Under the pieces are notes generated by a model. The model was not told the origin of the DNA. It searched no databases and saw only the letters and a program-made list of their open reading frames with translations. This document shows, in pieces, positions 1-64,000 of a stretch of 64,000 bases of DNA. Location: NCBI RefSeq assembly GCF_001413925.1, contig NZ_LBMJ01000001.1, positions 992,001-1,056,000 of the forward strand. The letters run 5' to 3'. The position numbers and the translations under genes are program-made. The stretch comes from Nonlabens sp. YIK11. Lineage in GTDB: Bacteria; Bacteroidota; Bacteroidia; Flavobacteriales; Flavobacteriaceae. Each line of letters opens with the position of its first letter. The first letter of the stretch is position 1.

Positions 1-1
1 A

Positions 2-412
2 TCAAGCATTTCACCTAATCGTGTGACGCTTCCTAATAATGCTGGTACGATAAGGGATACTCAGAAGCCTATAGATGTGACTACATTTTACGACTCGGCA
101 AGTCAAAGTATAACTGGCCGAAATGGCGATGGAGTCAATATCGTTATTGAATTTAAAGCAAGGCCTAATACCACCACAGAATCTAGACTGACAATAGCTA
201 TAGACATTGGTGCCCCAGTAAATGAGATTTACACAAGGGACTTTGTTTTGTCAAAAGGTAAGGATGTGGAACACTTTTATTTAAGTTCTTTCAACGCCTA
301 CACCTTGGGGACATGGCAAGCAAACGGTGGCCTCGTTAAGGTTTCCTGTACCGCTAGTACAGACATCTATGATATTAGATATGTAATTACCAGAACGCAC
401 AAAGCTAGGTAA
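2..412 (+). CDS. C-terminal part of an unknown protein, cut by the window edge
   Basis: The reading frame is open from base 2 to a stop at 412 with no certain start, because a GTG at 23 is only one of several possible codons and the frame continues upstream. About 136 residues are visible. The composition is rich in Thr, Asn, Ile and Val with alternating polar and hydrophobic residues, as in a beta-rich domain, and no signal peptide or membrane segment is visible. It could be the end of a structural or adhesin-like protein, but I do not recognise the family. A palindrome and a two-way terminator follow directly. Confidence 0.6.
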   Translation, partial: SSISPNRVTLPNNAGTIRDTQKPIDVTTFYDSASQSITGRNGDGVNIVIEFKARPNTTTESRLTIAIDIGAPVNEIYTRDFVLSKGKDVEHFYLSSFNAYTLGTWQANGGLVKVSCTASTDIYDIRYVITRTHKAR

Positions 413-435
413 GTTGTAATTGTTTTATTTAAGTC

Positions 436-453
436 ACGCTTTCGCGAAAGCGT
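436..453. repeat. CGCTTTCGCGAAAGCG palindrome, copy 1
   Basis: This is a perfect 18-bp palindrome, ACGCTTTCGCGAAAGCGT. The same 16-bp core occurs at 26460-26475, 56288-56303 and 61482-61497, all outside the tRNA-Leu island. Confidence 0.8.
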
Positions 454-460
454 AAATAAA

Positions 461-492
461 AAAATCCCATTAACAAGTCATGGGACTTTTTC
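461..492. terminator. bidirectional terminator
   Basis: The stem TCCCAT/ATGGGA has a 9-base loop and is flanked by an A-run on the left and a T-run on the right. It can end both the plus-strand gene before it and the minus-strand peptidase gene after it. Confidence 0.7.
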
Positions 493-508
493 AAAGAGTA
501 AAATGACA

Positions 509-1894
509 TTACTTTTTCATCGCTGCATAATGCTTGTAAAAATGTGGGATGGTCTCTATACCTTTCAGATAATTCCATATACCAAAATGCTCATTAGGCG
601 AGTGAATCGCATCGCTGTCCAGCCCAAAGCCCATCAGAATGGATTTGGAATTCAACTCTTTTTCAAACAGCGCGACGATAGGAATGGAACCACCGCTGCG
701 TTGTGGTATTGGTGTTTTCCCAAAGGTGTCTTCATAAGCAGCGCTGGCGGCCTGATAACCTATGCTGTCGATAGGCGTAACGTAGGCCGTACCACCATGG
801 TGCGGTTTTACCGTTACGGTAACACTTTCTGGAGCGATGCTTTCAAAGTGGTTTTTAAAAAGTTCTGTGATTTCTTTCCAGTTTTGATTTGGAACCAGGC
901 GCATGGAGATCTTCGCAAAAGCCTTGCTTGCGATTACGGTTTTAGCACCTTCACCGGTATAACCACCCCAAATGCCATTGACATCCAGCGTTGGTCGTAT
1001 GCTATTACGCTCGTTAGTGGTGTAGCCTTTCTCACCATGTTCTGAGGCTATGTTGAGCGCCTTGTTGTATTCTTCTTGAGAGAATGGAGCTTTAGCCATT
1101 TCGGCGCGTTCTTCCTTACTCAATTCTTCTACCTTGTCGTAAAAACCAGGAATGGTAATGTGGTTGTTTTCATCATGCAGTGAAGCGATCATCTGACATA
1201 ATATATTGATGGGGTTTGCCACCGCGCCACCATACAAACCAGAATGCAGGTCGCGATTAGGACCCGTAATTTCTACCTCTACATAACTTAAGCCTCGCAG
1301 TCCTGTTGTGATACTAGGAGTTTCCTTTGAAATCATTCCGGTATCAGAAATAAGGATCACATCATTAGCCAGTTTCTCACGATTGCGTTCTAGGAACCAA
1401 CCGAGTGACTCGCTACCTACTTCTTCTTCACCTTCAATCATGAATTTTACGTTGCAGGGCAAAGCATCATTAGCCGTCATGAACTCCATGGCTTTGACAT
1501 GCATGTACATTTGTCCCTTATCGTCGCAGGCGCCGCGGGCAAATATGGCGCCGTCAGGATGTAGGTCGGTTTTTTTAATGACAGGTTCAAAAGGAGGACT
1601 GTCCCATAAATTAATAGGATCTGGCGGTTGAACGTCATAATGACCGTAGACTAAAACCGTAGGTAAATCTTTATCGATAATCTTTTCTCCATAAACAATA
1701 GGGTAACCAGGTGTATCGCAAATCTCTACGTGGTCACATCCTGCCTTTTCAAGAGCAGTTTTTACTACTTCGCTTGTTTTTATGACGTCGTCCTTATAGG
1801 CTTTGTCTGCACTAATGGACGGTATTTTGAGAAGATCGACGAGTTCATTAGTGAATCTGTCTTTATGTTGGTCAACGTATGTTTTGGTATTCAT
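509..1894 (-). CDS. M20-family zinc dipeptidase (carnosinase-like)
   Basis: This is a 461-residue metallopeptidase of the M20 dipeptidase group, probably cytosolic because it lacks a signal peptide. The metal-binding and catalytic motifs are visible: GHYDVQP (His85, Asp87), ARGACDDKGQ (Asp124) and EGEEEVGS (Glu154-Glu157). A dimerisation-domain motif (GPNRDLHSGLYGG) follows around residue 210, and HSPNEHF near the C-terminus supplies another metal ligand. Such enzymes cleave dipeptides and other short peptides. The ATG at 1894 has no Shine-Dalgarno sequence, as is usual in Bacteroidota. The gene stands alone between a terminator and tRNA-Leu. Confidence 0.92.
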   Translation of the reverse strand: MNTKTYVDQHKDRFTNELVDLLKIPSISADKAYKDDVIKTSEVVKTALEKAGCDHVEICDTPGYPIVYGEKIIDKDLPTVLVYGHYDVQPPDPINLWDSPPFEPVIKKTDLHPDGAIFARGACDDKGQMYMHVKAMEFMTANDALPCNVKFMIEGEEEVGSESLGWFLERNREKLANDVILISDTGMISKETPSITTGLRGLSYVEVEITGPNRDLHSGLYGGAVANPINILCQMIASLHDENNHITIPGFYDKVEELSKEERAEMAKAPFSQEEYNKALNIASEHGEKGYTTNERNSIRPTLDVNGIWGGYTGEGAKTVIASKAFAKISMRLVPNQNWKEITELFKNHFESIAPESVTVTVKPHHGGTAYVTPIDSIGYQAASAAYEDTFGKTPIPQRSGGSIPIVALFEKELNSKSILMGFGLDSDAIHSPNEHFGIWNYLKGIETIPHFYKHYAAMKK

Positions 1895-1950
1895 TCAATA
1901 GGAGTTTGATGTAAAGATAAGCAGCAGGAAATTTTCTTATTACAAAGAAT

Positions 1951-1979
1951 TTGTAATATCGGGAAAGTATGTATATTTG
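1951..1979 (+). promoter_or_regulatory. promoter of tRNA-Leu
   Basis: TTG at 1951-1953 and TATATTTG at 1972-1979 are separated by 18 bases. This fits the Bacteroidota minus-33/minus-7 consensus (TTG, TAnnTTTG) and places transcription start about 20 bases before the tRNA. Confidence 0.75.
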
Positions 1980-2005
1980 CCGTCCCAAATAGGGAATACC
2001 AGTAT

Positions 2006-2087
2006 GCGGATGTGATGGAACTGGTAGACATGCTAGACTTAGGATCTAGTGCTTCACGGCGTGCAGGTTCGATTCCTGTCATCCGCA
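2006..2087 (+). tRNA. tRNA-Leu (anticodon UAG)
   Basis: The acceptor stem is GCGGATG/CATCCGC, the anticodon stem CTAGA/TCTAG encloses CTTAGGA with anticodon TAG at 2040-2042, a long variable arm is present, and the T loop is TTCGATT. CCA is not encoded. Its 3' half is duplicated at 25405-25456, so this tRNA is the integration site of the island. The island end restores the 3' half after insertion. Confidence 0.95.
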
Positions 2088-2088
2088 C
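2037..2088. repeat. attL: 52-bp direct repeat inside tRNA-Leu
   Basis: These 52 bases are identical to 25405-25456. They start in the anticodon stem and run to one base past the discriminator. This is the typical footprint of a tyrosine recombinase that integrates into a tRNA 3' half, so the two copies mark the ends of the island. Confidence 0.9.
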
Positions 2089-2092
2089 TTCT

Positions 2093-3385
2093 ATGAATAA
2101 GCCGCTATATCAGCGGCTTTTCTTATGTTTGACAACTTTAATAGTTGAACAAGAATCGCCTGCCGAGTATCAAGGCGAGTATCATTTTAAAATCACCGTG
2201 GGTAAAAAAAACTACGAACGACCAAAGCTTTACATTCCTAAAGTTCTTAAAAATGGTAAGAAGGTGCCAACAGTTGATCCTGGTAAACGTTGGTATATAT
2301 ACTTTAGGTACGAAGGCAAACTCATAAAAAGATATAGTGGTTTAAATCAGTTTAAAACTGTTAGCGAACGAAAAAAGGTGGGCCAAGCATTAATAGATGC
2401 ATTTACTGAAATGCTAAGACGTGGATGGTCTCCTTTAGACCGTATCAACAACCATAACAACTATCAACAAGAACAGAAATTATCTCTAGAGCAGGCGCTC
2501 AAGTCGGCTTTGGAAAACAAAAAAAGTGTTTTAAAAGAAAGTACTTTTAGCCAGTACGAGAACGCTTATAACCGATTTATGACTTGGTGTAAGCAAAATT
2601 TTATAGCTGGAATATTGATTCATGAGTTCAAGAGGAAACAGTTTGCAACGTATCTAAACTACTTAAAAAAAGAAGGAAATAACCCTACGAGTATTAATAA
2701 CAATAAAAGGGCAATAAGTGCCTTATTTAGCAAATTGGTAGCGGATTTTGTTATTGAAATAAATCCAGTAGCAGGGATTAAAACCGAGACTAGCAAGCCT
2801 TTGAAGAATCGACCATTTACGGCCTCTCAATTGAAGCAGGTATTGCAATGTTGTGAGATGAATGACCCTTACATATTGAATTTTATCAAATTCATGGTTT
2901 TTGCAATGCTTAGGCCTAGAGAAGTAATTCGTCTTCAAAAAAAGAGCATTACCAACAATTTAATATTTGTCGATACTAAAAAGGGAATGGCTACGATCAA
3001 TATAATTGATAAGCTAAAACCTCTGGTTTCTGAACTTGTTGCTCAATGCAGCAGTGATGAAGACACTTTGTTGACTTATCAAAATAAACCAATGGTTTGG
3101 ACCGCAAGTGAGAAGGGAAAAACAAATGTCTTTACTCGTAGGTTTAAAAAAATTAAAGACAAGATAGGTCTTGATGAAAATTATGGACTGTATAGCTTTC
3201 GTCATACTGCGATTTACCACTTATACCAATCCTATATGGATGATGGCCTATCTCATTCTGAGATCATCAATAAGCTGTTGCCCATTACTCGTCATAAGAG
3301 TGAAAAAGAACTAACTGCGTATTTGCGTGAAGTTGGAGCCATGTTACCGCCTGATTATAGCGAGCGTTTTACTTTCAACTTATAG
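2093..3385 (+). CDS. tyrosine recombinase (island integrase)
   Basis: This is a site-specific recombinase of up to 430 residues with the two-domain Bacteroidota layout. The SAM-like core-binding domain spans roughly residues 130-235 and the catalytic domain runs from about 240. Visible catalytic residues are Arg274 (in MLRPREVI), Arg370-His371 (in YSFRHTA), His401 (in ITRHKSEKE) and Tyr410; the usual first His of HxxR is Tyr. The start is uncertain: the ATG at 2093 lies before the tRNA terminator hairpin, and a TTG at 2129 is possible. It lies directly beside attL, as expected for the enzyme that inserted the island in tRNA-Leu. Arm-type repeats fall in its first codons. Confidence 0.88.
   Translation: MNKPLYQRLFLCLTTLIVEQESPAEYQGEYHFKITVGKKNYERPKLYIPKVLKNGKKVPTVDPGKRWYIYFRYEGKLIKRYSGLNQFKTVSERKKVGQALIDAFTEMLRRGWSPLDRINNHNNYQQEQKLSLEQALKSALENKKSVLKESTFSQYENAYNRFMTWCKQNFIAGILIHEFKRKQFATYLNYLKKEGNNPTSINNNKRAISALFSKLVADFVIEINPVAGIKTETSKPLKNRPFTASQLKQVLQCCEMNDPYILNFIKFMVFAMLRPREVIRLQKKSITNNLIFVDTKKGMATINIIDKLKPLVSELVAQCSSDEDTLLTYQNKPMVWTASEKGKTNVFTRRFKKIKDKIGLDENYGLYSFRHTAIYHLYQSYMDDGLSHSEIINKLLPITRHKSEKELTAYLREVGAMLPPDYSERFTFNL
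2099..2122 (+). terminator. hairpin after tRNA-Leu
   Basis: AAGCCGCT/AGCGGCTT closes on a five-base loop (ATATC) and is followed by a short T-run. It ends tRNA-Leu transcription and is supplied by the island. It overlaps the first codons of the longest integrase reading frame. Confidence 0.75.
2161..2188. repeat. left arm-type repeats of the island
   Basis: Two tandem copies of CGAGTATCA lie 13 bases apart. The pair recurs at 25299-25327 near the right end with the same order and almost the same spacing. They are probably integrase arm-binding sites, here also read as integrase codons. Confidence 0.6.
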
Positions 3386-3564
3386 TTGCTAATTTTTGTA
3401 TGGAAATGGTTCTTAGCATATAGCCTCTTTTTACTAAGATTGACTATCTATTTTTTAAAACCTCTGGTTGACTCTGGGATAACGAGGTTTGAGGTTTTCA
3501 AAACATTGAAAATCAAATTATTAATATTTAGTAAAGACAAAGTGAATAAAGCTAGAGATTTATG

Positions 3565-3592
3565 TAAACCATTGGTTTAAACCAATGGTTTA
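3565..3592. repeat. 28-bp perfect palindrome after the integrase
   Basis: The half-site is TAAACCATTGGTTT and the palindrome has no loop. It lies between the integrase stop and the distal end of the cassette array. It may be a transcription barrier or a protein-binding site. I see no convincing gene in 3386-3631. Confidence 0.6.
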
Positions 3593-3631
3593 ATAGAGTG
3601 ATGATTTAGTCTTCTGAGAAAAATTACTTGA

Positions 3632-4075
3632 CAGTAAAGGTGTAATGCGTGTGAGACGTTCTTAACATTGGGCTGTTGCCTTGCCTTGTTGTTGTTTATT
3701 ATTGTTGAAATTAGTTAGTGTTGTTGTTGAACAGCAGCTTCAAGTTGAGCAGTCAAGAACTGACGTGGGCAGCGAGAAGAATTAATTTCCTGATGTGCAT
3801 TATTTGTAGTTTCTGCCAGTTGTTGGAGCGGAGAAGCTTATACTGGAACAAATCTAATTACAGATTAGGCGTTTCACACCTTTGCCGTTTCTGTCTCCGA
3901 CGAGCGAGGTAGTAGCGAGAGGAAGACACTGGAGTAGATTGGGAGTCTTGAAATTTTATGGTCCTGTGACTGGGTGAAGATCTTGATATTGCAGGCGCTC
4001 AAATGTTTTCTGAATCGAAGCCTTAGCCTCAAAATTTCACAGCAGAGAGCTACGGCCGCAGGCAATTGGCCTGAA
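3632..4075 (-). repeat. gene-less cassette S13 (distal, variant)
   Basis: This is a 444-bp diverged copy of the repeated gene-less cassette. It starts GTTCAGG on the minus strand at 4076 but its attC opens with GTTTCTG on the plus strand at 3887, so its two ends do not match. The outer end reads GACAGT instead of AACGGC, so the last core site looks decayed. Confidence 0.7.
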
Positions 4076-4205
4076 CGGTCTCGTATAACCGTCAGTTACG
4101 GGTTAATATGCGTTAATTTTCGCTTTAGCACAGACGTTAGCAATTCCGAATGGATTCGGACGTACTCGAATCCACCGTAATTGCGGTTATACATTGTTGG
4201 GCAAC
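4074..4205 (-). repeat. attC-like site of cassette C21
   Basis: The TATAACCG-arm type. The GTTGGGCAAC end at 4196-4205 equals the first 10 bases of the cassette read from 4742 on the minus strand. The central hairpin is ATTCGGACGTACTCGAAT. Confidence 0.8.
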
Positions 4206-4723
4206 GTTTTTATTAATTCCGCTTTTTTATTTTTTTCAGCGTGTGTCATTGCGATTATAAATTCAGTCAGTTTAATTGTGTCCATTTCTAATTGTCCAAG
4301 TTGTATATTCAATTCTTGAAAATCAAGAGCTTCATTAATTTTGCTCATAGCTTTATGAAACTTCCCTTTCCTTTTGGAAGGCTTGAAATTATCTGGCACT
4401 AAAAGACAAATAAAATGTTGTCCATAAACATTTACTGGATAAGCATCTTTGATAATTTCCCAATTTATAAATTCGTCGTGAGTCGTTCTATCATAAATTC
4501 CGATTTCATTAATTATTACTTGAGGTCTTTTGTCAAACATATGGAAAAGTCCTACTGGAATTGCTAAACTAAAAAAGCAAGTTCCTATCCAGCCCATTAT
4601 TCGGTCAGTTTCAGACCCTCCATCTCTATTAATCATCCATATTCCTGCTGCAATTAATGACGCAGCAAGTAGAAATTGTTTCAGAACTTTTTTCTTTGAT
4701 TTATATAATTTGATTTCGGTCAT
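4187..4723 (-). CDS. STM3941-like membrane protein (cassette C21)
   Basis: A 178-residue protein. Two hydrophobic segments at about residues 15-32 and 42-62 are followed by a soluble, PH-domain-like half with a motif around VIINEIGIYD and INWEIIKDAY. This resembles the STM3941 family of uncharacterised membrane proteins. The last residues (LPNNV) and the stop are encoded by the attC-like site. The ATG at 4723 lies 19 bases inside the cassette start. No function can be given. Confidence 0.65.
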   Translation of the reverse strand: MTEIKLYKSKKKVLKQFLLAASLIAAGIWMINRDGGSETDRIMGWIGTCFFSLAIPVGLFHMFDKRPQVIINEIGIYDRTTHDEFINWEIIKDAYPVNVYGQHFICLLVPDNFKPSKRKGKFHKAMSKINEALDFQELNIQLGQLEMDTIKLTEFIIAMTHAEKNKKAELIKTLPNNV

Positions 4724-4739
4724 TTCTCAAATGTTGCCC

Positions 4740-4934
4740 AACGGTCTTGGCTATGAGTACTGCGGGCGCAAACACCTACTTTCCTTTCGGTTGAGCACAG
4801 AGCCAGAACCTTGTTTTCGGTTTTTTTTTAATATTTCAAAAGCCAAAACAAGGTTTTGGCGGTCATAGCAAATTAGCGATTAATTTCGTGTTAAGCACTT
4901 AATCTTGCATTACTTATAGCCGTTGTTGTGCATA
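4740..4934 (-). repeat. attC-like site of cassette C20
   Basis: This is a GGCTAT/ATAGCC-arm site of about 195 bp with an AT-rich middle. The end GTTGTGCATA at 4925-4934 matches the cassette start GTTGTGTATA in 9 of 10 bases, and position 11 is G. Confidence 0.7.
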
Positions 4935-5422
4935 GTGTTTTCCTCACGATGCTTATAATTTCTGCCTGTTTTATATCCGCAATATGTCAATAATAACAAT
5001 ATAATCAGTAGGATAGTCAAAATGCTATTCGCGGTATTATTATATCTGTTTTGAGTTTGCTCTTTTACTTCGTCGCCAATATTTGAATAATCCATCGAAG
5101 AATATATTTGACCGAGTGAATTTATTGTCGTTATCACATTTACTAAAATCAAAATGACTAAAATGCTTGAAATCATAAACACAACATTTGCGAACAAATT
5201 TTTAAAATTCTGTCGCAACATTCTAACGAGATATACTCCGAAAAATATAAATGACGTCAATAACAGAAAAAAGAAAATATTTGGAATTACAAAATAGCTA
5301 TCGTGTAAATTAAAATCTAAAGTTGACGTTGCGGTAAAACTATCAAATCCGTCAAGAGAAAAATGAATTAGAAAGCAAATTATTAGAGTTCCAATCAGCC
5401 AAAATATTTCTTTTCGTTTCAA
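4910..5422 (-). CDS. small membrane protein, unknown (cassette C20)
   Basis: A 170-residue protein with four predicted membrane segments (about 9-25, 45-68, 80-103 and 138-154). The stretch LNLHD-like (LDFNLHDSYFV, about residues 36-46) recalls a motif in haem-copper oxidase subunit I, but nothing else supports that and no function is claimed. The only start I find is TTG at 5422. The C-terminal HNNGYK and the stop come from the attC-like site. Confidence 0.6.
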   Translation of the reverse strand: MKRKEIFWLIGTLIICFLIHFSLDGFDSFTATSTLDFNLHDSYFVIPNIFFFLLLTSFIFFGVYLVRMLRQNFKNLFANVVFMISSILVILILVNVITTINSLGQIYSSMDYSNIGDEVKEQTQNRYNNTANSILTILLIILLLLTYCGYKTGRNYKHREENTMHNNGYK

Positions 5423-5503
5423 TTTATTTTTATTGGTTTATTCAGTTGAAATTTATGTTCTGAACGATTTTTTTCGCTTTCACTATTTTTACATTATACA
5501 CAA

Positions 5504-5965
5504 CGGCAAAGGTATAATGCGTGTGAGGCGTTCCCTCACGTTTGCCCGTTACCTTGCCTTAATTGGTTTTGATTGATGAAGATAGTTATTGTTGAGGAAT
5601 TGAAGCCTCTCGTGGAGCATCTTGCATCCGACAAGCACTGCGAGAGGAATGCATACCTGAGGCGCTTTATGCTATGGTCGTGCCAGTTGGTGGAGGAAGC
5701 GAGATCCTAGCCAGGTACCGACCTACTTTTCGATCAAGGCGTTTCACACCTTTGCCGTTTCTGTCTCCGACGAGCGAGTTAGGAGCGAGAGGAAGACACA
5801 GAAGTAGATCGGGAGCCTGCCTGCCGGCAGGCAGGTCTTGAAATTTTGTGGTCCTGCGACTGGTTGAAGGTCTTTGTAATGCAGGTACTCAAATGTTTTG
5901 TGATTCGAAGCCTTAGCTTCAAAATTTCATAGCGGAGAGCTACGGCCGCAGGCAATTGGCCTGAA
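5504..5965 (-). repeat. gene-less cassette S12 (variant, with palindrome)
   Basis: A 462-bp variant. Its attC opens with GTTTCTG at 5757, unlike its start GTTCAGG. It also contains a perfect 20-bp palindrome at 5816-5835 that other copies lack. Confidence 0.75.
5816..5835. repeat. 20-bp GC-rich palindrome
   Basis: CCTGCCTGCC and its exact complement lie head to head inside gene-less cassette S12 and in no other copy. It looks like a small inserted palindromic repeat. It is GC-rich against the AT-rich array. Confidence 0.7.
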
Positions 5966-6030
5966 CGGTTGAGCTAAAAAGCGTTGCCATCTCGTAGGGT
6001 GGCTATGATTTTTTAGCCATTGTTGTAGCC
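5964..6030 (-). repeat. short attC-like site of cassette C19
   Basis: At about 65 bp this is the shortest site in the array and close to canonical attC size. The end GTTGTAGCCA at 6022-6031 equals the first 10 bases of the cassette at 6453, and position 11 is G against A. Confidence 0.75.
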
Positions 6031-6434
6031 AGTTTTTCTTCTTTTATAATTTCTCCTATCCTTTGGATTAACAATACACCCAATACTATTGCAGCTGTTA
6101 TCCAATCTTCTTTCCAGAAGTGGTAAATTATCACACCTAGTATTATTGGTGATATGTAATCAAGAAGTCTGTTAATTACTCCAAGCCAAATTTTGACTTT
6201 TTCTGGAAATATTGTTTTAAGTTTTTCTGTCAATGAGTTGAAGAAATAACCAATAAGATGCGCTGTCAACATTAAGAGTCCGAATCCGATAATCAAGATT
6301 GTCACAAATCGTTCGGTTCCACTTTCAGCGAAGATGTTGTAGATAAATTTACCGCAGAAAAAGATTACTCCGATTATCAGAATTGGTTTTATTCCTTGTT
6401 TCCAAACAGTGATTAAAAATTCTTTTCTATCCAT
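6003..6434 (-). CDS. membrane protein, unknown (cassette C19)
   Basis: A 143-residue protein with four hydrophobic segments (about 14-32, 43-66, 88-103 and 108-125) and short charged linkers, so a small integral membrane protein. The C-terminal residues AKKS and the stop lie in the attC-like site. The ATG at 6434 is 19 bases inside the cassette. I do not recognise the family. Confidence 0.65.
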   Translation of the reverse strand: MDRKEFLITVWKQGIKPILIIGVIFFCGKFIYNIFAESGTERFVTILIIGFGLLMLTAHLIGYFFNSLTEKLKTIFPEKVKIWLGVINRLLDYISPIILGVIIYHFWKEDWITAAIVLGVLLIQRIGEIIKEEKLATTMAKKS

Positions 6435-6450
6435 TTTGTAAATTGGCTAC

Positions 6451-6583
6451 AACGGTCTCGTATAAGAATAGTTGCGAGTTTAGGTGCGAGGATTTTCCGC
6501 GGGAAAATCAGACGTAGTAAACTTGCAACGACCTTTGGTTAAGCCCAAAATTGAGCGATTATTTTTATACATTGTTGTAGTGC
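6451..6583 (-). repeat. attC-like site of cassette C18
   Basis: Arms are CGTATAAGAATAG and TTTTTATACATTG with a central hairpin built on GATTTTCCGCGGGAAAATC. The end GTTGTAGTGC at 6574-6583 has no partner, because the start of this cassette is lost. Confidence 0.75.
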
Positions 6584-6589
6584 GTTATT

Positions 6590-6889
6590 CTACGCAATGT
6601 TGTTAGTGTATTTTCCGACAGCTTTTAATTCAGCAATCCCACTTTCTTTTTGAGCCAATACTTTCAACTCTCGGCAAAATATATCAATCGAATTTGGGTC
6701 AACTATTAACTCCATTGTTAGTTTGTCTTTTTCTTCTTTTCTATAAACCGTTGCCACATTTTCTTCCAATGTGATTTGCAATCCGCATTTACCTGTCAAT
6801 CCAATTTTATAGAATTCCATTTTAAAATATGCATAGCTATCTTTTTCTCCGCATGAATGAGTCACTTTATCCTTTCCAAACGGAAATCC
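6590..6889 (-). pseudogene. 5'-truncated cassette gene (C18)
   Basis: The frame stays open upstream of the GTG at 6865 and runs straight into the preceding gene-less cassette, with no ATG and no cassette start matching its attC end (GTTGTAGTGC). About 91-100 residues remain, mixed alpha/beta in character, without signal peptide or membrane segment. The junction carries a short inverted repeat, AACGG-ATTT-CCGTT, at 6877-6892 on the plus strand. The simplest reading is a deletion that removed the attC of S11 and the 5' end of this gene. Confidence 0.6.
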
Positions 6890-7046
6890 GTTCAGGCCAA
6901 TTGAGTAGATCGGGAGTCTTGAAATTTTGTGGTACTGTGACTGGTTGAAGATCTTGAGAATTCAGGCACTCAAATATTTTGTGATTCGAAGCCTTAGCTT
7001 CAAAATTTCATAGCGGAGAGCTACGGCCGCAGGCAATTGGCCTGAA
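6890..7046 (-). repeat. gene-less cassette S11 (attC deleted)
   Basis: Only the body of the gene-less cassette remains, from GTTCAGG (minus strand, 7047) to its inverted partner at 6890. The long attC part is missing and the next gene is truncated. Confidence 0.75.
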
Positions 7047-7173
7047 CGGTCACAGCTATAAGTAGTTGCGTGGTTTAGCACAAAACTTTGCAAGTACACA
7101 CCAAGCTGAAAATCCGCGAGGATTTTCAGAAGTAGGCGAGAACCAGCAATTACTTATAGCCATTGTTAGCCAC
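7045..7173 (-). repeat. attC-like site of cassette C17
   Basis: GGCTAT-arm type with the central hairpin AAAATCCGCGAGGATTTT. The end GTTAGCCACT at 7165-7174 equals the cassette start at 7975, with G against A at position 11. Confidence 0.8.
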
Positions 7174-7180
7174 TGTTTTT

Positions 7181-7954
7181 TTAATTTATTCCGAACACTT
7201 TTTTAAAAGGTTCTCTTAATTTTTTTCCTTCACTTTCGGTTAAAATATTGTCCGAAGCATATGACATTCCAGCGTGAAGTATTTTCTCCACAGCTTTTGC
7301 CCAAACAGGTTTTAGATAAATCTCTCCATCTTCATCTATTCCGAACGCAGAATCTCCAACTAATTCTCTTGCTCTAATGTCAAATTGAGACGATATAATA
7401 GATAAACCTTCTTTAATTGGTGAACTATACCTTTCATTTTTAGCTGATAGCTCAATCGTGTTATCGTGGTTATCATTAACAAAAGGATGATTAGCGTCAT
7501 AAATCTTTATACAGTTTTGCCAAGCCTTTGTATACAGTTCACTGTTCAATCCTTTGTCAAACTTTGATAGTTCCAGAACTTTATTTTCGGATATATTTCT
7601 TGTTAAGTTGATAATTTGCTCAATCTCTTGTCCATTGTCTCCAAATAATTCTTTGATTGCAACTTCTTCTAATATTTTAACTCCAAATGTTCTTGTGTAC
7701 CATACATCATTTACTAATCCTTTATTTATTCTTTTCTCTCTTGAAGGATTAATTACTTCTACTTTAAATAATTTCCCTGGCCATTGAGTAACAATTTTGG
7801 TTTCTAATGAATGGTCAACTACAATGAAAGGTGGTTTCTTATTCTTTTTAATAATTGAGTCACCAACCTTAGCATTTTCAAATAATTCGTTTTCATCATT
7901 CGATGCATAAACGTATCCTTGAATTTTCCTTTTACTAAAATTGAATAGGTCCAT
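7181..7954 (-). CDS. cytosolic protein of unknown function (cassette C17)
   Basis: A 257-residue soluble protein starting MDLFNFSKRKI at ATG 7954. The frame is open further upstream through the attC of S10, but the cassette start (7974) limits the gene to this ATG. The N-terminal half is beta-rich (residues 10-105) and the C-terminal half helical. No family is recognised. The upstream unit is gene-less cassette S10. Confidence 0.65.
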   Translation of the reverse strand: MDLFNFSKRKIQGYVYASNDENELFENAKVGDSIIKKNKKPPFIVVDHSLETKIVTQWPGKLFKVEVINPSREKRINKGLVNDVWYTRTFGVKILEEVAIKELFGDNGQEIEQIINLTRNISENKVLELSKFDKGLNSELYTKAWQNCIKIYDANHPFVNDNHDNTIELSAKNERYSSPIKEGLSIISSQFDIRARELVGDSAFGIDEDGEIYLKPVWAKAVEKILHAGMSYASDNILTESEGKKLREPFKKVFGIN

Positions 7955-7974
7955 TTTCTTCAAATAGTGGCTAA

Positions 7975-8416
7975 CGGCAAAGGTATAATGCGTGTGAGTC
8001 GTTCCCTCACTTTTGGCTGTTACCTTGCCTTTAGTTGGTTTTGATGGATGAAGATAGTTAATGTTGTTGAATAGAAGCCTCACGTGGAGCATCCTGCATC
8101 CGACGAGCACAGCGAGAGGAATGCATACCTCTTGCGCTTCATGCTATGTTCGTGCCAGTTGGTGGAGGAAGCGAGATTCTAGCTAGGTAAACACCTACCT
8201 CATGAAAAGGCGTTTCACACCTCTGCCGTTTCTGTCTCCGACGAGCGAGGTAGGAGCGAGAGGAAGACAGATGAGTAGATCGGGAGTCTTGAAATTTTGT
8301 GTTCCAGTGATTGGTTGAAGATCTTGATAATGCAGGCACTCAAATGTTTTGTGATTCGAAGCCTTAGCTTCAAAATTTCATAGCGGAGAGCTACGGCCGT
8401 AGGCAATTGGCCTAAA
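7975..8416 (-). repeat. gene-less cassette S10 (variant)
   Basis: A 442-bp variant starting GTTTAGG with attC end GTTTCTG at 8228. Around 8232-8270 it carries an extra imperfect palindrome, CTGTCTCCG ... GGAAGACAG, which S12 and S13 share. Confidence 0.75.
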
Positions 8417-8546
8417 CGTTGTTGTATATGGTTTGTTGCGTGGTTTAAGCAACTAATTTAGTAAATAATTACCGACCAAGAAAGTCCGCGAGGACTTTCG
8501 CTAGTAGGCAAGAAGCTAGCAATAAATTATATACGGTGTTGTACAC
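8415..8546 (-). repeat. attC-like site of cassette C16
   Basis: Arms are GTTGTATATGG and ATATACGGTGTTG. The end GTTGTACACA differs from the cassette start GTTGGGCACA at two bases, so this cassette is the weakest end match in the array. Position 11 is G. Confidence 0.75.
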
Positions 8547-8551
8547 AGGCT

Positions 8552-9736
8552 TTATTTTGATTCTAATGTTATATTTTCTAATAACCTTTTTAATGTTTTA
8601 ACTCCAAGTCCAGGAATTTCTTTTAAATCATCTTCGGTTATCTTATTTTTTTTAACTCTTAATTTAATTATTTCTTTAGCGATATTTTTAGAAACATTTC
8701 CGACAACTACAATTTCATCTAATGTTGCAGAATATATACTTGGCTTTTTATCTAAAAATTTATCCTTGTCAAGAAAATCAAGTAAGTCAGCACAAACTAA
8801 ATAAATATGCATTACAGTTTTAATTGCTTCAACTCTAGTTAAGCTTGAATGTACACCCTTATTTGTTAGTTTGAATGTACTTTGTAGGTATAGACCAAGA
8901 AAGTCAACGTGTTTTTTTGCTAAATCTTTATTAGATTTACTGACTATATTTTCGTCCATATAAGCCCAAAGACGATTTATATAATTTTCTTTGGATAAAC
9001 TTCTTCCATTTATTTTTTCTTCAGTTGGTGGATATAAATTATCTGCTAATTTTTCAAAGAATCGCCTACAACTTGTTAAACCTTGAGACCATTCTTCTTC
9101 ACTATTTGACGAAACTGATTTAAATGCTAAAAGTAGTTGTTCTGCTAATTCAGGGTCGATTTCAAAAAGTACATCTTCTACTTGATTTTTAAGAATCTCA
9201 AAATTTGATTCAGGTAAATGTTCGTAAGCGTATTTTTTATGATAAAAGGAAGCTTTTTTATATGCTAATGATTTTACGACAGAAAGTGTTTGAGATAAAT
9301 TTGCAGTATAGTAAGTTCCATCATTTCCCCTTTTCGTTTTTACATAGTCTTTGTATTTATCTTCTATGTATCCAATATTAGAAAAACTTCCACCAGCATC
9401 AGTCGCTTTTGCAGTTAATTCTTCATTTGTAATATCTATTCCTACATCAATTCCTAATTCTTTTACTGTTTTAGTAATTGCTTTAAGTTTTTCCTTAGTT
9501 TTTTTATTGTTTTCATTTTCATTTTCAATAAATGCAGATATAAGTTCTTTGAGACTTGTAGTATAAATAGTGTTACCTAATTGAATTTCAGTCCAAATTA
9601 TAAGTTTTTTTTCATTAAGTAATTTTCCAATTCTATTTAACTTTTGGATACAGCTAAAAAGAGAAAATTTTGGATTTTCAAGATTCTCGATTACTTCTTC
9701 TAATAAAAATAGACCTTTTTCTTTTTTCGAACTCAT
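8552..9736 (-). CDS. AbiTii-like protein with C-terminal HhH motif (cassette C16)
   Basis: A 394-residue soluble protein. The first 60 residues (EEVIENLENPKFSLFS, then a Lys/Leu helix and an IWTEIQLG motif) resemble the AbiTii N-terminal domain seen in putative abortive-infection proteins. The middle contains CRRFFEKLADNLYPP (about 225-240), a signature common in the same group. The last 40 residues carry a helix-hairpin-helix, EIPGLGVKTLKRLL, which can bind DNA. It may be a phage-defence cargo, by family resemblance only. The ATG at 9736 follows a cassette start GTTGGGC. Confidence 0.6.
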   Translation of the reverse strand: MSSKKEKGLFLLEEVIENLENPKFSLFSCIQKLNRIGKLLNEKKLIIWTEIQLGNTIYTTSLKELISAFIENENENNKKTKEKLKAITKTVKELGIDVGIDITNEELTAKATDAGGSFSNIGYIEDKYKDYVKTKRGNDGTYYTANLSQTLSVVKSLAYKKASFYHKKYAYEHLPESNFEILKNQVEDVLFEIDPELAEQLLLAFKSVSSNSEEEWSQGLTSCRRFFEKLADNLYPPTEEKINGRSLSKENYINRLWAYMDENIVSKSNKDLAKKHVDFLGLYLQSTFKLTNKGVHSSLTRVEAIKTVMHIYLVCADLLDFLDKDKFLDKKPSIYSATLDEIVVVGNVSKNIAKEIIKLRVKKNKITEDDLKEIPGLGVKTLKRLLENITLESK

Positions 9737-9758
9737 ATCTTTTTCAGCTTGTGCCCAA

Positions 9759-10142
9759 CGGCAAAGGTATAATGCGTGTGAGGCGTTCCCTCACGTTTGG
9801 CTGTTACTTTGCTATTCATTGGTTTTGATGGATGAAGATAGTTAATGTTGTTGAATAGAAGCCTCGCGTGGAGCATTTGGAACGCCTTATGCGCTTTATG
9901 CTATGTTCGTGAAAGTTGCTGGAGGAAGCGTAGCCTTGCTAGGTATACACTTACCTATTGATCAAGGCGTTTCACACCTTTGCCGTTCAGGCCAATTGAG
10001 TAGATTGGGAGTCTTGAAATTTTGAAGATCTTAAGGCTGATTAGTAGTTTTAGCTATACTAACATTCGAATTGATGTGTGCTCAAGCCTTAAAAATCAAA
10101 ATTTCATAGCGGAGAGCTACGGCCGCAGGCAATTGGCCTGAA
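9759..10142 (-). repeat. gene-less cassette S9
   Basis: A 384-bp copy with matching GTTCAGGCCAATTG ends (minus strand 10143 and plus strand 9985). Its body is a mosaic: it has the GATTAGTAGTTTTAGC segment of S1-S5 but the attC resembles the distal copies. Confidence 0.85.
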
Positions 10143-10271
10143 CGGTCTCGTATAACCATCAGTTACGGGATTAAAGTTAATGATTTTCGGTTAAGAACTG
10201 GCGTTAGCAATTCCGAGTGGATTCGGACGTAGTCGAATCCGCCGCAATTGCGGTTATACATTGTTGTGTGC
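10141..10271 (-). repeat. attC-like site of cassette C15
   Basis: TATAACCG-arm type with the central hairpin ATTCGGACGTAGTCGAAT. The end GTTGTGTGC matches the start GTTCTGTGC in 8 of 9 bases. Confidence 0.8.
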
Positions 10272-10817
10272 TGGCTTTTTTCTCATCAAACTTTTAATTC
10301 GATTCGGATACTTATGGTTTAGGTAAACTCCAATTCCAAAAAATCCCATTATTAACAAAAAAGGAAAGAGAAATCTTAATTCAGATTTCACGTCATTCAT
10401 ATCATAGAGTATATTGTTTTCTCCAGTTGCAATTTGAAATACTTCAGGTTCCATTTCAGATTGTTCACTTTCCTTAATCCAAACAATTGCTTTTCCAGAT
10501 TTTTTTAATTCTCTCTCAATTAGCTCATACTTTTCATTATTCCAACTCTGTTCAATGTTTTTAGCTAATTTATAGTTTCGAGTATCATTTTTAAGATTTA
10601 ATATTAGTTCCGACTTCACGCTTTTATGACCTTTAGAACTAACTCTTGTGTAAAATGCTTTTACATTCTCTACTTCTCCACGTTTTTCAATTAGAGACTT
10701 TTCTGTTGTGAATAGGGTAGGCGCAAAAAAATAAAATGCACAACCAATACAAGCAATTCCGAACCAAAGTAATTGTCCAGCGTAATAATCTTTCCTCCAT
10801 TTCTTTTTGCTGTTCAT
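10254..10817 (-). CDS. membrane protein with two terminal TM segments (cassette C15)
   Basis: A 187-residue protein starting MNSKKKWRKDYY at ATG 10817. A GTG 18 bases upstream is in frame but less likely. One membrane segment lies at about 16-36 and another at about 152-170, framing a soluble middle domain of about 110 residues that probably faces the periplasm. The C-terminal HNNV and the stop are encoded by the attC-like site. It resembles DUF3592-type topology, but I cannot assign it. Confidence 0.6.
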   Translation of the reverse strand: MNSKKKWRKDYYAGQLLWFGIACIGCAFYFFAPTLFTTEKSLIEKRGEVENVKAFYTRVSSKGHKSVKSELILNLKNDTRNYKLAKNIEQSWNNEKYELIERELKKSGKAIVWIKESEQSEMEPEVFQIATGENNILYDMNDVKSELRFLFPFLLIMGFFGIGVYLNHKYPNRIKSLMRKKPAHNNV

Positions 10818-10837
10818 TTGTTTTTCAGCTTGCACAG

Positions 10838-10966
10838 AACGTCTCGGCTATGAGCAGTTGCGTGGTTTAGCGTTAAACTTAGCAAGTACACACCATACTG
10901 AAAATCCGCAAGGATTTTCAGAAGTAGGCGAAAACCAGCAATTACTTATAGCCATTGTTGGCATTA
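10838..10966 (-). repeat. attC-like site of cassette C14
   Basis: GGCTAT-arm type. The end GTTGGCATTA at 10957-10966 equals the cassette start at 11709, with G against A at position 11. Confidence 0.8.
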
Positions 10967-11694
10967 GTTTTTATTTCGTTAAATATTCCGTTTTTTTCAT
11001 TATAATCATTTGTCTTTAACTTTTTGGTTGGGTAAAACCAAACCGTTTTAATTTCAATTCGAGGTAGATTTTCAGTTATAGTTCCGTCTGAATTGTGATA
11101 TTTAAGATCCATTCCTTTTTCGAGGAAGTGGTGTTCAATTTTTTGGATTGAATCTTTAATCGATAGAATTTTAAAATCACCTAAATTATAAGTTTCAATT
11201 TCGTTAATTGGTTTAGGTCCAAATTTGTGCTTTAGTCCGAAAAATGTAATTTTATTTTGGTTAATTTTCAATGAGTCAAAATATTTTTCTTGTAGTCTTC
11301 CAGCATTTATTCTGTCATTTTCGACAACTTTTAAAGTCAAATCATATGCTTTCTCGTAATATACTTTTTTTAAAGTATCTTTTGGTTGTTCAAAATCTTT
11401 TGGATTATTGAATCGATAAATTTCTAATGTGTCTTCAGAAATCCATTGTTTTATTCTTCCATTTATTTCGATTCCGTTTTTTTCAGAAAACTCTTTATTA
11501 ATTGGCAATAATCTTGTTCCTGTTATATCGCTGCTGAAAGCCATTAATCCAGGTCTGCTATATTGATAAATAGCATATTTTTCATTCAAGCTTTTTTGTT
11601 TGTAAACGTAGCTATATTCAGTCATTTCTACATTTTACAAACAAGAAGTAAGGACTATCATTATAAATAATATGATTAATTCCGGGTGTTTCAT
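10942..11694 (-). pseudogene. lipoprotein gene split by a nonsense codon (cassette C14)
   Basis: From ATG 11694 the frame reads a lipoprotein signal peptide (MKHPELIILF, then a lipobox LTSC at residues 16-18 to 19), one Leu, and then TAA at 11637-11635. The same frame reopens at once and continues from ATG 11625 for 227 residues to a stop inside the attC-like site (tail NNGYK). Without the stop, this would be a lipoprotein of about 250 residues. As it stands, only a signal-less product from 11625 could be made. The mature part is beta-rich and unassigned. Confidence 0.65.
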
Positions 11695-11706
11695 CAAATT
11701 AATGCC

Positions 11707-11835
11707 AACGTTTAGTATAACCGCAGTTAAGGGATTAAATTTAATGTTTTACGGATAAGCACCTACGGTAGCAATTACGCGTGGATTCGGACGTAGTCGA
11801 ATCCGCCGTAATTGCGGTTATATAATGTTGTAAGC
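11707..11835 (-). repeat. attC-like site of cassette C13
   Basis: TATAACCG-arm type. The end GTTGTAAGC at 11827-11835 equals the cassette start at 12366, with G at position 11. Confidence 0.8.
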
Positions 11836-11849
11836 TGGCTTTTTTATTT

Positions 11850-12341
11850 TTAAAATTTCCACCAAGGTTTTTTCGGTTCCATTGGTTTTACTTCACTTTC
11901 TATTTTCCAAAACTCTCCGTCACACTTTTCATCCGCTTTATTGTTTGTCACGCTTACTCCATAAGGATAAATCCCGTCCTCAAGTCCGTTTTGAATCCTT
12001 TTCATTAATTTTTGAATTGGCCAACATTGAGTTCCGTCTGATAAATTTACTTCGATATTCACTTCTCCGTGAGGGTCATTGTCATCAGTAATCCATTTCG
12101 AATCAGGAACATTTTTTATTAAAGTTTCTCCAATATATGAGCCAATCGAAAAAATCTTTCCGCCATAACCTTTGGCAAGTCGACCACCTTTTATCGGTTG
12201 TCCGTCTTTAGTGTATTTTTGGATAAATCGGTCAATTTCAATTAAACTTCCCATTGAATAATCAAGTTCAATTCCATCCGATTTGAACGCTTTAACCGTC
12301 CAATCGGATTGCTTTTTTATATCGTCTAATAATGTTGCCAT
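11850..12341 (-). CDS. cytosolic protein of unknown function (cassette C13)
   Basis: A 163-residue soluble protein. The N-terminal helix (MATLLDDIKKQ) is followed by a Gly-rich segment around residues 48-70 (GGRLAKGYGGKIFSIGSYIGE) and a basic, Trp-rich tail PKKPWWKF. No signal or membrane segment is visible. The ATG at 12341 lies 25 bases from the cassette start, with S8 directly upstream. No family is recognised. Confidence 0.6.
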   Translation of the reverse strand: MATLLDDIKKQSDWTVKAFKSDGIELDYSMGSLIEIDRFIQKYTKDGQPIKGGRLAKGYGGKIFSIGSYIGETLIKNVPDSKWITDDNDPHGEVNIEVNLSDGTQCWPIQKLMKRIQNGLEDGIYPYGVSVTNNKADEKCDGEFWKIESEVKPMEPKKPWWKF

Positions 12342-12365
12342 TCTGTTTTTATAGCTTGCTTACAA

Positions 12366-12748
12366 CGGCAAAGGTATAATGCGTGTGAGGCGTTCCCTCA
12401 CGTTTGGCTGTTACCTTGTCTTTGTTTGGTTTTGATGGATGAATATAGTTAATGTTGTTGAATAGAAGCCTCGCGTGGAGCATTTGGAACGCCTTATGCG
12501 CTTTATGCTATGTTTGTGCCAGTTGTTGGAGGAAGCGTAGCCTTGCCAAGTATACCTTTACCTATTGATCAAGGCGTTTCACACCTTTGCCGTTCAGGCC
12601 AATTGAGTAGGTTGGGAGTCTTGAAATTTTGTGGTCTTGTGACTGATTGAATATCTTGATAATGCAGGCACTCAAATGTTTTGTGATTCGAAGCCTTAAA
12701 ATCAAAATTTCATAGCGGAGAGCTACGGCCGCAGGCAATTGGCCTGAA
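12366..12748 (-). repeat. gene-less cassette S8
   Basis: A 383-bp copy with matching GTTCAGGCCAATTG ends (12749 and 12592). It is intermediate in sequence between S9 and S7. Confidence 0.85.
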
Positions 12749-12879
12749 CGGTCTCGTATAAGAATAGTTGCGGGTTTACGTGCGAGGATTTTCCGCAGGA
12801 AAATCAGACGTAGTAAACTTGCAACTACCTTTGGTTAAGCCCAAAACTGAGCAATTATTTTTATACATTGTTGTGCCTA
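12747..12879 (-). repeat. attC-like site of cassette C12
   Basis: Same arm type as C18 (CGTATAAGAATAG). The end GTTGTGCCTA at 12870-12879 equals the cassette start at 13377, with G against A at position 11. Confidence 0.8.
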
Positions 12880-13359
12880 GTTGTTTTTTAATTCAGCTCG
12901 ATGTTTGTCCGATAGACAAGGTTCTGCGAATTCAATAATTCCGTCATTTTCATACTCGTCTAATATTTTTCTTATTCCCGAATAATTAACTTTTTTTACA
13001 ATTTCCATTGAAAAGTAAATGTCATTAAGTCCTTCACTTTCACAATCCAATTCTTTAAATCGGTTTCTAATAATTTCTTTGTCAAATCCTTTTTTGGTTA
13101 TGATTACTAAAACTATAGAATTTCCAGAATGTTTGGTTGTTTTTTTATAAGTCAGCATTTTTTCCGATTCGTCAAATTCCGCGTAAAATTCGTCATCGGT
13201 TGCGATTTGTGGTCCGTAGAAAGGAATATTGTCCAATTTATAAATTCCGTTATCCTTGTCAATTATTTCTGCCCACATAGTTTCTACAGTCAGTTCATCA
13301 AGAACATTGCTGTGATATTTGAATAAAATTTTCTCGTATTTTTCTTTAGTTTCTGTCAT
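12877..13359 (-). CDS. cytosolic protein of unknown function (cassette C12)
   Basis: A 160-residue acidic soluble protein starting MTETKEKYEK at ATG 13359. A GTG 15 bases upstream is in frame but lies in the terminal repeat. The stop TAG is formed by the attC end itself. It has alternating short strands and helices with no signal peptide and no recognised family. Confidence 0.6.
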   Translation of the reverse strand: MTETKEKYEKILFKYHSNVLDELTVETMWAEIIDKDNGIYKLDNIPFYGPQIATDDEFYAEFDESEKMLTYKKTTKHSGNSIVLVIITKKGFDKEIIRNRFKELDCESEGLNDIYFSMEIVKKVNYSGIRKILDEYENDGIIEFAEPCLSDKHRAELKNN

Positions 13360-13374
13360 TCTGCAATTAGGCAC

Positions 13375-13505
13375 AACGGTCTCGTATAACCGTCAGTTAC
13401 GGGTTAACGTGCGTTAATTTTCCGTATGATACCGATCTAAGCAATTCCGAGTGGATTCGGACGTAGTCGAATCCGCCGTAATTACGGTTATACACTGTTA
13501 CCTGC
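13375..13505 (-). repeat. attC-like site of cassette C11
   Basis: TATAACCG-arm type. The end GTTACCTGC at 13497-13505 equals the cassette start at 14024, with G at position 11. Confidence 0.8.
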
Positions 13506-13507
13506 TG

Positions 13508-14011
13508 TTATTTTTTTACTTTTTTGCCATTCCGATATTCAATTCGTAATTCAGTTCCATCATCTTTCAGGCAGTATTCAGTTCCGTGCTTTTTATTTTT
13601 TTGATATTCACAACGATAAATCAGTTTGTCATTTTCGTACTGCTCGATTAGAGTCTTTTTTCCGTTTTTATTGTAGTGCTTAAATTCAGTTGTTGGTTTG
13701 TTCAGTCCGTAATTCGTTTCCTTGCGTTTTGTTTGAGTTTCCCAATAATATTCAGTTTCACTTGCAGGTGTTGGCTTTTCAGTTCCGTTGTAATAGGTAA
13801 TAGATTTAGTCAATTTTCCATTCTCAAAATATTCTTCATAGACTAAATGTTCATTTTTCCGAACGTGTTGAGCTTGTCCAGAAAACAATTTATCGTCCGC
13901 AACTTTGTAAGTCAAATCATTTTCAACATATAAGTCTTTCATTCCGACTATTTCTTGAGCAGAAAGTTGGTTTAAAAAACAAATAATAATGATAAGCAGA
14001 ATGTTTTTCAT
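13508..14011 (-). CDS. exported YwqK/MORN-variant repeat protein (cassette C11)
   Basis: A 167-residue protein with a signal peptide (MKNILLIIIICFLNQLSAQ). The mature part has repeated Tyr/Gly motifs such as YEEYFENGKL, FKHYNKNGKK and EYQKNKKHGTEY, typical of the YwqK-like MORN-variant family often annotated as an antitoxin component. The start is the ATG at 14011, because the frame upstream is attC of S7. It is probably periplasmic or outer-membrane associated. Confidence 0.7.
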   Translation of the reverse strand: MKNILLIIIICFLNQLSAQEIVGMKDLYVENDLTYKVADDKLFSGQAQHVRKNEHLVYEEYFENGKLTKSITYYNGTEKPTPASETEYYWETQTKRKETNYGLNKPTTEFKHYNKNGKKTLIEQYENDKLIYRCEYQKNKKHGTEYCLKDDGTELRIEYRNGKKVKK

Positions 14012-14023
14012 AATTGCAGGTAA

Positions 14024-14407
14024 CGGCAAAGGTATAATGCGTGTGAGGCGTTCCCTCACGTTTGGCTGTTACTTTGCTATTGATTGGTTTTGATGGATGA
14101 AGATAGTTAATGTTGTTGAATAGAAGCCTCGCGTGGAGCATTTGGAACGCCTTATGCGCTTTATGCTATGTTCGTGCCAGTTGTTGGAGGAAGCGAGATC
14201 CTAGCTAGGTACCGACCTACTTTTCGATCAAGGCGTTTCACACCTTTGCCGTTCAGGCCAATTGAGTAGATTGGGAGTCTTGAAATTTTGTGGTCCTGTG
14301 ACTGGTTGAAGATCTTGATAATGCAGGCAGTCAAATGTTTTGTGATTCGAAGCCTTAGCTTCAAAATTTCATAGCGGAGAGCTACGGCCGCAGGCAATTG
14401 GCCTGAA
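14024..14407 (-). repeat. gene-less cassette S7
   Basis: A 384-bp copy with matching GTTCAGGCCAATTG ends (14408 and 14251). Confidence 0.85.
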
Positions 14408-14535
14408 CGGTTTTGGCTATGAGTAGTTGCGTGGGTTAGCACTTAACTTTGCAAGTACGTACCAAACTGAAAATCCGCGAGGATTTTCAGAAGTAGGCGA
14501 GAACGAGCAATTACTTATAGCCATTGTTGTAAGCT
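14406..14535 (-). repeat. attC-like site of cassette C10
   Basis: GGCTAT-arm type with the central hairpin AAAATCCGCGAGGATTTT. The end GTTGTAAGC at 14526-14534 equals the cassette start at 15131. Cassette C13 uses the same nine bases. Confidence 0.8.
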
Positions 14536-14543
14536 GGCTTTTT

Positions 14544-15104
14544 TTATTCATAATATTTTTCCAATGCTCGGTCAAAGTCAATCAAGTCGAGCCATTTTAA
14601 TTTATCTAAATCCACAATTTCGTCTGTCCGTTTTTCTCTGTTCAGATATTCTAAATCTCTCGGATGAATCTCAATTAATTTTGCTTTATTTTTTTCAGTT
14701 TCCTCAAGTCCGTAATAAATTGATGTTGGGTCAAAATCAAAGAATGCAAATTTTCTATTTTTCAGATTAATGATAACAAAAGGAAAACCACCTTTCGGAT
14801 TATTCGGATTGTGGGCAGGTTTTCTACAAACTATACATTCCGACTTTTCAAGGAAGTCAAACGTTTTGTCGTTTTGAAAATATATCCAAGTTCGGCTTGA
14901 ATTCAGTTCAAGTTTCGGATTGTCAGAGTTTGAGTAAATTCCAATTAGTCCAGCATAAGCTCCCATTCTCCATTCTTCAATATTGTAAACTATAATTCCG
15001 TATTCATTATTTGGCGATGAAACGAAATAATCTTCAGTCCAACCTTCCGATTTGTAGTCAATCAGTTTTTCTTTGTTAATATTCCAACTCAAAATTTCGT
15101 TCAT
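14544..15104 (-). CDS. cytosolic protein of unknown function (cassette C10)
   Basis: A 186-residue soluble protein with a Cys pair CIVCRKPAHNPNNPKGG around residues 91-107, rich in aromatic residues and with a largely beta N-terminal half. The Cys and His residues could bind a metal, but the motif is incomplete. No signal peptide or membrane segment is present. The ATG at 15104 is 27 bases inside the cassette. Confidence 0.6.
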   Translation of the reverse strand: MNEILSWNINKEKLIDYKSEGWTEDYFVSSPNNEYGIIVYNIEEWRMGAYAGLIGIYSNSDNPKLELNSSRTWIYFQNDKTFDFLEKSECIVCRKPAHNPNNPKGGFPFVIINLKNRKFAFFDFDPTSIYYGLEETEKNKAKLIEIHPRDLEYLNREKRTDEIVDLDKLKWLDLIDFDRALEKYYE

Positions 15105-15128
15105 TTTCGGTTTTTACAGCTTGCTTAC

Positions 15129-15326
15129 AACGGCTCCGTATATGAAAAGTGGCGCTGAAAATAAGCGGTTTCTTTTCGGATTAACACAAGCCGAATTTTT
15201 AAATTTTACTATTTATCTTTTTTATTGGAAATCGTCAAATTTAAAAATTTGGCGACTTTCCAAAAATGCCCAAACCTTAGTGATAGCAATGACTTGCGCT
15301 ATTTTTTATATACATTGTTGCCCACA
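15129..15326 (-). repeat. attC-like site of cassette C9
   Basis: This site of about 198 bp has arms CCGTATATGAAAAGTGGCGC and TGCGCTATTTTTTATATAC and an inner stem of AAATTTTTAAATTT type. The end GTTGCCCACA equals the cassette start at 15802. The site is closely related to that of C2. Confidence 0.8.
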
Positions 15327-15328
15327 GT

Positions 15329-15772
15329 TTATTTATTCGTAATCAATTCGTTTAGCTCTTTTCCCACTTTGCTTTTGAAAGGGAAACTCAATATAATCAT
15401 TACATTTCCTTTAGTAATTATTTGTTCGGGATGAGCTTTATTCGGTTTTTTTCCGCCCCAGAGTAGACTTTCGATAAATCCTTTTCCGTTTTCGGCGTCT
15501 TTGTCAAATTCGAAATATAATATAGAACCTTTTTTTCCATCGTATTCAAAAGTTTGAAATCTTTTATCTATAGTTTCTCCAAGAATAAAACTATACATTT
15601 CGGGATTTTCGTAAAGCAATTTTGATTGCACTGCTTGGCATTCCAACTTCTCAGAAGTTTTATATTCTGCAGAAATTTCAGTCGTTTTAATTTTAAGAGA
15701 ATCAATTGCTTTTGATTGACTAAATCCAATATTGGAATAAATGAATAGAATTAAAATCAGTATTTTTTTCAT
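15329..15772 (-). CDS. exported protein of unknown function (cassette C9)
   Basis: A 147-residue protein with a signal peptide (MKKILILILFIYSNIGFSQS) and a small mature domain of about 127 residues that is mixed alpha/beta. It is likely periplasmic. The ATG at 15772 is 30 bases from the cassette start. No family is recognised. Confidence 0.6.
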   Translation of the reverse strand: MKKILILILFIYSNIGFSQSKAIDSLKIKTTEISAEYKTSEKLECQAVQSKLLYENPEMYSFILGETIDKRFQTFEYDGKKGSILYFEFDKDAENGKGFIESLLWGGKKPNKAHPEQIITKGNVMIILSFPFKSKVGKELNELITNK

Positions 15773-15801
15773 TTAGAGTATGTTTTTCAAATTGTGGGCA
15801 A

Positions 15802-16185
15802 CGGCAAAGGTATAATGCGTGTGAGGCGTTCCCTCACGTTTGGCTGTTACCTTGCTATTGATTGGTTTTGATTGATGAAGATAGTTATTGTTGATGAATT
15901 GAAGCCTCGCGTGGAGCATTTGGAACGCCTCGTGCGCTTTATGCTATGTTCGTGCCAGTTGGTGGAGGAAGCGAGCTCCTAGCCAGGTACCGACCTACTT
16001 TTCGACCAAGGCGTTTCACACCTTTGCCGTTCAGGCCAATTGAGTAGATCGGGAGTCTTGAAATTTTGTGGTACCGTGACTGGTTGAAGATCTTGAGAAT
16101 TTAGGCACTCAAATATTTTGTGATTCGAAGCCTTAGCTTCAAAATTTCATAGCGGAGAGCTACGGCCGCAGGCAATTGGCCTGAA
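15802..16185 (-). repeat. gene-less cassette S6
   Basis: A 384-bp copy with matching ends (16186 and 16029). Its body resembles the distal rather than the proximal group. Confidence 0.85.
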
Positions 16186-16315
16186 CGGTTTAGGCTATGC
16201 GCAGTTGCGTGTCTTAGCCTTGTCTTCCCAAATATACCCAAACCATAGAAAATTTCGCAGAAATTTTAGGGATGAGCAAGAACCGAGCAATTGCGTATAG
16301 CCAGTGTTCTACATC
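16184..16315 (-). repeat. attC-like site of cassette C8
   Basis: GGCTATGCGCAGTTGCG and CAATTGCGTATAGCC arms with the central hairpin AAATTTCGCAGAAATTT. The end GTTCTACATC equals the cassette start at 17000, with G against A at position 11. Confidence 0.8.
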
Positions 16316-16319
16316 GTAT

Positions 16320-16988
16320 TTATTCGATTAGCTTGTATTTGTAGCTATTAAGAACAAATACCCCATCGGTTTCGTTTTCTTTTAGAATATCAGCGATTAT
16401 AATCGGCTCTATGAGCACAGAAAGGCAAGGAGTTTCTATAGGTTTGCCACCATAATCGATAGTTGACAAATGGACTTGGATATTGCTGTTTGTATAAGGC
16501 TTAAACTTAAAAATTGATTTTCGAGAGCCAATATTATTAGAAATCTCTATTTCGTAAACCTTACTTGGTTTTTTAATTTTTACTTTTCCATCAAAATCAG
16601 TTTCCAACCTTTCAAGCGTTTTTAATTCTGCGTCACGAAGTATTACTTGGGCATCAAATTCTGGAAAGTCATCGAAATTACTTATTACTGTGATTTCTGG
16701 AAATTCATCTTGGTTAACACTTGAAACAACCTTGATATTTTTAGTTGCATAGCTAAACGGAAGCTTTAAGCTTTTCCGAAAGTTGAAGACAATTGATGTA
16801 TCCGTTGCATAGAAAGTTCCAGCAGATCTGAAGGACTCAGCGTTACTCTCTTCAACATACGTAAATTTTAAATTTTTTAAAATGAACTGTGATTTTCGTT
16901 TACCGTCGTCAAACTCATATATTTTCTTACTACAACCTATAATTAGAAGAGCTGTACATAATAAAATTGCTTTCGTGATTTTGGTCAT
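16320..16988 (-). CDS. lipoprotein of unknown function (cassette C8)
   Basis: A 222-residue protein with a lipoprotein signal (lipobox LIIGC, Cys19). The mature part includes a short carboxypeptidase-regulatory-like stretch around VILRDAELKTLERLETDFDGKV (about residues 112-133), as seen in small beta-sandwich domains of Bacteroidota surface proteins. It is probably anchored in the outer membrane or facing the periplasm. The function is unknown. Confidence 0.6.
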   Translation of the reverse strand: MTKITKAILLCTALLIIGCSKKIYEFDDGKRKSQFILKNLKFTYVEESNAESFRSAGTFYATDTSIVFNFRKSLKLPFSYATKNIKVVSSVNQDEFPEITVISNFDDFPEFDAQVILRDAELKTLERLETDFDGKVKIKKPSKVYEIEISNNIGSRKSIFKFKPYTNSNIQVHLSTIDYGGKPIETPCLSVLIEPIIIADILKENETDGVFVLNSYKYKLIE

Positions 16989-16997
16989 ATGATGTAG

Positions 16998-17127
16998 AAC
17001 GGTGCGTATAACCGCAGTTACGGGTTAATATGCATTAATTTTCGGTTAAGCACTGACGTTAGCAATTCAGAGTGGATTCGGACGTAGTCGAATCCGCCGT
17101 AATTGCGGTTATACATTGTTGTAACAC
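16998..17127 (-). repeat. attC-like site of cassette C7
   Basis: TATAACCG-arm type. The end GTTGTAACAC at 17118-17127 equals the cassette start at 17625. G replaces A at position 11, and the next four bases match again. Confidence 0.8.
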
Positions 17128-17132
17128 GTTTT

Positions 17133-17612
17133 TTATTCATTTAGTTTATCAATTATATATTCAGTCAGATAATCATCTTTTTTATCCAAAAATATGATTG
17201 TCGGTCCGAATACATTGTTAATTGCGAGAAGTCCATATTTCTCATTAAATAAAATCGGTCCAGTTGCGTCATCTGCATAATCTATTGTGTCATAATAGTC
17301 AAACTCCAATCCTTGAAGTTCATCATTTGTGAAAGGCTTTTTGTTAGTTTTTAGAAACTTGTCAAATCCAAAAAGAAGAGTGTCAGCATTAATTATTTTG
17401 CTTATCGCTATCGTTTTTGTTGTATCAATTTGATTTACGTATCTAAAATTCAGTGTATTTTTCGATTTTTTGAAAGTCAAATTAAACTTTTCATTTTTCG
17501 GTACTGCTCCAAAGAATATTGTTGCATTCATTTCAGATTTCCATTCAGAGTTGTTGTCAGAACATCCGAAACAAATAGTAAAAATCAATATGTAAGTTAA
17601 TAGGTTTCTCAA
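17133..17612 (-). CDS. lipoprotein of unknown function (cassette C7)
   Basis: A 159-residue protein with a lipoprotein signal (MRNLLTYILIFTICFGC, Cys17) and a small beta-rich mature domain. The start must be TTG at 17612, as no ATG lies between the cassette start and the signal peptide. The neighbouring cassettes C6 and C8 also carry lipoproteins. No family is recognised. Confidence 0.6.
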   Translation of the reverse strand: MRNLLTYILIFTICFGCSDNNSEWKSEMNATIFFGAVPKNEKFNLTFKKSKNTLNFRYVNQIDTTKTIAISKIINADTLLFGFDKFLKTNKKPFTNDELQGLEFDYYDTIDYADDATGPILFNEKYGLLAINNVFGPTIIFLDKKDDYLTEYIIDKLNE

Positions 17613-17622
17613 AATGTGTTAC

Positions 17623-17816
17623 AACGGTTGTGTATATGGCTAGTAGCGTGCAAATTAGCGATAAATATTCGGTTAAGTACGAGCCGAATTTTTTAATTTC
17701 CTTTTTTATCTTTTTTTGTCAAAAAGCCAAATTAAAAAATTTGGCGGACTTGCAAATACGCCTTAACTTCGATTAAGAAACAAATTAGCTATGAGCTATA
17801 TACGTTGTTGTGCAAC
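17623..17816 (-). repeat. attC-like site of cassette C6
   Basis: A long site of about 190 bp with GTATATGG/TATATACG arms and an AATTTTTTAAT-type inner stem. The end GTTGTGCAAC equals the cassette start at 18472, with G against A at position 11. Confidence 0.8.
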
Positions 17817-17832
17817 GTTGTTTTATTAAGTT

Positions 17833-18198
17833 TTAGTTCCGTTTTCTCACTAAAATTATTCCGTCATTTCCTTGTAAAAGATCGCCACCTTTTTGTCCGA
17901 TTTCATAAAATCCAATCGGAAAATCCAATTCATATTCAGCATTAATCGTAAAGCGATAAACGTAAAACTCCACGTCATTAATTTTATTGGTTTTTGGGTT
18001 TATTCGGTTTTTTTCAATCTTATATGCAAAAGGAATTGTATCATTTTCGTTAATTATAATTCTACCTTTTTTCGAGTTCAAAAAGGATAATTCGATGTTA
18101 TGTTCTTTATAACTGCCTTGATAAATCTTTTCACTTTTCAATATCGAACATCCGCTTAAAAGAATAAATAGTAATGCGTTAATCAGAACATTTTTCAT
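17833..18198 (-). CDS. lipoprotein of unknown function (cassette C6, second gene)
   Basis: A 121-residue protein with a lipoprotein signal (LLSGC, Cys17) and a small beta-rich mature domain. It starts 3 bases after the stop of the first gene of the same cassette, so the two are translationally linked. No family is recognised. Confidence 0.6.
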   Translation of the reverse strand: MKNVLINALLFILLSGCSILKSEKIYQGSYKEHNIELSFLNSKKGRIIINENDTIPFAYKIEKNRINPKTNKINDVEFYVYRFTINAEYELDFPIGFYEIGQKGGDLLQGNDGIILVRKRN

Positions 18199-18201
18199 TT
18201 T

Positions 18202-18471
18202 CTATTCATTTGGAATTTGTACATATCCTGACCAAATTAAAACTATATATATCAGGCAAAATATTGCAAATGCTCTGAAGAAATAGTGATAAAACTTGAA
18301 AATCGCAGGTGCCTTTTCAACTAATATCGAGTTCCGCTTTTTCAGTCCGTTTTTTAGTTTGTTAGTTATTATCGGACCTAAAATCCAAAAAAAGAAAAAT
18401 CCGCCAACAAAAAATAATGATAATCCGATTTTAAATTTCAATTCGCGATGTTTTTTTTCAATGTTGCACAA
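18202..18471 (-). CDS. small membrane protein (cassette C6, first gene)
   Basis: An 89-residue protein with two membrane segments (about residues 16-35 and 60-80). No ATG is available. The first possible start is the TTG formed by the cassette start itself (GTTGTGC), with another TTG 11 codons later. If the first is used, the core site doubles as the start codon. Confidence 0.5.
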   Translation of the reverse strand: MCNIEKKHRELKFKIGLSLFFVGGFFFFWILGPIITNKLKNGLKKRNSILVEKAPAIFKFYHYFFRAFAIFCLIYIVLIWSGYVQIPNE

Positions 18472-18855
18472 CGGCAAAGGTATAATGCGTGTGAGGCGTT
18501 CCCTCACGTTTGGCTGTTACCTTGCTATTGATTGGTTTTGATTGATGAAGATAGTTATTGTTGAGGAATTGAAGCCTCGCGTGGAGCATTTGGAACGCCT
18601 TATGCGCTTTATGCGATGTTCGTGCCAGTTGTTGGAGGAAGCGAGATCCTAGCCAGGTACCGACCTACTTTTCGATCAAGGCGTTTCACACCTTTGCCGT
18701 TCAGGCCAATTGAGTAGATTGGGAGTCTTGAAATTTTGAAGATCTTCAGGCTGATTAGTAGTTTTAGCCATACTCACATTCGAATTGATTGGTGTTTAAG
18801 CCTTAAAATCAAAATTTCATAGCGGAGAGCTACGGCCGCAGGCAATTGGCCTGAA
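18472..18855 (-). repeat. gene-less cassette S5
   Basis: A 384-bp copy with matching ends (18856 and 18699). By eye it is identical to S1-S4. Confidence 0.9.
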
Positions 18856-18984
18856 CGGTTTCGGCTATGAGTAGTTGCGTGGGTTATCACTTAACTTTGC
18901 AAGTACACACCAAACTGAAAATCCGCGAGGATTTTCGGAAGTAGGCGAGAACAAGCAATTACTTATAGCCATTGTTGTGTTTAG
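18854..18984 (-). repeat. attC-like site of cassette C5
   Basis: GGCTAT-arm type. The end GTTGTGTTTA equals the cassette start at 19593. G replaces A at position 11, followed by four more matching bases. Confidence 0.8.
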
Positions 18985-19580
18985 TTATTTAATTCAGTTA
19001 ATATTTTTTCTTTGTCTTTATTCCAAATCGTGTATGTAAAAGTCCTTTTATTATGGAAAAACATTTCATCTTCCAATATTGTTGCACTTGATAGTACATA
19101 AAAGACTATACTGAAAAGTTGCAATAAGTTTTTTATAAATGATGTCAAAAATGACGGATTATCTCCAAAATCGTCAATGACTCTCATTCCAAAAATATAT
19201 TTTCCAAAGGTTCTTCCAGTTAGAGATTCGAAAATCGGGTTAATGACAAACAAAGCAAAAAATGCTAACAAAAATGGGTAAAGATTTATTTCTGTCAGAT
19301 ACCTGTCAATCAAATATAAAACACTCAAATAAATTCCGTAGTCAAATAACTTAGCAAATAGTCTAATCCAAAATCCGTCAATGTTTGGGTTCAATGGGAA
19401 TTCATAATCATATTTCTCACCACGTTTTGTTATCGTTCTGTAAGTTATTGCCTTGGATATTCTATTAGTCTTTTTCTTTTTCAGCTCGATTTTTATTATC
19501 CATTCAGACAAATAGTATAAAGCCAAGTACAAAAGTAAAAGCCCTCCAAAAGCAAATATTTCAAATGGTAAGTCGTTCAT
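18981..19580 (-). CDS. RDD-family membrane protein (cassette C5)
   Basis: A 199-residue protein starting MNDLPFEI at ATG 19580. A TTG 12 bases upstream lies in the terminal repeat. One N-terminal membrane segment (about 9-28) precedes an RDD-like domain: GFWIRLFAKLFDYGIYL, then a segment with GRTFGKYIFGMRVID, the diagnostic part of the family, and two further membrane segments. RDD proteins are small transporters or membrane proteins of mostly unknown role. The last residues NN and the stop come from the attC-like site. Confidence 0.8.
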   Translation of the reverse strand: MNDLPFEIFAFGGLLLLYLALYYLSEWIIKIELKKKKTNRISKAITYRTITKRGEKYDYEFPLNPNIDGFWIRLFAKLFDYGIYLSVLYLIDRYLTEINLYPFLLAFFALFVINPIFESLTGRTFGKYIFGMRVIDDFGDNPSFLTSFIKNLLQLFSIVFYVLSSATILEDEMFFHNKRTFTYTIWNKDKEKILTELNN

Positions 19581-19590
19581 AATTAAACAC

Positions 19591-19720
19591 AACGTTGTGG
19601 TGTATGATTAGTGGCTTGTTTAAGCACATAATTTAGCAAATAAAAACCTAATAGAAAATCCGCGAGGATTTTCGTAAGCAAGCTAAAACTAGCCATTAAT
19701 TATACACGGTGTTACCACAC
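19591..19720 (-). repeat. attC-like site of cassette C4
   Basis: GTGTATGATTAGTGGC and ATTAATTATACAC arms. The end GTTACCACAC equals the cassette start at 20298, with G against A at position 11. Confidence 0.8.
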
Positions 19721-19818
19721 GATTTTATTAGCCATTCAGTAAATCAGTTGCTCGATTTGATTTCTGATTGAGAATAGAAGAATCAAAATCAAAAGTGTAA
19801 TCAAATTCGTTTTGAATT

Positions 19819-20079
19819 TCACGTATTCTCCATTGTTGTATTTTTAATAATTCTATAAACTAAAAATCCGTCAACAATTAAAATCGGCAGATAGTTAAAT
19901 CTTAATTCAACATACCATAATTCGGAAACTTTACTTGCACCAGCTCCAGAGCCAAATATTAAGAAAAAAGCTAATATCTGAATTAAAATCAGAAGTAGCA
20001 GAATTCCGAAAAATAGAACTGACTTAATTCCGATTCCGAGATAACTCGTCTTTATTTTTAAAAATTCGGCTGTTTTCAA
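19819..20079 (-). CDS. small membrane protein (cassette C4, second gene)
   Basis: An 86-residue protein with one or two hydrophobic segments (about 19-43 and 65-77). The only start is TTG at 20079, 9 bases after the stop of the first gene. Unusually, about 100 bases lie between its stop and the attC-like site. No family is recognised. Confidence 0.5.
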   Translation of the reverse strand: MKTAEFLKIKTSYLGIGIKSVLFFGILLLLILIQILAFFLIFGSGAGASKVSELWYVELRFNYLPILIVDGFLVYRIIKNTTMENT

Positions 20080-20088
20080 TTCAAGTTA

Positions 20089-20280
20089 TTAATTAATATT
20101 TTTAGTTGATTTAATTGAAAGAATAAACCATATGCATCCAATAAAAAAACAAACAATTCCGAGCAAAAACAGAATTGTACTAATTGGATGACCAATTTTC
20201 GCTGTATATCCAATTCCAATCATTAACCAACCTAAAATTACTGTTATTATAGAAAGTGTTATTTTTAATGTTCGGGTCAT
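20089..20280 (-). CDS. 63-residue double-TM protein (cassette C4, first gene)
   Basis: A very small protein starting MTRTLKITLS at ATG 20280, with two hydrophobic segments (about 7-23 and 33-55). The frame continues upstream into the attC of S4, which is not part of the gene. It forms a two-gene cassette with the next small membrane protein. Confidence 0.55.
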   Translation of the reverse strand: MTRTLKITLSIITVILGWLMIGIGYTAKIGHPISTILFLLGIVCFFIGCIWFILSIKSTKNIN

Positions 20281-20297
20281 TTTCAAATGTGTGGTAA

Positions 20298-20681
20298 CGG
20301 CAAAGGTATAATGCGTGTGAGGCGTTCCCTCACGTTTGGCTGTTACCTTGCTATTGATTGGTTTTGATTGATGAAGATAGTTATTGTTGAGGAATTGAAG
20401 CCTCGCGTGGAGCATTTGGAACGCCTTATGCGCTTTATGCGATGTTCGTGCCAGTTGTTGGAGGAAGCGAGATCCTAGCCAGGTACCGACCTACTTTTCG
20501 ATCAAGGCGTTTCACACCTTTGCCGTTCAGGCCAATTGAGTAGATTGGGAGTCTTGAAATTTTGAAGATCTTCAGGCTGATTAGTAGTTTTAGCCATACT
20601 CACATTCGAATTGATTGGTGTTTAAGCCTTAAAATCAAAATTTCATAGCGGAGAGCTACGGCCGCAGGCAATTGGCCTGAA
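20298..20681 (-). repeat. gene-less cassette S4
   Basis: A 384-bp copy with matching ends (20682 and 20525), identical by eye to S1-S3 and S5. Confidence 0.9.
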
Positions 20682-20809
20682 CGGTCTCGGCTATGAGTAG
20701 TTGCGTGGTTTAGCACTTACCATTGCAAGTACACACCAAACTGAAAATCCGCGAGGATTTTCAGAAGTAGGCGAGAACAAGCAATTACTTATAGCCAATG
20801 TTAGGCAAT
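20680..20809 (-). repeat. attC-like site of cassette C3
   Basis: GGCTAT-arm type with the central hairpin AAAATCCGCGAGGATTTT. The end GTTAGGCAAT equals the cassette start at 21306, with G against A at position 11. Confidence 0.8.
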
Positions 20810-21285
20810 GTTTTTTTATTCCGATTAGTTTTTATAAAACCTCCAAATGCTTGTAATATTGAAGGCGTTATTGTCAAAATCAGAAGTATTATAATTTCGA
20901 GTTTTATGTTTTTTGTATGAATAGAGAAACTATCACTAAAATTAAATGGCGTTTCTATTCCACTTATATACATTCTGTAAATCAGCCATAAAATTCCTCC
21001 GTTTCCATTTTTCCAATCCAAATCAGTAGGGGAATTTAGAAAAGCACACAACCAAATTACGGCTCCAATTAATGCTATAATATAATAATTCCAAAATTTA
21101 AATTTTTCAGTTTTATCGGTAAGTAAATATCCGCTAACTAAATAAAGTATAAGAACTATTGTCAGATGAAAAATAGCATAAATTATTTCAGTTGTTCCGT
21201 TTCCAACATATTCATACAGATGTGTGATTCCGAAAATGGAAATTATAAATATTAAAATATGTGATGCGATTAATTTCAGTTGCAT
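20785..21285 (-). CDS. polytopic membrane protein, unknown (cassette C3)
   Basis: A 166-residue protein starting MQLKLIASHIL at ATG 21285, with four membrane segments (about 6-20, 31-50, 62-78 and 130-150). The final residues LPNIGYK and the stop are encoded by the attC-like site. No family is recognised. S3 lies directly upstream. Confidence 0.6.
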   Translation of the reverse strand: MQLKLIASHILIFIISIFGITHLYEYVGNGTTEIIYAIFHLTIVLILYLVSGYLLTDKTEKFKFWNYYIIALIGAVIWLCAFLNSPTDLDWKNGNGGILWLIYRMYISGIETPFNFSDSFSIHTKNIKLEIIILLILTITPSILQAFGGFIKTNRNKKTLPNIGYK

Positions 21286-21305
21286 TTTTTTCAAATATTG
21301 CCTAA

Positions 21306-21689
21306 CGGCAAAGGTATAATGCGTGTGAGGCGTTCCCTCACGTTTGGCTGTTACCTTGCTATTGATTGGTTTTGATTGATGAAGATAGTTATTGTTGAGG
21401 AATTGAAGCCTCGCGTGGAGCATTTGGAACGCCTTATGCGCTTTATGCGATGTTCGTGCCAGTTGTTGGAGGAAGCGAGATCCTAGCCAGGTACCGACCT
21501 ACTTTTCGATCAAGGCGTTTCACACCTTTGCCGTTCAGGCCAATTGAGTAGATTGGGAGTCTTGAAATTTTGAAGATCTTCAGGCTGATTAGTAGTTTTA
21601 GCCATACTCACATTCGAATTGATTGGTGTTTAAGCCTTAAAATCAAAATTTCATAGCGGAGAGCTACGGCCGCAGGCAATTGGCCTGAA
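21306..21689 (-). repeat. gene-less cassette S3
   Basis: A 384-bp copy with matching ends (21690 and 21533), identical by eye to the other proximal copies. Confidence 0.9.
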
Positions 21690-21887
21690 CGGCTCCGTAT
21701 ATGAAAAGTAGCGCTGAAAATAAGCGATAACTTTTCGGATTAAACACAAGCCGAATTTTTAAATTTTACTATTTATCTTTTTTATTGGAAATCGTCAAAT
21801 TTAAAAATTTGGCGACTTTCCAAAAATGCCCAAATCATAGTGTTAGCAATGACTTGCGCTATTTTTTATATACAATGTTGTCTATAG
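21688..21887 (-). repeat. attC-like site of cassette C2
   Basis: A site of about 200 bp with GTATATGAAAAGTAGCGC and GCGCTATTTTTTATATAC arms. The end GTTGTCTATA equals the cassette start at 22749. G replaces A at position 11, then TGC matches again. Confidence 0.85.
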
Positions 21888-22370
21888 TGCTTTCGCACAC
21901 AGTTTTTCCAACATTTCTTTTTCTTCTTTCGATAGCAGTTTCGCACGATATTTTTTGTCCGCTGTGGAAACTGATTTTCCACCAAAAGGATTTAATAATT
22001 CGTACGTTGCTTTATTCATATTCTTTTGAACAATTCTGTTTAATTCTCGTTCAAGTTCATTTGTTTTTTCACGACCATTTTCCCACAAGTCTTTTTTTGT
22101 ATTGTATTCGTCAAAATGGCAGTAAAAATATTCATAATCATAATTTTCTGTATCGGGAATTGCGTTTCGGATTTGAGAATGAATCTTATTATGAGAAAAA
22201 TGATTTCCAACTCTTGAAATTACAGGATTGCAACCAGCTCGATTATCGCCAACTTTACCTACATAAAGAATCTTTTTCTTAGACTTATTTTTTGGTGTAG
22301 CCACGAAAATGTAAACCGCCCAATTCCGTTTTGTTGAATGTCCTGATATTTTAAAATGTCCTATTTCCAT
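21882..22370 (-). CDS. GIY-YIG-like nuclease domain protein (cassette C2)
   Basis: A 162-residue soluble protein starting MEIGHFKISGH at ATG 22370. The segment WAVYIFVATP ... ILYVGKVGDNRAGC (about residues 17-45) has the two-strand spacing of a GIY-YIG core (VYIF, YVGKVG). An Arg follows in ISRVGNHF, and a Glu appears later in the helix NELERELNRI. It is probably a diverged nuclease-fold protein. A tRNA-like element lies just upstream in the same cassette. Confidence 0.6.
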   Translation of the reverse strand: MEIGHFKISGHSTKRNWAVYIFVATPKNKSKKKILYVGKVGDNRAGCNPVISRVGNHFSHNKIHSQIRNAIPDTENYDYEYFYCHFDEYNTKKDLWENGREKTNELERELNRIVQKNMNKATYELLNPFGGKSVSTADKKYRAKLLSKEEKEMLEKLCAKAL

Positions 22371-22386
22371 AAAATTTATATTTGAA

Positions 22387-22493
22387 TGGTAGAGAAGGCA
22401 GGAATCGAACCTGCCCACGCATTCAGTCTTGAATAGCCACTAAGCACCTATTTATTTCTATACTTTATAATCAGAAGTTAGACCATCTTCTCC
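22387..22493 (-). ncRNA. tRNA-like element inside cassette C2
   Basis: On the minus strand the 107-base stretch starts GGAGAAG and ends CTTCTCT-ACCA, which pair as a 7-bp acceptor stem with an encoded CCA. Just before lies a perfect T arm, GCAGG-TTCGATT-CCTGC. The middle does not fold as a normal D and anticodon arm. It offers the hairpins TCTAACTT/AAGT(A)TAGA and AATAG/CTATT instead. It is a decayed tRNA, a tRNA mimic or a tmRNA-like piece; I cannot tell which. Confidence 0.45.
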
Positions 22494-22687
22494 ACGAATG
22501 CGACTCCTAAAACTATACTTTTTATAAAATTCATAATTTTTGTTCTTTTCAGAATTCCGTTAATCTGTTCTATTTTTTTCATAATCTTCGTTTTTGTGTA
22601 TGTTAATAAATTTTGTGGATTTATCGACAGACTAACTCTGATTACGAGCATAGTAAAGTCAATAGACTTAGTAACCTTGAGCATCAA
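22478..22687 (-). CDS. possible small protein upstream of the tRNA-like element
   Basis: A 69-codon frame in the first part of cassette C2. Its last residues overlap the 5' end of the tRNA-like element, so both cannot easily be real. It has a hydrophobic segment near the C-terminus (FIKSIVLGVAFV). This is a weak candidate; the rest of 22494-22748 shows nothing else. Confidence 0.2.
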   Translation of the reverse strand: MMLKVTKSIDFTMLVIRVSLSINPQNLLTYTKTKIMKKIEQINGILKRTKIMNFIKSIVLGVAFVEKMV

Positions 22688-22748
22688 GATTTTTATCTCT
22701 TTCGAGAATATTTTTTCAATGAACGATGTTTTTCAGCATTATAGACAA

Positions 22749-23132
22749 CGGCAAAGGTATAATGCGTGTGAGGCGTTCCCTCACGTTTGGCTGTTACCTT
22801 GCTATTGATTGGTTTTGATTGATGAAGATAGTTATTGTTGAGGAATTGAAGCCTCGCGTGGAGCATTTGGAACGCCTTATGCGCTTTATGCGATGTTCGT
22901 GCCAGTTGTTGGAGGAAGCGAGATCCTAGCCAGGTACCGACCTACTTTTCGATCAAGGCGTTTCACACCTTTGCCGTTCAGGCCAATTGAGTAGATTGGG
23001 AGTCTTGAAATTTTGAAGATCTTCAGGCTGATTAGTAGTTTTAGCCATACTCACATTCGAATTGATTGGTGTTTAAGCCTTAAAATCAAAATTTCATAGC
23101 GGAGAGCTACGGCCGCAGGCAATTGGCCTGAA
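22749..23132 (-). repeat. gene-less cassette S2
   Basis: A 384-bp copy with matching ends (23133 and 22976), identical by eye to S1. Confidence 0.9.
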
Positions 23133-23262
23133 CGGTCTCGTATAACCGTCAGTTACGGGTTAATATGCGTTAATTTTCGGTTTAGCATAGGCTTTATCAA
23201 TTCCGAGTGGATTCGGACGTAGTCGAATCCGCCGTAATTGCGGTTATACCTTGTTGTGAGCA
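23131..23262 (-). repeat. attC-like site of cassette C1
   Basis: TATAACCG-arm type with the central hairpin ATTCGGACGTAGTCGAAT. The end GTTGTGAGCA equals the cassette start at 23858, with G against A at position 11. Confidence 0.85.
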
Positions 23263-23267
23263 GTATT

Positions 23268-23846
23268 TTATCCACAATATTTTTTAAATTTTAATGTTTT
23301 CAGAGCTTTTAAAAATTCGGCTTGTACTTTATCGTTTAGGTAAAAACCATAGAATCCAAACTTGATTTTGTCAAAATTCCGTTTTGTTCCAGTTAAGCTA
23401 TCTATATAAATTCCAGTTCCGCCAAAACCTTTATTTCTTGGTGTAATTATTTTTGCTTGGAAACAATCAATCGTATCGTATTCAAATTGGTATTGTAAAT
23501 ATTCTTTAAAGTCAATATCTCCAGTTATAGTGTCAACGATAAGATGTTTTGTTTTCGGCAGTAGTTCAAGTTCTTTTTCAGTCAGTTCTGCTAATCCGAG
23601 AGAGTCGTAAACCATTGGAAAATCACTTCTACTTAAATCGCCAGAATACATTCCAAAATCAAAGTCCAAAGTGTCGTTTGTTTCAGTTATTATTCCGCCA
23701 ACATAACTATCAATTCCTTTGGCTTCGTATTTGTTCCAATTTTCGGGTACAGTTATTTCAAATTGTCCGAAGTCAATTGTCTTATATTCTCTTTGTGTAC
23801 AAGAGAAAATCAGAAGTAAAATTAATATCGATAGCGTTTTTCTCAT
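23268..23846 (-). CDS. lipoprotein of unknown function (cassette C1)
   Basis: A 192-residue protein starting MRKTLSILILLLIFSC at ATG 23846, with a lipoprotein signal (Cys16). The mature domain begins with FGQFEITVPENWNKYEAKG, like the first strands of PsbP/MOG1-fold lipoproteins, and ends LKALKTLKFK. The role is unknown. It is the first gene-bearing cassette behind the recombinase, after gene-less cassette S1. Confidence 0.65.
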   Translation of the reverse strand: MRKTLSILILLLIFSCTQREYKTIDFGQFEITVPENWNKYEAKGIDSYVGGIITETNDTLDFDFGMYSGDLSRSDFPMVYDSLGLAELTEKELELLPKTKHLIVDTITGDIDFKEYLQYQFEYDTIDCFQAKIITPRNKGFGGTGIYIDSLTGTKRNFDKIKFGFYGFYLNDKVQAEFLKALKTLKFKKYCG

Positions 23847-23857
23847 ATTGCTCACAA

Positions 23858-24241
23858 CGGCAAAGGTATAATGCGTGTGAGGCGTTCCCTCACGTTTGGC
23901 TGTTACCTTGCTATTGATTGGTTTTGATTGATGAAGATAGTTATTGTTGAGGAATTGAAGCCTCGCGTGGAGCATTTGGAACGCCTTATGCGCTTTATGC
24001 GATGTTCGTGCCAGTTGTTGGAGGAAGCGAGATCCTAGCCAGGTACCGACCTACTTTTCGATCAAGGCGTTTCACACCTTTGCCGTTCAGGCCAATTGAG
24101 TAGATTGGGAGTCTTGAAATTTTGAAGATCTTCAGGCTGATTAGTAGTTTTAGCCATACTCACATTCGAATTGATTGGTGTTTAAGCCTTAAAATCAAAA
24201 TTTCATAGCGGAGAGCTACGGCCGCAGGCAATTGGCCTGAA
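23858..24241 (-). repeat. gene-less cassette S1 (first cassette)
   Basis: This is the 384-bp unit joined to the recombinase end of the array. On the minus strand it starts GTTCAGGCCAATTG at 24242, has a body of about 150 bases without a credible gene, then the inverted copy of its start at 24085, and an attC-like part of about 230 bp with arms GGCAAAGGTGTGAAACGCC and GGAACGCCTCACACG ... ACCTTTGCC. Positions 1-14 match exactly at both ends. S1-S5 are identical by eye. Confidence 0.9.
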
Positions 24242-24354
24242 CTAGTGTATAGAAGCAAGTTAATACTTAACCCCAATTAAATCAATACCTTCTTAACTTA
24301 ATATCATAGGATATATCTCTTTTTGTATGATATTTATCCTACAAAAATATCAGC
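24242..24354. promoter_or_regulatory. attI-like region between recombinase and array
   Basis: The first junction is CTAG-TTCAGG on the minus strand at 24242/24241. Between it and the recombinase ATG lies an AT-rich stretch with inverted AGGATA/TATCCT (24308-24313 and 24335-24340), a possible recombinase-binding pair. On the minus strand TATTTTTG at 24349-24342 fits the minus-7 box TAnnTTTG and would fire into the array, although no clear TTG minus-33 is seen. Confidence 0.5.
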
Positions 24355-25212
24355 ATGTTTGAAGACTTTAAAACGCTGTTACAAATCAAAAAATACAGCA
24401 GGAACACTATCAGGTCTTATATAGGCTTATTACACGTATTTCAAGACTTTATAGGCTTTCAAACACCTATAGAAAAGTTAGATAACTATTACCTTTTTGA
24501 CAAATTGGGCGAACTCATCCTTGTTAAAAGTTACGTATATACAACTCAAAAGCAATTGTTGAGCGCCATCAGGTTGTATCTATTTGAAATGCACAAAAGA
24601 GAGGTGGATTTTAAAAAGTTACAACCTCGGCCTCCGCAGCAAGTATTGCCGCAAATCTTGTCGTTAGAAGAAGTAACTCTACTGCTTAATAAGACAGAAA
24701 ATAAAAAGCACAAGGCCATGCTGGCCACAATATATGGTCTTGGGCTTAGAAGTGGTGAACTCATCAACCTCAAGATATCTGATCTGGACAAAAACCGCAA
24801 TTGCGTTTTCATCAGTCAGTCAAAAGGTCGTAAAGATAGAATCGTACCATACCCAGATTCCCTAAAGCCTATTTTAAAAGCCTACTATCAAGAGTATAAG
24901 CCTAAAACCTACCTTTTTGAAGGTCAAAAAAGGGAACAATATAGTGCGGGATCCCTACGAGCCGTTTTCAACAATGCATGCAAACGCGCTGGAATAACCA
25001 AAGATGTAACCTGTCATAACCTACGACACTCTTATGCCACGCATCTCTTAGATTCAGGAACAAACCTAAGAGTCATACAAAATTTATTGGGACACAATAA
25101 CATCAAGACAACATTGCTTTATACTCGGGTTTCTGATCGCAGTATCGTGAATACCTTAAGCCCATTGGTTTTTTTAAAACTCACCAGTGATGACAGTAGC
25201 GTTAATGCTTAA
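24355..25212 (+). CDS. tyrosine recombinase of the cassette array (IntI-like role)
   Basis: A 285-residue recombinase. The SAM-like N-terminal domain spans residues 1-90 and the catalytic domain runs from about 100. Catalytic residues are Arg132 (GLGLRSGEL), Lys157 or Lys160 (SKGRKDR), His221 and Arg224 (HNLRHSYATHLL), His247 (LLGHNN) and Tyr256 (LLYTRV). The C-terminus ends with an SPL-type motif as in XerC/IntI. Canonical IntI has an extra patch of about 20-35 residues before the HxxR box; here only a short linker (YKPKTYLFEGQ) is present. It is divergent from the cassettes and adjacent to the first core site, the position of intI in integrons. Confidence 0.9.
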   Translation: MFEDFKTLLQIKKYSRNTIRSYIGLLHVFQDFIGFQTPIEKLDNYYLFDKLGELILVKSYVYTTQKQLLSAIRLYLFEMHKREVDFKKLQPRPPQQVLPQILSLEEVTLLLNKTENKKHKAMLATIYGLGLRSGELINLKISDLDKNRNCVFISQSKGRKDRIVPYPDSLKPILKAYYQEYKPKTYLFEGQKREQYSAGSLRAVFNNACKRAGITKDVTCHNLRHSYATHLLDSGTNLRVIQNLLGHNNIKTTLLYTRVSDRSIVNTLSPLVFLKLTSDDSSVNA

Positions 25213-25298
25213 CATAGCTTTAGCGCAATGAATTGGAGATAAAAACAAAACCTAAAATCCTTTCTAAGCGCCCTTAAACTCCCATTTCACATGATTTT

Positions 25299-25327
25299 TG
25301 CCGAGTATCATTAGCGAGTATCATTTT
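25299..25327. repeat. right arm-type repeats of the island
   Basis: The pair GCCGAGTATCA and GCGAGTATCATTTT copies the pair at 2161-2188 near the other island end. This fits integrase arm sites. Confidence 0.6.
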
Positions 25328-25404
25328 GGTTATATTTGCAACATATTCTAAAAAACAGGTACTGTAAATGAGAGGATTAAGAATAAATAACGACAAGGTC
25401 ACAA

Positions 25405-25456
25405 ACTTAGGATCTAGTGCTTCACGGCGTGCAGGTTCGATTCCTGTCATCCGCAC
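25405..25456. repeat. attR: 52-bp copy of the tRNA-Leu 3' half
   Basis: Identical to 2037-2088. It is not a complete tRNA. Beyond it lies the terminator that would have belonged to the uninterrupted tRNA gene. Confidence 0.9.
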
Positions 25457-25460
25457 CAAG

Positions 25461-25490
25461 AAAAGCCCTTCAATTTTGAAGGGCTTTTTT
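25461..25490. terminator. terminator beyond attR
   Basis: AAAAGCCCTTCAA/TTGAAGGGCTTTT hairpin with a T-run on the plus strand and an A-run on the other side. It is likely the original tRNA-Leu terminator and also serves the minus-strand glycosylase gene. Confidence 0.75.
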
Positions 25491-25531
25491 GTTTTAAAAA
25501 CTCAGCTTTAAAGAGATCTAATTAGTACGTT

Positions 25532-26314
25532 CTATTTCTCTTGCCGCTTAGGCGAGAAATAGGTCGCGCGGCCACCTACCTTGATCTTCTCAATGGGTCC
25601 ACCGGTGTGGAAACAGGTGCCTTCCTTTTTTCTAAAATGCATGAGAAAATCCTCTGGGAAGCTGTCGTAATGCGCGTCGTTTTCAATGGCCACCTCGATA
25701 ACCTTTTTCATGGCGTCAAAAACGGCTTTGACATCAGTTTCGGTCATGTTCTCAATCTTTTTCTGTGGATGCATTTTTGCCTGGTACAGGATCTCATCTG
25801 CCATCCAGTTGCCCACGCCAGCCGCAACACTCTGATCCAGCAATACTTTTTTGATGTCAGTTTTTCGGGTGCTTAAAGAATTTTTAAAGTCCTCAAAGGA
25901 CAGCTCACGAGCATCATCGCTCAAGCCATGTTCCTCTTTATAATCGGCAATAGAATCTATCAAATCCCACCAGCCGAACTTTCTTTTGTTCTCAAACGCA
26001 AAGTGAAAATTGTTGTCAAAAGCCAATACGATATGGCCAAATTTAGGTCGGTCATCTGCTTCCTTATAATAATTGGGCCTACCCGTCATGCCAAAATGCA
26101 TCACCAGCACCTTAGGCCCAGTCGTGTTGACAAACAAATATTTCCCAATACGCTGTGTAGAAGTCAGCTGCTCGCTCACCAGGAATTTTTCAAAATCACC
26201 GTACGCTTTCTTGAGCAGCTTCTTGTCCCGACAATCCATAGATATGATCGTCTTGTGCAGGATCGTGCTGTCGATGTACACTTTATAACCATGTACTTCT
26301 GGTAATTCTGGCAT
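25532..26314 (-). CDS. Fpg/Nei-family DNA glycosylase with degenerate zinc finger
   Basis: A 260-residue base-excision repair enzyme of the Fpg/Nei family. The N-terminus is MPELPEV with the catalytic Pro2 and Glu3, followed by the H2TH domain (LLDQSVAAGVGNWMADEILYQAKMHP, about 158-183, with conserved Asn). The C-terminal hairpin (residues 234-258) keeps one Cys (Cys234) and the Arg of GGRATYF, but the other zinc ligands are replaced (CFHT for CxxC and SPKR for the second CxxC), so it is probably a zinc-less finger. It acts alone on oxidised bases. It lies outside the island, next to attR. Confidence 0.85.
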   Translation of the reverse strand: MPELPEVHGYKVYIDSTILHKTIISMDCRDKKLLKKAYGDFEKFLVSEQLTSTQRIGKYLFVNTTGPKVLVMHFGMTGRPNYYKEADDRPKFGHIVLAFDNNFHFAFENKRKFGWWDLIDSIADYKEEHGLSDDARELSFEDFKNSLSTRKTDIKKVLLDQSVAAGVGNWMADEILYQAKMHPQKKIENMTETDVKAVFDAMKKVIEVAIENDAHYDSFPEDFLMHFRKKEGTCFHTGGPIEKIKVGGRATYFSPKRQEK

Positions 26315-26452
26315 GTAGTTTTGATATTAAAATTAAAGAAAACGGTCATGTCAACGCCTTTCAGATTCCTATTTGATTGTTAAAACCCAAACATAACTAG
26401 CAAATTGATAGGTGTAATAACGAGAGATGGTCTTTTAACGAGTAGATATTTA

Positions 26453-26482
26453 ATGTTTTCGCTTTCGCGAAAGCGAAAACAT
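26453..26482. repeat. CGCTTTCGCGAAAGCG palindrome, copy 2 (30 bp)
   Basis: A perfect 30-bp palindrome with half-site ATGTTTTCGCTTTCG. It contains the same 16-bp core as the three other copies. Confidence 0.85.
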
Positions 26483-26664
26483 CAACCATCCTTTTTTACA
26501 GGGACAAACAGCATCAAGCCGTCCAGAAGTCGGTGCAAGTGTGCTTCCTAGGATATTCACCAAGAACTGATCTAATGATGATTATTTACTTTTTGTAGGG
26601 TTATTCTTCATTTATACCAATGGAAACGTTTATTAAGAAATTTTAACGTGTTAGAAAATATCTA

Positions 26665-26686
26665 TACATTTGTGTAATCGATTACA
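26665..26686 (+). promoter_or_regulatory. promoter box and LacI-type operator of uxaC
   Basis: The minus-7 box TACATTTG (26665-26672) directly abuts the palindrome TGTAATCGATTACA (26673-26686). A bound repressor would cover the start of transcription. The same layout occurs before susC. Confidence 0.8.
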
Positions 26687-26809
26687 AAGCTGTTTTTAAT
26701 AATATAATGCGGGACGATAACTTACTGTGAATTATATTTTCAAAATAGGAATCTGGGTAGAAGGCGATAGATTCATTAAAACTTGTAATCCATTATATAG
26801 CAGATAGCA

Positions 26810-28216
26810 ATGAGTAAAACATTTATAAACGAGAATTTCCTGTTGGACAACTCCTATTCTGAAGAGTTGTACCACACGTTTGCCAAGGATCAACCCATCA
26901 TTGATTACCATAATCACTTGTCACCAAAGCTGATTGCCGAGGATCATATTTTTGGCAACTGTACCAAAGTGTGGATCGATGGTGACCATTACAAATGGCG
27001 AGCAATGCGCACACTGGGCATTGATGAGAAATTCATCACCGGTGATGCTTCTGACAAGGATAAGTTTATGAAATGGGCAAAAACGGTTCCTTATACGCTA
27101 AGAAACCCACTATATCACTGGACACATCTGGAACTGGCTCGTTATTTTGATATTTATGATCTTCTCAATGAAAAATCTGCTGAAGGTATCTGGAATCAAA
27201 CTCAGGAAAAACTTAGCTCGCCAGAATATAGCTGCAGAAACTTGTTAGTTAAGGCAAATGCTAAAGTAGTGTGTACCACAGAAGATCCCATAGACACACT
27301 AGAGCATCACAAGCAATTAAGAAACAGTGATTATAAGGTCACGGTGAGCACTGCTTTTAGACCTGACAAGGCGATCATGATTGCTAATGACGGCTATAAT
27401 GATTACATCGATGCTTTGGCAAAGGCTGCAGATACTGACATACGTACTTATGAAGATTTATGCGCTGCGCTAGAATCTAGGATACAATATTTTCATGATC
27501 ATGGTTGTAGATTATGTGATCATGGACTCAACCAGATTTCTTCAGTTCCTTTTACGCAGTCTGAGGTGAAAACTATATTTGAAAATAGACGCAACGGTCA
27601 GGAACTATCAGATCAAGAGCGTTTGAAGTTTGAAAGCGCACTATTGATTTTCTTGTGCGAGACCTATCACAAACACGGTTGGGTGCAGCAGTTCCATCTA
27701 GGAGCACTGCGCAACAATAACAAAAGAATGCATGAATTGTTGGGTCCTGATACCGGTTGGGATTCTATAGGTGATTACTCTCAAGCCCAGCAATTGTCTT
27801 CCTTTTTAAACCGACTGGACAGCACCAATAAATTGACAAAAACTATTATTTACAACCTCAATCCTGCCGATAATGAAGTGATCGCCACCATGATTGGGAA
27901 TTTTAATGATGGTAGTGTCAAGGGCAAGGTACAGTTTGGTTCTGGATGGTGGTTCCTGGATCAAAAGGATGGCATGATCAAACAAATGAATGCCTTATCC
28001 AATATGGGATTGATAAGCTGCTTTATTGGAATGCTAACAGATTCCAGAAGTTTCCTTTCCTTCCCACGACACGAATATTTTAGACGCGTGCTTTGTAATC
28101 TACTGGGTGATGAAATGAAGCGAGGCGAGTTGCCTTATGACATGGAGCTAGTGGGCAAGATGGTGTCTAATATTTGCTACCACAATGCTAACGAATACTT
28201 TGATTTTAAAAGTTGA
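26810..28216 (+). CDS. uxaC: glucuronate/galacturonate isomerase
   Basis: A 468-residue uronate isomerase that converts D-galacturonate to D-tagaturonate (and glucuronate to fructuronate), the first intracellular step for the galacturonate released from pectin. The metal-binding motif IDYHNHLSP lies near residues 31-39. Other family blocks include the region around WKWRAMR-like (KWRAMRTLGI) and GWVQQFHLGALRNNN near residue 300. The length is normal. It is the first gene of uxaC-uxaB-uxaA, 123 bp downstream of an operator. Confidence 0.95.
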   Translation: MSKTFINENFLLDNSYSEELYHTFAKDQPIIDYHNHLSPKLIAEDHIFGNCTKVWIDGDHYKWRAMRTLGIDEKFITGDASDKDKFMKWAKTVPYTLRNPLYHWTHLELARYFDIYDLLNEKSAEGIWNQTQEKLSSPEYSCRNLLVKANAKVVCTTEDPIDTLEHHKQLRNSDYKVTVSTAFRPDKAIMIANDGYNDYIDALAKAADTDIRTYEDLCAALESRIQYFHDHGCRLCDHGLNQISSVPFTQSEVKTIFENRRNGQELSDQERLKFESALLIFLCETYHKHGWVQQFHLGALRNNNKRMHELLGPDTGWDSIGDYSQAQQLSSFLNRLDSTNKLTKTIIYNLNPADNEVIATMIGNFNDGSVKGKVQFGSGWWFLDQKDGMIKQMNALSNMGLISCFIGMLTDSRSFLSFPRHEYFRRVLCNLLGDEMKRGELPYDMELVGKMVSNICYHNANEYFDFKS

Positions 28217-28286
28217 TAAAACACTCAGAGAAGCTGTGATAGGATAGAACCTATTCAACCTCTTCCAACCTAAAATACCAAAAATC

Positions 28287-29762
28287 ATGATTGAAGTTGT
28301 AGAAAAAAAGACGGCACTCAACAGAACCAATGTCGATGCAGGCAAGAAACTGCCTATAAAGGTGGTACAGTTTGGCGAGGGAAATTTCCTAAGAGCATTC
28401 ATAGAATATGCTTTCCAAAAACTCAATCAAAAAACAAACTTTAATGCCGGTATCGCCGTAGTGCAACCCATTGATCGCGGTATGGTCGACATGCTCAATG
28501 ATCAAGATGGACTCTATACCTTGTTTTTGAAAGGAATCAAAAAAGGTGAAGAAATACAGCATCAAGAGTTGATTACCAATATCGTAAAAGGCGTAGATCC
28601 CTATAAGGATTTCGAGGACTATTTGAGTCTAGCCAAGGAAGAAGAGCTTCAATTTATTATTTCCAACACGACAGAAGCTGGTATTGCTTATGTTGCTACA
28701 GACTCGATGGAAATGAAGCCACCATCATCATTTCCCGCAAAGCTTACTGTTTTATTGCACGAGAGATTCCAGCATTTTCAAGGGAATCCAGAGAAAGGAT
28801 TGACCATCATCCCATGTGAGTTGATCAATCATAATTCTGAAACTCTAAAGGAAATCATCTATAAATATTGTGAGGATTGGAAACTGGATGAAAGTTTCAA
28901 AAAATGGTTGGAAAACCATTGTTCGTTTCACAGCACGCTGGTGGATCGTATTGTTCCAGGATATCCTAAGGATGAAATTGAAGCATACAACGCACAGCTA
29001 CCGTATAAGGATAACTTAATCGTGAGTGCTGAAGCTTTTTTACTTTGGGTGATAGAAGGTGCTGATGAGCTCAAGGCGAAATTACCTTTCCATAAAACTG
29101 ACCTAGATGTCAAAATAGTAAAGGATATGCAACCTTATAGAACGCGCAAGGTGCGTATATTAAATGGAGCGCATACCGCAATGGTACCATTCTCATTACT
29201 GTATGGAAACGCGACCGTAAAGGAAACAGTAGATAATGACTTTACGGGTACTTTCGTGAACAACGCGATTTTTGAAGAGATTAATAATGTGTTGCCTATG
29301 GATAAGGCAGAACTAGACAGTTTTGCGGACGAGATTTTAGATCGTTTCAGAAATCCATTTATCAAACATCAATTAGCAGATATTGCCCTTAATTCTGTTT
29401 CCAAATTCAAGGTACGCGTGTTACCTAGCCTTTTAGAGTATGTTGAGAAATACAATCGATTGCCTACTCATTTGACCTTTGCTTTTGCCTGTTTGATCAG
29501 GTTCTATAAAGGAACCTGGAATGGTGAAGACCTACCGATAAAAGATAGTGACGAGGTGGTCGCTTTTTTCAAAAAAGTTTGGTCAACAAATGACTTGAAT
29601 CAAGTGGTGGAACAGACCTTATCAAATTCTGACTTTTGGGATGAAGACTTGACAAAAGTACCTCACTTACCTAGCGCTATCATTTTAGCCTTAAATGAAA
29701 TCGATTCCCATGGAATCGAAAAGGGATTTAAAAATTTCGCTACAAAAAACAGTAATCAATAG
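28287..29762 (+). CDS. uxaB: tagaturonate reductase (altronate oxidoreductase)
   Basis: A 491-residue NAD-dependent dehydrogenase of the mannitol dehydrogenase family that reduces tagaturonate to altronate. The Rossmann part begins VVQFGEGNFLRAFIEY (about residues 25-40). The C-terminal domain has the conserved KVRILNGAHTAM block near residue 287. It sits 70 bp after uxaC and 7 bp before uxaA, so the three form one operon for galacturonate catabolism. Confidence 0.92.
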   Translation: MIEVVEKKTALNRTNVDAGKKLPIKVVQFGEGNFLRAFIEYAFQKLNQKTNFNAGIAVVQPIDRGMVDMLNDQDGLYTLFLKGIKKGEEIQHQELITNIVKGVDPYKDFEDYLSLAKEEELQFIISNTTEAGIAYVATDSMEMKPPSSFPAKLTVLLHERFQHFQGNPEKGLTIIPCELINHNSETLKEIIYKYCEDWKLDESFKKWLENHCSFHSTLVDRIVPGYPKDEIEAYNAQLPYKDNLIVSAEAFLLWVIEGADELKAKLPFHKTDLDVKIVKDMQPYRTRKVRILNGAHTAMVPFSLLYGNATVKETVDNDFTGTFVNNAIFEEINNVLPMDKAELDSFADEILDRFRNPFIKHQLADIALNSVSKFKVRVLPSLLEYVEKYNRLPTHLTFAFACLIRFYKGTWNGEDLPIKDSDEVVAFFKKVWSTNDLNQVVEQTLSNSDFWDEDLTKVPHLPSAIILALNEIDSHGIEKGFKNFATKNSNQ

Positions 29763-29769
29763 AAACATC

Positions 29770-31383
29770 ATGCAAAAGAAACTGATCAAGGTACATCTAG
29801 AGGATAATGTCGCCGTAGCCTTAGTAAAAATTCTTGCTGGCGATTTAATTTCTTTTGAAGATCAATCCATAGTAGCGGTTACAGATGTCAAAGCAAAACA
29901 CAAAATATCGCTGGTAGACCTTGATGAAGGTGATGATATTTTCATGTATGGCGTTCTCGTAGGTAAAGCGAATTCACCCATTCAAAGAGGAGCTGTTCTC
30001 ACGATTGAAAACGTCAAGCACCAAAGTGCTGAAGTTTCCCAGAAGACCGCTACTATTGGCTGGAATCCACCCAATGTAGAGCAATGGAAGGATCGCACCT
30101 TTATGGGATATCACAGAGAAGATGGACAAGTAGGAACAGCTAATGTCTGGCTGTTTTTCCCATTGGTATTTTGCGAAAACAGAAATATTGAGACTCTTAA
30201 AGAAGTCTTTGAAAAGGAACTGCTCACACAACCTAAAAACAACTACCGCAACCTTTTGAGATCCTTGGTTCAAAATGGAGGTGATACAGAAACGGTAGAG
30301 GTTGATGAGCCAGAAAGAGTTTTTAAAAACGTGGACGTGAAGTTCATCACGCATCCTGGAGGCTGTGGTGGTATACGACAAGATTCAGAAAGCCTCGCTA
30401 GATTGCTTGCTGGTTACGTACACAATCCTAATGTTGTAGGCGCAACAGTATTAAGTTTAGGGTGTCAAAACCTTCAAATAGAAGTTTTTGAAAATGCCTT
30501 GAAAGCCATTAGTCCCAACAACAAGAAACCTATTTTGATGTATGAGCAGCAAAAGATGGGAACAGTGGATGATATGCTTAATAGCATTATAAAAAGCTCA
30601 TTTGAAGCCATCAAAGAGGCCAATACACTGGAACGCAAACCGGCACCGCTGTCAAAACTTAAATTAGGATTAGAATGTGGTGGATCAGATGGATTTTCCG
30701 GTATTTCTGCTAATCCAACATTAGGTTACACATCAGATATGCTTGTGGCATTAGGCGGTACCGCAATATTATCAGAGTTTCCAGAATTGTGTGGAGTAGA
30801 GCAGGAGCTGGTCAATCGATGTGAGACAGAAGAATCTGCCAATAAGTTTCTAGACTTAATGAAAGCATTTGAAAAATCTGTGGTAGATGCTGGTTCTGGT
30901 TTTGATATGAACCCGTCACCTGGAAATATTAAGGATGGATTGATCACAGATGCCATGAAGTCTGCAGGTGCAGCAAAAAAAGGCGGAACATCACCGGTAG
31001 TGGATGTTTTGGATTATGGTGAATACGTGACTAAGCCAGGTTTGAATCTGCTATGTACACCAGGTAATGATGTAGAAAGTACTACGGCGATGGTAGGTGC
31101 AGGAGCAAATATTGTTTTGTTCACCACCGGTTTAGGAACTCCAACAGGAAACCCAATTGCTCCTATTGTAAAGGTGTCTTCGAATTCCGAATTGGCTCGT
31201 AAAATGAGCGACATCATCGACATTGATACCGGTGGTATTATTACGGGAGAAAAAACAATCGAAGAAATGGCAGAGGAAACTCTCAATGCCATCATAGAAA
31301 TTGCTTCAGGTAAGGTGCCTTCAAAAGCAAATCTCTTAAATCAAAATGATTTCATTCCGTGGAAACGTGGTGTCTCCTTGTAA
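29770..31383 (+). CDS. uxaA: altronate dehydratase
   Basis: A 537-residue enzyme that dehydrates D-altronate to 2-keto-3-deoxygluconate. The N-terminal SAF-like domain (about 1-95, HLEDNVAVALVKI, HKISLVDL) is fused to the large UxaA/GarD catalytic domain, with THPGGCGGIRQDS near residue 200, LECGGSDGFSGI near 300 and GLGTPTGNPIAPI near 455. The frame is open 75 bases further upstream, overlapping uxaB, but the ATG at 29770 gives the family N-terminus. The final steps (kdgK, kdgA) are not in this window. Confidence 0.93.
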   Translation: MQKKLIKVHLEDNVAVALVKILAGDLISFEDQSIVAVTDVKAKHKISLVDLDEGDDIFMYGVLVGKANSPIQRGAVLTIENVKHQSAEVSQKTATIGWNPPNVEQWKDRTFMGYHREDGQVGTANVWLFFPLVFCENRNIETLKEVFEKELLTQPKNNYRNLLRSLVQNGGDTETVEVDEPERVFKNVDVKFITHPGGCGGIRQDSESLARLLAGYVHNPNVVGATVLSLGCQNLQIEVFENALKAISPNNKKPILMYEQQKMGTVDDMLNSIIKSSFEAIKEANTLERKPAPLSKLKLGLECGGSDGFSGISANPTLGYTSDMLVALGGTAILSEFPELCGVEQELVNRCETEESANKFLDLMKAFEKSVVDAGSGFDMNPSPGNIKDGLITDAMKSAGAAKKGGTSPVVDVLDYGEYVTKPGLNLLCTPGNDVESTTAMVGAGANIVLFTTGLGTPTGNPIAPIVKVSSNSELARKMSDIIDIDTGGIITGEKTIEEMAEETLNAIIEIASGKVPSKANLLNQNDFIPWKRGVSL

Positions 31384-31385
31384 GA

Positions 31386-32405
31386 CTATCGCTGCGAGGA
31401 CTTTCTAATTACTAACTCAGGTTTGAGGACAATCTTTTTTTGCGTCTTCAATTTTTTCTTGTTGTTTACTTCTTCCAGAAAAACTTGTGCCGTGAGACGG
31501 CCCATTTCGATAGGTGATTGATCCACAGAGGATATGGATAAATCCATAAACCTGGTAAAAGGTTCATTACTAAATCCTACAACACAAATATCTTGAGGAA
31601 TTTTCAAGCCATGGGCTTTGATTTCCTGAATGGCACCCAAAGCCGTAAAATCACTGGAAGAAAAGATGCCGTCAGGTCTATGCTCCATTTCAAGAAATTC
31701 CTTAGTGATCCTTCTACCTTCATCAATTTTACTGGCAGATTCGATTACAAGGTTTTCGTCAAATTCTAGTCCGTGATCCAGCAATGCCTGTTTATAGCCA
31801 GCATAACGGTCTCTAAAGATTTCTAAAGAACGATTGTTGGATAAATGAACAATACGCTTACAACCTTGATCAATCAAATGTTTAGTGGCGGTATAGGCAC
31901 CATCAAAGTCATCAATAGTAACAGAGCTGATACCTTCCATATCCCGTTTTCTATCAAAGAAGATCAAAGGGACTTGTTTTTGAAACAGGCTATCAAACAC
32001 TTTACCATTGGCCTTTGAATTACTAATGGACATTAAAACACCATCCACTTGAGCATTCAATAAAGAATTGATATTACCAGTTTCTAAGCTTTCCTGATCA
32101 TGTGTTTGACAAATAATGACGTGATATCCTTGAGGATAAAGCTCTTCTTCTATACCTCTAATAACAGATGCAAAAAAATTACTATCCATTCTCGGGACTA
32201 TGACACCAACGTTAAAGCTTTTACCACTTTTGAGAGCTCGGGCAAGCGTGTTTTGCTCATAGTTCATTTCTAGAGCGGTTTGCTTTACAAGCTTGCGAGT
32301 GTTTTCACTTATTTTTTTGTTATCATTAAGTGCTCTTGATACTGTGGCTGCGGTAAGATTAAGTTTTGCCGCTATGTCGTAAATGGTCGTTTTCTTCTTC
32401 ATCAA
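31386..32405 (-). CDS. LacI-family regulator of the pectin locus
   Basis: A 339-residue regulator. The N-terminal helix-turn-helix is TIYDIAAKLNLTAATVSRAL (about 7-26), followed by the periplasmic-binding-protein-like sensor domain from about residue 60 to the end. It is convergent with uxaA (2 bases apart) and divergent from the PL9 lyase. Six palindromes of the TGTAATCGATTACA type in this locus are its likely operators, one of them (32525-32538) in its own upstream region. The inducer is presumably a pectin-derived uronate. Confidence 0.9.
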   Translation of the reverse strand: MMKKKTTIYDIAAKLNLTAATVSRALNDNKKISENTRKLVKQTALEMNYEQNTLARALKSGKSFNVGVIVPRMDSNFFASVIRGIEEELYPQGYHVIICQTHDQESLETGNINSLLNAQVDGVLMSISNSKANGKVFDSLFQKQVPLIFFDRKRDMEGISSVTIDDFDGAYTATKHLIDQGCKRIVHLSNNRSLEIFRDRYAGYKQALLDHGLEFDENLVIESASKIDEGRRITKEFLEMEHRPDGIFSSSDFTALGAIQEIKAHGLKIPQDICVVGFSNEPFTRFMDLSISSVDQSPIEMGRLTAQVFLEEVNNKKKLKTQKKIVLKPELVIRKSSQR

Positions 32406-32516
32406 TGGTTTGGTGGTACACCGTAAAAATACGAAACTTTAATATGGAATAGTCATGCAAGGTACTTGCAGCATGAGTGTGAGGAGCTTTCCAACTTAAC
32501 TGGATTTTCGATTGGC

Positions 32517-32538
32517 TAATTTAATGTAATCGATTACC
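32517..32538 (+). promoter_or_regulatory. operator between lacI-type gene and PL9 lyase
   Basis: TGTAATCGATTACC at 32525-32538, directly after a TAATTTAA box (32517-32524). It can control the PL9 gene and the regulator itself. Confidence 0.75.
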
Positions 32539-32571
32539 TTCGGTCTGAGAAGAATCTCAAATTTTAATGAT

Positions 32572-34062
32572 ATGAAAGATTTTAAAAGTGTTTTCAAGGT
32601 AATGTTATTATGCCTGATGGCTTTCACAATTGTCAATTGTAGTACTGATGATTCAGAAGACATGTCTGAGGAAACTGAGGTCAAGATTGAAACATTAGTA
32701 ATCTATGGAGGAAATATAGCAGATGGTGGTACCAACCAGCTGTCGGTAGGCTTTATTCCTAGCAATGCCAGCAATAAAACAGTCACTTGGAGCAGCTCAG
32801 ACCCTCAAGTAGCCACTATTTCTGAAACTGGTGTTCTTAGCGCGGTATCAAATGGTAACGTCACCATCACGGTAACGGCTCAGGATGGCTCAAATGTGTC
32901 TGGAAGCAAAACATTTACCATATCAGGTGTTGCTCAAGCAATTGAGGGCACGATCGTTCAAACCTCACAAGAAATCATCAATGCGCTTGCTAACGCAACG
33001 CCAGGTGAAGAAATATACGCACGTGGTGGAACTTATACTTTTAGCTCACCTATCAGAATCACTAAAAATGGAACCAGTGCCAATCCTATTATGTTTTATG
33101 CCTATCCATCAGATAGTGAAAGGCCTAGGTTTGATTTTTCCGCTATGAGCGAAAACTCGTCCAATAGAGGCATCGAGTTATCTGCAGACTTTTGGCATGT
33201 CAAAGGCATTGATGTCTATGCCGCAGGAGACAACGGAATGCATGTTACTGGAGACAGCAACATCATTGAATTTTGCACATTTAGCGAGAACGCAGATACT
33301 GGGTTACAACTCGACAATGGTGCCAGCAATAATTTGATTTTGAACTGCGACTCGTATTTTAATGCAGATTCAACACTAGAAAACGCAGATGGTTTTGCTT
33401 GTAAGCTCGATGCAGGAACGGGCAATAAATTCAAAGGTTGTAGAGCTTGGCAAAATCTTGATGACGGTTGGGATGGTTATTTACGCAATACCGATAATAT
33501 TACCACCACACATGAAGATTGCTGGTCCATTAACAACGGCAGGTTGCAAGATGGTAGTGTAGGTGCTGGTGATGGAAACGGCTTTAAAACTGGCGGTAGT
33601 GATGACAAGCAACTTAAGCATAATGCTATCTACAAAAACTGTGTAGCGGTAGGAAATACTCAGGACGGTTTTGACCACAATAGCAACCGTGGGAACATAG
33701 AGATCTACAATAGTTCAGCTTACGATAATCGTAGAAACTTCAGTTTCAGTACTACTAATATTGCAGCATCCTTGTTAATCAAGAACTCTTTATCATTTGA
33801 CGGTACTAACTCAGATAGCTACAGTGCCACACAAACGGACATCACTAATAATGGATGGCAAAACGGACTGGTAACCAACGACCAAGACTTCAAAAGCTTA
33901 GACATCAGCTTATTGTTATCGGCTAGAGATGCAGATGGTAATTTGCCCAAAGTAGATGCCTTGAGGCTTGTTTCTGGCAGTGATTTGATCGATAAAGGCG
34001 TTGATGTAGGTCTACCGTTCAATGGACCTGCACCTGATATAGGTGCTTTTGAATTTGAATAG
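32572..34062 (+). CDS. PL9-type pectate lyase, lipoprotein with Ig-like domain
   Basis: A 496-residue surface lipoprotein (signal with Cys24 in IVNCS). A Big_2-type Ig-like domain (about 38-116; WSSSDPQVATIS) is followed by a right-handed parallel beta-helix. The helix carries PL9 features: an N-terminal GEEIYARGGTYTF and the block CRAWQNLDDGWDGY near residue 290, where the Asp residues bind calcium. Such enzymes cleave polygalacturonate or rhamnogalacturonan backbones by beta-elimination. An operator lies about 35 bp upstream. Confidence 0.85.
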   Translation: MKDFKSVFKVMLLCLMAFTIVNCSTDDSEDMSEETEVKIETLVIYGGNIADGGTNQLSVGFIPSNASNKTVTWSSSDPQVATISETGVLSAVSNGNVTITVTAQDGSNVSGSKTFTISGVAQAIEGTIVQTSQEIINALANATPGEEIYARGGTYTFSSPIRITKNGTSANPIMFYAYPSDSERPRFDFSAMSENSSNRGIELSADFWHVKGIDVYAAGDNGMHVTGDSNIIEFCTFSENADTGLQLDNGASNNLILNCDSYFNADSTLENADGFACKLDAGTGNKFKGCRAWQNLDDGWDGYLRNTDNITTTHEDCWSINNGRLQDGSVGAGDGNGFKTGGSDDKQLKHNAIYKNCVAVGNTQDGFDHNSNRGNIEIYNSSAYDNRRNFSFSTTNIAASLLIKNSLSFDGTNSDSYSATQTDITNNGWQNGLVTNDQDFKSLDISLLLSARDADGNLPKVDALRLVSGSDLIDKGVDVGLPFNGPAPDIGAFEFE

Positions 34063-34069
34063 TCTGGCG

Positions 34070-35029
34070 CTATTCAGTTTTAATTTCAAAAACTTTATTC
34101 AAAAAGCGAATAGTATATTCCAAAGTTGATTGGAACCAAGGCTCTACCAACCAGAAGGAATGAGGAGTTCCTGGAATGGTATATTGCTCGTGATAGATGT
34201 TGTTCTGCTTTAAATAAGCAATCATGTCATCACGACCAGCGTGAAATCGTGGCTGAGTACTATTTATAAATAACGTAGGAGGTGACTCAGGAGACAGGTA
34301 TTCTAGAGGAGAAGCTTCTTTCCAATTTTGGAAATTATCTTCTTTAGAGCCATTGAGCCATATTCCTGCCATCTTGCCTTCCGCGGCGGCTTCTGGATGG
34401 ATAAAAGACACAATCCCATCAATGTTCACGATAGCCTGCACTTTATCTGAAACCTTCGGATTTACTTCGTAAATATTGGAGTCTGCAGTTTCTCCAACCA
34501 GTGTGGCCAGTTGCGCACCCGCAGAAGCACCAAGGATAGCTATTCGATCAGGATCAATATTATATTTTCTAGCATTCTTTCTGCTCCATTGGATTGCATC
34601 TTTTATGTCAAGCACAGCAGCAGGATAGGGAGCTTCAAGCCCTAAACGGTAAGCAACGGTGATCGCAACAAATCCATTTTGAGATAGATGTTGCGCCATC
34701 GCTCGTTGGTTTTCCTTGCTTCCCGTGAGCCAGCCGCCACCGTGAACTAAAATGACAGCAGGAAATCGGCCTTTTGAAGTTTTTTGAGGTTGATAGATAT
34801 CGAGTTTTAATTTTTTTCCACCTGCCTTTTTATAGGTCTTATTTTCCTTACTTAGTAAAAGAGCACCATCGATGGGTTTGATAGGCTTTATGAACGGATG
34901 GTCTTTTTTTAGTTTTTGAAAAGTGGATTCAGCAGTATAGGGCTTGAATTGAGGAGAGGTTTCCTGTCCCTGGACTAAAGAGCCTATCGTTAAAGTGAAC
35001 GCTATTAAGTAGAACTGGATTTTTTTCAT
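34070..35029 (-). CDS. secreted alpha/beta-hydrolase esterase
   Basis: A 319-residue exported esterase with a signal peptide (ending LVQGQ). The oxyanion-hole motif VHGGGW lies near residue 98, the nucleophile elbow GASAGAQ near 168, and a C-terminal His in GTPHSFW near 290, the BD-FAE/acetylesterase layout. Acting on pectin, it probably removes acetyl or methyl groups. It overlaps the GH43 gene by 4 bases (ATGA), so it is the last gene of the susC operon. Confidence 0.82.
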   Translation of the reverse strand: MKKIQFYLIAFTLTIGSLVQGQETSPQFKPYTAESTFQKLKKDHPFIKPIKPIDGALLLSKENKTYKKAGGKKLKLDIYQPQKTSKGRFPAVILVHGGGWLTGSKENQRAMAQHLSQNGFVAITVAYRLGLEAPYPAAVLDIKDAIQWSRKNARKYNIDPDRIAILGASAGAQLATLVGETADSNIYEVNPKVSDKVQAIVNIDGIVSFIHPEAAAEGKMAGIWLNGSKEDNFQNWKEASPLEYLSPESPPTLFINSTQPRFHAGRDDMIAYLKQNNIYHEQYTIPGTPHSFWLVEPWFQSTLEYTIRFLNKVFEIKTE

Positions 35030-36656
35030 TTATTAATTTCAAAAAAGTCAACATCAGCATAACCTCCACGTTTTGACTCTATAGTACTTACACTAAACAG
35101 GCCAACTTTGGCACCTATCCATTTACCTGGCTGCGCCTTAAAAGGCTTTCCAATTTTGGTGTAAACTTCTCCATCTTTAGAGTACCTAAATTGACATATG
35201 GCATCAGGAGCTATAACTTCAACTTTAAGATAGGCGTAGTTGGATTCCAGCTGGATGGATTCATTGATACGTTCAGGATTTCCATCTATGGCGTCAGTAG
35301 CTTCAGTTTGATTTAAAGTAAATCCGTCCTTATCATGAGTAACGGTCAGTGTAGCATAATCTGTCCCCATAACGATTAAACCAGCTGACTTTCCTGAAAC
35401 TGCTTCCTCTGGATTTAGAGATATTCTAGTTGTTGCTGTAAAGTTAGGTGCCGGAAACTTTTGCAATAGAAGGTTAGGCATCATCCAAAGATTCTTCCGT
35501 GGTTCCTTAGGTTTGATCGAAAAGAGTCTAAGAAAATCGTCATTAGGAAGCTTTGCGTGCCAAATTACTTCTGGGTTCGCGTTCCACTGCCATTGTAGTC
35601 CAATTTTGAATCCCTCAAAGAAATCACTTTCTGCTGGTGTGGATATTCGAGTAACACCTTCAGTCTTAGGTTTAGCATAAGATAACATTGGTTCTCCTAT
35701 ACCATTTCCATCAAAATCGGTACCTATAATAGGCCAATCATTCTTCCAGGTCATGGGTTGGAGGTGCAGGACACGGCCGTAAGCATCCTTATCTTGAAAG
35801 TGATAGAACCACGATTGTCCTTGAGAACTTTCTACCCAAGCGCCTTGATGAGGTCCATTGATGGCAGTACTTCCTTGTTCAAGCACCAGCTTTTCCTCAT
35901 AAGGGCCATATACATCCTTAGATCGTAAGGCTAGCTGCCAGCCGTATTGAACACCACCAGCTGGAGCAAATATGTAATAATAGCCGTTCCTTTTATAGAT
36001 TTTGGGACCTTCAATAGTGTCTTGTCCATCGTGGCCGTCAAAAACATGAGTACCTTCATCAATAACTTTAGTACCGCTAGAATTCATCTGGTTGATGGTT
36101 AGTAGACTCTTGACACCAGCGCGGCTTCCAGCGTAAGCATGAACCAAATACACTTTACCATCGTCATCCCATAAAGGACATGGATCTATCAAACCTTTGC
36201 CAGGCATTACCAATATAGGATCATCCCATTTTGAAAATGGGTCTGATGTTTTAACCATATAGATTCCTAAATCAGGATCACCCCAATAAATGTAATATTC
36301 GCCATTGTGAAATCTAATGCTAGGCGCCCAGACACCATTACCGTGTTGGGGAACTTCAAATATGTTGAGCGGAACAATTTTAGGCAAGGCATGATTGACC
36401 AGTTTCCAATTGACCATGTCTTGAGAATGCAAAATAGGTAGAGCAGGAGCAGCATTGAAACTGGAAGCGGTCATGAAGTAATCTTCACTAACTCTAACGA
36501 CGTCAGGATCTGAATAGTCTGCGTGGAGAATGGGTTTTTATATAAACCATTGCCTTGATCTGCTACCCAAACTTCAGAAATAACTGGCTGGGTAGATTGG
36601 GCTACAGCTAGCTCTATGCAAAATAATATCAAAAGCAAGGAGCAAGGTTTTATCAT
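35026..36656 (-). pseudogene. GH43-family glycosidase, frameshifted
   Basis: Two frames together make one GH43 beta-propeller enzyme. The first (36656 down to about 36540) gives a signal peptide and then GLYKNP. The second continues ILHADYSDPDVVRV, with the catalytic base Asp, on to 35026. They are joined if one base is restored in the run AAAAACCC at 36532-36539 on the minus strand. The longest intact frame starts at MTASSF (36474) and lacks the Asp, so the gene as written cannot make an active enzyme. The C-terminal half (from about residue 290) is a GH43-associated beta-sandwich. The substrate would be arabinan or xylan side chains of pectin. Confidence 0.8.
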
Positions 36657-36660
36657 TCGT

Positions 36661-37911
36661 TTATTTATCTAATTCTAAACTTGCCAAAATGAATGGTCCA
36701 GTACCTTTAGGGTCGTTAGGCCTAATGATTTCTCCAACATAGTACTCGTAAGAACCATCTCTATAAGGATTACCACCTAGTCCGGCCACGCCACAAACCT
36801 GATTAAGATTGACTAGTCCATTTTCTTCAACTGTGATGAGGTTGTCTATAATCCCTTGATACGCCTTTTGGGCTACGTCCTCATATTTTTCAGGTAAGTA
36901 GCCTTTACGTACTGCTTTGGCAAATGTGTAGGTAAACATAGAGGATCCAGAAGCTTCAAGATAGTTGCCATCACGGTCGCCTTGATCGATCACTTGATAC
37001 CATAGGCCAGACTCGTGTTGAACGTTTGTAATCGCCTCTGCAAACTGATTGAGGTAAGTAACTATTCTTTCATGACCTGGATGCTCTTCTGGCAAGAAGT
37101 CCAATACGTCTACCATCGCCATACCATACCAGCCCATGGCTCTGGACCAGAAATGAGGTGAGTTCCCTGTTTCCTTGTTAGCCCATTGTTGTTCTTTACT
37201 CTCGTCCCAGCCATGATACAATAATCCGGTCTCTTCATCACGGCTATGCTTTTGAATAAGATCGAATTGCAACACTACGTCGTCATAGATTTGCTGTACT
37301 TCTGCCTCATTGTCTATATATTCCTGTGCATATCTTATATGGAAAGGCTCTGCCATGTATAGCCCGTCCAGCCACATCTGGTATGGGTATACTTTTTTGT
37401 GCCAGTAACCACCGTCAGATGTTTTGGGTTGTGATTCCATTTGATCATCCAGTGTTTGCATCGCGAGCAGGAAACGTTCTTCTTTTGTCTTGGGATATAG
37501 ATAAAGCAACACATCACCAGATTTGATCATATCTAGGTTCTGGTTGGATAACTTATAGGTTTCGATGGTACCTGTACTGTCAATGAGTTCATCTGCATAG
37601 GCATAGATGTAGTCATAATATTGTTCTTTACCTGTTTGCTCATACACTTTCGCGCAAGCGCTAAGAACTAAACCGTTAGTATAGCTCCAACGCGGCTTTT
37701 CTTGAAAATCCAGCATGGAAGCCTTTGGTACACGTTCCATTTCAGAAAGCATCATGCGCTCTGACCACTTGAGATCTTTAGGTAAGCTCAGCTCTGCCGA
37801 TTTGCTAGCTGTAGCACTGCTCTTAGAAGACTCGTCAGTAGGTTTGCAGGCAATTATAGAGGTGAACAAAAGTAATAATAGGCCCAATTGGGCAACATGA
37901 GTACGGTCCAT
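36661..37911 (-). CDS. GH105 unsaturated uronyl hydrolase, lipoprotein
   Basis: A 416-residue (alpha/alpha)6-barrel hydrolase of the YteR/YesR type with a lipoprotein signal (IIACK, Cys22). Family blocks are GGYWHKKVYPYQMWLDGLYMAEPF (about 155-178, with the catalytic Asp of WLDG), HGWDESK, FWSRAMGWYGMAMVD and a C-terminal GGNPYRDGSYEYYVGE. It removes the unsaturated uronic acid that lyases leave on oligosaccharides. Its ATG overlaps the stop of the DUF4861 gene. Confidence 0.9.
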   Translation of the reverse strand: MDRTHVAQLGLLLLLFTSIIACKPTDESSKSSATASKSAELSLPKDLKWSERMMLSEMERVPKASMLDFQEKPRWSYTNGLVLSACAKVYEQTGKEQYYDYIYAYADELIDSTGTIETYKLSNQNLDMIKSGDVLLYLYPKTKEERFLLAMQTLDDQMESQPKTSDGGYWHKKVYPYQMWLDGLYMAEPFHIRYAQEYIDNEAEVQQIYDDVVLQFDLIQKHSRDEETGLLYHGWDESKEQQWANKETGNSPHFWSRAMGWYGMAMVDVLDFLPEEHPGHERIVTYLNQFAEAITNVQHESGLWYQVIDQGDRDGNYLEASGSSMFTYTFAKAVRKGYLPEKYEDVAQKAYQGIIDNLITVEENGLVNLNQVCGVAGLGGNPYRDGSYEYYVGEIIRPNDPKGTGPFILASLELDK

Positions 37912-38897
37912 TATAGGGAGTTTGTGTTTTCTAGAGTATTTAATTTCTGGTCTAGGTCAGTAAAAAAGTCTGTTTCATTTTTGATTCCATTAGGCTCTTG
38001 TTCCCAGGCACCCAAAAAATAATAAGTGAGTTCCTGAGTGGTAGGTTTGAAAATGACAAGGTGGTCGTTGACTCCTTCTTTTTGCAATTCTACCTGGTCC
38101 AAACGATAAAACAAAGCCATGCCCAATTTATCGTCATCACTCACTAAGGTCTGGTTCCCGTACGTGGCAATGTAAGCCCACTTTGCGCCTTCTTTTTTTG
38201 ATAAAGGCACATTTTCAAACTTTACGATTCCCGTGCACAGGCCTTCAATTTCTTGAGAAGGTTTCAAAACGGCCTTAGTATATCTATCACTGGCTAAGAT
38301 GCTTAATTGGGTGTTGAGATCGATACTGTCGTTGCCAGTTTTCCAATTTTCATAATTTATGTGAACGATTGACTTTCCCTCAAGATTTTCTACTATCGCT
38401 GTAGTGTTGGAAACGTTTCTAAAATGCGCAACGGTGTCATTTAAAATACGACCGTAACCACCTATTCCCATGGATTTACCAGCTTTCAAGATGTCCTGTC
38501 CCCAGGGTTGCTCTTCATGATAGGAGTCAAATCCATCCTGACCTACATACGGTAGCACAAGCGTGTCTACCTTTTTCCCAAAAATGTCAATCGCATTGCG
38601 CCAGTCAAGATATAGCCTGTAGCCTATCTGGTTATTTTCCCATCCTGGACCTTCATAACGTATGAACCATGAGTGGTCTGTATGCTCTGCAGGTACCATG
38701 AGCGTATCTACATTTTTGAAGTTGCCTTCCATGTATTCGCGGCCTTCCCAGTAACCACCTTCCTTTCTAGAAATTTCTGCATAGGTCGTGCTTGCAGTAA
38801 CTGTTTCTTGGTTTTCGTGGGTAGCCGGCTCTGTCTGTTCTCGTTTACACGAAAGCGTAATCAAGATAATCATAGCTGGTAGCAATATTCTTTTCAT
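37911..38897 (-). CDS. DUF4861-family lipoprotein
   Basis: A 328-residue protein starting MKRILLPAMIIL at ATG 38897, with a TTG 6 bases upstream in frame and lipobox LITLSC. The DUF4861 features are visible in SWFIRYEGPGWENNQIGYRLYLDWRNAID and GWGQDILKAGKSMGIGGYG-like blocks (here PWGQDILKAG). These proteins recur in pectin and rhamnogalacturonan loci next to GH105 and GH28; the enzymatic role is not established. It lies between GH28 and GH105 in the same operon. Confidence 0.85.
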   Translation of the reverse strand: MKRILLPAMIILITLSCKREQTEPATHENQETVTASTTYAEISRKEGGYWEGREYMEGNFKNVDTLMVPAEHTDHSWFIRYEGPGWENNQIGYRLYLDWRNAIDIFGKKVDTLVLPYVGQDGFDSYHEEQPWGQDILKAGKSMGIGGYGRILNDTVAHFRNVSNTTAIVENLEGKSIVHINYENWKTGNDSIDLNTQLSILASDRYTKAVLKPSQEIEGLCTGIVKFENVPLSKKEGAKWAYIATYGNQTLVSDDDKLGMALFYRLDQVELQKEGVNDHLVIFKPTTQELTYYFLGAWEQEPNGIKNETDFFTDLDQKLNTLENTNSL

Positions 38898-38914
38898 ATC
38901 CAAAAGATCTTGAA

Positions 38915-40345
38915 TTAGTATTTTTTACCGTTGATGGTCACATTCTCAAATTGAAGTGGCTCAGAATTCTCTACCGAAAGATCTGTATCTGCACTTTTGA
39001 TGGTGATGTTTTTAAGCGTCACATTTTTGACAATATTTTCTGGTCGCCCTTTGATCAGCACTCCATATTTACCGCCATCTTCCACCGTTATGTTTTCTAG
39101 ATGGATGTTTTTAATGGAAGGAATAAAGTCACCTTCCTGATTTGCGTAAGTGCCATAATAAGCATTGATTCTAAGCATGGCTTCTTTAACCTTGCCTACT
39201 TTGATATCCTTTACAAAAACGTTTTCTACAAAACCACCTCTAAGAGTGTTGGTTTTGATACGTATGGCTCGATCCAGCTCTGGACTGTCCATGGTACAAT
39301 TTCTCACGTAGACATTGCGAACTCCAGCAGATATCTCACTGCCCATCACAACGCCACCATGTCCATCCTTCATGTCGCAGTTTTCTACGACAATATTCTC
39401 ACTGGGAATATTGACCTGGCGCCCGTCGTTATTCCTACCAGACTTTATTGCGATACAGTCATCACCAGTATCAAACGTACAGTTTGTGATGTGAACATTT
39501 TTTGCATACTCTGGATCACAGCCATCATTGTTGGGCCCATGACTATTAATGGTTACTCCATCAACCGTAACATTGTTAGATTTAATAGGATGAATTACCC
39601 AGAATGGAGCATTCAAAATCGTGACACCTTCAATAAGTACATTTTCACAACCAAATGGCTGAATAAATTGCGGACGTAATTGATGCCCTTCACCAAAAAC
39701 ACGTTCACTGACAGGTTTGTTTTCATCAGAGAATGCCCATAATCGTGGTAGGTTATGATCGTCACCTTGTTTAGGTTCTCCTTCTACATATCCATATTCT
39801 TCTTTGCCGGCCCATTTCCACCAGTTGGCGTTACTCGCTTGTCCATCAAAGGTGCCTTTGCCTGTAATGGCAATATTTTTCTCGTTATAAGAATAGATTA
39901 GGGGCGAGTAATTCATCAATTCCTGGCCTTCATAAGATGTATGGACCAAAGGAGTGTAGTCTTTTGTTTCCGTAGAAAATAAAACGACCGCTCCATCTTC
40001 TAAGTGTAGATTGACATTGCTTTTTAAATAAATGGCGCCCGTCAGGAACTTCCCGCTAGGTATTAGGACAGTACCGCCACCGGCAGCGTTACACTCTTCT
40101 ATTGCCAATTTAATGGCAACTGTGTTTTTGGTAACGCCATCTGCTACGGCTCCATAATCCAAAATATTAAAGGTGGCATCAGGAAAAGTAGGTATGATGA
40201 TATCCTCAATGATTTGATCTGCAGCAGCAAAATTATCGACGGCTGTATTGTCTGTAGTAATTGATGTCTTACAGCTTAAAAGCGTAAGGAACGACAGCAG
40301 GGTCAACAAATAAATCTTGAGATTAGAAGTTGGGTTTTTAAACAT
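38915..40345 (-). CDS. GH28 polygalacturonase-type glycosidase, lipoprotein
   Basis: A 476-residue beta-helix hydrolase with a lipoprotein signal (LLSCK). Catalytic motifs of GH28 are present: GPNNDGCDP (about 266-274), TGDDCIAIKSG (about 289-299), GHGG (about 324-327) and RIKTN (about 355). The N-terminal NILDYGAVADGVTKNT is typical of bacterial exo-acting members. It hydrolyses polygalacturonate or its oligomers in the periplasm or at the surface. It is part of the susC operon. Confidence 0.93.
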   Translation of the reverse strand: MFKNPTSNLKIYLLTLLSFLTLLSCKTSITTDNTAVDNFAAADQIIEDIIIPTFPDATFNILDYGAVADGVTKNTVAIKLAIEECNAAGGGTVLIPSGKFLTGAIYLKSNVNLHLEDGAVVLFSTETKDYTPLVHTSYEGQELMNYSPLIYSYNEKNIAITGKGTFDGQASNANWWKWAGKEEYGYVEGEPKQGDDHNLPRLWAFSDENKPVSERVFGEGHQLRPQFIQPFGCENVLIEGVTILNAPFWVIHPIKSNNVTVDGVTINSHGPNNDGCDPEYAKNVHITNCTFDTGDDCIAIKSGRNNDGRQVNIPSENIVVENCDMKDGHGGVVMGSEISAGVRNVYVRNCTMDSPELDRAIRIKTNTLRGGFVENVFVKDIKVGKVKEAMLRINAYYGTYANQEGDFIPSIKNIHLENITVEDGGKYGVLIKGRPENIVKNVTLKNITIKSADTDLSVENSEPLQFENVTINGKKY

Positions 40346-40389
40346 GGGTTTTTTGTCAATTATGGGATTGTAGAAAATTAGCTTAATTA

Positions 40390-40422
40390 AAAAGAGGTAT
40401 GCATAAAATGGATACCTCTTTT
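40390..40422. terminator. hairpin between GH28 and DUF4957-like genes
   Basis: AAAAGAGGTAT/ATACCTCTTTT with a T-run on both strands. On the minus strand it lies between the SusD-side genes and GH28, so it may attenuate expression of the distal enzymes. Confidence 0.6.
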
Positions 40423-40448
40423 CATTGCAAACTCATTTTAAAAATTAT

Positions 40449-42011
40449 TTATCGCAACCATCTAGGGTCACCTATATTATTATCAATTAAGGTCTGGTTA
40501 GACACATTGAAGTTTCCTTCTTCGACATTCTCAAATTCTGGATCTAGAGTAAAGTAGGTTGAAGTAGCATCAAAAACAGTATTACTGGCATCATAGAAGC
40601 CTTCTGCATTGAAATAATTGTTGTTATCAAAAAGAGTGTTCGGGTCTGTTCTACTTTGGTTAGAGTAGTATGCTGATGTCTGAGCAAACAGATTGTTTCT
40701 CACGGTTATGGTGTTTGTTTCAAAGCGCACATATAGAATTCTGTCTGACGTGTCAGAAACACCATATAACGTACAGTTTTCTAAAAGCACGTTGATGTTA
40801 GTAGTTCCATTAGAATCACCAGCAGCATCCAACCTAAAAAAGTCACGTCCAGGAGCACAATTGTTGAAAGTACTGTTGGTAACGGCAGTATCCAATACAT
40901 CTGAATTTCTAAAATCGATGAAGTCTCCACCTGAAGTAAGAACGTCTGTTACTATACAGTTGTTAACGGTAAGGGATTGTAAGATCGCTCCAGTTTGATT
41001 GCCTGCAACAAACGATCTATTATAGTCGTGAACATTACAACCATCAAGAACCAAAGTATTAAAGCCACCAGCGCCAGTGTAACGTACAGTATCTGTAAGA
41101 TCTGTGGCTATGTCACCAGATAGGTCTAAGTCGATTAAATTCACATCAGTTGCGCCTCCAACAATAGAGATGCTTACTTTGAGCAACGGTTTATCATAGC
41201 TTAGGAGACCTCTAATGGTCAGGGATTTGTCCAGAGTAATTGTACCTACTTGATCTGTATAATCGCCAGCTTCTAAAAGCAGTACATCACCAGGGTTGGC
41301 ATCAGCTACTTTTTGAAAAAGATCATCGGCAGGAGTTACCACGTTTCCAGAATTGGCATCAACCTCTGTTGTAAAGTCGATAATTCCCCTAATGTTATTT
41401 CCATTTAAAAGAGTAGCTCTATATTGGGTTTCTCCGGTTAGACCTGTAATTATAGCTGTCCCTTCAATCACTTCTTGTGGTGTGATTTCACGAGTAATTG
41501 GATTGTTACTTTCTCTGTTCAGGATGATTGTAGTAACGGTACTATTGGGAACCCATCTCAACAAAGCTTGGTTAGCCATGATGTCTCCATCCTGGATAGG
41601 TAAAAATATCTGCTCTGTTAAGGTTTGCGCGATAACTGCTGTCGAATATTTTGAATCCTCGAGCCCTCTAGAACTCACCGCTTTTACTCTAACATAATAA
41701 AGGGTTTCTGCTGCTAGTAGAATTCTAACAGGAAGCTCGTTAAAGGTAACTTCTCTAGATTCGGTCAACGTACCAAAATTAGGGTCTTCACTAACCTCTA
41801 CAATGTAGTCATTTACATTCTCGTCCGCATTCCAGGTCAGCTCTACTGTCGTTTGAGTTCTAATCTGAGCTCGAACGTTCACAGGAGCAAATTCTCTTTT
41901 AACATTTAGCTCTGTGATTAATTCATCATCATCCGTACAATTGGTGGTCACTAAAAGAAACAATAGTGCTCCTAAAAAGATTTTAAAGACCTTTGTGGTT
42001 TTATTCATCAT
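40449..42011 (-). CDS. surface lipoprotein with FN3 and DUF4957/DUF5123-type beta-helix
   Basis: A 520-residue lipoprotein (LLVTTNC). One or two fibronectin type III-like domains (about 40-210) are followed by a right-handed beta-helix with DUF4957/DUF5123 character, such as FQKVADANPGDVLLLEAGDYTDQ (about 235-257). It follows susD and takes the place of a SusE/SGBP-type surface glycan-binding protein. It may bind pectin rather than cut it, as I see no lyase catalytic residues. Confidence 0.75.
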   Translation of the reverse strand: MMNKTTKVFKIFLGALLFLLVTTNCTDDDELITELNVKREFAPVNVRAQIRTQTTVELTWNADENVNDYIVEVSEDPNFGTLTESREVTFNELPVRILLAAETLYYVRVKAVSSRGLEDSKYSTAVIAQTLTEQIFLPIQDGDIMANQALLRWVPNSTVTTIILNRESNNPITREITPQEVIEGTAIITGLTGETQYRATLLNGNNIRGIIDFTTEVDANSGNVVTPADDLFQKVADANPGDVLLLEAGDYTDQVGTITLDKSLTIRGLLSYDKPLLKVSISIVGGATDVNLIDLDLSGDIATDLTDTVRYTGAGGFNTLVLDGCNVHDYNRSFVAGNQTGAILQSLTVNNCIVTDVLTSGGDFIDFRNSDVLDTAVTNSTFNNCAPGRDFFRLDAAGDSNGTTNINVLLENCTLYGVSDTSDRILYVRFETNTITVRNNLFAQTSAYYSNQSRTDPNTLFDNNNYFNAEGFYDASNTVFDATSTYFTLDPEFENVEEGNFNVSNQTLIDNNIGDPRWLR

Positions 42012-42038
42012 AATAACTCGTTATTAGTTTGTTGACGT

Positions 42039-43826
42039 TTAGTATCCGTAATCGTTGGTTAATTGACCGTTGCTACCGTCTATGAAAGTTTGCCAGATAG
42101 GCCAGAACTGTCGGTCATCTGGATCAACACCTTCCTTAAACAAGCTGTTTACTTCTACATCTGTCAATGTCGTCCAATCAAAAGCTGAAAATTCTGGACC
42201 TGGTTGTTGGGTCTCACCTCTGTTTAGTCCATATATTTCCAAGGTTTCATTATCCTCAGCATATCTAAAATAAACCGTGGTTGGGACATCTGCATATTCT
42301 CCTGATCGCGTTTGAAGGTTTCCTAATTTTACTTTTGCTTCTCTTAAATTCTCACCGAGTAAATTCCATCGAATGAGATTTTGTTTTCTTTCTGCCTCAC
42401 CAGTGAATTCATATTTATTTTCTTGAACGATAGCATCAAACATTGCCTGTTGGGAATTTAAATTATCCACATAGCCGTCCACTTTCTGCGCTTGTAAAGC
42501 AGATGGGAATGCTCTTCTACGAACTTCTTTTAAGTATGGAGCAGCGGCACCTGGACCTTGCAGTTCATTGGCAGCCTCTGCAGCGATAAGTAAGACTTCT
42601 GCATAGCGCATGTAAATCTTATTAACACCATCATCATTAGTTGATGTTACATATCTATTCATCCATTCATAACGGTACTTTCCAAAATACCATGTATTGA
42701 GTCCTACAAGTTCTTGTTTTGCAAAACCGTCTATTGGTATACCCCACTGGTATGGAATACACGTAATATCTCTACGTAAATCATCTTCATCGTAATCGTA
42801 GAATAGGTTAGGTAATGGGCCAGCGATACCACCACGTGCCTGACCGGTATGTTGGTCTACTCCACGGTGTCTAACAGCAAAAGAAAAAAGCATTCGGCCT
42901 CTACCTGCCGCAAACGGTATTTCCCAAAGTGACTCTCTGCCTGCGCTCAAGACCTCTTCGTTATAATTTCTCCAAAGTGTTTCAAAAGTCGGTGAAAGCT
43001 GCACTCGACCACTAGTGATTACTGTGTCTGCTTCTCTCAATGCTAAAGTATACATGTTAGTCACCGAAAGCTCTGGATCGTTGGATCTTCTTACTCCATC
43101 AGGATATTGTTGGAATCCACTTGCGACCATCGCTAAGCGCGCTCTTAGAGACTTTACAAAAGCTTTGTTCACTCTTTCAACGGAAGTAGTAAGCGAATTC
43201 TCATTAGGCCAAGCTACAAGTTCCGAAGCCTCAGCTAGATCATCTAAAAGTCGTTTGTATATCTCATCTCTATTAGTTTTAGGAAGATACAGAGTCTCTG
43301 GGGTAATAGGTTCGAATCTAGCCGGAACATCACCCCAAGCCTTCATTAAGTCCGCGTAATAAACAGCTCTATAGGTTAAAGCTTCACCTAAAAGCTGACC
43401 TAAATCCTCATTTACATCAGTATTCCCAAAGCTGCGAAGCCCTTTGATACAAATGTTAGCGCGCTCGATACCCAAATACATTTGAGCCCAGGCATTGTTG
43501 TCAGTATTCATCTGCGAATTGGTAGGTTCTGCATCATAGATCATCAATTCACCTGTTGGGTTGTTGGCTTCGTCAGAATTGTAATTCCATTCCGCATCGG
43601 TGTTAAATCCATAGAAAGGTAAATATCTACCTCTGTAAGAATTTGTTTGGCCCATAGGTTCTAGGATTCCGTCGACAGCACCTTTAGCTAAATCAAATGT
43701 GGAAAATATTACCGATTCATCTAAGGTAGATTGCGCTGGAGCTTCCAAAAACTCTCCTTCAACATCCTCGCAAGAACCTAAAAGACTGATGGTAAATACT
43801 ACTATAGCAAGTTTTATATATTTCAT
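42039..43826 (-). CDS. SusD/RagB-family glycan-binding lipoprotein
   Basis: A 595-residue SusD-like protein with signal and lipobox LLGSC (Cys19). Typical blocks are the early VDGILEPMG and RGRYLPFYGF, TPR-like helices in the middle (LLGEALTYRAVYYADLMKAWGDVPA), and the C-terminal AEVLLIAAEAANELQ, with a final WPIW. It caps the SusC transporter and holds the pectin oligosaccharide. It lies 18 bp after susC in the same operon. Confidence 0.93.
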   Translation of the reverse strand: MKYIKLAIVVFTISLLGSCEDVEGEFLEAPAQSTLDESVIFSTFDLAKGAVDGILEPMGQTNSYRGRYLPFYGFNTDAEWNYNSDEANNPTGELMIYDAEPTNSQMNTDNNAWAQMYLGIERANICIKGLRSFGNTDVNEDLGQLLGEALTYRAVYYADLMKAWGDVPARFEPITPETLYLPKTNRDEIYKRLLDDLAEASELVAWPNENSLTTSVERVNKAFVKSLRARLAMVASGFQQYPDGVRRSNDPELSVTNMYTLALREADTVITSGRVQLSPTFETLWRNYNEEVLSAGRESLWEIPFAAGRGRMLFSFAVRHRGVDQHTGQARGGIAGPLPNLFYDYDEDDLRRDITCIPYQWGIPIDGFAKQELVGLNTWYFGKYRYEWMNRYVTSTNDDGVNKIYMRYAEVLLIAAEAANELQGPGAAAPYLKEVRRRAFPSALQAQKVDGYVDNLNSQQAMFDAIVQENKYEFTGEAERKQNLIRWNLLGENLREAKVKLGNLQTRSGEYADVPTTVYFRYAEDNETLEIYGLNRGETQQPGPEFSAFDWTTLTDVEVNSLFKEGVDPDDRQFWPIWQTFIDGSNGQLTNDYGY

Positions 43827-43844
43827 CTTTTGTAAAATGTTTAA

Positions 43845-46800
43845 TTAGAAATTAAGGTTAAGTCCGAACACTATTTGTCTATTTCTAGGATATGGAGAAA
43901 AGTCCACACCAGGAGTTAGAGGTGTTCTTCTACGGGTTGAAACCTCTGGATCAAGTCCCGAATAATTAGTGAGTATAAATACGTTGCTGGCTGTAGCATA
44001 AAATCTAACCTTGGTAAGCCCGTAGTTTGAAATGATCGTTTCTGGTAATGTATAACCTAAACTTAAGGTGTTCAAACGTAAGAATGATCCATCTTCAACC
44101 GCCCAATCACTAAATACAAAGTTGTTGGAGAACGGTGACCACATGGTTGTGTTTGCATTTAGGGCTGCAAGCTCCTGAGGATCCTGCACTAGTAAACCTG
44201 TTTCAGGATTTAAATTAGTCCATCTCACACCATCTGCTTGCATCGTGCTTAAGTTTCTATACTGACTATTTAAGTTTGATGTAGTGAATTCAATTTTATT
44301 GGCATTGTAGACATCATTACCAATGCTGAAGTTAAAAGCAGCAGTCAGGTCAAAACCATAAGCATTGGCATTTAAGCTAAAACCACCTACGGCATCTGGA
44401 TTTGCATCACCTATAATCGTTCGATCATCAACATCTACGACTCCATCACCATTGATATCTTTTAGTTTCATATTTCCTGGTCTTGGAGTTCCTACAATAC
44501 CTTCATTGCTTGGAACACCGTCAATCAAAGTATAAGGTTCAGCAGCAGTTGGGTCATAAGTGAAGTCGTCAATCTCGTACCTTCCGTCACTTTGATAACC
44601 ATACATTATCCCTATAGGTTGTCCTACCTGTACAAGGTAGTCGTTACCTATCTGAGACGATGCCCAGTTTGTGTTTTCCCCAAAGTTGATTAGATCACCT
44701 CCTAACGAGTTAATCCTGTTTTTATTAAACCCAACGTTGAAGGACAGGTCAGCTCCATAATCCTGCTCATTAAATAGGGTATAGTTCAATGTCAATTCTA
44801 CACCTGAATTCTGTATTTCCCCTAAGTTTCTATACTGACTGATATATCCAGTTCCAGGTATTGGGAAATTTACTAGCAGATCTTTAGTCAGATTTTTATA
44901 AACCTCTGCTGTTCCTGAAAAACGTCCATTGAATAGTGTGAAGTCTAAACCAGCATTTTGTGTTACTGTAGTTTCCCATTTTAAATCTGGATTAAACAAT
45001 GTTCTAGAGGTAGACCAGTAATCTGTAATGTTGTTCAAATAGTTGGTATCATTAGATTCAAAGGTTTGGACAGCCTGGTTAGGAGGGATGTTATTGTTAC
45101 CTACGGCACCATAACTAAGTCTTAGTTTTAAGTTGTCAACCCAATCCACCTCGTTTAAAAAGTCCTCTTGGTCTAATTTCCACGCTACGGCTGCAGATGG
45201 AAAGTAACCCCATCGATTGCCTTTGGCAAATTTGCTAGAACCATCTGCTCTAAAGGTAGCGGTTAACAAATAACGATTTAGAAAACCATAATTCGCACGA
45301 CCAAAGAACGATAATAACTTATCATCTGCACTAATGAAGTTGTCTACTAAATTAGGTGATCCTTGTGTGGTCAGACTCATAGCATTATCAAAGCCAAAAT
45401 CTGCCGGGTAACCATTTATTTCTGTTGTAGTGCGTGTGTCCTTGTTGATAATGATTTCTTCCCCAACCAATAGTTGTAAACTATGATCATTATTCAAAAA
45501 CTCTTCGAAATCATAGTTTAAGGTGTTGGCATTTCTAAACGATTCTCGCTTGCGATCAGAAAAGATCAAGGATGGAAGGCCAAGATTCTCTACTGAAGGA
45601 ACGTTATTGGAATAGTAGGTCGAACGACCATAGAAACGGAAATCCTGATCATTTCTAAAATCGATACCAAAGTCTGATTGAAGCTTAAGGTTGTCAAGGA
45701 TTTCCCAACCTAAACCTCCTAGCAGGTTGTAATTTCTTCTCAATTGTTGTCTTTGATTATCAGCGACTGACACTAACGGGTTGACTAGATATCCAGCTAA
45801 TGCCTCATCAGTATTTGTTGTCGTGATGCCTGGTAGAGGAATAGGAGAATATCCTACACTGTTTCTCAATCGAGCATCTGCAGATGAGAATTCATTCTGC
45901 TCATTGGCACCACCACCATTGATCTCTGTGTCAGAATATCTGATAGTGAACGATAGATCTATTTTTTCACCAGCGTCACTTCTCAAGGCTAATGATAGGT
46001 TGTCACGTTTAAAATCAGAACCTATTTGTATGGCCTTTTGATCAAAATGTGCATAGTTGAAATTAAAATTAATAGCATCTGATCCACCTCTTATGGCAAA
46101 GTCTCTACTATTAAGCGTCCCTTGTTCGCCGTACACTTGTTTTTGCCAATTGTTACCTTTAAGACCAATATATTGATCATAATCTTGCCATTCACCAAAG
46201 AATCGTTCATAAGATTCTGGAAGGTCTCTCAACAAGGCATATTCACGTTGCCATAAAACGAAGTCATCAGGCTGCAGTACATCAATAGTATTAGCAATTT
46301 TACTGTACCCAAAATAGGCATTTGCATTCACACTGATTTTTCCTGCTTTTCCTTTTTTGGTGGTCACGAGAACAACTCCATTTGCTCCTCTAGAACCATA
46401 AATTGCTGTTGCAGATGCGTCTTTAAGAACGCTAATCGTTTCTATGTCGGTTGGAGAAATATCATTCAAACTGTTGATGGGAAAACCATCAACAATAATT
46501 AAGGGTGAGCTATCTTGTGTTAAAGAGCCTGCACCACGTACTCTAATGTTGATTTCTGCATCTGGAGAACCTTCTGACGAAGAAATTTGTACACCAGCCA
46601 ATCGTCCTGTTAAGGCTTCAGCGACACTAGAAATGGGTTGTTTTGTTAGCGCTTCACCACCTACAGATACTACAGAACCTGTCAAATCTGATTTTTTTAC
46701 GCTTCCATACCCTATGATGACGATCTCATCCAAAGATTCAGTACTAGGATCAAGAGAGACAGTGATGGAGCTTTCATTAGTTACAGAAACTTCCTTAGTT

Positions 46801-47108
46801 AAATATCCTACGTAAGAGAACACCAAAATCGGATTTTCTGTAGGCGTACTTAAGGAAAAGTTACCATCAAAATCTGTCACAGTTCCTAATTGAGGGTTGC
46901 CTTTGACAGAAACTGTTACGTTCAATAGGGGTTCACCTGTATCTGCCGCTTTTACCGTACCAGTGATAAGATTTTGGCCTTGAGCCAATAAACTGGCAGA
47001 TAAAAATAAGGTGGCAAAAAGGAATGCTCTTGCTAGTCCTTGAGCAAAACGAGAGTGTCTTTTTTCTTTTGATCCGAATAACAACGAATGAAATAAATTA
47101 AAAACCAT
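43845..47108 (-). CDS. SusC-like TonB-dependent transporter
   Basis: A 1087-residue outer-membrane transporter. An N-terminal signal and a carboxypeptidase-like beta-sandwich (about 48-128; ITGTVKAADTGEPLLNVTV) are followed by the plug with IIGYGSVKKSDLTGSVVSV and SATAIYGSRGANGVVLVTTKKG, then a 22-strand barrel to a C-terminal VFGLNLNF. It imports oligosaccharides held by SusD. The promoter on the minus strand shows TACATTTG (47159-47152) abutting the operator 47138-47151. Confidence 0.95.
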   Translation of the reverse strand: MVFNLFHSLLFGSKEKRHSRFAQGLARAFLFATLFLSASLLAQGQNLITGTVKAADTGEPLLNVTVSVKGNPQLGTVTDFDGNFSLSTPTENPILVFSYVGYLTKEVSVTNESSITVSLDPSTESLDEIVIIGYGSVKKSDLTGSVVSVGGEALTKQPISSVAEALTGRLAGVQISSSEGSPDAEINIRVRGAGSLTQDSSPLIIVDGFPINSLNDISPTDIETISVLKDASATAIYGSRGANGVVLVTTKKGKAGKISVNANAYFGYSKIANTIDVLQPDDFVLWQREYALLRDLPESYERFFGEWQDYDQYIGLKGNNWQKQVYGEQGTLNSRDFAIRGGSDAINFNFNYAHFDQKAIQIGSDFKRDNLSLALRSDAGEKIDLSFTIRYSDTEINGGGANEQNEFSSADARLRNSVGYSPIPLPGITTTNTDEALAGYLVNPLVSVADNQRQQLRRNYNLLGGLGWEILDNLKLQSDFGIDFRNDQDFRFYGRSTYYSNNVPSVENLGLPSLIFSDRKRESFRNANTLNYDFEEFLNNDHSLQLLVGEEIIINKDTRTTTEINGYPADFGFDNAMSLTTQGSPNLVDNFISADDKLLSFFGRANYGFLNRYLLTATFRADGSSKFAKGNRWGYFPSAAVAWKLDQEDFLNEVDWVDNLKLRLSYGAVGNNNIPPNQAVQTFESNDTNYLNNITDYWSTSRTLFNPDLKWETTVTQNAGLDFTLFNGRFSGTAEVYKNLTKDLLVNFPIPGTGYISQYRNLGEIQNSGVELTLNYTLFNEQDYGADLSFNVGFNKNRINSLGGDLINFGENTNWASSQIGNDYLVQVGQPIGIMYGYQSDGRYEIDDFTYDPTAAEPYTLIDGVPSNEGIVGTPRPGNMKLKDINGDGVVDVDDRTIIGDANPDAVGGFSLNANAYGFDLTAAFNFSIGNDVYNANKIEFTTSNLNSQYRNLSTMQADGVRWTNLNPETGLLVQDPQELAALNANTTMWSPFSNNFVFSDWAVEDGSFLRLNTLSLGYTLPETIISNYGLTKVRFYATASNVFILTNYSGLDPEVSTRRRTPLTPGVDFSPYPRNRQIVFGLNLNF

Positions 47109-47137
47109 AAGCTGATTTAATTAAACTATTACTGAAA

Positions 47138-47159
47138 TGTAATCGATTGCACAAATGTA
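47138..47159 (-). promoter_or_regulatory. promoter box and LacI-type operator of susC
   Basis: On the minus strand TACATTTG is followed at once by TGCAATCGATTACA, the same layout as before uxaC. It lies 30 bp upstream of the susC start. Confidence 0.8.
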
Positions 47160-47293
47160 TTGTATATTTTGAATTATGCAAATTATATCTTAATTTTTTT
47201 ATTAATCATAATTTTTGGATGGGTGAGTTAACAATATGGTTTCTACAAATAAAATTTGCAAAATCTCAAAAATAGAATTACCATTGTCTACTA

Positions 47294-47307
47294 TGTAATC
47301 GATTACA
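47294..47307. promoter_or_regulatory. LacI-type operator of PL1 lyase
   Basis: A perfect TGTAATCGATTACA 24 bp before the PL1 ATG and about 186 bp from susC. The region between the two genes thus holds two operators. Confidence 0.8.
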
Positions 47308-47330
47308 TAAATATAAATCTTTTTATTTCC

Positions 47331-48644
47331 ATGAAAAGTTTTCTTTACATCATCTTGATACTCAGTGCTACAATAGGTAGATCACAGCAATACGCCGCAA
47401 ATTCTCCAGAAGGCTTTGGTGCTGCGGCTACAGGTGGAGGAAATGCCGATCCAACAACGGTCTCCACATACACGGAATTTAAAAATGCCATCAAATCTAG
47501 CGGTCCAGGTGTCATTCTTGTTTCTGGGATCATTTCTATACCAACTGGACAATCAATAAGTGAGATAGTTATCGATAAAACAATTTTGGGTCTACCGGGA
47601 GCTACACTTATCAATCCTTCACAAACTAAATCTGGTTCTGGAATACTAAATCTCAAACAGGGCTCTAGAAATGTAATCATACGTAACCTGATTTTTGAGG
47701 GAGCTGGTGCTTATGACATCGACGGTAGAGACAATTTAACCTCAGATGGATGTACTGATCTTTGGGTGGATCATTGTGAATTCAGAGATGGTGTTGATGG
47801 CAATTTTGACATCAAGGGCCTATCAGATAATGTTACCGTGTCCTGGTGTAAGTTCATATATTTAAAACCACCTACACCTGGCGGTTCTGGTGGTTCTGAC
47901 GATCATCGCTTTTCAAATCTTATAGGTTCAAGTGATTCTGATGCTCCTGTTGATGGTCATTATAGCGTGACATTTCAGAACTGCTACTGGGCAGAAGGTT
48001 GCCGTGAACGCATGCCACGTGCTCGCAATGCTCAATTACATATTTTTAATTGTTTGTATAGTACTGATGTTTCCAGTTCTAGAGCAATAGGTATAAGTGG
48101 TGGTGACAACACTTCTTCCTGCTTAGTGGAGAAGACAGACTTTGAAAGTGTTGGAACGGTATATCGCAGTTATGGTGGTACTGTCGCTATCAATTTTGAG
48201 GACTGCCTGGGTGGTCGATCTAACATTGGACAGGTGAGTGCACCCAACTATACGTATACGTCTTTCCCGGTAGCGGATGTGTCCGCTATTCTAAAGGATG
48301 AAGAATGCGGAGCCGGAGCAACTTTATCAATCAGTAACTCTGGAATGATTAGCTCTAAATGTTCTACCCTGGGAAACGGTGATATCAATTCGCCAAAATT
48401 CAAAATTTATCCCACAATCATTGAAAGCCTTTTGACTATTGAACTAGTTGATCTAGACCTAAAAGGATCTTCGCTGAGCATTTTTTCGCTTGACGGAAAA
48501 AAAATATATAGCAATGCAAACCTTGAAAAAGAAGGTGGTAAGATACAAGTTGATTTTGTGCAGCAACCGCCTGGAGTGTATTTGTGTCAATTTTCGAACA
48601 AAGAGAAAGTACAAACCTTTAAAGTCATCAACAGACCACAATAG
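47331..48644 (+). CDS. secreted PL1 pectate lyase with T9SS signal
   Basis: A 437-residue lyase starting MKSFLYIILIL at ATG 47331. An upstream in-frame ATG at 47256 would run through the operator. The PL1 beta-helix shows WVDHCEF (about 140-146), calcium Asp residues, VSWCKF, and the catalytic Arg region CRERMPRAR near residue 220. A C-terminal T9SS type A sorting domain (KFKIYPTIIESLL ... GVYLCQFS, last 80 residues) sends it to the surface. It cuts polygalacturonate outside the cell. Confidence 0.92.
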   Translation: MKSFLYIILILSATIGRSQQYAANSPEGFGAAATGGGNADPTTVSTYTEFKNAIKSSGPGVILVSGIISIPTGQSISEIVIDKTILGLPGATLINPSQTKSGSGILNLKQGSRNVIIRNLIFEGAGAYDIDGRDNLTSDGCTDLWVDHCEFRDGVDGNFDIKGLSDNVTVSWCKFIYLKPPTPGGSGGSDDHRFSNLIGSSDSDAPVDGHYSVTFQNCYWAEGCRERMPRARNAQLHIFNCLYSTDVSSSRAIGISGGDNTSSCLVEKTDFESVGTVYRSYGGTVAINFEDCLGGRSNIGQVSAPNYTYTSFPVADVSAILKDEECGAGATLSISNSGMISSKCSTLGNGDINSPKFKIYPTIIESLLTIELVDLDLKGSSLSIFSLDGKKIYSNANLEKEGGKIQVDFVQQPPGVYLCQFSNKEKVQTFKVINRPQ

Positions 48645-48722
48645 ATAGTCCTTGTTTCTGATTATCATTTGTGGTTCAATTTTTTAACCAGTAACTATTA
48701 CCATCACCTAATACCTAGAATT

Positions 48723-51700
48723 ATGAAAAAACTCTACTCACTAATTGCTATTTTCACATTCTTGATATGTGGAACAGGCCTAAGTCAAGATTCTTCTATT
48801 TACAATCTTGCAGACCAGTCAACATTCACAAATACTGGCGTTCAAAATGACCCAGTAACTTCTACTACAAGTCCAGACGGTAAGTTAAGAACCCAAGCAG
48901 CTACAACCTTATGGCATAGTTCCAACTATGGCGTTGTCTTCAAAAACGGTAACATGTTGGAAATTGATGTCGCTGGTCCAGAAACTACTATAAGATTTTT
49001 GGGCTCGATTTACAGCGCTGGTACGATGTCTGGCGGTACTACTCAAAATGGCAGCGAACTAGGGACCGCAAATGTGGACCTTGATGCTTATGAAGGTATG
49101 TCTGATAGGACAGGCTACTATGAGTTTACATATGTGGGTAGCCCTAGAACCCTATATTTTACTTTTGATGGGGCAAACGCTTACACGCCTTCCATACAGG
49201 TTATCAATGCTGAAACGACTGTAGTCCCAACCGATGTTTGGGATTTTGGTGCAGAACAATTAGATCCAGTACTTTATAATAACCTGTTGACTGAGGAAGT
49301 CATCAACGATTTTTATCCAGGTGTAACTGCGGGAACAGCTGGTGTGAATATTCTCTCTTTTACTGCTGGTGATTTAGGTTACGTCACTAACGGTACCAAC
49401 GATCGTTTAAGAACTACAAATACGGCATTGACCAGATGGGACAGTAATATTGCTAGTTCTCCAAATTTTACGGGTAGATTATACGTGAACACTGCAGGAA
49501 GTCCTGATAGGTATTTGTCACTAAATCTTGCCGAAGATGATGAGGTCGTGATTAACGCTAGAACAGATTCTGGAGGAATTTTTAATTTTGAGTATGCACA
49601 GGATCCTGCATTACAACTGGATCAAGTTGATATCGCTGCCGCGGAAACAGAATTGGTTTTTGTTGCAAAATACGCTGGGGAATATCGCATTTATGATAGC
49701 GCTGGTAAGCCTAGTTTCTTCAGGGTTTACAGGAAGGCGGCAAACTATATTACTATAGTCGGTACAGTTGATGAAACGCAAGCCATGAATATTCCATCAG
49801 GATATTCAGTTCAATTTACCAATCCAGCAGGTAAAATAGTATCTGCCGTAGTATCCAATGCCGGGTTCACTGTAGATTTGCCAGTGGATATTACCTATGA
49901 GGTTAGCCTGGCAGATGCTAATGGGTATATAGTGACCAGTGGAAAAATCTTAACCGTAACCGAAGCGACCACATCTCACTCGATAACAGTTCTTCAGGTT
50001 GAGCTTTTTGAAGTTACAGGATCTATCAGCGGCTTATCTGATTTGAGTAATCTAGGCCTACAGTTTACGTCAGATCCTGCTGCAAACACGATATACAACC
50101 CAATAGTGTCCATAAATGAAACAAACGGCACTTATAGTGTAGATCTGGAAGCCAATATAGAATATACCATATCTGGTACAGGTGTAAACGATTATGAGAT
50201 CGTCGATAATACTTTGACTATTACAGCTCAAAATAGTACTAGAGGTATTGAATTCTCTTTAAAACCAGTGTATGTCATTAATGTTTCTACACCAGATTTG
50301 GACACCCAGCAGAGAAACGATCTTGAATTAACCTTTAACAACCTTGATGAGGATGGTTATAGCTACTCATTTTCCGATCTATCCGCAATTGCATTAAGAG
50401 ATGGAACTTATTCCATTTCTTACGATGGCTTGGACAATTACCCTGTAGAACTTGCATTGACTTCAAACCTAACCGTTTCTGGAGCTGCAAAGGATAAGAC
50501 TTTAACGTTTAAGCCTGTCACAAAATGGGCGTTTAATGAACGCAGTATTAGTTCGGCAACGGCTTATAAGGGATTACTTTTTGAAGGCTCTATAAATGTA
50601 AGAGGTTCTAATGGTGATCTTAATGCAGGAACCAACTCTAAAATTAGCATACCTGTTAGCCCCAATTCCAAGATCATTATTAAAGACTATTATCAATCGA
50701 ATTATACGGTAAACATGGGTGACCCTGTAATCAATAGCTCTAACTCTACAAGCACCAGTGTTACCACAGAATATGTTTATGAAGGCAGTACAGACGGCTT
50801 TGTGGTGATCGATGTCTTAGGGACGACCTATTTTAGATCTTTTGAAGTGCTAACCATTGTCCCATTTAAGTCTGAGATCACTGTTGGAGTCGATAAAGAC
50901 TACCAGACGATTAACGAAGCGCTAGATGCAATAACAAGAATGGATCGACCTAACAACGAGTTGGTCACAGTCATGATTGATCCTGGAAATTATGAGGAAA
51001 TGCTAGTGATTGATATGGATAATGTGACTCTTAAGAATGCCTCTTCCAGTCCAAGCATCGGCCTTTTGGATAAAGGCGTGAACATAGATCCTACGGCTGT
51101 TAGAATTACATCCTACTATGGGCAGAAGTACAATTTCTTTAGCCAAGGACTGGACAACAAGTATGATGCAGAAACACTCGCCGTCAATAAAGAAAATGGA
51201 TTCACAGATTACGTCAATAAAGAAGGTACTGGTGGCGGTTCCTCCTACTGGAACGCAACGGTTGTAATAATGGCCAAAGATGTAACCATCGAGAACATTA
51301 TTCTAGAAAACTCTTTTAATCAATACATCTCTCTTAGAGAATCTCAGGATGTAGTTCAAGCAAAGGCATCTAGTGAGCCTACCAGACCAACTGATTACGG
51401 TAATACCTCGGTTCAAAATAGAGCCGCTGGTTATGTCACTCAAGCCGCTGCCATAGGTATCGCAGGAAGCGCAGATAGAGTTATATTAAATGGAACCAGA
51501 GTCGTGGGAAGACAAGATTCTTTTTATGGAGCAGCTGGAGCACGAGTTGCTATCTACAAAGGAGCAATGATGGGAGCAGTTGATTATCTTTTTGGAGGTA
51601 TGACAGCGGTTTTCTATCAAACAGATTTGGTATTGAATACTAGCGACGCTAGCAGCGATGCCTCATATATCACCGCTGCCCAACAAACCAGCGGTAGAGG

Positions 51701-52331
51701 TTTCTTAATGTACGAATGCAACGTGAAGTCACCTATTCCTGGGGTGGAAACGGCATCTACAAACTCATCAAAGCCTGGTTTCTTTGGTCGACCATGGGCA
51801 CCTAATACAAGTGAGGTGGTTTTCTATAATACAACTATAGATGAATCTACGTTCCCAGGTGCTGAAGGTCAATCACTAATATCGCCTGTAGGCTGGACCA
51901 ATACATTGGCTGGAGAATCCAATAAGATGTATGAATTTGGAACCATTGAGAATGCATCAGGTGTGGATAATTCAAATAGTCGCGTAGCGTGGTCCACAGT
52001 TTTGAGTACACCAACACTTAATGATGGAACTGAAATTAATACCTTCAATTTTACAAAAGGAACTGATGATTGGGACCCATTTGCAACTTTAAATGTTGAG
52101 ACAATACAATCGAATAATGTATTCCAAGTATCTGTAAAGGCGTACAGTCATCAGCTATTTGTTGAGAATGTATCCATGCCAACTACAATCAGCATCTACA
52201 ATCTTGCAGGTGCATTGATTCAAACTTTTGATACAGATGTGGATACTTCTGTTCAAATTAAAGACGGATTGTATATCGTTAGTGCAGAAAATTATCAAGG
52301 CAGAAAAGCCTTTAAGGTGATAGCACACTAA
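48723..52331 (+). CDS. large multidomain CE8 pectin methylesterase with T9SS signal
   Basis: A 1202-residue secreted protein starting MKKLYSLIAIF at ATG 48723. Residues up to about 350 hold two related beta-sandwich modules (WDFGAEQLD, LYNNLL-type segments seen in T9SS pectin proteins). About 350-600 hold repeated small beta-sandwich units, followed by another module around WAFNERSISS. The CE8 domain starts near 720 (ITVGVDKDYQTINEALDAI) with GRQDSFYG, MGAVDYLFGG (Asp) and FFGRPWAPNT. The last 75 residues are a T9SS type A domain. It removes methyl esters from homogalacturonan so that lyases can act. Confidence 0.88.
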   Translation: MKKLYSLIAIFTFLICGTGLSQDSSIYNLADQSTFTNTGVQNDPVTSTTSPDGKLRTQAATTLWHSSNYGVVFKNGNMLEIDVAGPETTIRFLGSIYSAGTMSGGTTQNGSELGTANVDLDAYEGMSDRTGYYEFTYVGSPRTLYFTFDGANAYTPSIQVINAETTVVPTDVWDFGAEQLDPVLYNNLLTEEVINDFYPGVTAGTAGVNILSFTAGDLGYVTNGTNDRLRTTNTALTRWDSNIASSPNFTGRLYVNTAGSPDRYLSLNLAEDDEVVINARTDSGGIFNFEYAQDPALQLDQVDIAAAETELVFVAKYAGEYRIYDSAGKPSFFRVYRKAANYITIVGTVDETQAMNIPSGYSVQFTNPAGKIVSAVVSNAGFTVDLPVDITYEVSLADANGYIVTSGKILTVTEATTSHSITVLQVELFEVTGSISGLSDLSNLGLQFTSDPAANTIYNPIVSINETNGTYSVDLEANIEYTISGTGVNDYEIVDNTLTITAQNSTRGIEFSLKPVYVINVSTPDLDTQQRNDLELTFNNLDEDGYSYSFSDLSAIALRDGTYSISYDGLDNYPVELALTSNLTVSGAAKDKTLTFKPVTKWAFNERSISSATAYKGLLFEGSINVRGSNGDLNAGTNSKISIPVSPNSKIIIKDYYQSNYTVNMGDPVINSSNSTSTSVTTEYVYEGSTDGFVVIDVLGTTYFRSFEVLTIVPFKSEITVGVDKDYQTINEALDAITRMDRPNNELVTVMIDPGNYEEMLVIDMDNVTLKNASSSPSIGLLDKGVNIDPTAVRITSYYGQKYNFFSQGLDNKYDAETLAVNKENGFTDYVNKEGTGGGSSYWNATVVIMAKDVTIENIILENSFNQYISLRESQDVVQAKASSEPTRPTDYGNTSVQNRAAGYVTQAAAIGIAGSADRVILNGTRVVGRQDSFYGAAGARVAIYKGAMMGAVDYLFGGMTAVFYQTDLVLNTSDASSDASYITAAQQTSGRGFLMYECNVKSPIPGVETASTNSSKPGFFGRPWAPNTSEVVFYNTTIDESTFPGAEGQSLISPVGWTNTLAGESNKMYEFGTIENASGVDNSNSRVAWSTVLSTPTLNDGTEINTFNFTKGTDDWDPFATLNVETIQSNNVFQVSVKAYSHQLFVENVSMPTTISIYNLAGALIQTFDTDVDTSVQIKDGLYIVSAENYQGRKAFKVIAH

Positions 52332-52340
52332 TAAGAAGCT

Positions 52341-52375
52341 ATTGTGGGTTTCATTAAACCAATGAAACCCACAAT
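52341..52375. terminator. strong hairpin after CE8 gene
   Basis: A 15-bp perfect stem (ATTGTGGGTTTCATT and its complement) with a 5-base loop and no T-run. It separates the CE8 gene from the next unit. Confidence 0.6.
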
Positions 52376-52420
52376 GTTATGCAAATCAAAATATTAACTA
52401 GGAAACATACTTTTTACCTC

Positions 52421-52445
52421 TATATTTACAATGTAATCGATTAAC
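52421..52445 (+). promoter_or_regulatory. LacI-type operator of the 265-residue T9SS protein
   Basis: TATATTTA (52421-52428) and TGTAATCGATTAAC (52432-52445), 3 bases apart and 15 bp before the ATG. Confidence 0.7.
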
Positions 52446-52459
52446 CTAAACTCAAAAAC

Positions 52460-53257
52460 ATGAAAAAAACTTTACTATTCTTCTTGCCTTTACTATTTGT
52501 AAGTGCAATGACAACAGCTCAAACTAAAACTTGGAACTTTTCTGATGGATGGCCAGAAACCGATGGGTTTCCTGGTTATGCTGCTGATCCTGATGGGACT
52601 AATCCTGTGGTAGTGGATAATCTTGTGATACAACCACATACATCCAATAACAACATGGGACAGATCACCATTAGCGTCCTAGATTTCTCTGATGGATTCA
52701 CTTCTAGCTTAAGATTTAGAACCAATGGAAGCGCCGGAGGAACAGCAGAACTTCCAGTTCGTAGATATTTAAAAATACCGGTTTCAGGAGATGTGACCGT
52801 TACTATCTGGTGTGCTGCCGGTGGAAGTAGCGCAAGAAGCCTTTTCGTTTCAGATGGATCTACCATTTTAGGCACATTACCAACCGATGGCGAACAAGAC
52901 GTTCCTAAAATTTTTGAAGTATCTTATACAGGTTCAGACGCAGATCTATACGTTTATGGCGATAACAATTTCAGCCTTCACAAAATTGAAGTGACTGGAA
53001 CTGGAGCAAGCAGATTGTTGAGTGTGGACAATGCAATCAAAATACCAACTACCTTAATTAGTCGTGACGGCCAAGTTTTGGTTTCTAACGTTACATCAAA
53101 AACTCAAATTGAGATTTATAATTTAAGTGGTGCTTTAGTAAAATCTGTAAGTGTTGATCAGGATGCTAGTTTTGATTTCAACGTTTCTTCAGGATTGTAT
53201 ATAGGGAAAATAAATACTTCAGCTGGGAGTAAGTCTGTCAAGCTACAAGTACAATAG
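52460..53257 (+). CDS. secreted T9SS protein with a pectin-module-like domain
   Basis: A 265-residue protein with a signal peptide (MTTAQ cleavage). A single beta-sandwich module of about 160 residues (KTWNFSDGWPETDGFPG ... RRYLKIPVSGDVTVTIWC ... NNFSLHKIEVTG) resembles the N-terminal modules of the CE8 protein before it. The last 75 residues are a T9SS type A domain. No catalytic motif is visible. It may be a free carbohydrate-binding protein of the locus; it has its own operator. Confidence 0.7.
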   Translation: MKKTLLFFLPLLFVSAMTTAQTKTWNFSDGWPETDGFPGYAADPDGTNPVVVDNLVIQPHTSNNNMGQITISVLDFSDGFTSSLRFRTNGSAGGTAELPVRRYLKIPVSGDVTVTIWCAAGGSSARSLFVSDGSTILGTLPTDGEQDVPKIFEVSYTGSDADLYVYGDNNFSLHKIEVTGTGASRLLSVDNAIKIPTTLISRDGQVLVSNVTSKTQIEIYNLSGALVKSVSVDQDASFDFNVSSGLYIGKINTSAGSKSVKLQVQ

Positions 53258-53277
53258 CTTCATTGTTAATTAGAGTT

Positions 53278-53314
53278 TAGAAGGTCCAATGATTCATTTC
53301 ATTGGGCCTTTTAT
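53278..53314. terminator. terminator after the 265-residue gene
   Basis: AAGGTCCAATGA/TCATTGGGCCTT hairpin with a following TTTATTTT run. Confidence 0.65.
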
Positions 53315-53499
53315 TTTGAGCCCTTTTTCGCGATCCTTCATGGCGAAACAAGAATAGGGCAACATCCAGCTCATCCTAATCAGGCGCATTAATTGTATTT
53401 GTAAGCTTTACTTCTATGTACAGTTAGGAATAAGTGTCAAATGCATGTACCGCATAGTAACCTATTCTACGAACGCATATTTTTTGATATGGTAAGCAC

Positions 53500-53532
53500 A
53501 AAAAATCGCCCTGCTAAAACAGCAGGGCGATT
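53500..53532 (-). terminator. terminator of the second PL1 gene
   Basis: ATCGCCCTGCT/AGCAGGGCGAT hairpin with a T-run on the minus strand, directly after the PL1 stop. Confidence 0.75.
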
Positions 53533-53551
53533 TAAGATAAATGAAATCGAA

Positions 53552-56035
53552 TTACTTTTTAATCATCCGCTTGGTAATCGACCCATTAGGAGTAACGATC
53601 TTCATCAAGTAGATACCAGCGCTAAAGGACCTAAGATCTACGGTATCGGTTGGGTTTTCCATAACATTGATTAGTGATCCTAAAACATTATACACCTCTA
53701 TTCGCTCGATGCGATCTAAGCTATGTTTTAAAGAGACTATTCCAGATGTAGGATTAGGATATAGGCTGACATTTTCAAGATCTTCAATGTCTCCTATACC
53801 TAACGTGTAAGCTGTTTTTATATAATATAAGTTAGCAACACTGCCTTTGGTGATCTGATGTGAGCCGCTGTTTACTGAAGGGATGATTAGCAACCCATTT
53901 GATGCAGTGTAGCTCGTGTTGTCTAGTTTGATCGTACCGTTAAAAGTCGGGTCAAATACCAGTGTAAGTTCTGACTCTGTAGATGTTGAGTAGGATATGT
54001 TTGTGGAAGACTCAATTTTGAGTCGTGTCGTCAAGGTAAGACCATCATAGGTGGTGGATCCTGCTGTTGAGTTGATGTTTGCACCTGAAAAGGAATAGAA
54101 ATTACTGGTTAAACCAGAGGCCGTAAAATTGTGGATCTCATCATCACCTGCGACTCCATTAATTCTAATAGATCCAGTTCCGGAAACTGGTGAACCTGCT
54201 GTACCTGTCGTCGTTACCGTAAAGCTCACGTTTTCTGTAGGAGTTCCGCTTATCGTCACTGTCTTTGCAGAAGAATCAATTGTAAAAACAATCCCAGCGC
54301 TAGGCAAACCTGAAACGCTGGCAGACGTAGCATCGCCGCCCCAAATAAAGACCATAGCTTCAATACTTTCACCGCTATTTACAGCTTGTTCGTTATTGTC
54401 TGGGATTGTCAAGGTTTGAGCGCTTTGATTGGTTCCTTGATCACCTTGAATGGAGACAATACTAGTACTATAGGATTGCAATAGAGCCGCAAGTCCAGAA
54501 TTGACTCCAGAATCATTGTCATCGACCGCATTATTAAAAGCCCAAGTTATATCGCCACCACTGACTCTGCCAGAATATTGCATGACCTTGTCACGCGCCT
54601 CTTCTGGTGTATCGATATTAATGGTATTCACATAGAGGCTGGCGTCTGTATCAAAATTGTTATAAGCATTGTTTCCTTGGAAAGAGGTGAGATTTGATGG
54701 GATTTGCTCGCTTCTGGCTGCAGCTTGATAGGCATCAAATTGGACTGGTGCATTGACAGGGTCATAATAAACGAGACGTTGTTGACCACTTATAGTATTA
54801 TTAAATGCTTTGATAAAGCCACCATCCTCACCAGAGAAGGTGCCAGAAGAACCGCCAGAGATGTCAGTTCCTTGCCTTGAAGTAAGCATAGGGTATTTAC
54901 ACTTTCTAAAGTAATTTCCTTCAATGAATAAGGAAGAGCCGTTAGTTGATCCAGAGCCATATTTGGAATTACCATCAAAGTAATTATTGTAGATGTGAGC
55001 AGAATAAAATCTAACTCGTGGATGACGAGAATCAGAATGATCGTACCAATTGTGATGATAGGTAATATACAAACCAGTGGTTGTGTCCTCGCTCAATCCC
55101 AGCAAATTGCTTTTACCAGTATCCCAAAAGTGATTATAAGACATCGTTACATAAGTAGATCGCTTGCAATCCAGCGCACCGTCGCCTTTAGATTGATCAG
55201 CATCACCACCAGGCGCTCCATAAAACATATCGCAATTATGAACCCATACATGGTCGTTATCTTGCTGTAGCCCTACGTTATCACCTTCGGCGGCATCAGT
55301 GAGCATAAAAGCCAGATTGCGTACTTCAATGTTGGTTCCTCGTTTGATTCTAAGTCCCCAACCGTTAGCTACCGCATCAGATCCTATTCCTTCAAACGTG
55401 ATGGATCCATTAGCATTGTTGTCGTTTTCAATGACAAGGTCTCCATTAAGCATATAATCCAAGTCTGTAATATTACCTATAAGTCGTATCGCGAGAGGTC
55501 GATTATCGCGACCTTTTTTAAATCCATCCAGTATATTTTGTAGACCAACACAAGGGTTACTATTGGCGCCAGTGACGTTCAAAGAGACCGTATTTTTAGA
55601 ACTTTCAGTAATATAAATAACGACCGCATTATCCTTTAATGTTCCTTCCAGATTATAGGCTCCAGGTACATGACCACCTTCATGGGCAAATCCATTGCGA
55701 TCGTGAGCCATAACGGTTACTACACCAGTGACCGCTGCTGCTCCAGGATTGTTTGAAGTGACGGGAACGATTTTAAACGTATAATCTCCAGCCGTAAGAC
55801 CTATAATGTCTGCACGATAATAGCTGCTATAACTGCGTATGAGCTGGGTATCGATCTGTTGATCAGTCATGCCATTACCGCTGTAAAAAACGTCATAACG
55901 ATCTGCGCCGGCCACTGGTTCCCAAGTCACATAGGCAGACTCCAGCCATCCTGTAGCGGCCGTGATATTAACAGATTGTGCGGTCGACAAAGCGCAAGCC
56001 ATCATAAACATGCCAAAAAGTAAAACTGTTTTCAT
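53552..56035 (-). CDS. secreted PL1 pectate lyase, multidomain, T9SS signal
   Basis: An 827-residue protein. A signal peptide is followed by an FN3-like domain (about 22-110, VTWEPVAGADRYDVFYSG) and a PL1 beta-helix (about 115-440) with GLQQDNDHVWVHNCDMFYG, TYHHNWYDHSDSRHPRVRF (catalytic Arg region, about 335-355). A Big-like linker, another module and a T9SS type A domain (YPNPTSGIVSLKHS ... KRMIKK) follow. It cleaves polygalacturonate at the cell surface. On the minus strand its operator lies about 32 bp upstream. Confidence 0.9.
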   Translation of the reverse strand: MKTVLLFGMFMMACALSTAQSVNITAATGWLESAYVTWEPVAGADRYDVFYSGNGMTDQQIDTQLIRSYSSYYRADIIGLTAGDYTFKIVPVTSNNPGAAAVTGVVTVMAHDRNGFAHEGGHVPGAYNLEGTLKDNAVVIYITESSKNTVSLNVTGANSNPCVGLQNILDGFKKGRDNRPLAIRLIGNITDLDYMLNGDLVIENDNNANGSITFEGIGSDAVANGWGLRIKRGTNIEVRNLAFMLTDAAEGDNVGLQQDNDHVWVHNCDMFYGAPGGDADQSKGDGALDCKRSTYVTMSYNHFWDTGKSNLLGLSEDTTTGLYITYHHNWYDHSDSRHPRVRFYSAHIYNNYFDGNSKYGSGSTNGSSLFIEGNYFRKCKYPMLTSRQGTDISGGSSGTFSGEDGGFIKAFNNTISGQQRLVYYDPVNAPVQFDAYQAAARSEQIPSNLTSFQGNNAYNNFDTDASLYVNTINIDTPEEARDKVMQYSGRVSGGDITWAFNNAVDDNDSGVNSGLAALLQSYSTSIVSIQGDQGTNQSAQTLTIPDNNEQAVNSGESIEAMVFIWGGDATSASVSGLPSAGIVFTIDSSAKTVTISGTPTENVSFTVTTTGTAGSPVSGTGSIRINGVAGDDEIHNFTASGLTSNFYSFSGANINSTAGSTTYDGLTLTTRLKIESSTNISYSTSTESELTLVFDPTFNGTIKLDNTSYTASNGLLIIPSVNSGSHQITKGSVANLYYIKTAYTLGIGDIEDLENVSLYPNPTSGIVSLKHSLDRIERIEVYNVLGSLINVMENPTDTVDLRSFSAGIYLMKIVTPNGSITKRMIKK

Positions 56036-56066
56036 AACAATTCATTTAGGATTACATCGTTCTTTA

Positions 56067-56080
56067 TGTAATCGATTGCA
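56067..56080 (-). promoter_or_regulatory. LacI-type operator of the second PL1 gene
   Basis: TGCAATCGATTACA on the minus strand, 4 bases after a TATATTTA box (56092-56085). It is also the nearest operator to the PL10-CE8 gene, 320 bp away on the other side. Confidence 0.75.
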
Positions 56081-56286
56081 TTAGTAAATATAATTTTTTT
56101 ACCTTAGCGTGTTATCATTAGCTTGTAAATAGTTTAAATAACTGAAAATAAAATAATTAAGTGGATAATTAATCTCGATGTTCCATTGGGATTCTCCAGA
56201 TATCTTGGATTGGGATATAATGTCATATTGCTGCGAACATCAGGAATATCACTCAGGATTAGAAGTAGATTGGAGGTTGAAGAATT

Positions 56287-56304
56287 TCGCTTTCGCGAAA
56301 GCGA
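56287..56304. repeat. CGCTTTCGCGAAAGCG palindrome, copy 3
   Basis: TCGCTTTCGCGAAAGCGA, an 18-bp palindrome in the intergenic region 56036-56403, which otherwise holds only the operator and promoters. Confidence 0.85.
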
Positions 56305-56403
56305 GATCTTTATCAATCACCAAAGTTGTATAAAGCATATAAAAATCAAGCCTTTACCTTTAAATTCATCCTTGTCAGGATAGCCAAAAAAAATCATCAA
56401 TTT

Positions 56404-58419
56404 ATGAGAGTTTACATGTCATTAGTTTGCTTCCTGCTGTTTCAAGCTGTTCAGGCGCAAATCCTAGACAAATCCTGGAGAGATATTGTAACAGACAGTA
56501 GCGCAGAATGGTATGCGTCTAGTGAAGCTCGAGAAATAGCAGAAAACGTTTTGCTATATCAAAGAGACATAGGTGGCTGGCCTAAAAATATCCAGATGCA
56601 GGAAGCGCTCTCTACCAAAGAAAAGCAAGAGTTAAGCGAGATACAATCGACTGCCAAAGGCGTTACCACAGATAACGGTGCGACTTTTCAAGAAATGCTA
56701 TTCCTTTCAAAGATTCACGAGCAACAGCCAGATGAAAGATATAGAACTGCATTTTTAAAAGCCTTGGGTTACCTGCTGGAGGCACAGTATCCCAATGGCG
56801 GCTGGCCTCAGTTTTATCCGCTCAAGAAGGGTTATGCTACTCACATCACCTATAATGACGATAGCATGGTCAATATCATGAATGTGCTGAAAGAGGTAAA
56901 AGACAATTCTGGCTATTATTCCATCCAGCCGCCCAAGGAAACTTTGGAACGGGTCAAAACAGCTTTTGATAAAGGTGTCTCTTGCATCCTACAAACTCAA
57001 TATGTGCAGGATGGTATATTGACAGGCTGGTGCGCGCAGCATGATGAGGTGACTCTTGAACCCGCTATGGGAAGAGCCTATGAATTACCGTCATTAAGCG
57101 GAAAGGAATCTGCTAAAATCGTTCTTCTACTCATGTCCATCGAGGACCCATCAATCGCGGTTATGGAATCTGTTGCCAGCGCTCATGCATGGTTGCAACG
57201 TGTAAAGATTGAAGGCTTGAGAGAAGTAAGAACCTATGATGATGATGGCAAGGTGATCAATAAGGTAATGGTGCAGGATGAAGAGGCACCACCATTGTGG
57301 GCTCGTTTTATGGAACTGGAAAACAATAGACCTTTCTTTTGTGATAGAGATGGAATCAAAAAATATTCTTTGGATGAGATAGGAGCAGAGCGCAGGAACG
57401 GTTACGGTTGGTACACAAACGAGCCTAAAGAAGTACTTAAAACCTATGACCGATGGGTGAAAGCTCATAATGTGATTGAAAAATTGAAAGCCAAGACCGC
57501 TGCGCCAAAGGATCCTTTTAATGTAACGGTGGCAAAGGACGGCACTGGCGACTATTCTTCCATTCAGGATGCTATTAATAATGCAAAATCCTTTCCTTAT
57601 GAAAAGATCACAATTATGGTCAAAAATGGAATATATAAAGAGAAGGTCAGAATCTACGAATGGAATACACACATCAATTTGATAGGAGAAAGTAAGGAGC
57701 AAACCATCATTACTTATGATGACTATTTTGATAAATTGGCCTTAGGCCGCAACAGCACCTTCCATACACCAACCTTATCCATAGACGCAGATGATGTTTT
57801 AGTGAAAAACTTGACGATTGAAAATTCGGCTGGAGAAGTTGGACAAGCCGTGGCATTAGCGATCAATTCAAATAGGGTAGCGATGGTCAACTGCAACTTG
57901 TTAGGGAATCAAGACACGGTTTACGCCTCTGGAAATGGTAAGCAATATTTCAAGGATTGCTATATTGAAGGAACAACGGATTTCATTTTTGGCAACGCCA
58001 CGGCGTTCTTTGAGAACTGTGAGATTCACAGTAAAAAGGACTCTTACATCACAGCCGCTTCTACCGATGAGATGGCAGATTTTGGTTTTGTATTCAAAAA
58101 CTGTAAGCTAACTGCTGCTGAAAATGTAGACGAAGTCTACCTAGGCAGACCATGGAGAATTGATGCCCAAACCGTTTTTATGGATAGCGATATGGGTGAT
58201 CACATCTTACCGGTAGGTTGGGATAATTGGTCCAAGCCTGATGCTGAAAAAACAGCCTTTTATGCGGAATATAAAAACCGAGGAAAAGGATATGCTCCAG
58301 AACGCCGCGTCTCATGGTCCAAGCAATTGAAAAAGTCCCAAGCTAAAAAGTACAACATCAAAAACATATTGGGTGAACATAAAAAATCATCAAAAAAGGA
58401 GTGGTATGAAACTCTATAA
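56404..58419 (+). CDS. PL10 pectate lyase fused to CE8 pectin methylesterase
   Basis: A 671-residue secreted protein starting MRVYMSLVCFLL at ATG 56404. The PL10 (alpha/alpha) domain spans about 20-345 with GGWPKNIQM, PNGGWPQFYPL, THITYNDDSMVN and WCAQHDEVTLEPAMGRAYELPS. The CE8 domain spans about 365-640 with FNVTVAKDGTGDYSSIQDAI, GNQDTVYASG, GTTDFIFGNATA (catalytic Asp) and YLGRPWR. One polypeptide thus demethylates and cleaves homogalacturonan. There is no T9SS domain, so it probably acts in the periplasm. The next gene overlaps by 14 bases. Confidence 0.93.
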   Translation: MRVYMSLVCFLLFQAVQAQILDKSWRDIVTDSSAEWYASSEAREIAENVLLYQRDIGGWPKNIQMQEALSTKEKQELSEIQSTAKGVTTDNGATFQEMLFLSKIHEQQPDERYRTAFLKALGYLLEAQYPNGGWPQFYPLKKGYATHITYNDDSMVNIMNVLKEVKDNSGYYSIQPPKETLERVKTAFDKGVSCILQTQYVQDGILTGWCAQHDEVTLEPAMGRAYELPSLSGKESAKIVLLLMSIEDPSIAVMESVASAHAWLQRVKIEGLREVRTYDDDGKVINKVMVQDEEAPPLWARFMELENNRPFFCDRDGIKKYSLDEIGAERRNGYGWYTNEPKEVLKTYDRWVKAHNVIEKLKAKTAAPKDPFNVTVAKDGTGDYSSIQDAINNAKSFPYEKITIMVKNGIYKEKVRIYEWNTHINLIGESKEQTIITYDDYFDKLALGRNSTFHTPTLSIDADDVLVKNLTIENSAGEVGQAVALAINSNRVAMVNCNLLGNQDTVYASGNGKQYFKDCYIEGTTDFIFGNATAFFENCEIHSKKDSYITAASTDEMADFGFVFKNCKLTAAENVDEVYLGRPWRIDAQTVFMDSDMGDHILPVGWDNWSKPDAEKTAFYAEYKNRGKGYAPERRVSWSKQLKKSQAKKYNIKNILGEHKKSSKKEWYETL

Positions 58420-59173
58420 CAAATTTGCACTGCTGCTGCTTTTGACATTCTCCTTTGCAATAGCACAAGAGCATGTGGAAGACTCTCAGGTAATCACCAT
58501 TCATAGCATTGGAGATTCTACCATGGCGATAAAACCCAACCCAGATGACAATCCAGAACGAGGCTGGGCGCAAATGCTACCAGGATTTTTATCGGGTAAC
58601 ATTGCCCTGGAAAATTATGCGGTCAACGGCAGGAGCACACGCAGCTTTATTACAGAAGGACGATGGGAAAAAGTGCTGGAAAATTTAAAAATGGGTGATT
58701 ATGTATTTATCCAGTTTGGTCACAACGATCAAAAGGAAAATGACCCTAAACGATATACCAATCCGCATACCGCATATCGTGCGAACCTCATCAAGTTTGT
58801 GGAAGACAGCAGAGCTAAAGGAGCTATTCCAATTTTGTTCACATCGATTGTAAGACGCAATTACAATGAAAACGGAACCCTAGTCGATACACATGGTGAT
58901 TACCCAGTAGAAGTCCGTCAGGTGGCTCAAGAATACAATGTCCCTTTGATTGACCTTCAATATCAAACCGAATTGTTAGTGGAGTCCTTTGGCCAGGAAG
59001 ATTCAAAGGATCTTTACCTGCATTATAAGCCTAGAGAAATAGCATATTACCCGGAAGGTAAAGAGGATGATACACATTTATCTGTTTTGGGAGCCACTCA
59101 TGTGGCGCGACTGGCAGTAGCCAGCCTGATACAAAAAGTACCAGCATTATCCGTTTATTTAAAAGCAGATTAA
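58406..59173 (+). CDS. CE12-type rhamnogalacturonan acetylesterase (SGNH hydrolase)
   Basis: A 255-residue exported esterase starting MKLYNKFALL at ATG 58406, inside the end of the PL10-CE8 gene. SGNH blocks are visible: IGDSTMA (nucleophile Ser), ENYAVNGRSTRSF (Gly), FIQFGHNDQK (Asn) and DDTHLSVLGA (Asp and His). The family removes acetyl groups from rhamnogalacturonan or homogalacturonan. It is in one operon with its neighbours. Confidence 0.9.
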   Translation: MKLYNKFALLLLLTFSFAIAQEHVEDSQVITIHSIGDSTMAIKPNPDDNPERGWAQMLPGFLSGNIALENYAVNGRSTRSFITEGRWEKVLENLKMGDYVFIQFGHNDQKENDPKRYTNPHTAYRANLIKFVEDSRAKGAIPILFTSIVRRNYNENGTLVDTHGDYPVEVRQVAQEYNVPLIDLQYQTELLVESFGQEDSKDLYLHYKPREIAYYPEGKEDDTHLSVLGATHVARLAVASLIQKVPALSVYLKAD

Positions 59174-59174
59174 T

Positions 59175-60092
59175 ATGCGTTTTCTCACATCTATCTTTCT
59201 ATTTTGCTCCTTGATAAGTAGCAGTTTTATGATCGCACAGTCTTTTGAAATTGATGTATGGGAAACTAATATTCCTAATGCTATCAATAATCAAAACTAT
59301 CAGGAATCTCCAATAATAGAAGGCAAGGAGCTGATGAAGACCTCTCAGGTGACTACACCTACCTTGACCATCTTTAAGCCAGAAAACCCCAACGGTACCG
59401 CTGTACTCATTTTACCTGGAGGTGGTTATAAACATCTTGCCATTCATAAGGAAGGAACCAAGATCGCACGATGGTTGAATACCTTGGGCATTACGGGAAT
59501 TGTTCTCAAATATCGTCTGCCATCAGATGTTATCATGGATGAAAAAAGCATTGGTCCTTTACAGGATGCTCAAAAGGCCTTGAGAGTCGCAAGAAGCAAC
59601 GCTGCTACTTGGGGAATTGATCCAGCGAAAATTGGAGTCATGGGATTTTCAGCTGGTGGACATCTAGCCGCTACCTTATCCACTGGATACGATGATGAGG
59701 TGTATATTGAGAATAGTGATGTAAGTGCAAAACCTAATTTTTCTATGTTGATTTATCCCGTGATCACTATGCATGATGAATTTACGCATCAAGGATCTAA
59801 ATCCAATCTTCTAGGTGAGAACCCTACATCAGATCAAATTGACATATACTCCACCGAAAACAGAATTAACCAAAAAACGCCACCAACGATTTTGATTCAC
59901 GCTTTGGATGATACATCCGTGCCATATCAAAATAGTGTGATGTATTTTGAAGCATTACAAAAGCACAATATATCGTCAGAAATACACTTGTATCAAAAAG
60001 GTGGACACGGTTTTGGACTCAATGAAGATGGGCCTGCCAGGAATTGGCCAGCAGCCTGCGAGCAATGGCTGCGCACTAACGCACTACTATAG
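59175..60092 (+). CDS. secreted alpha/beta-hydrolase esterase
   Basis: A 305-residue exported hydrolase. The motif LPGGGYKHLA near residue 79 is the oxyanion hole, GFSAGGHLAATL near 159 the nucleophile elbow, HALDDTSVPY near 240 the acid, and GGHGFG near 276 the His. This is the BD-FAE/acetylxylan-esterase type. It follows the CE12 gene by 1 base and closes the pectin locus. It is distinct from the esterase at 34070-35029. Confidence 0.87.
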   Translation: MRFLTSIFLFCSLISSSFMIAQSFEIDVWETNIPNAINNQNYQESPIIEGKELMKTSQVTTPTLTIFKPENPNGTAVLILPGGGYKHLAIHKEGTKIARWLNTLGITGIVLKYRLPSDVIMDEKSIGPLQDAQKALRVARSNAATWGIDPAKIGVMGFSAGGHLAATLSTGYDDEVYIENSDVSAKPNFSMLIYPVITMHDEFTHQGSKSNLLGENPTSDQIDIYSTENRINQKTPPTILIHALDDTSVPYQNSVMYFEALQKHNISSEIHLYQKGGHGFGLNEDGPARNWPAACEQWLRTNALL

Positions 60093-60376
60093 AAAAGATT
60101 TTCCTTAAAAAGCCAAATCAACTAAAAAGTAAATCAACCCAAAAACAAAAAAGCCTCTCTTATTCGTCCCCAAAATTTGAGGATCAAAAAGTCTCGGTTT
60201 ACAGATGATTTCATCAAACTGTTAATGAATTAACTTCTGAACCTAGAAGTCATTTTTTCTCCTAACTATAGACGCAGCACGTAATATTTAGGTGGATATA
60301 ACTTGTGAGCCCTTTCAAGTCAAAGCATATTCCGGTTTAAATTAATCAAATACTCGATTTGGGATCTACTATATTT
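60093..60376. other. intergenic region with one copy of a 36-bp repeat
   Basis: Holds the first copy of a direct repeat (60131-60166), a partial copy of the CGGTTTAC segment (60185-60202), and AT-rich sequence. I see no gene. Confidence 0.5.
60131..60166. repeat. direct repeat, copy 1
   Basis: 36 bases (AAATCAACCC ... TATTCG) that recur at 60641-60676 with one mismatch. The following CAAAAAGTCTCGGTTTAC also recurs. The two copies flank a truncated GIY-YIG gene. Confidence 0.75.
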
Positions 60377-60583
60377 TTAAATGACTTTTTCTCTTGTCAA
60401 TGCTTCGTTCTTAGTTGGAAACTCTTCTTTAAATACTAATTTCTTGTCATTTGCTCTTGAAGTAAACTTGCTTTGAGCAGCATTGTGTTGTGCCAGTCTA
60501 TTCTCAGGGTGCTGGCTGTAGCCTTTGTAATAGCAATCGATAGCTTTAGAGTGAATTACATAAACAAAATGTCTAATGCACAT
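60377..60583 (-). pseudogene. truncated GIY-YIG nuclease gene
   Basis: 68 codons matching the N-terminal two thirds of the small UPF0213-type GIY-YIG proteins: FVYVIHSK, CYYKGYSQHPENRLAQHN, and LVFKEEFPTKNEALTREK. The frame stops right after REKVI, where the family usually has another 10-20 residues. YKGYS replaces YIG. It is probably a remnant. It sits between the two direct-repeat copies. Confidence 0.65.
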
Positions 60584-60640
60584 GACTTTTAAGTGAATAA
60601 ACTCTCAAGAATTTGAATCAGCTATGGTTGAAAAGGTACC

Positions 60641-60676
60641 AAATCAACCCAAAAACAAAAAAGCCTCTCCTATTCG
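60641..60676. repeat. direct repeat, copy 2
   Basis: Second copy of the 36-bp repeat. Here it is followed by the full terminator hairpin of tRNA-Asp, so this copy is likely the original. Confidence 0.75.
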
Positions 60677-60687
60677 GAAAAGCTTCT

Positions 60688-60712
60688 CAAAAAGTCTCGG
60701 TTTACCGAGGCC
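60688..60712 (-). terminator. terminator of tRNA-Asp
   Basis: On the minus strand CCTCGGTAAACCGAGACTTTTT forms a CTCGGT/ACCGAG stem with a T-run, about 65 bases after the tRNA. Confidence 0.75.
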
Positions 60713-60775
60713 TTCAAATCCCCAATTTTGTTAGGGGACACACAACTTGAATTGCATTACTATTGAAAGTAATTG

Positions 60776-60849
60776 CGGTCTGGACGGGATTCGAACCCGC
60801 GACCTTCGCCGTGACAGGGCGACATTCTAACCAGCTGAACTACCAGACC
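60776..60849 (-). tRNA. tRNA-Asp (anticodon GUC)
   Basis: Acceptor GGTCTGG/CCAGACC, anticodon loop CTGTCAC with GTC, T loop TTCGAAT, discriminator G, and no encoded CCA. A TTG-N19-TATATTTG promoter lies upstream on the minus strand (60924-60895). Confidence 0.95.
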
Positions 60850-60894
60850 GTGTTCTTATAGAACGATGCTATCACATTTCTGCTTTAGCGGATG

Positions 60895-60924
60895 CAAATA
60901 TACCTAGGTTTTTTAATCTAGCAA
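60895..60924 (-). promoter_or_regulatory. promoter of tRNA-Asp
   Basis: On the minus strand TTG and TATATTTG are 19 bases apart, the same arrangement as for tRNA-Leu. Confidence 0.7.
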
Positions 60925-60996
60925 GTTCTTACCCATGATTTTTGAAAAAAGTTGAAATACTTATGCCGCCTGAAGGGTAAGATGTAGTTTTACAAC

Positions 60997-61821
60997 ATGA
61001 TACAACTCATCGCCACAGACATCGACGGTACGCTACTGGATGGAAACCGTTTTATTTCTGCAAAAACTGCAGAAATCTTCAATCAATTGGAGCTGCCTAA
61101 GATCCTCATTTCTGCGCGCATGCCGCAAGCCATGTACTACTTGCAGGAAGCGCTTAATATTCAAGGGCTGCCTATTGTCTGTTATAACGGCGCCTTGGTG
61201 CTGCATCAAGAAGAGGTTCTACATAGTGATAGTATTTCTTTTGATATCATCAAGGACCTCGCTACAATAGGCCTGGATCACGATATCCACGTCAGTTTGT
61301 ATCGTGGCAAGGAGTGGTTTGTAATCCAACGGGACCAGTGGACACTTAGGGAAATCAACAACACGCGTGTAGAGCCTACCGTTCAGGATTTGGAAGAGAC
61401 CTTGGAGTATTTCAAAAAAACTCAAGATGCCGGTGGTGCCCATAAAATTATGTTCATGGGTGATGCAGATCGTATGGAACTCGCTTTCGCGAAAGCGGAA
61501 AAATATCATTCCTCAATGGTTCATTTGTACCGCTCAAAAGATACCTATACTGAAATATCGCCTAAGAACATCTCCAAAAAATCAGCCCTGGAATTATTGA
61601 TCCAGCGCAATTATCCATCCATCGCCATGTCTGGCGTGGCAGCCTTTGGCGATAATTATAATGATACTGAGATGCTCGCTGGCGCTGGATATGGAGTTGC
61701 GGTAGCTAATGGCCGCGATGAGGTCAAACAGGCCGCAAATCACATCACAGCCCATCATAAGGAAGATGGCGTGGCCCTATGGCTGGAGGAATTTGTACTC
61801 AACAAAAAAGCGACCCTGTAG
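60997..61821 (+). CDS. Cof-type HAD phosphatase
   Basis: A 274-residue HAD-superfamily hydrolase of the Cof/YbiV subfamily. Motif I is DIDGTLLDG (nucleophile Asp8, Asp10), motif II ILISAR, and motif III/IV GDNYNDTEMLAGAG near residue 227 after Lys in ISKKSALE. A C2-type cap lies between. It dephosphorylates sugar phosphates or similar small molecules in the cytosol. The CGCTTTCGCGAAAGCG palindrome falls inside the gene and encodes LAFAKAE. Confidence 0.9.
   Translation: MIQLIATDIDGTLLDGNRFISAKTAEIFNQLELPKILISARMPQAMYYLQEALNIQGLPIVCYNGALVLHQEEVLHSDSISFDIIKDLATIGLDHDIHVSLYRGKEWFVIQRDQWTLREINNTRVEPTVQDLEETLEYFKKTQDAGGAHKIMFMGDADRMELAFAKAEKYHSSMVHLYRSKDTYTEISPKNISKKSALELLIQRNYPSIAMSGVAAFGDNYNDTEMLAGAGYGVAVANGRDEVKQAANHITAHHKEDGVALWLEEFVLNKKATL
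61482..61497. repeat. CGCTTTCGCGAAAGCG palindrome, copy 4 (in a gene)
   Basis: The 16-bp palindrome lies within the HAD phosphatase gene, in frame and without breaking it. Confidence 0.85.
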
Positions 61822-61831
61822 GTCGCTTTTT
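61808..61831. terminator. terminator after HAD phosphatase
   Basis: AAGCGACC/GGTCGCTT hairpin with a T-run on the plus strand and an A-run on the other. It overlaps the last codons and also faces the convergent lipoprotein gene. Confidence 0.75.
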
Positions 61832-61854
61832 GATGTGTTTTATAAGTTGTAAAC

Positions 61855-62391
61855 TTAGTTCTGGATCTGGATCACATCTGCAGATCCTAGATTTGCTATG
61901 TTGATAACAGAGTTGTAGTCACTAACATCCAGTCTTGGATCGCTGGCAACCTCTGATGGTAAAATAACGAATCTAAAAGTTTGGTTGTTGACGTCTGCTG
62001 TTGTCAAATTATTGAAATCGGTGGAAATAGGTCCGTCGATAAACAGTCTTGCATCTACGATGGTAAAGTCATAATTGTAACGGAAATCTCCAAAATCGCT
62101 AAAAATGGTCTGTGGCAAAGCTCTCCATACATCAACGGTACGACCATCATCAGTACTAGCTTGTTCAAACAAGATGTAAGCAAGAACTACATCAGTGTCA
62201 AAAAGTTCAAAATTATTAGGGTAATTCACAGGTACAGAATAATCTGGTGCCGTGAAATTAACAGTGGTCTCAAAAATCAAAGCGGTTTCTGCATCCAGTC
62301 CATCAAGACCGTCAAATCCTGGAGGTCCTTGATCGCCTTCACAAGAAGCAAAACCAACGGCTATAGCTAATAGTAATAGTATTTTTTTCAT
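61855..62391 (-). CDS. small lipoprotein with collagen-like stretch
   Basis: A 178-residue protein with a lipoprotein signal (GFASCEG, Cys17). Immediately after the Cys come a few Gly-x-y triplets (GDQGPPGFDGLDGLDAE), a short collagen-like stalk common in Flavobacteriaceae lipoproteins, and then a beta-rich domain of about 140 residues. It is probably exposed at the cell surface. The function is unknown. Confidence 0.75.
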   Translation of the reverse strand: MKKILLLLAIAVGFASCEGDQGPPGFDGLDGLDAETALIFETTVNFTAPDYSVPVNYPNNFELFDTDVVLAYILFEQASTDDGRTVDVWRALPQTIFSDFGDFRYNYDFTIVDARLFIDGPISTDFNNLTTADVNNQTFRFVILPSEVASDPRLDVSDYNSVINIANLGSADVIQIQN

Positions 62392-62445
62392 AATGTAGTA
62401 ATTTAGGTTTTTGAGAGTTCAATAAGTATGCCTAAATTAAGATCT

Positions 62446-63588
62446 ATGAAAACCTGCCTCACTCTAATTGTACTTTATTTAGCAAACTTCTTGAATACGA
62501 CCGCTCAAGAGTATGAAGCAGATAGCTTGATGGCAATAGGAAATTACCGCGAGGCATTAAATTCCTATCGTGAACTTGACACCACTGCTGACAATACGTT
62601 TAAAATGGCTCGAGCTTATGTCGCATTAGGCGACACAGATCAAGCCATCAACTCTTACAAGCAAGGCCTGGAAATGGAACCAGAAGCGATACGACCAAGG
62701 TTTGAATTGGGGCGCTTATATTTACGGACCAGCAATGTTTTTGAAAGCCTTTGGTTATTCAAACAGTTAAACGAAGAGTTTCCAGAAAACGCAACCTATC
62801 TATTTTATAAGGGACAAGCTCATGAACAATTAAAATCAGAGGATCTAGCCATGGACGTTTATGAGAATGTCCTCAAAATGGATCCTGATTACCGCAGGGC
62901 AAGATTGGAACTGGTTCCATTGTTAATTCAAAACAGGGAAACAGGACCAGCGATCAAATACTGTATTGAGGTTTTAAATGAAAACCCTGATGATATCAAA
63001 TTCAATAGTCTCATTGCTCAAGCCTATTATCATGCCAAGATCTACTCAAAAGCCATTGAGCACCTAGAGCGGCTTTTTGAATTGGGAAATGATACAGAGT
63101 TCAATCGCCGTACGCTGGCGATCAGTTACATCCAGGATGCTCAATGGCAAAAAGGCATTGAGAACATTCAAATCTTTCTGGAGCAGTATAACGATAAGGA
63201 TGCAGACCTATATTTTCTAAAATCAAAAGCGCATCTGCGACTTCAAGAATATGATGAGGCTCAAGATGCCATAGAATATGCCATCATGTATAAAAGGCCA
63301 TCTATTGCACAGGAATATCTTCAAATGGCATCTATTATGGCGGCAAGAGAGGATTTTAAAGGTACTTTTGAAACGATGCAATTAGCTGTCAAAGAAAACG
63401 CAGAAGACGATGTTGCCGCTTACCAATTAGTTGTTGCGGCAGACCGTTATTTTAAGGATAAAAAGTCCATTCTGAAGTACTATGAGCGTTTTCTTGACAA
63501 ATTTGGAACGTCCAGTGATTATGCAGAGATCGCGGAATCCCGAGCTAATGACCTCAAGAAGGAAATTTTCATGAACATAGAAAAGTGA
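62446..63588 (+). CDS. exported TPR-repeat protein
   Basis: A 380-residue protein starting MKTCLTLIVLYL at ATG 62446. An ATG 18 bases upstream is in frame but would weaken the signal peptide. After cleavage at TTAQE the rest is at least nine tetratricopeptide repeats, for example KMARAYVALGDTDQAINSYK and FELGRLYLRTSNVFESLWLF. TPR arrays mediate protein contacts. Its stop overlaps the start of the next gene. Confidence 0.85.
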   Translation: MKTCLTLIVLYLANFLNTTAQEYEADSLMAIGNYREALNSYRELDTTADNTFKMARAYVALGDTDQAINSYKQGLEMEPEAIRPRFELGRLYLRTSNVFESLWLFKQLNEEFPENATYLFYKGQAHEQLKSEDLAMDVYENVLKMDPDYRRARLELVPLLIQNRETGPAIKYCIEVLNENPDDIKFNSLIAQAYYHAKIYSKAIEHLERLFELGNDTEFNRRTLAISYIQDAQWQKGIENIQIFLEQYNDKDADLYFLKSKAHLRLQEYDEAQDAIEYAIMYKRPSIAQEYLQMASIMAAREDFKGTFETMQLAVKENAEDDVAAYQLVVAADRYFKDKKSILKYYERFLDKFGTSSDYAEIAESRANDLKKEIFMNIEK

Positions 63589-64000
63589 GGCTAGTTTCAA
63601 AACATATCACTTTAACTCTCTCATATGGGTTAGTATTGCTACTATCCATCACAGCTTGTAAATCAGAGTTGGACAAGGATCGAGAAGCAGCTCAAATTGC
63701 CTCTAAGCGATTTCAAGAGCTGGATACAACCACCGTGGACGTCTATCCACAATTTAAGGACTGCGATGAGTTGCTCTCTTCATCAGACTGTTTTTATAAG
63801 AACCTTCACCAATTGATTAAGTCCAGATTATCTAGTGACACCTTATCTATGGAGATCAAGGCAAAAGACAGTCTGGTCGCACAATTCACCGTGAATAAGG
63901 CAGGACGTATTTCCTACGACAGCATTTCCAGATGTGCCAACCATCTGGATAAAATGTACCTGGATTCTATCATGCAGCAAAAATTTCAGGATCTGCCTAC
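63585..64000 (+). CDS. lipoprotein, start only (runs off the window)
   Basis: GTG at 63585 overlaps the TPR stop (GTGA) and opens a frame that reaches the window end, 138 codons seen. The N-terminus is a lipoprotein signal (LLLSITACK, Cys25). The visible mature part contains DCDELLSSSDCF and TVNKAGRISYDSISR, like the start of a TonB-C-type or small-protein domain. It is in one operon with the TPR protein. Confidence 0.65.
   Translation, partial: MRLVSKHITLTLSYGLVLLLSITACKSELDKDREAAQIASKRFQELDTTTVDVYPQFKDCDELLSSSDCFYKNLHQLIKSRLSSDTLSMEIKAKDSLVAQFTVNKAGRISYDSISRCANHLDKMYLDSIMQQKFQDLP

Follow-up and report, generated by a model that had tools for sequence, protein, structure and literature searches.

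A probable integron-like gene-cassette platform, with a recombinase lacking the IntI patch, in Nonlabens sp. YIK11

An integron integrase is defined by its patch, which holds extrahelical bases, and the locus described here raises the question of whether gene cassettes might be gained largely without either. The 64-kb window, meaning the whole stretch of DNA analysed from the marine flavobacterium Nonlabens sp. YIK11, carries about 33 head-to-tail units on the minus strand, adjoining a patchless tyrosine recombinase of 285 aa that is divergent from the cassettes (24355-25212, plus strand). An earlier note on this DNA had described 34 such units; its account of the layout, direction and recombinase stands, with the count lowered to about 33. 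We consider it very probable that the locus is a platform for gene cassettes with the layout of an integron, served by a recombinase without the IntI patch, and we found no description of such a patchless system in the literature searched.

The contiguous part of the array, delimited by hand, holds 27 units from 24242 to 7048, of which 10 are ORF-less and 17 carry genes. Using a detector that combines GTT-N7, its reverse complement (at most one mismatch), a stem score of at least 8 and the next GTT, we recovered a run of 22 successive minus-strand units from 24242 to 10840, compared to a longest chain of 4 in 10 dinucleotide shuffles. The ORF-less units measure 383-384 bp (23859-24242, which is the first unit and starts at the attI junction, 22750-23133, 21307-21690, 20299-20682, 18473-18856, 15803-16186, 14025-14408, 12367-12749 and 9760-10143), apart from one 442-bp variant (7976-8417). 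Moving away from the recombinase, the gene units lie at 23134-23858 (GTTGTGAGCA), 21691-22749 (GTTGTCTATA, with an additional tRNA-like stretch), 20683-21306 (GTTAGGCAAT), 19594-20298 (GTTACCACAC), 18857-19593 (GTTGTGTTTA, an RDD family protein), 17626-18472 (GTTGTGCAAC), 17001-17625 (GTTGTAACAC), 16187-17000 (GTTCTACATC), 15132-15802 (GTTGCCCACA), 14409-15131 (GTTGTAAGCA), 13378-14024 (GTTACCTGCA), 12750-13377 (GTTGTGCCTA, DUF4265), 11710-12366 (GTTGTAAGCA), 10841-11709 (GTTGGCATTA), 10144-10840, 8418-9759 (394 aa, weak HHH_3) and 7048-7975 (GTTAGCCACT), all on the minus strand. Beyond them, from 7047 down to about 3640, are about six further degenerate units, forming a partly degenerate distal end (3632-7047, minus strand) with GTT at 7047, 6453, about 5966, 5504, 4742 and about 4076. 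The longest ATG-started ORF begins 13-31 nt past GTT in 13 of the 17 gene units, most cassette genes matched no family in a Pfam search, and no Rfam match reached the gathering score within the array.

Every unit starts with GTT-N7, a sequence that in most of them returns as its reverse complement where the unit's own terminal hairpin begins. This had been claimed for each unit; it is borne out at up to one mismatch in 15 of the 17 gene units, exactly in 12 and with a single mismatch in 3, while in the other 2 no match was found at that limit. In all 10 ORF-less units the body is followed by the same hairpin end on the minus strand while the hairpin preceding it varies, and this settles where units end. 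The hairpins of the window span 116-226 bp between AAC and GTT. Since a 10-base inverted repeat flanks most genes, phase-variable inversion of genes between short inverted repeats, or a set of inverted-repeat transposon units, might be proposed, yet in the window, as in most listed relatives, the units adjoin one another head to tail and point the same way, none of the 27 contiguous units is inverted, the repeats are not the same from one gene to the next, and the boundaries are GTT junctions rather than target duplications. We regard inversion or transposition of this kind as extremely improbable.

The platform resembles IntI integrons in that a recombinase lies beside an attI-like site followed by one-gene cassettes in one direction, with the terminal sequence inverted at the hairpin start, a GTT junction and complementary R boxes ending in AAC and starting with GTT, as in attC. 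The unpaired spacers between R and L boxes are likewise unequal, mostly 2-4 nt past AAC and 5-7 nt before GTT, in one set of sites selected for unequal spacing and another that was not. The conserved attI-like site (24243-24280, minus strand, outer limit approximate) ends in ...TTCTATACACTA before the first GTT, and related sequences adjoin the recombinases of relatives. One simple motif scan found no promoter beside attI. The idea that the ORF-less units are promoter cassettes was set aside, as no full Bacteroidota-type promoter motif was present in three such units; the ORF-less unit of the window has the -7 half alone. Three features that the earlier note had offered as departures from known integrons turn out to be shared with canonical IntI arrays within this phylum, taken as controls from other classes of Bacteroidota: these also vary in their core sites beyond GTT, also have a 10-base match instead of one of 7, and have hairpins reaching 207-212 bp, where the earlier note had cited hairpins of up to about 240 bp. 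The shared features (layout, attI, unequal spacers and the logic of the R boxes) speak for an ordinary IntI-type integron, one whose IntI is divergent and whose attC sites are ordinary, unusual only in sequence.

The recombinase is intact, with R, K, H-R, H and Y motifs, and its predicted structure matches the tyrosine-recombinase fold in the PDB, adding little beyond sequence. As the earlier note had recognized, it is not IntI-like in its accessory patch: the patch region measures 17 residues, compared to 59 in 29 of 29 measured IntI proteins (one of 30 IntI loci, L149, and 10 recombinase loci were skipped as too short), with the IntI length depending on the alignment (59, or 48 in a smaller one) and the patchless length stable at 17-20. 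The same 17-20 residues are found in the measured array-bearing relatives across class Bacteroidia and in each of 40 additional recombinases, of which 15 have arrays. XerC/XerD and archaeal XerA differ as well, with longer patch-region loops of 25 and 22 residues, and no Xer protein is known to come with a cassette array. The match to the integron integrase model TIGR02249 (168.8 bits, 1.8e-49) lends some support to an IntI-type enzyme but falls under the curated cut-off of 265, and the NCBI family NF040815, named 'site-specific tyrosine recombinase/integron integrase', gives 189 bits against a cut-off of 220; that name says little, because the genome's own XerD also passes (241 vs 220 bits). 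A Xer identity was set aside since the array recombinase reaches neither the XerC nor the XerD cut-off (154.3 and 170.5 bits vs 335.15 and 329.6). The host XerD and XerC-like proteins (L002, L003) are encoded by separate genes, the former over the XerD cut-off at 348.8 bits and the latter at 303 of 335 bits. In a tree of 69 rows, including 14 of the 29 IntI, IntI forms one clade, and a single clade of array-bearing rows is neither shown nor rejected (AU p 0.62). The trees place the patchless recombinases with confidence neither as sister to IntI nor as a grade around it, such that the earlier proposal of a separate integron-like system is upheld as regards the patchless recombinase and the similar arrays in many Bacteroidia, with separate descent left undecided by the placement that the earlier note had suggested.

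New here is that the hairpins mostly lack the extrahelical bases of attC and have G·T pairs at fixed positions instead. Under one rule applied to both groups, with the window itself left out, an extra base is present in 25 of 140 patchless sites compared to 24 of 27 canonical sites of the same phylum, a bottom-strand G·T in 115 of 140 vs 5 of 27, and an A at position 15 in 113 of 140 vs 1 of 27. The G·T pairs lie on the bottom strand at position 15, together with 10 or 12, and correspond to A·C mismatches on the top strand. In a separate set of 47 sites (L208, a repeat of L033, dropped), G·T occurs at 15 in 41 and an extra base in 4; another count gave extra bases in 23 of 121 patchless sites, with stem limits of 10 (patchless) and 9 (canonical) and L050 left out. 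Near-copies were removed from all of these sets at 86% identity over 90 bases. A first, loose count, which kept near-copies and included gaps further up the stem, gave 83 of 195 patchless vs 65 of 70 canonical sites. The bottom strand folds more stably in 37 of 48, 54 of 71 and 33 of 46 patchless sites (ties left out), unlike the canonical set, in which the preference (21 of 39) is not significant. An RNAalifold consensus of a 44-hairpin alignment recovered only 4 pairs, probably owing to a badly aligning variable loop, and for this reason no covariance model was built. Scarce extrahelical bases, G·T pairs in set places, the absent patch region and the sub-threshold scores together make an ordinary IntI-type integron highly improbable.

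Whether the platform moves cassettes is addressed by two comparisons of near-identical loci. Two marine plasmids, one of Flagellimonas marinaquae and one of Arenibacter algicola, are 99.991% identical over 10,902 bp, with identical recombinases, and this identity stops exactly at the attI GTT, beyond which the first cassettes differ and no sequence is shared. The first cassette of the Arenibacter plasmid has an exact 10-base terminal match, and the Flagellimonas plasmid has a cassette hairpin with 93.5% identity to one of the window. The sister genome G017 has two versions of the locus, in which contig C2 has one 376-bp unit more than C1, at the attI position; the extra unit aside, C2 aligns over its whole length at 99.89% and 99.85%, with 2 mismatches and 8 small gaps also in the array part, and could be an assembly product. 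The extra unit is identical to an internal unit (376 of 376) and 8 SNPs away from its neighbor. As judged from these alignments, the two comparisons show cassette gain at the attI position, as in IntI integrons, and the change of units at GTT junctions to which the earlier note had looked is thus seen in both the plasmids and G017. A relic or passive array, in which cassettes are no longer moved by the recombinase and owe their spread to homologous recombination at repeated hairpins and ORF-less units, could draw on the degenerate distal end, on stops in the recombinase frame of the closest relative (G001) and on the homology that repeated units provide. The extra unit of G017, however, follows one copy at 100% and then another at 100% with no mosaic, the two plasmids switch cassettes at GTT with nothing shared beyond, and the window recombinase is intact, making a passive array very unlikely.

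Similar arrays adjoin similar recombinases in many Bacteroidia, in keeping with the neighboring arrays in relatives that the earlier note had proposed to look for. A chain of at least three units was found at 19 of 98 recombinase loci (L110 and its repeat L111 both counted) vs 1 of 294 shuffles, and at 15 of 40 further loci (including one repeat of L033) vs 0 of 120 shuffles, the 40 having been picked for contig room, not at random, from a list of Bacteroidia relatives. Chains of at least two units were absent at 69 of the 98 loci and chains of at least three at 25 of the 40; contig ends and detector limits explain some share of these. At two Bacteroidales loci (L080, L082), chains of 3 came up with a looser detector but had no support from the oriented one. 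Of 295 Bacteroidia genomes, 130 have relatives of the recombinase itself, as distinct from arrays. When the window array is compared with eight congeneric loci, homology stops at GTT: 200 of 366 BLAST ends lie no more than 15 bp from a boundary, where 4.9% would be expected (four boundary positions were 1 to 4 bases off, within the tolerance of 15).

The array lies inside an island in tRNA-Leu (2006-2088, plus strand), bounded by 52-bp direct repeats at 2037-2088 and 25405-25456 (plus strand). As in other integrative genomic islands, there are direct repeats of the tRNA end, an integrase at one end and an empty site in a relative, here a sister genome. The island is probably moved by a second tyrosine integrase (2012-3385, plus strand), an open frame of 457 aa whose listed start is inside the tRNA. 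tRNA-Leu as the usual site of such arrays was rejected, with no tRNA in any of the 12 stretches taken from Nonlabens relatives, and the island seems particular to the Nonlabens sp. YIK11 genome among those looked at. Neither the island nor the loss of extrahelical bases, which is a stronger difference from IntI integrons than the patch, had figured in the earlier note.

For the patchless platform, we propose that the recombinase itself would perform cassette exchange, likely excising single units at their GTT sites, which would then be inserted beside it at the attI-like site. Recombination would use one folded DNA strand of each hairpin, presumably the bottom one, since its fold is the more stable and retains G·T at places of A·C mismatch on the top strand. 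Strand and polarity may be marked by G·T at 10 or 12 and at 15, replacing the bases that the IntI patch reads, and the platform of the window would travel inside the island put into tRNA-Leu by the second integrase. Gene capture by a different recognition code is likely, given a recombinase without the patch and sites that mostly lack extrahelical bases. The phage CTXphi is not known to have cassettes or an array. In the part of PMC4792948 considered here, it offers a parallel in a folded single-stranded site without extrahelical bases acted on by patchless recombinases, and a difference in that the phage uses the host XerCD and has no recombinase of its own. More tentatively, and with the chances somewhat below even, these arrays may represent a second integron class, in Bacteroidia and marine plasmids, that reads strand and polarity from G·T wobbles at fixed places, not from flipped-out bases gripped by an IntI patch, and may preserve a step from Xer to IntI so far known only as a hypothesis.

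In passages of the literature considered here, extrahelical bases are held essential for attC x attC excision (PMC2727003), and IntegronFinder 2.0 is described as identifying one complete integron among Bacteroidetes proper, that of Salinibacter (PMC9024848). Genome surveys that select for the patch would likely miss patchless arrays. As plasmid copies exist, one of them with erm(F) inside a unit, these arrays also have a bearing on gene spread in Bacteroidota. Cassette gain largely without the patch and extrahelical bases would, if true, amount to a second code for single-strand cassette capture, and the patchless recombinases would then be a natural candidate for the patchless stage of IntI evolution imagined in part of PMC4792948.

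The window, C1 992001-1056000 of the 3.26-Mb Nonlabens genome G000, carries about 33 minus-strand units between 24242 and about 3640, of which 27 are contiguous (24242 to 7048) and about six lie further on. As the earlier note had described, these units run head to tail, all one way: a chain detector recovered 22 consecutive units, compared with a longest chain of 4 in 10 dinucleotide shuffles. Ten ORF-less units, 383-384 bp apart from one variant of 442 bp, alternate with 17 gene units in the contiguous run, and each of the 27 opens with GTT and its own seven bases. The further claim that every unit repeats its own terminal sequence, inverted, at its own hairpin holds for most gene units, with the inverted 10-base start found at the terminal hairpin opening exactly in 12/17 and with one mismatch in 3/17, but no reverse complement with at most one mismatch was found at the unit's own hairpin in 2/17. 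Because the unit pattern is legible on both strands, array direction needed separate evidence: read on the minus strand, all ten ORF-less units (10/10) consist of a body followed by an identical hairpin end, while the preceding hairpin is variable. The cassette genes share this strand, and in 13/17 gene units the distance from GTT to the start of the longest ATG-started ORF is 13-31 nt.

One shared ORF-less unit recurs 13 times along the array (23859-24242, for example), between runs of one to three gene units; the sister genome G017 and a Chryseobacterium plasmid repeat different ORF-less units, of 376 bp and 172 bp respectively. No full promoter motif was found in the three ORF-less units scanned. 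Within one cassette (22387-22493, minus strand) lies a stretch resembling the 3' half of a tRNA or tmRNA, together with a matching acceptor stem; at 12.2 bits it falls far short of the gathering threshold.

The recombinase gene (285 aa, 24355-25212, plus strand) is divergent from the array, and its nearest named relative is that of N. marinus (82%). Between the two lies an attI-like site whose last bases ahead of the first GTT are TTCTATACACTA. Many other loci have related sequences at the attI position; in Chitinophagaceae and Weeksellaceae, GCGTATATTT often stands shortly upstream of GTT, though several loci differ. The closest relative, G001, has the attI-like site of the window but a different first cassette, and in some lineages the recombinase lies upstream of the cassettes in the same orientation (e.g. 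L044, L060, L063, L066). The G001 recombinase (L006 / L103), the nearest relative at 95%, is interrupted by in-frame stops (one TGA, one TAA), with attI and cassettes kept.

The whole stretch from 2037 to 25456 is bounded by a 52-bp perfect repeat of a tRNA-Leu end, and a second integrase sits at the tRNA end of this island. The corresponding tRNA-Leu of G001 holds no island: the left flank (456-2088, 95.2%) joins the right one (93.3%) over one 52-bp copy, and the recombinase and array of G001 are located elsewhere in its genome. No tRNA adjoins the arrays of relatives in 12 stretches. In other members of the genus (L262; G014 and G003 chromosomes) the 52-bp end occurs a second time, at a distance from the tRNA of about 29.5 kb in G014 and 23 kb in G003; the tRNA-Leu site thus looks like a hot spot.

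The earlier note would have been weakened if no strain showed gain or loss of single units at the GTT junctions; two comparisons provide cases of such change. In G017, which has two versions of the locus, the 13,959-bp contig C2 can be aligned end to end to the chromosome (99.89% and 99.85%) save one extra unit, with 2 mismatches and 8 small gaps in the array part. This extra unit, ORF-less and 376 bp long, separates attI from the former first unit; the unit after it is 376/376 identical to the first unit of the chromosome. Contig C2 may be an assembly product. Plain tandem duplication of the neighbouring unit does not fit, since the extra unit differs from the next one at 8 positions (from 62 to 323) and matches an internal unit at 376/376 positions (two internal units, when 381 bp are compared). 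A mosaic origin is also a misfit, the match being 376/376 to one copy and then 376/376 to another. In the second case, a plasmid of Flagellimonas marinaquae (NZ_CP092416) and one of Arenibacter algicola (NZ_CP022516) are 99.991% identical over 10,902 bp, measured up to the limits of the fetched stretches, and encode an identical patchless recombinase with 17 residues in the patch region. Their identity ends exactly at the attI GTT, where one plasmid reads GTTATGCGGC and the other GTTGTAGTGC. The gene of the Arenibacter unit is enclosed by a perfect 10-base terminal match, and the second-unit hairpin of the Flagellimonas plasmid is 93.5% identical to a hairpin of the window. Across eight congeneric loci, moreover, 200/366 ends of BLAST matches of at least 250 bp fall at most 15 bp from a GTT boundary, compared with 4.9% expected. 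At the level of sequence, exchange at GTT is shown. In the stretch 7898-9896 of the Flagellimonas plasmid, a mobilizable marine plasmid (NZ_CP092416.1, L265), erm(F) lies inside the first cassette-like unit, oriented against the cassette direction, and the second unit holds a dihydrofolate-reductase-family gene.

Controls came from canonical IntI-associated arrays of the same phylum (9/20 fetched loci in earlier counts, 8 in later ones). The 10-base match, variable cores and long hairpins had been taken to set the system apart, but the canonical arrays show all three, along with unequal spacers, and these are therefore not differences. What differs is the stem. With a single counting rule, the first arm has an extra base at most 20 nt from AAC in 24/27 canonical and 25/140 patchless sites, whereas an A·C or C·A mismatch, corresponding to a bottom-strand G·T pair, is present in 5/27 and 115/140, and A at position 15 past AAC in 1/27 and 113/140. 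In the first set of 121 sites, with mismatches at positions 10 and 15 in Nonlabens and at 12 and 15-16 elsewhere, the extra base was present in 23/121 patchless and 33/40 canonical sites. In 47 separate sites, drawn from 14 other loci, position 15 held in 41/47 and the extra base was present in 4/47, compared with 27/27 canonical sites (Fisher 2.7e-16). An initial, looser count that retained near-copies and included gaps further up the stem was less sharp (83/195 vs 65/70 canonical). The A is invariant in an alignment of 44 hairpins. By DNA energies, the bottom strand is more stable at 37/48, 54/71 and 33/46 patchless sites (p 2e-4, 1e-5 and 0.0045) and at 21/39 and 16/25 canonical sites, which is not significant. 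According to PMC2727003, the first extrahelical base is absolutely conserved, strand choice cannot do without it, and attC x attC deletion fails when extrahelical bases are missing.

The likeliest mechanism has the recombinase bind a hairpin's folded bottom strand, which would be paired with a second hairpin for excision or with attI for insertion. Strand exchange would take place at G|TT, and strand and polarity may be read from the unequal spacers plus G·T pairs at set distances. We infer that this recombinase is the agent, that its substrate is the bottom strand and that the G·T pairs serve in this way.

With L063 as query and E up to 1e-50, relatives of the recombinase were found in 130/295 genomes of class Bacteroidia. 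An array, scored as a chain of at least three oriented units, with some loci scored as lacking one ending at contig ends, lies beside 19/98 recombinase loci (window and one repeat locus counted) vs 1/294 shuffles, and beside 15/40 further loci (one repeating an earlier contig) vs 0/120. For distant Bacteroidales recombinases (L075-L086, L088-L091), the oriented detector found no chain of at least two; a looser detector gave chains of 3 in L080 and L082. Chryseobacterium plasmid NZ_CP041688 carries an array with three copies of its own ORF-less unit, indicating that an unrelated lineage also intersperses its gene units with repeated ORF-less ones; chains of 2 were found in two other plasmid stretches. 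IntI exceeds its cut-off in 70/247 genomes of the phylum, a set given without class make-up, and at E 1e-45 matches 72 genomes, 71 labelled outside the window's class and one inside. Canonical IntI is frequent in Bacteroidota outside that class (G023 and others), with arrays beside several. Elsewhere on G000 C1, attC-like hairpins resembling scattered cassettes occur at 3014733-3017488, 2078177-2080052, 1094937 and 2409255, with no recombinase match in the 20-kb stretches around them, and a contig of a candidate phylum, Candidatus Kerfeldbacteria (L096, 3849-5459), has a short GTT-type chain of 2 to 3 units next to a partial recombinase match.

We found no prior description of the system in the literature searched; preprints and most subscription papers lay outside that search and may hold one. 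Excerpts from PMC8618304 and PMC9668308 list Bacteroidota among integron-bearing phyla, an excerpt from PMC9024848 gives one complete integron in Bacteroidetes (Salinibacter), and the main text of PMC8352920 has no word starting Bacteroid. Part of PMC2426708 selects intI by the CAT-insertion domain; part of PMC8138268 describes the CAT insertion of an integron-like subgroup as not fully conserved, yet essential for function. Sections of PMC4792948 describe XerCD without the I2 domain and a CTXphi site without extrahelical bases, and imagine a Xer-like ancestor gaining I2. The NCBI name of the recombinase family, NF040815, found on 3/4 plasmid records examined, includes the words integron integrase; the host XerD also passes this model. 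The system works like an integron, but the two defining structural features examined, the patch and the extrahelical bases, place it outside the IntI-type integrons.
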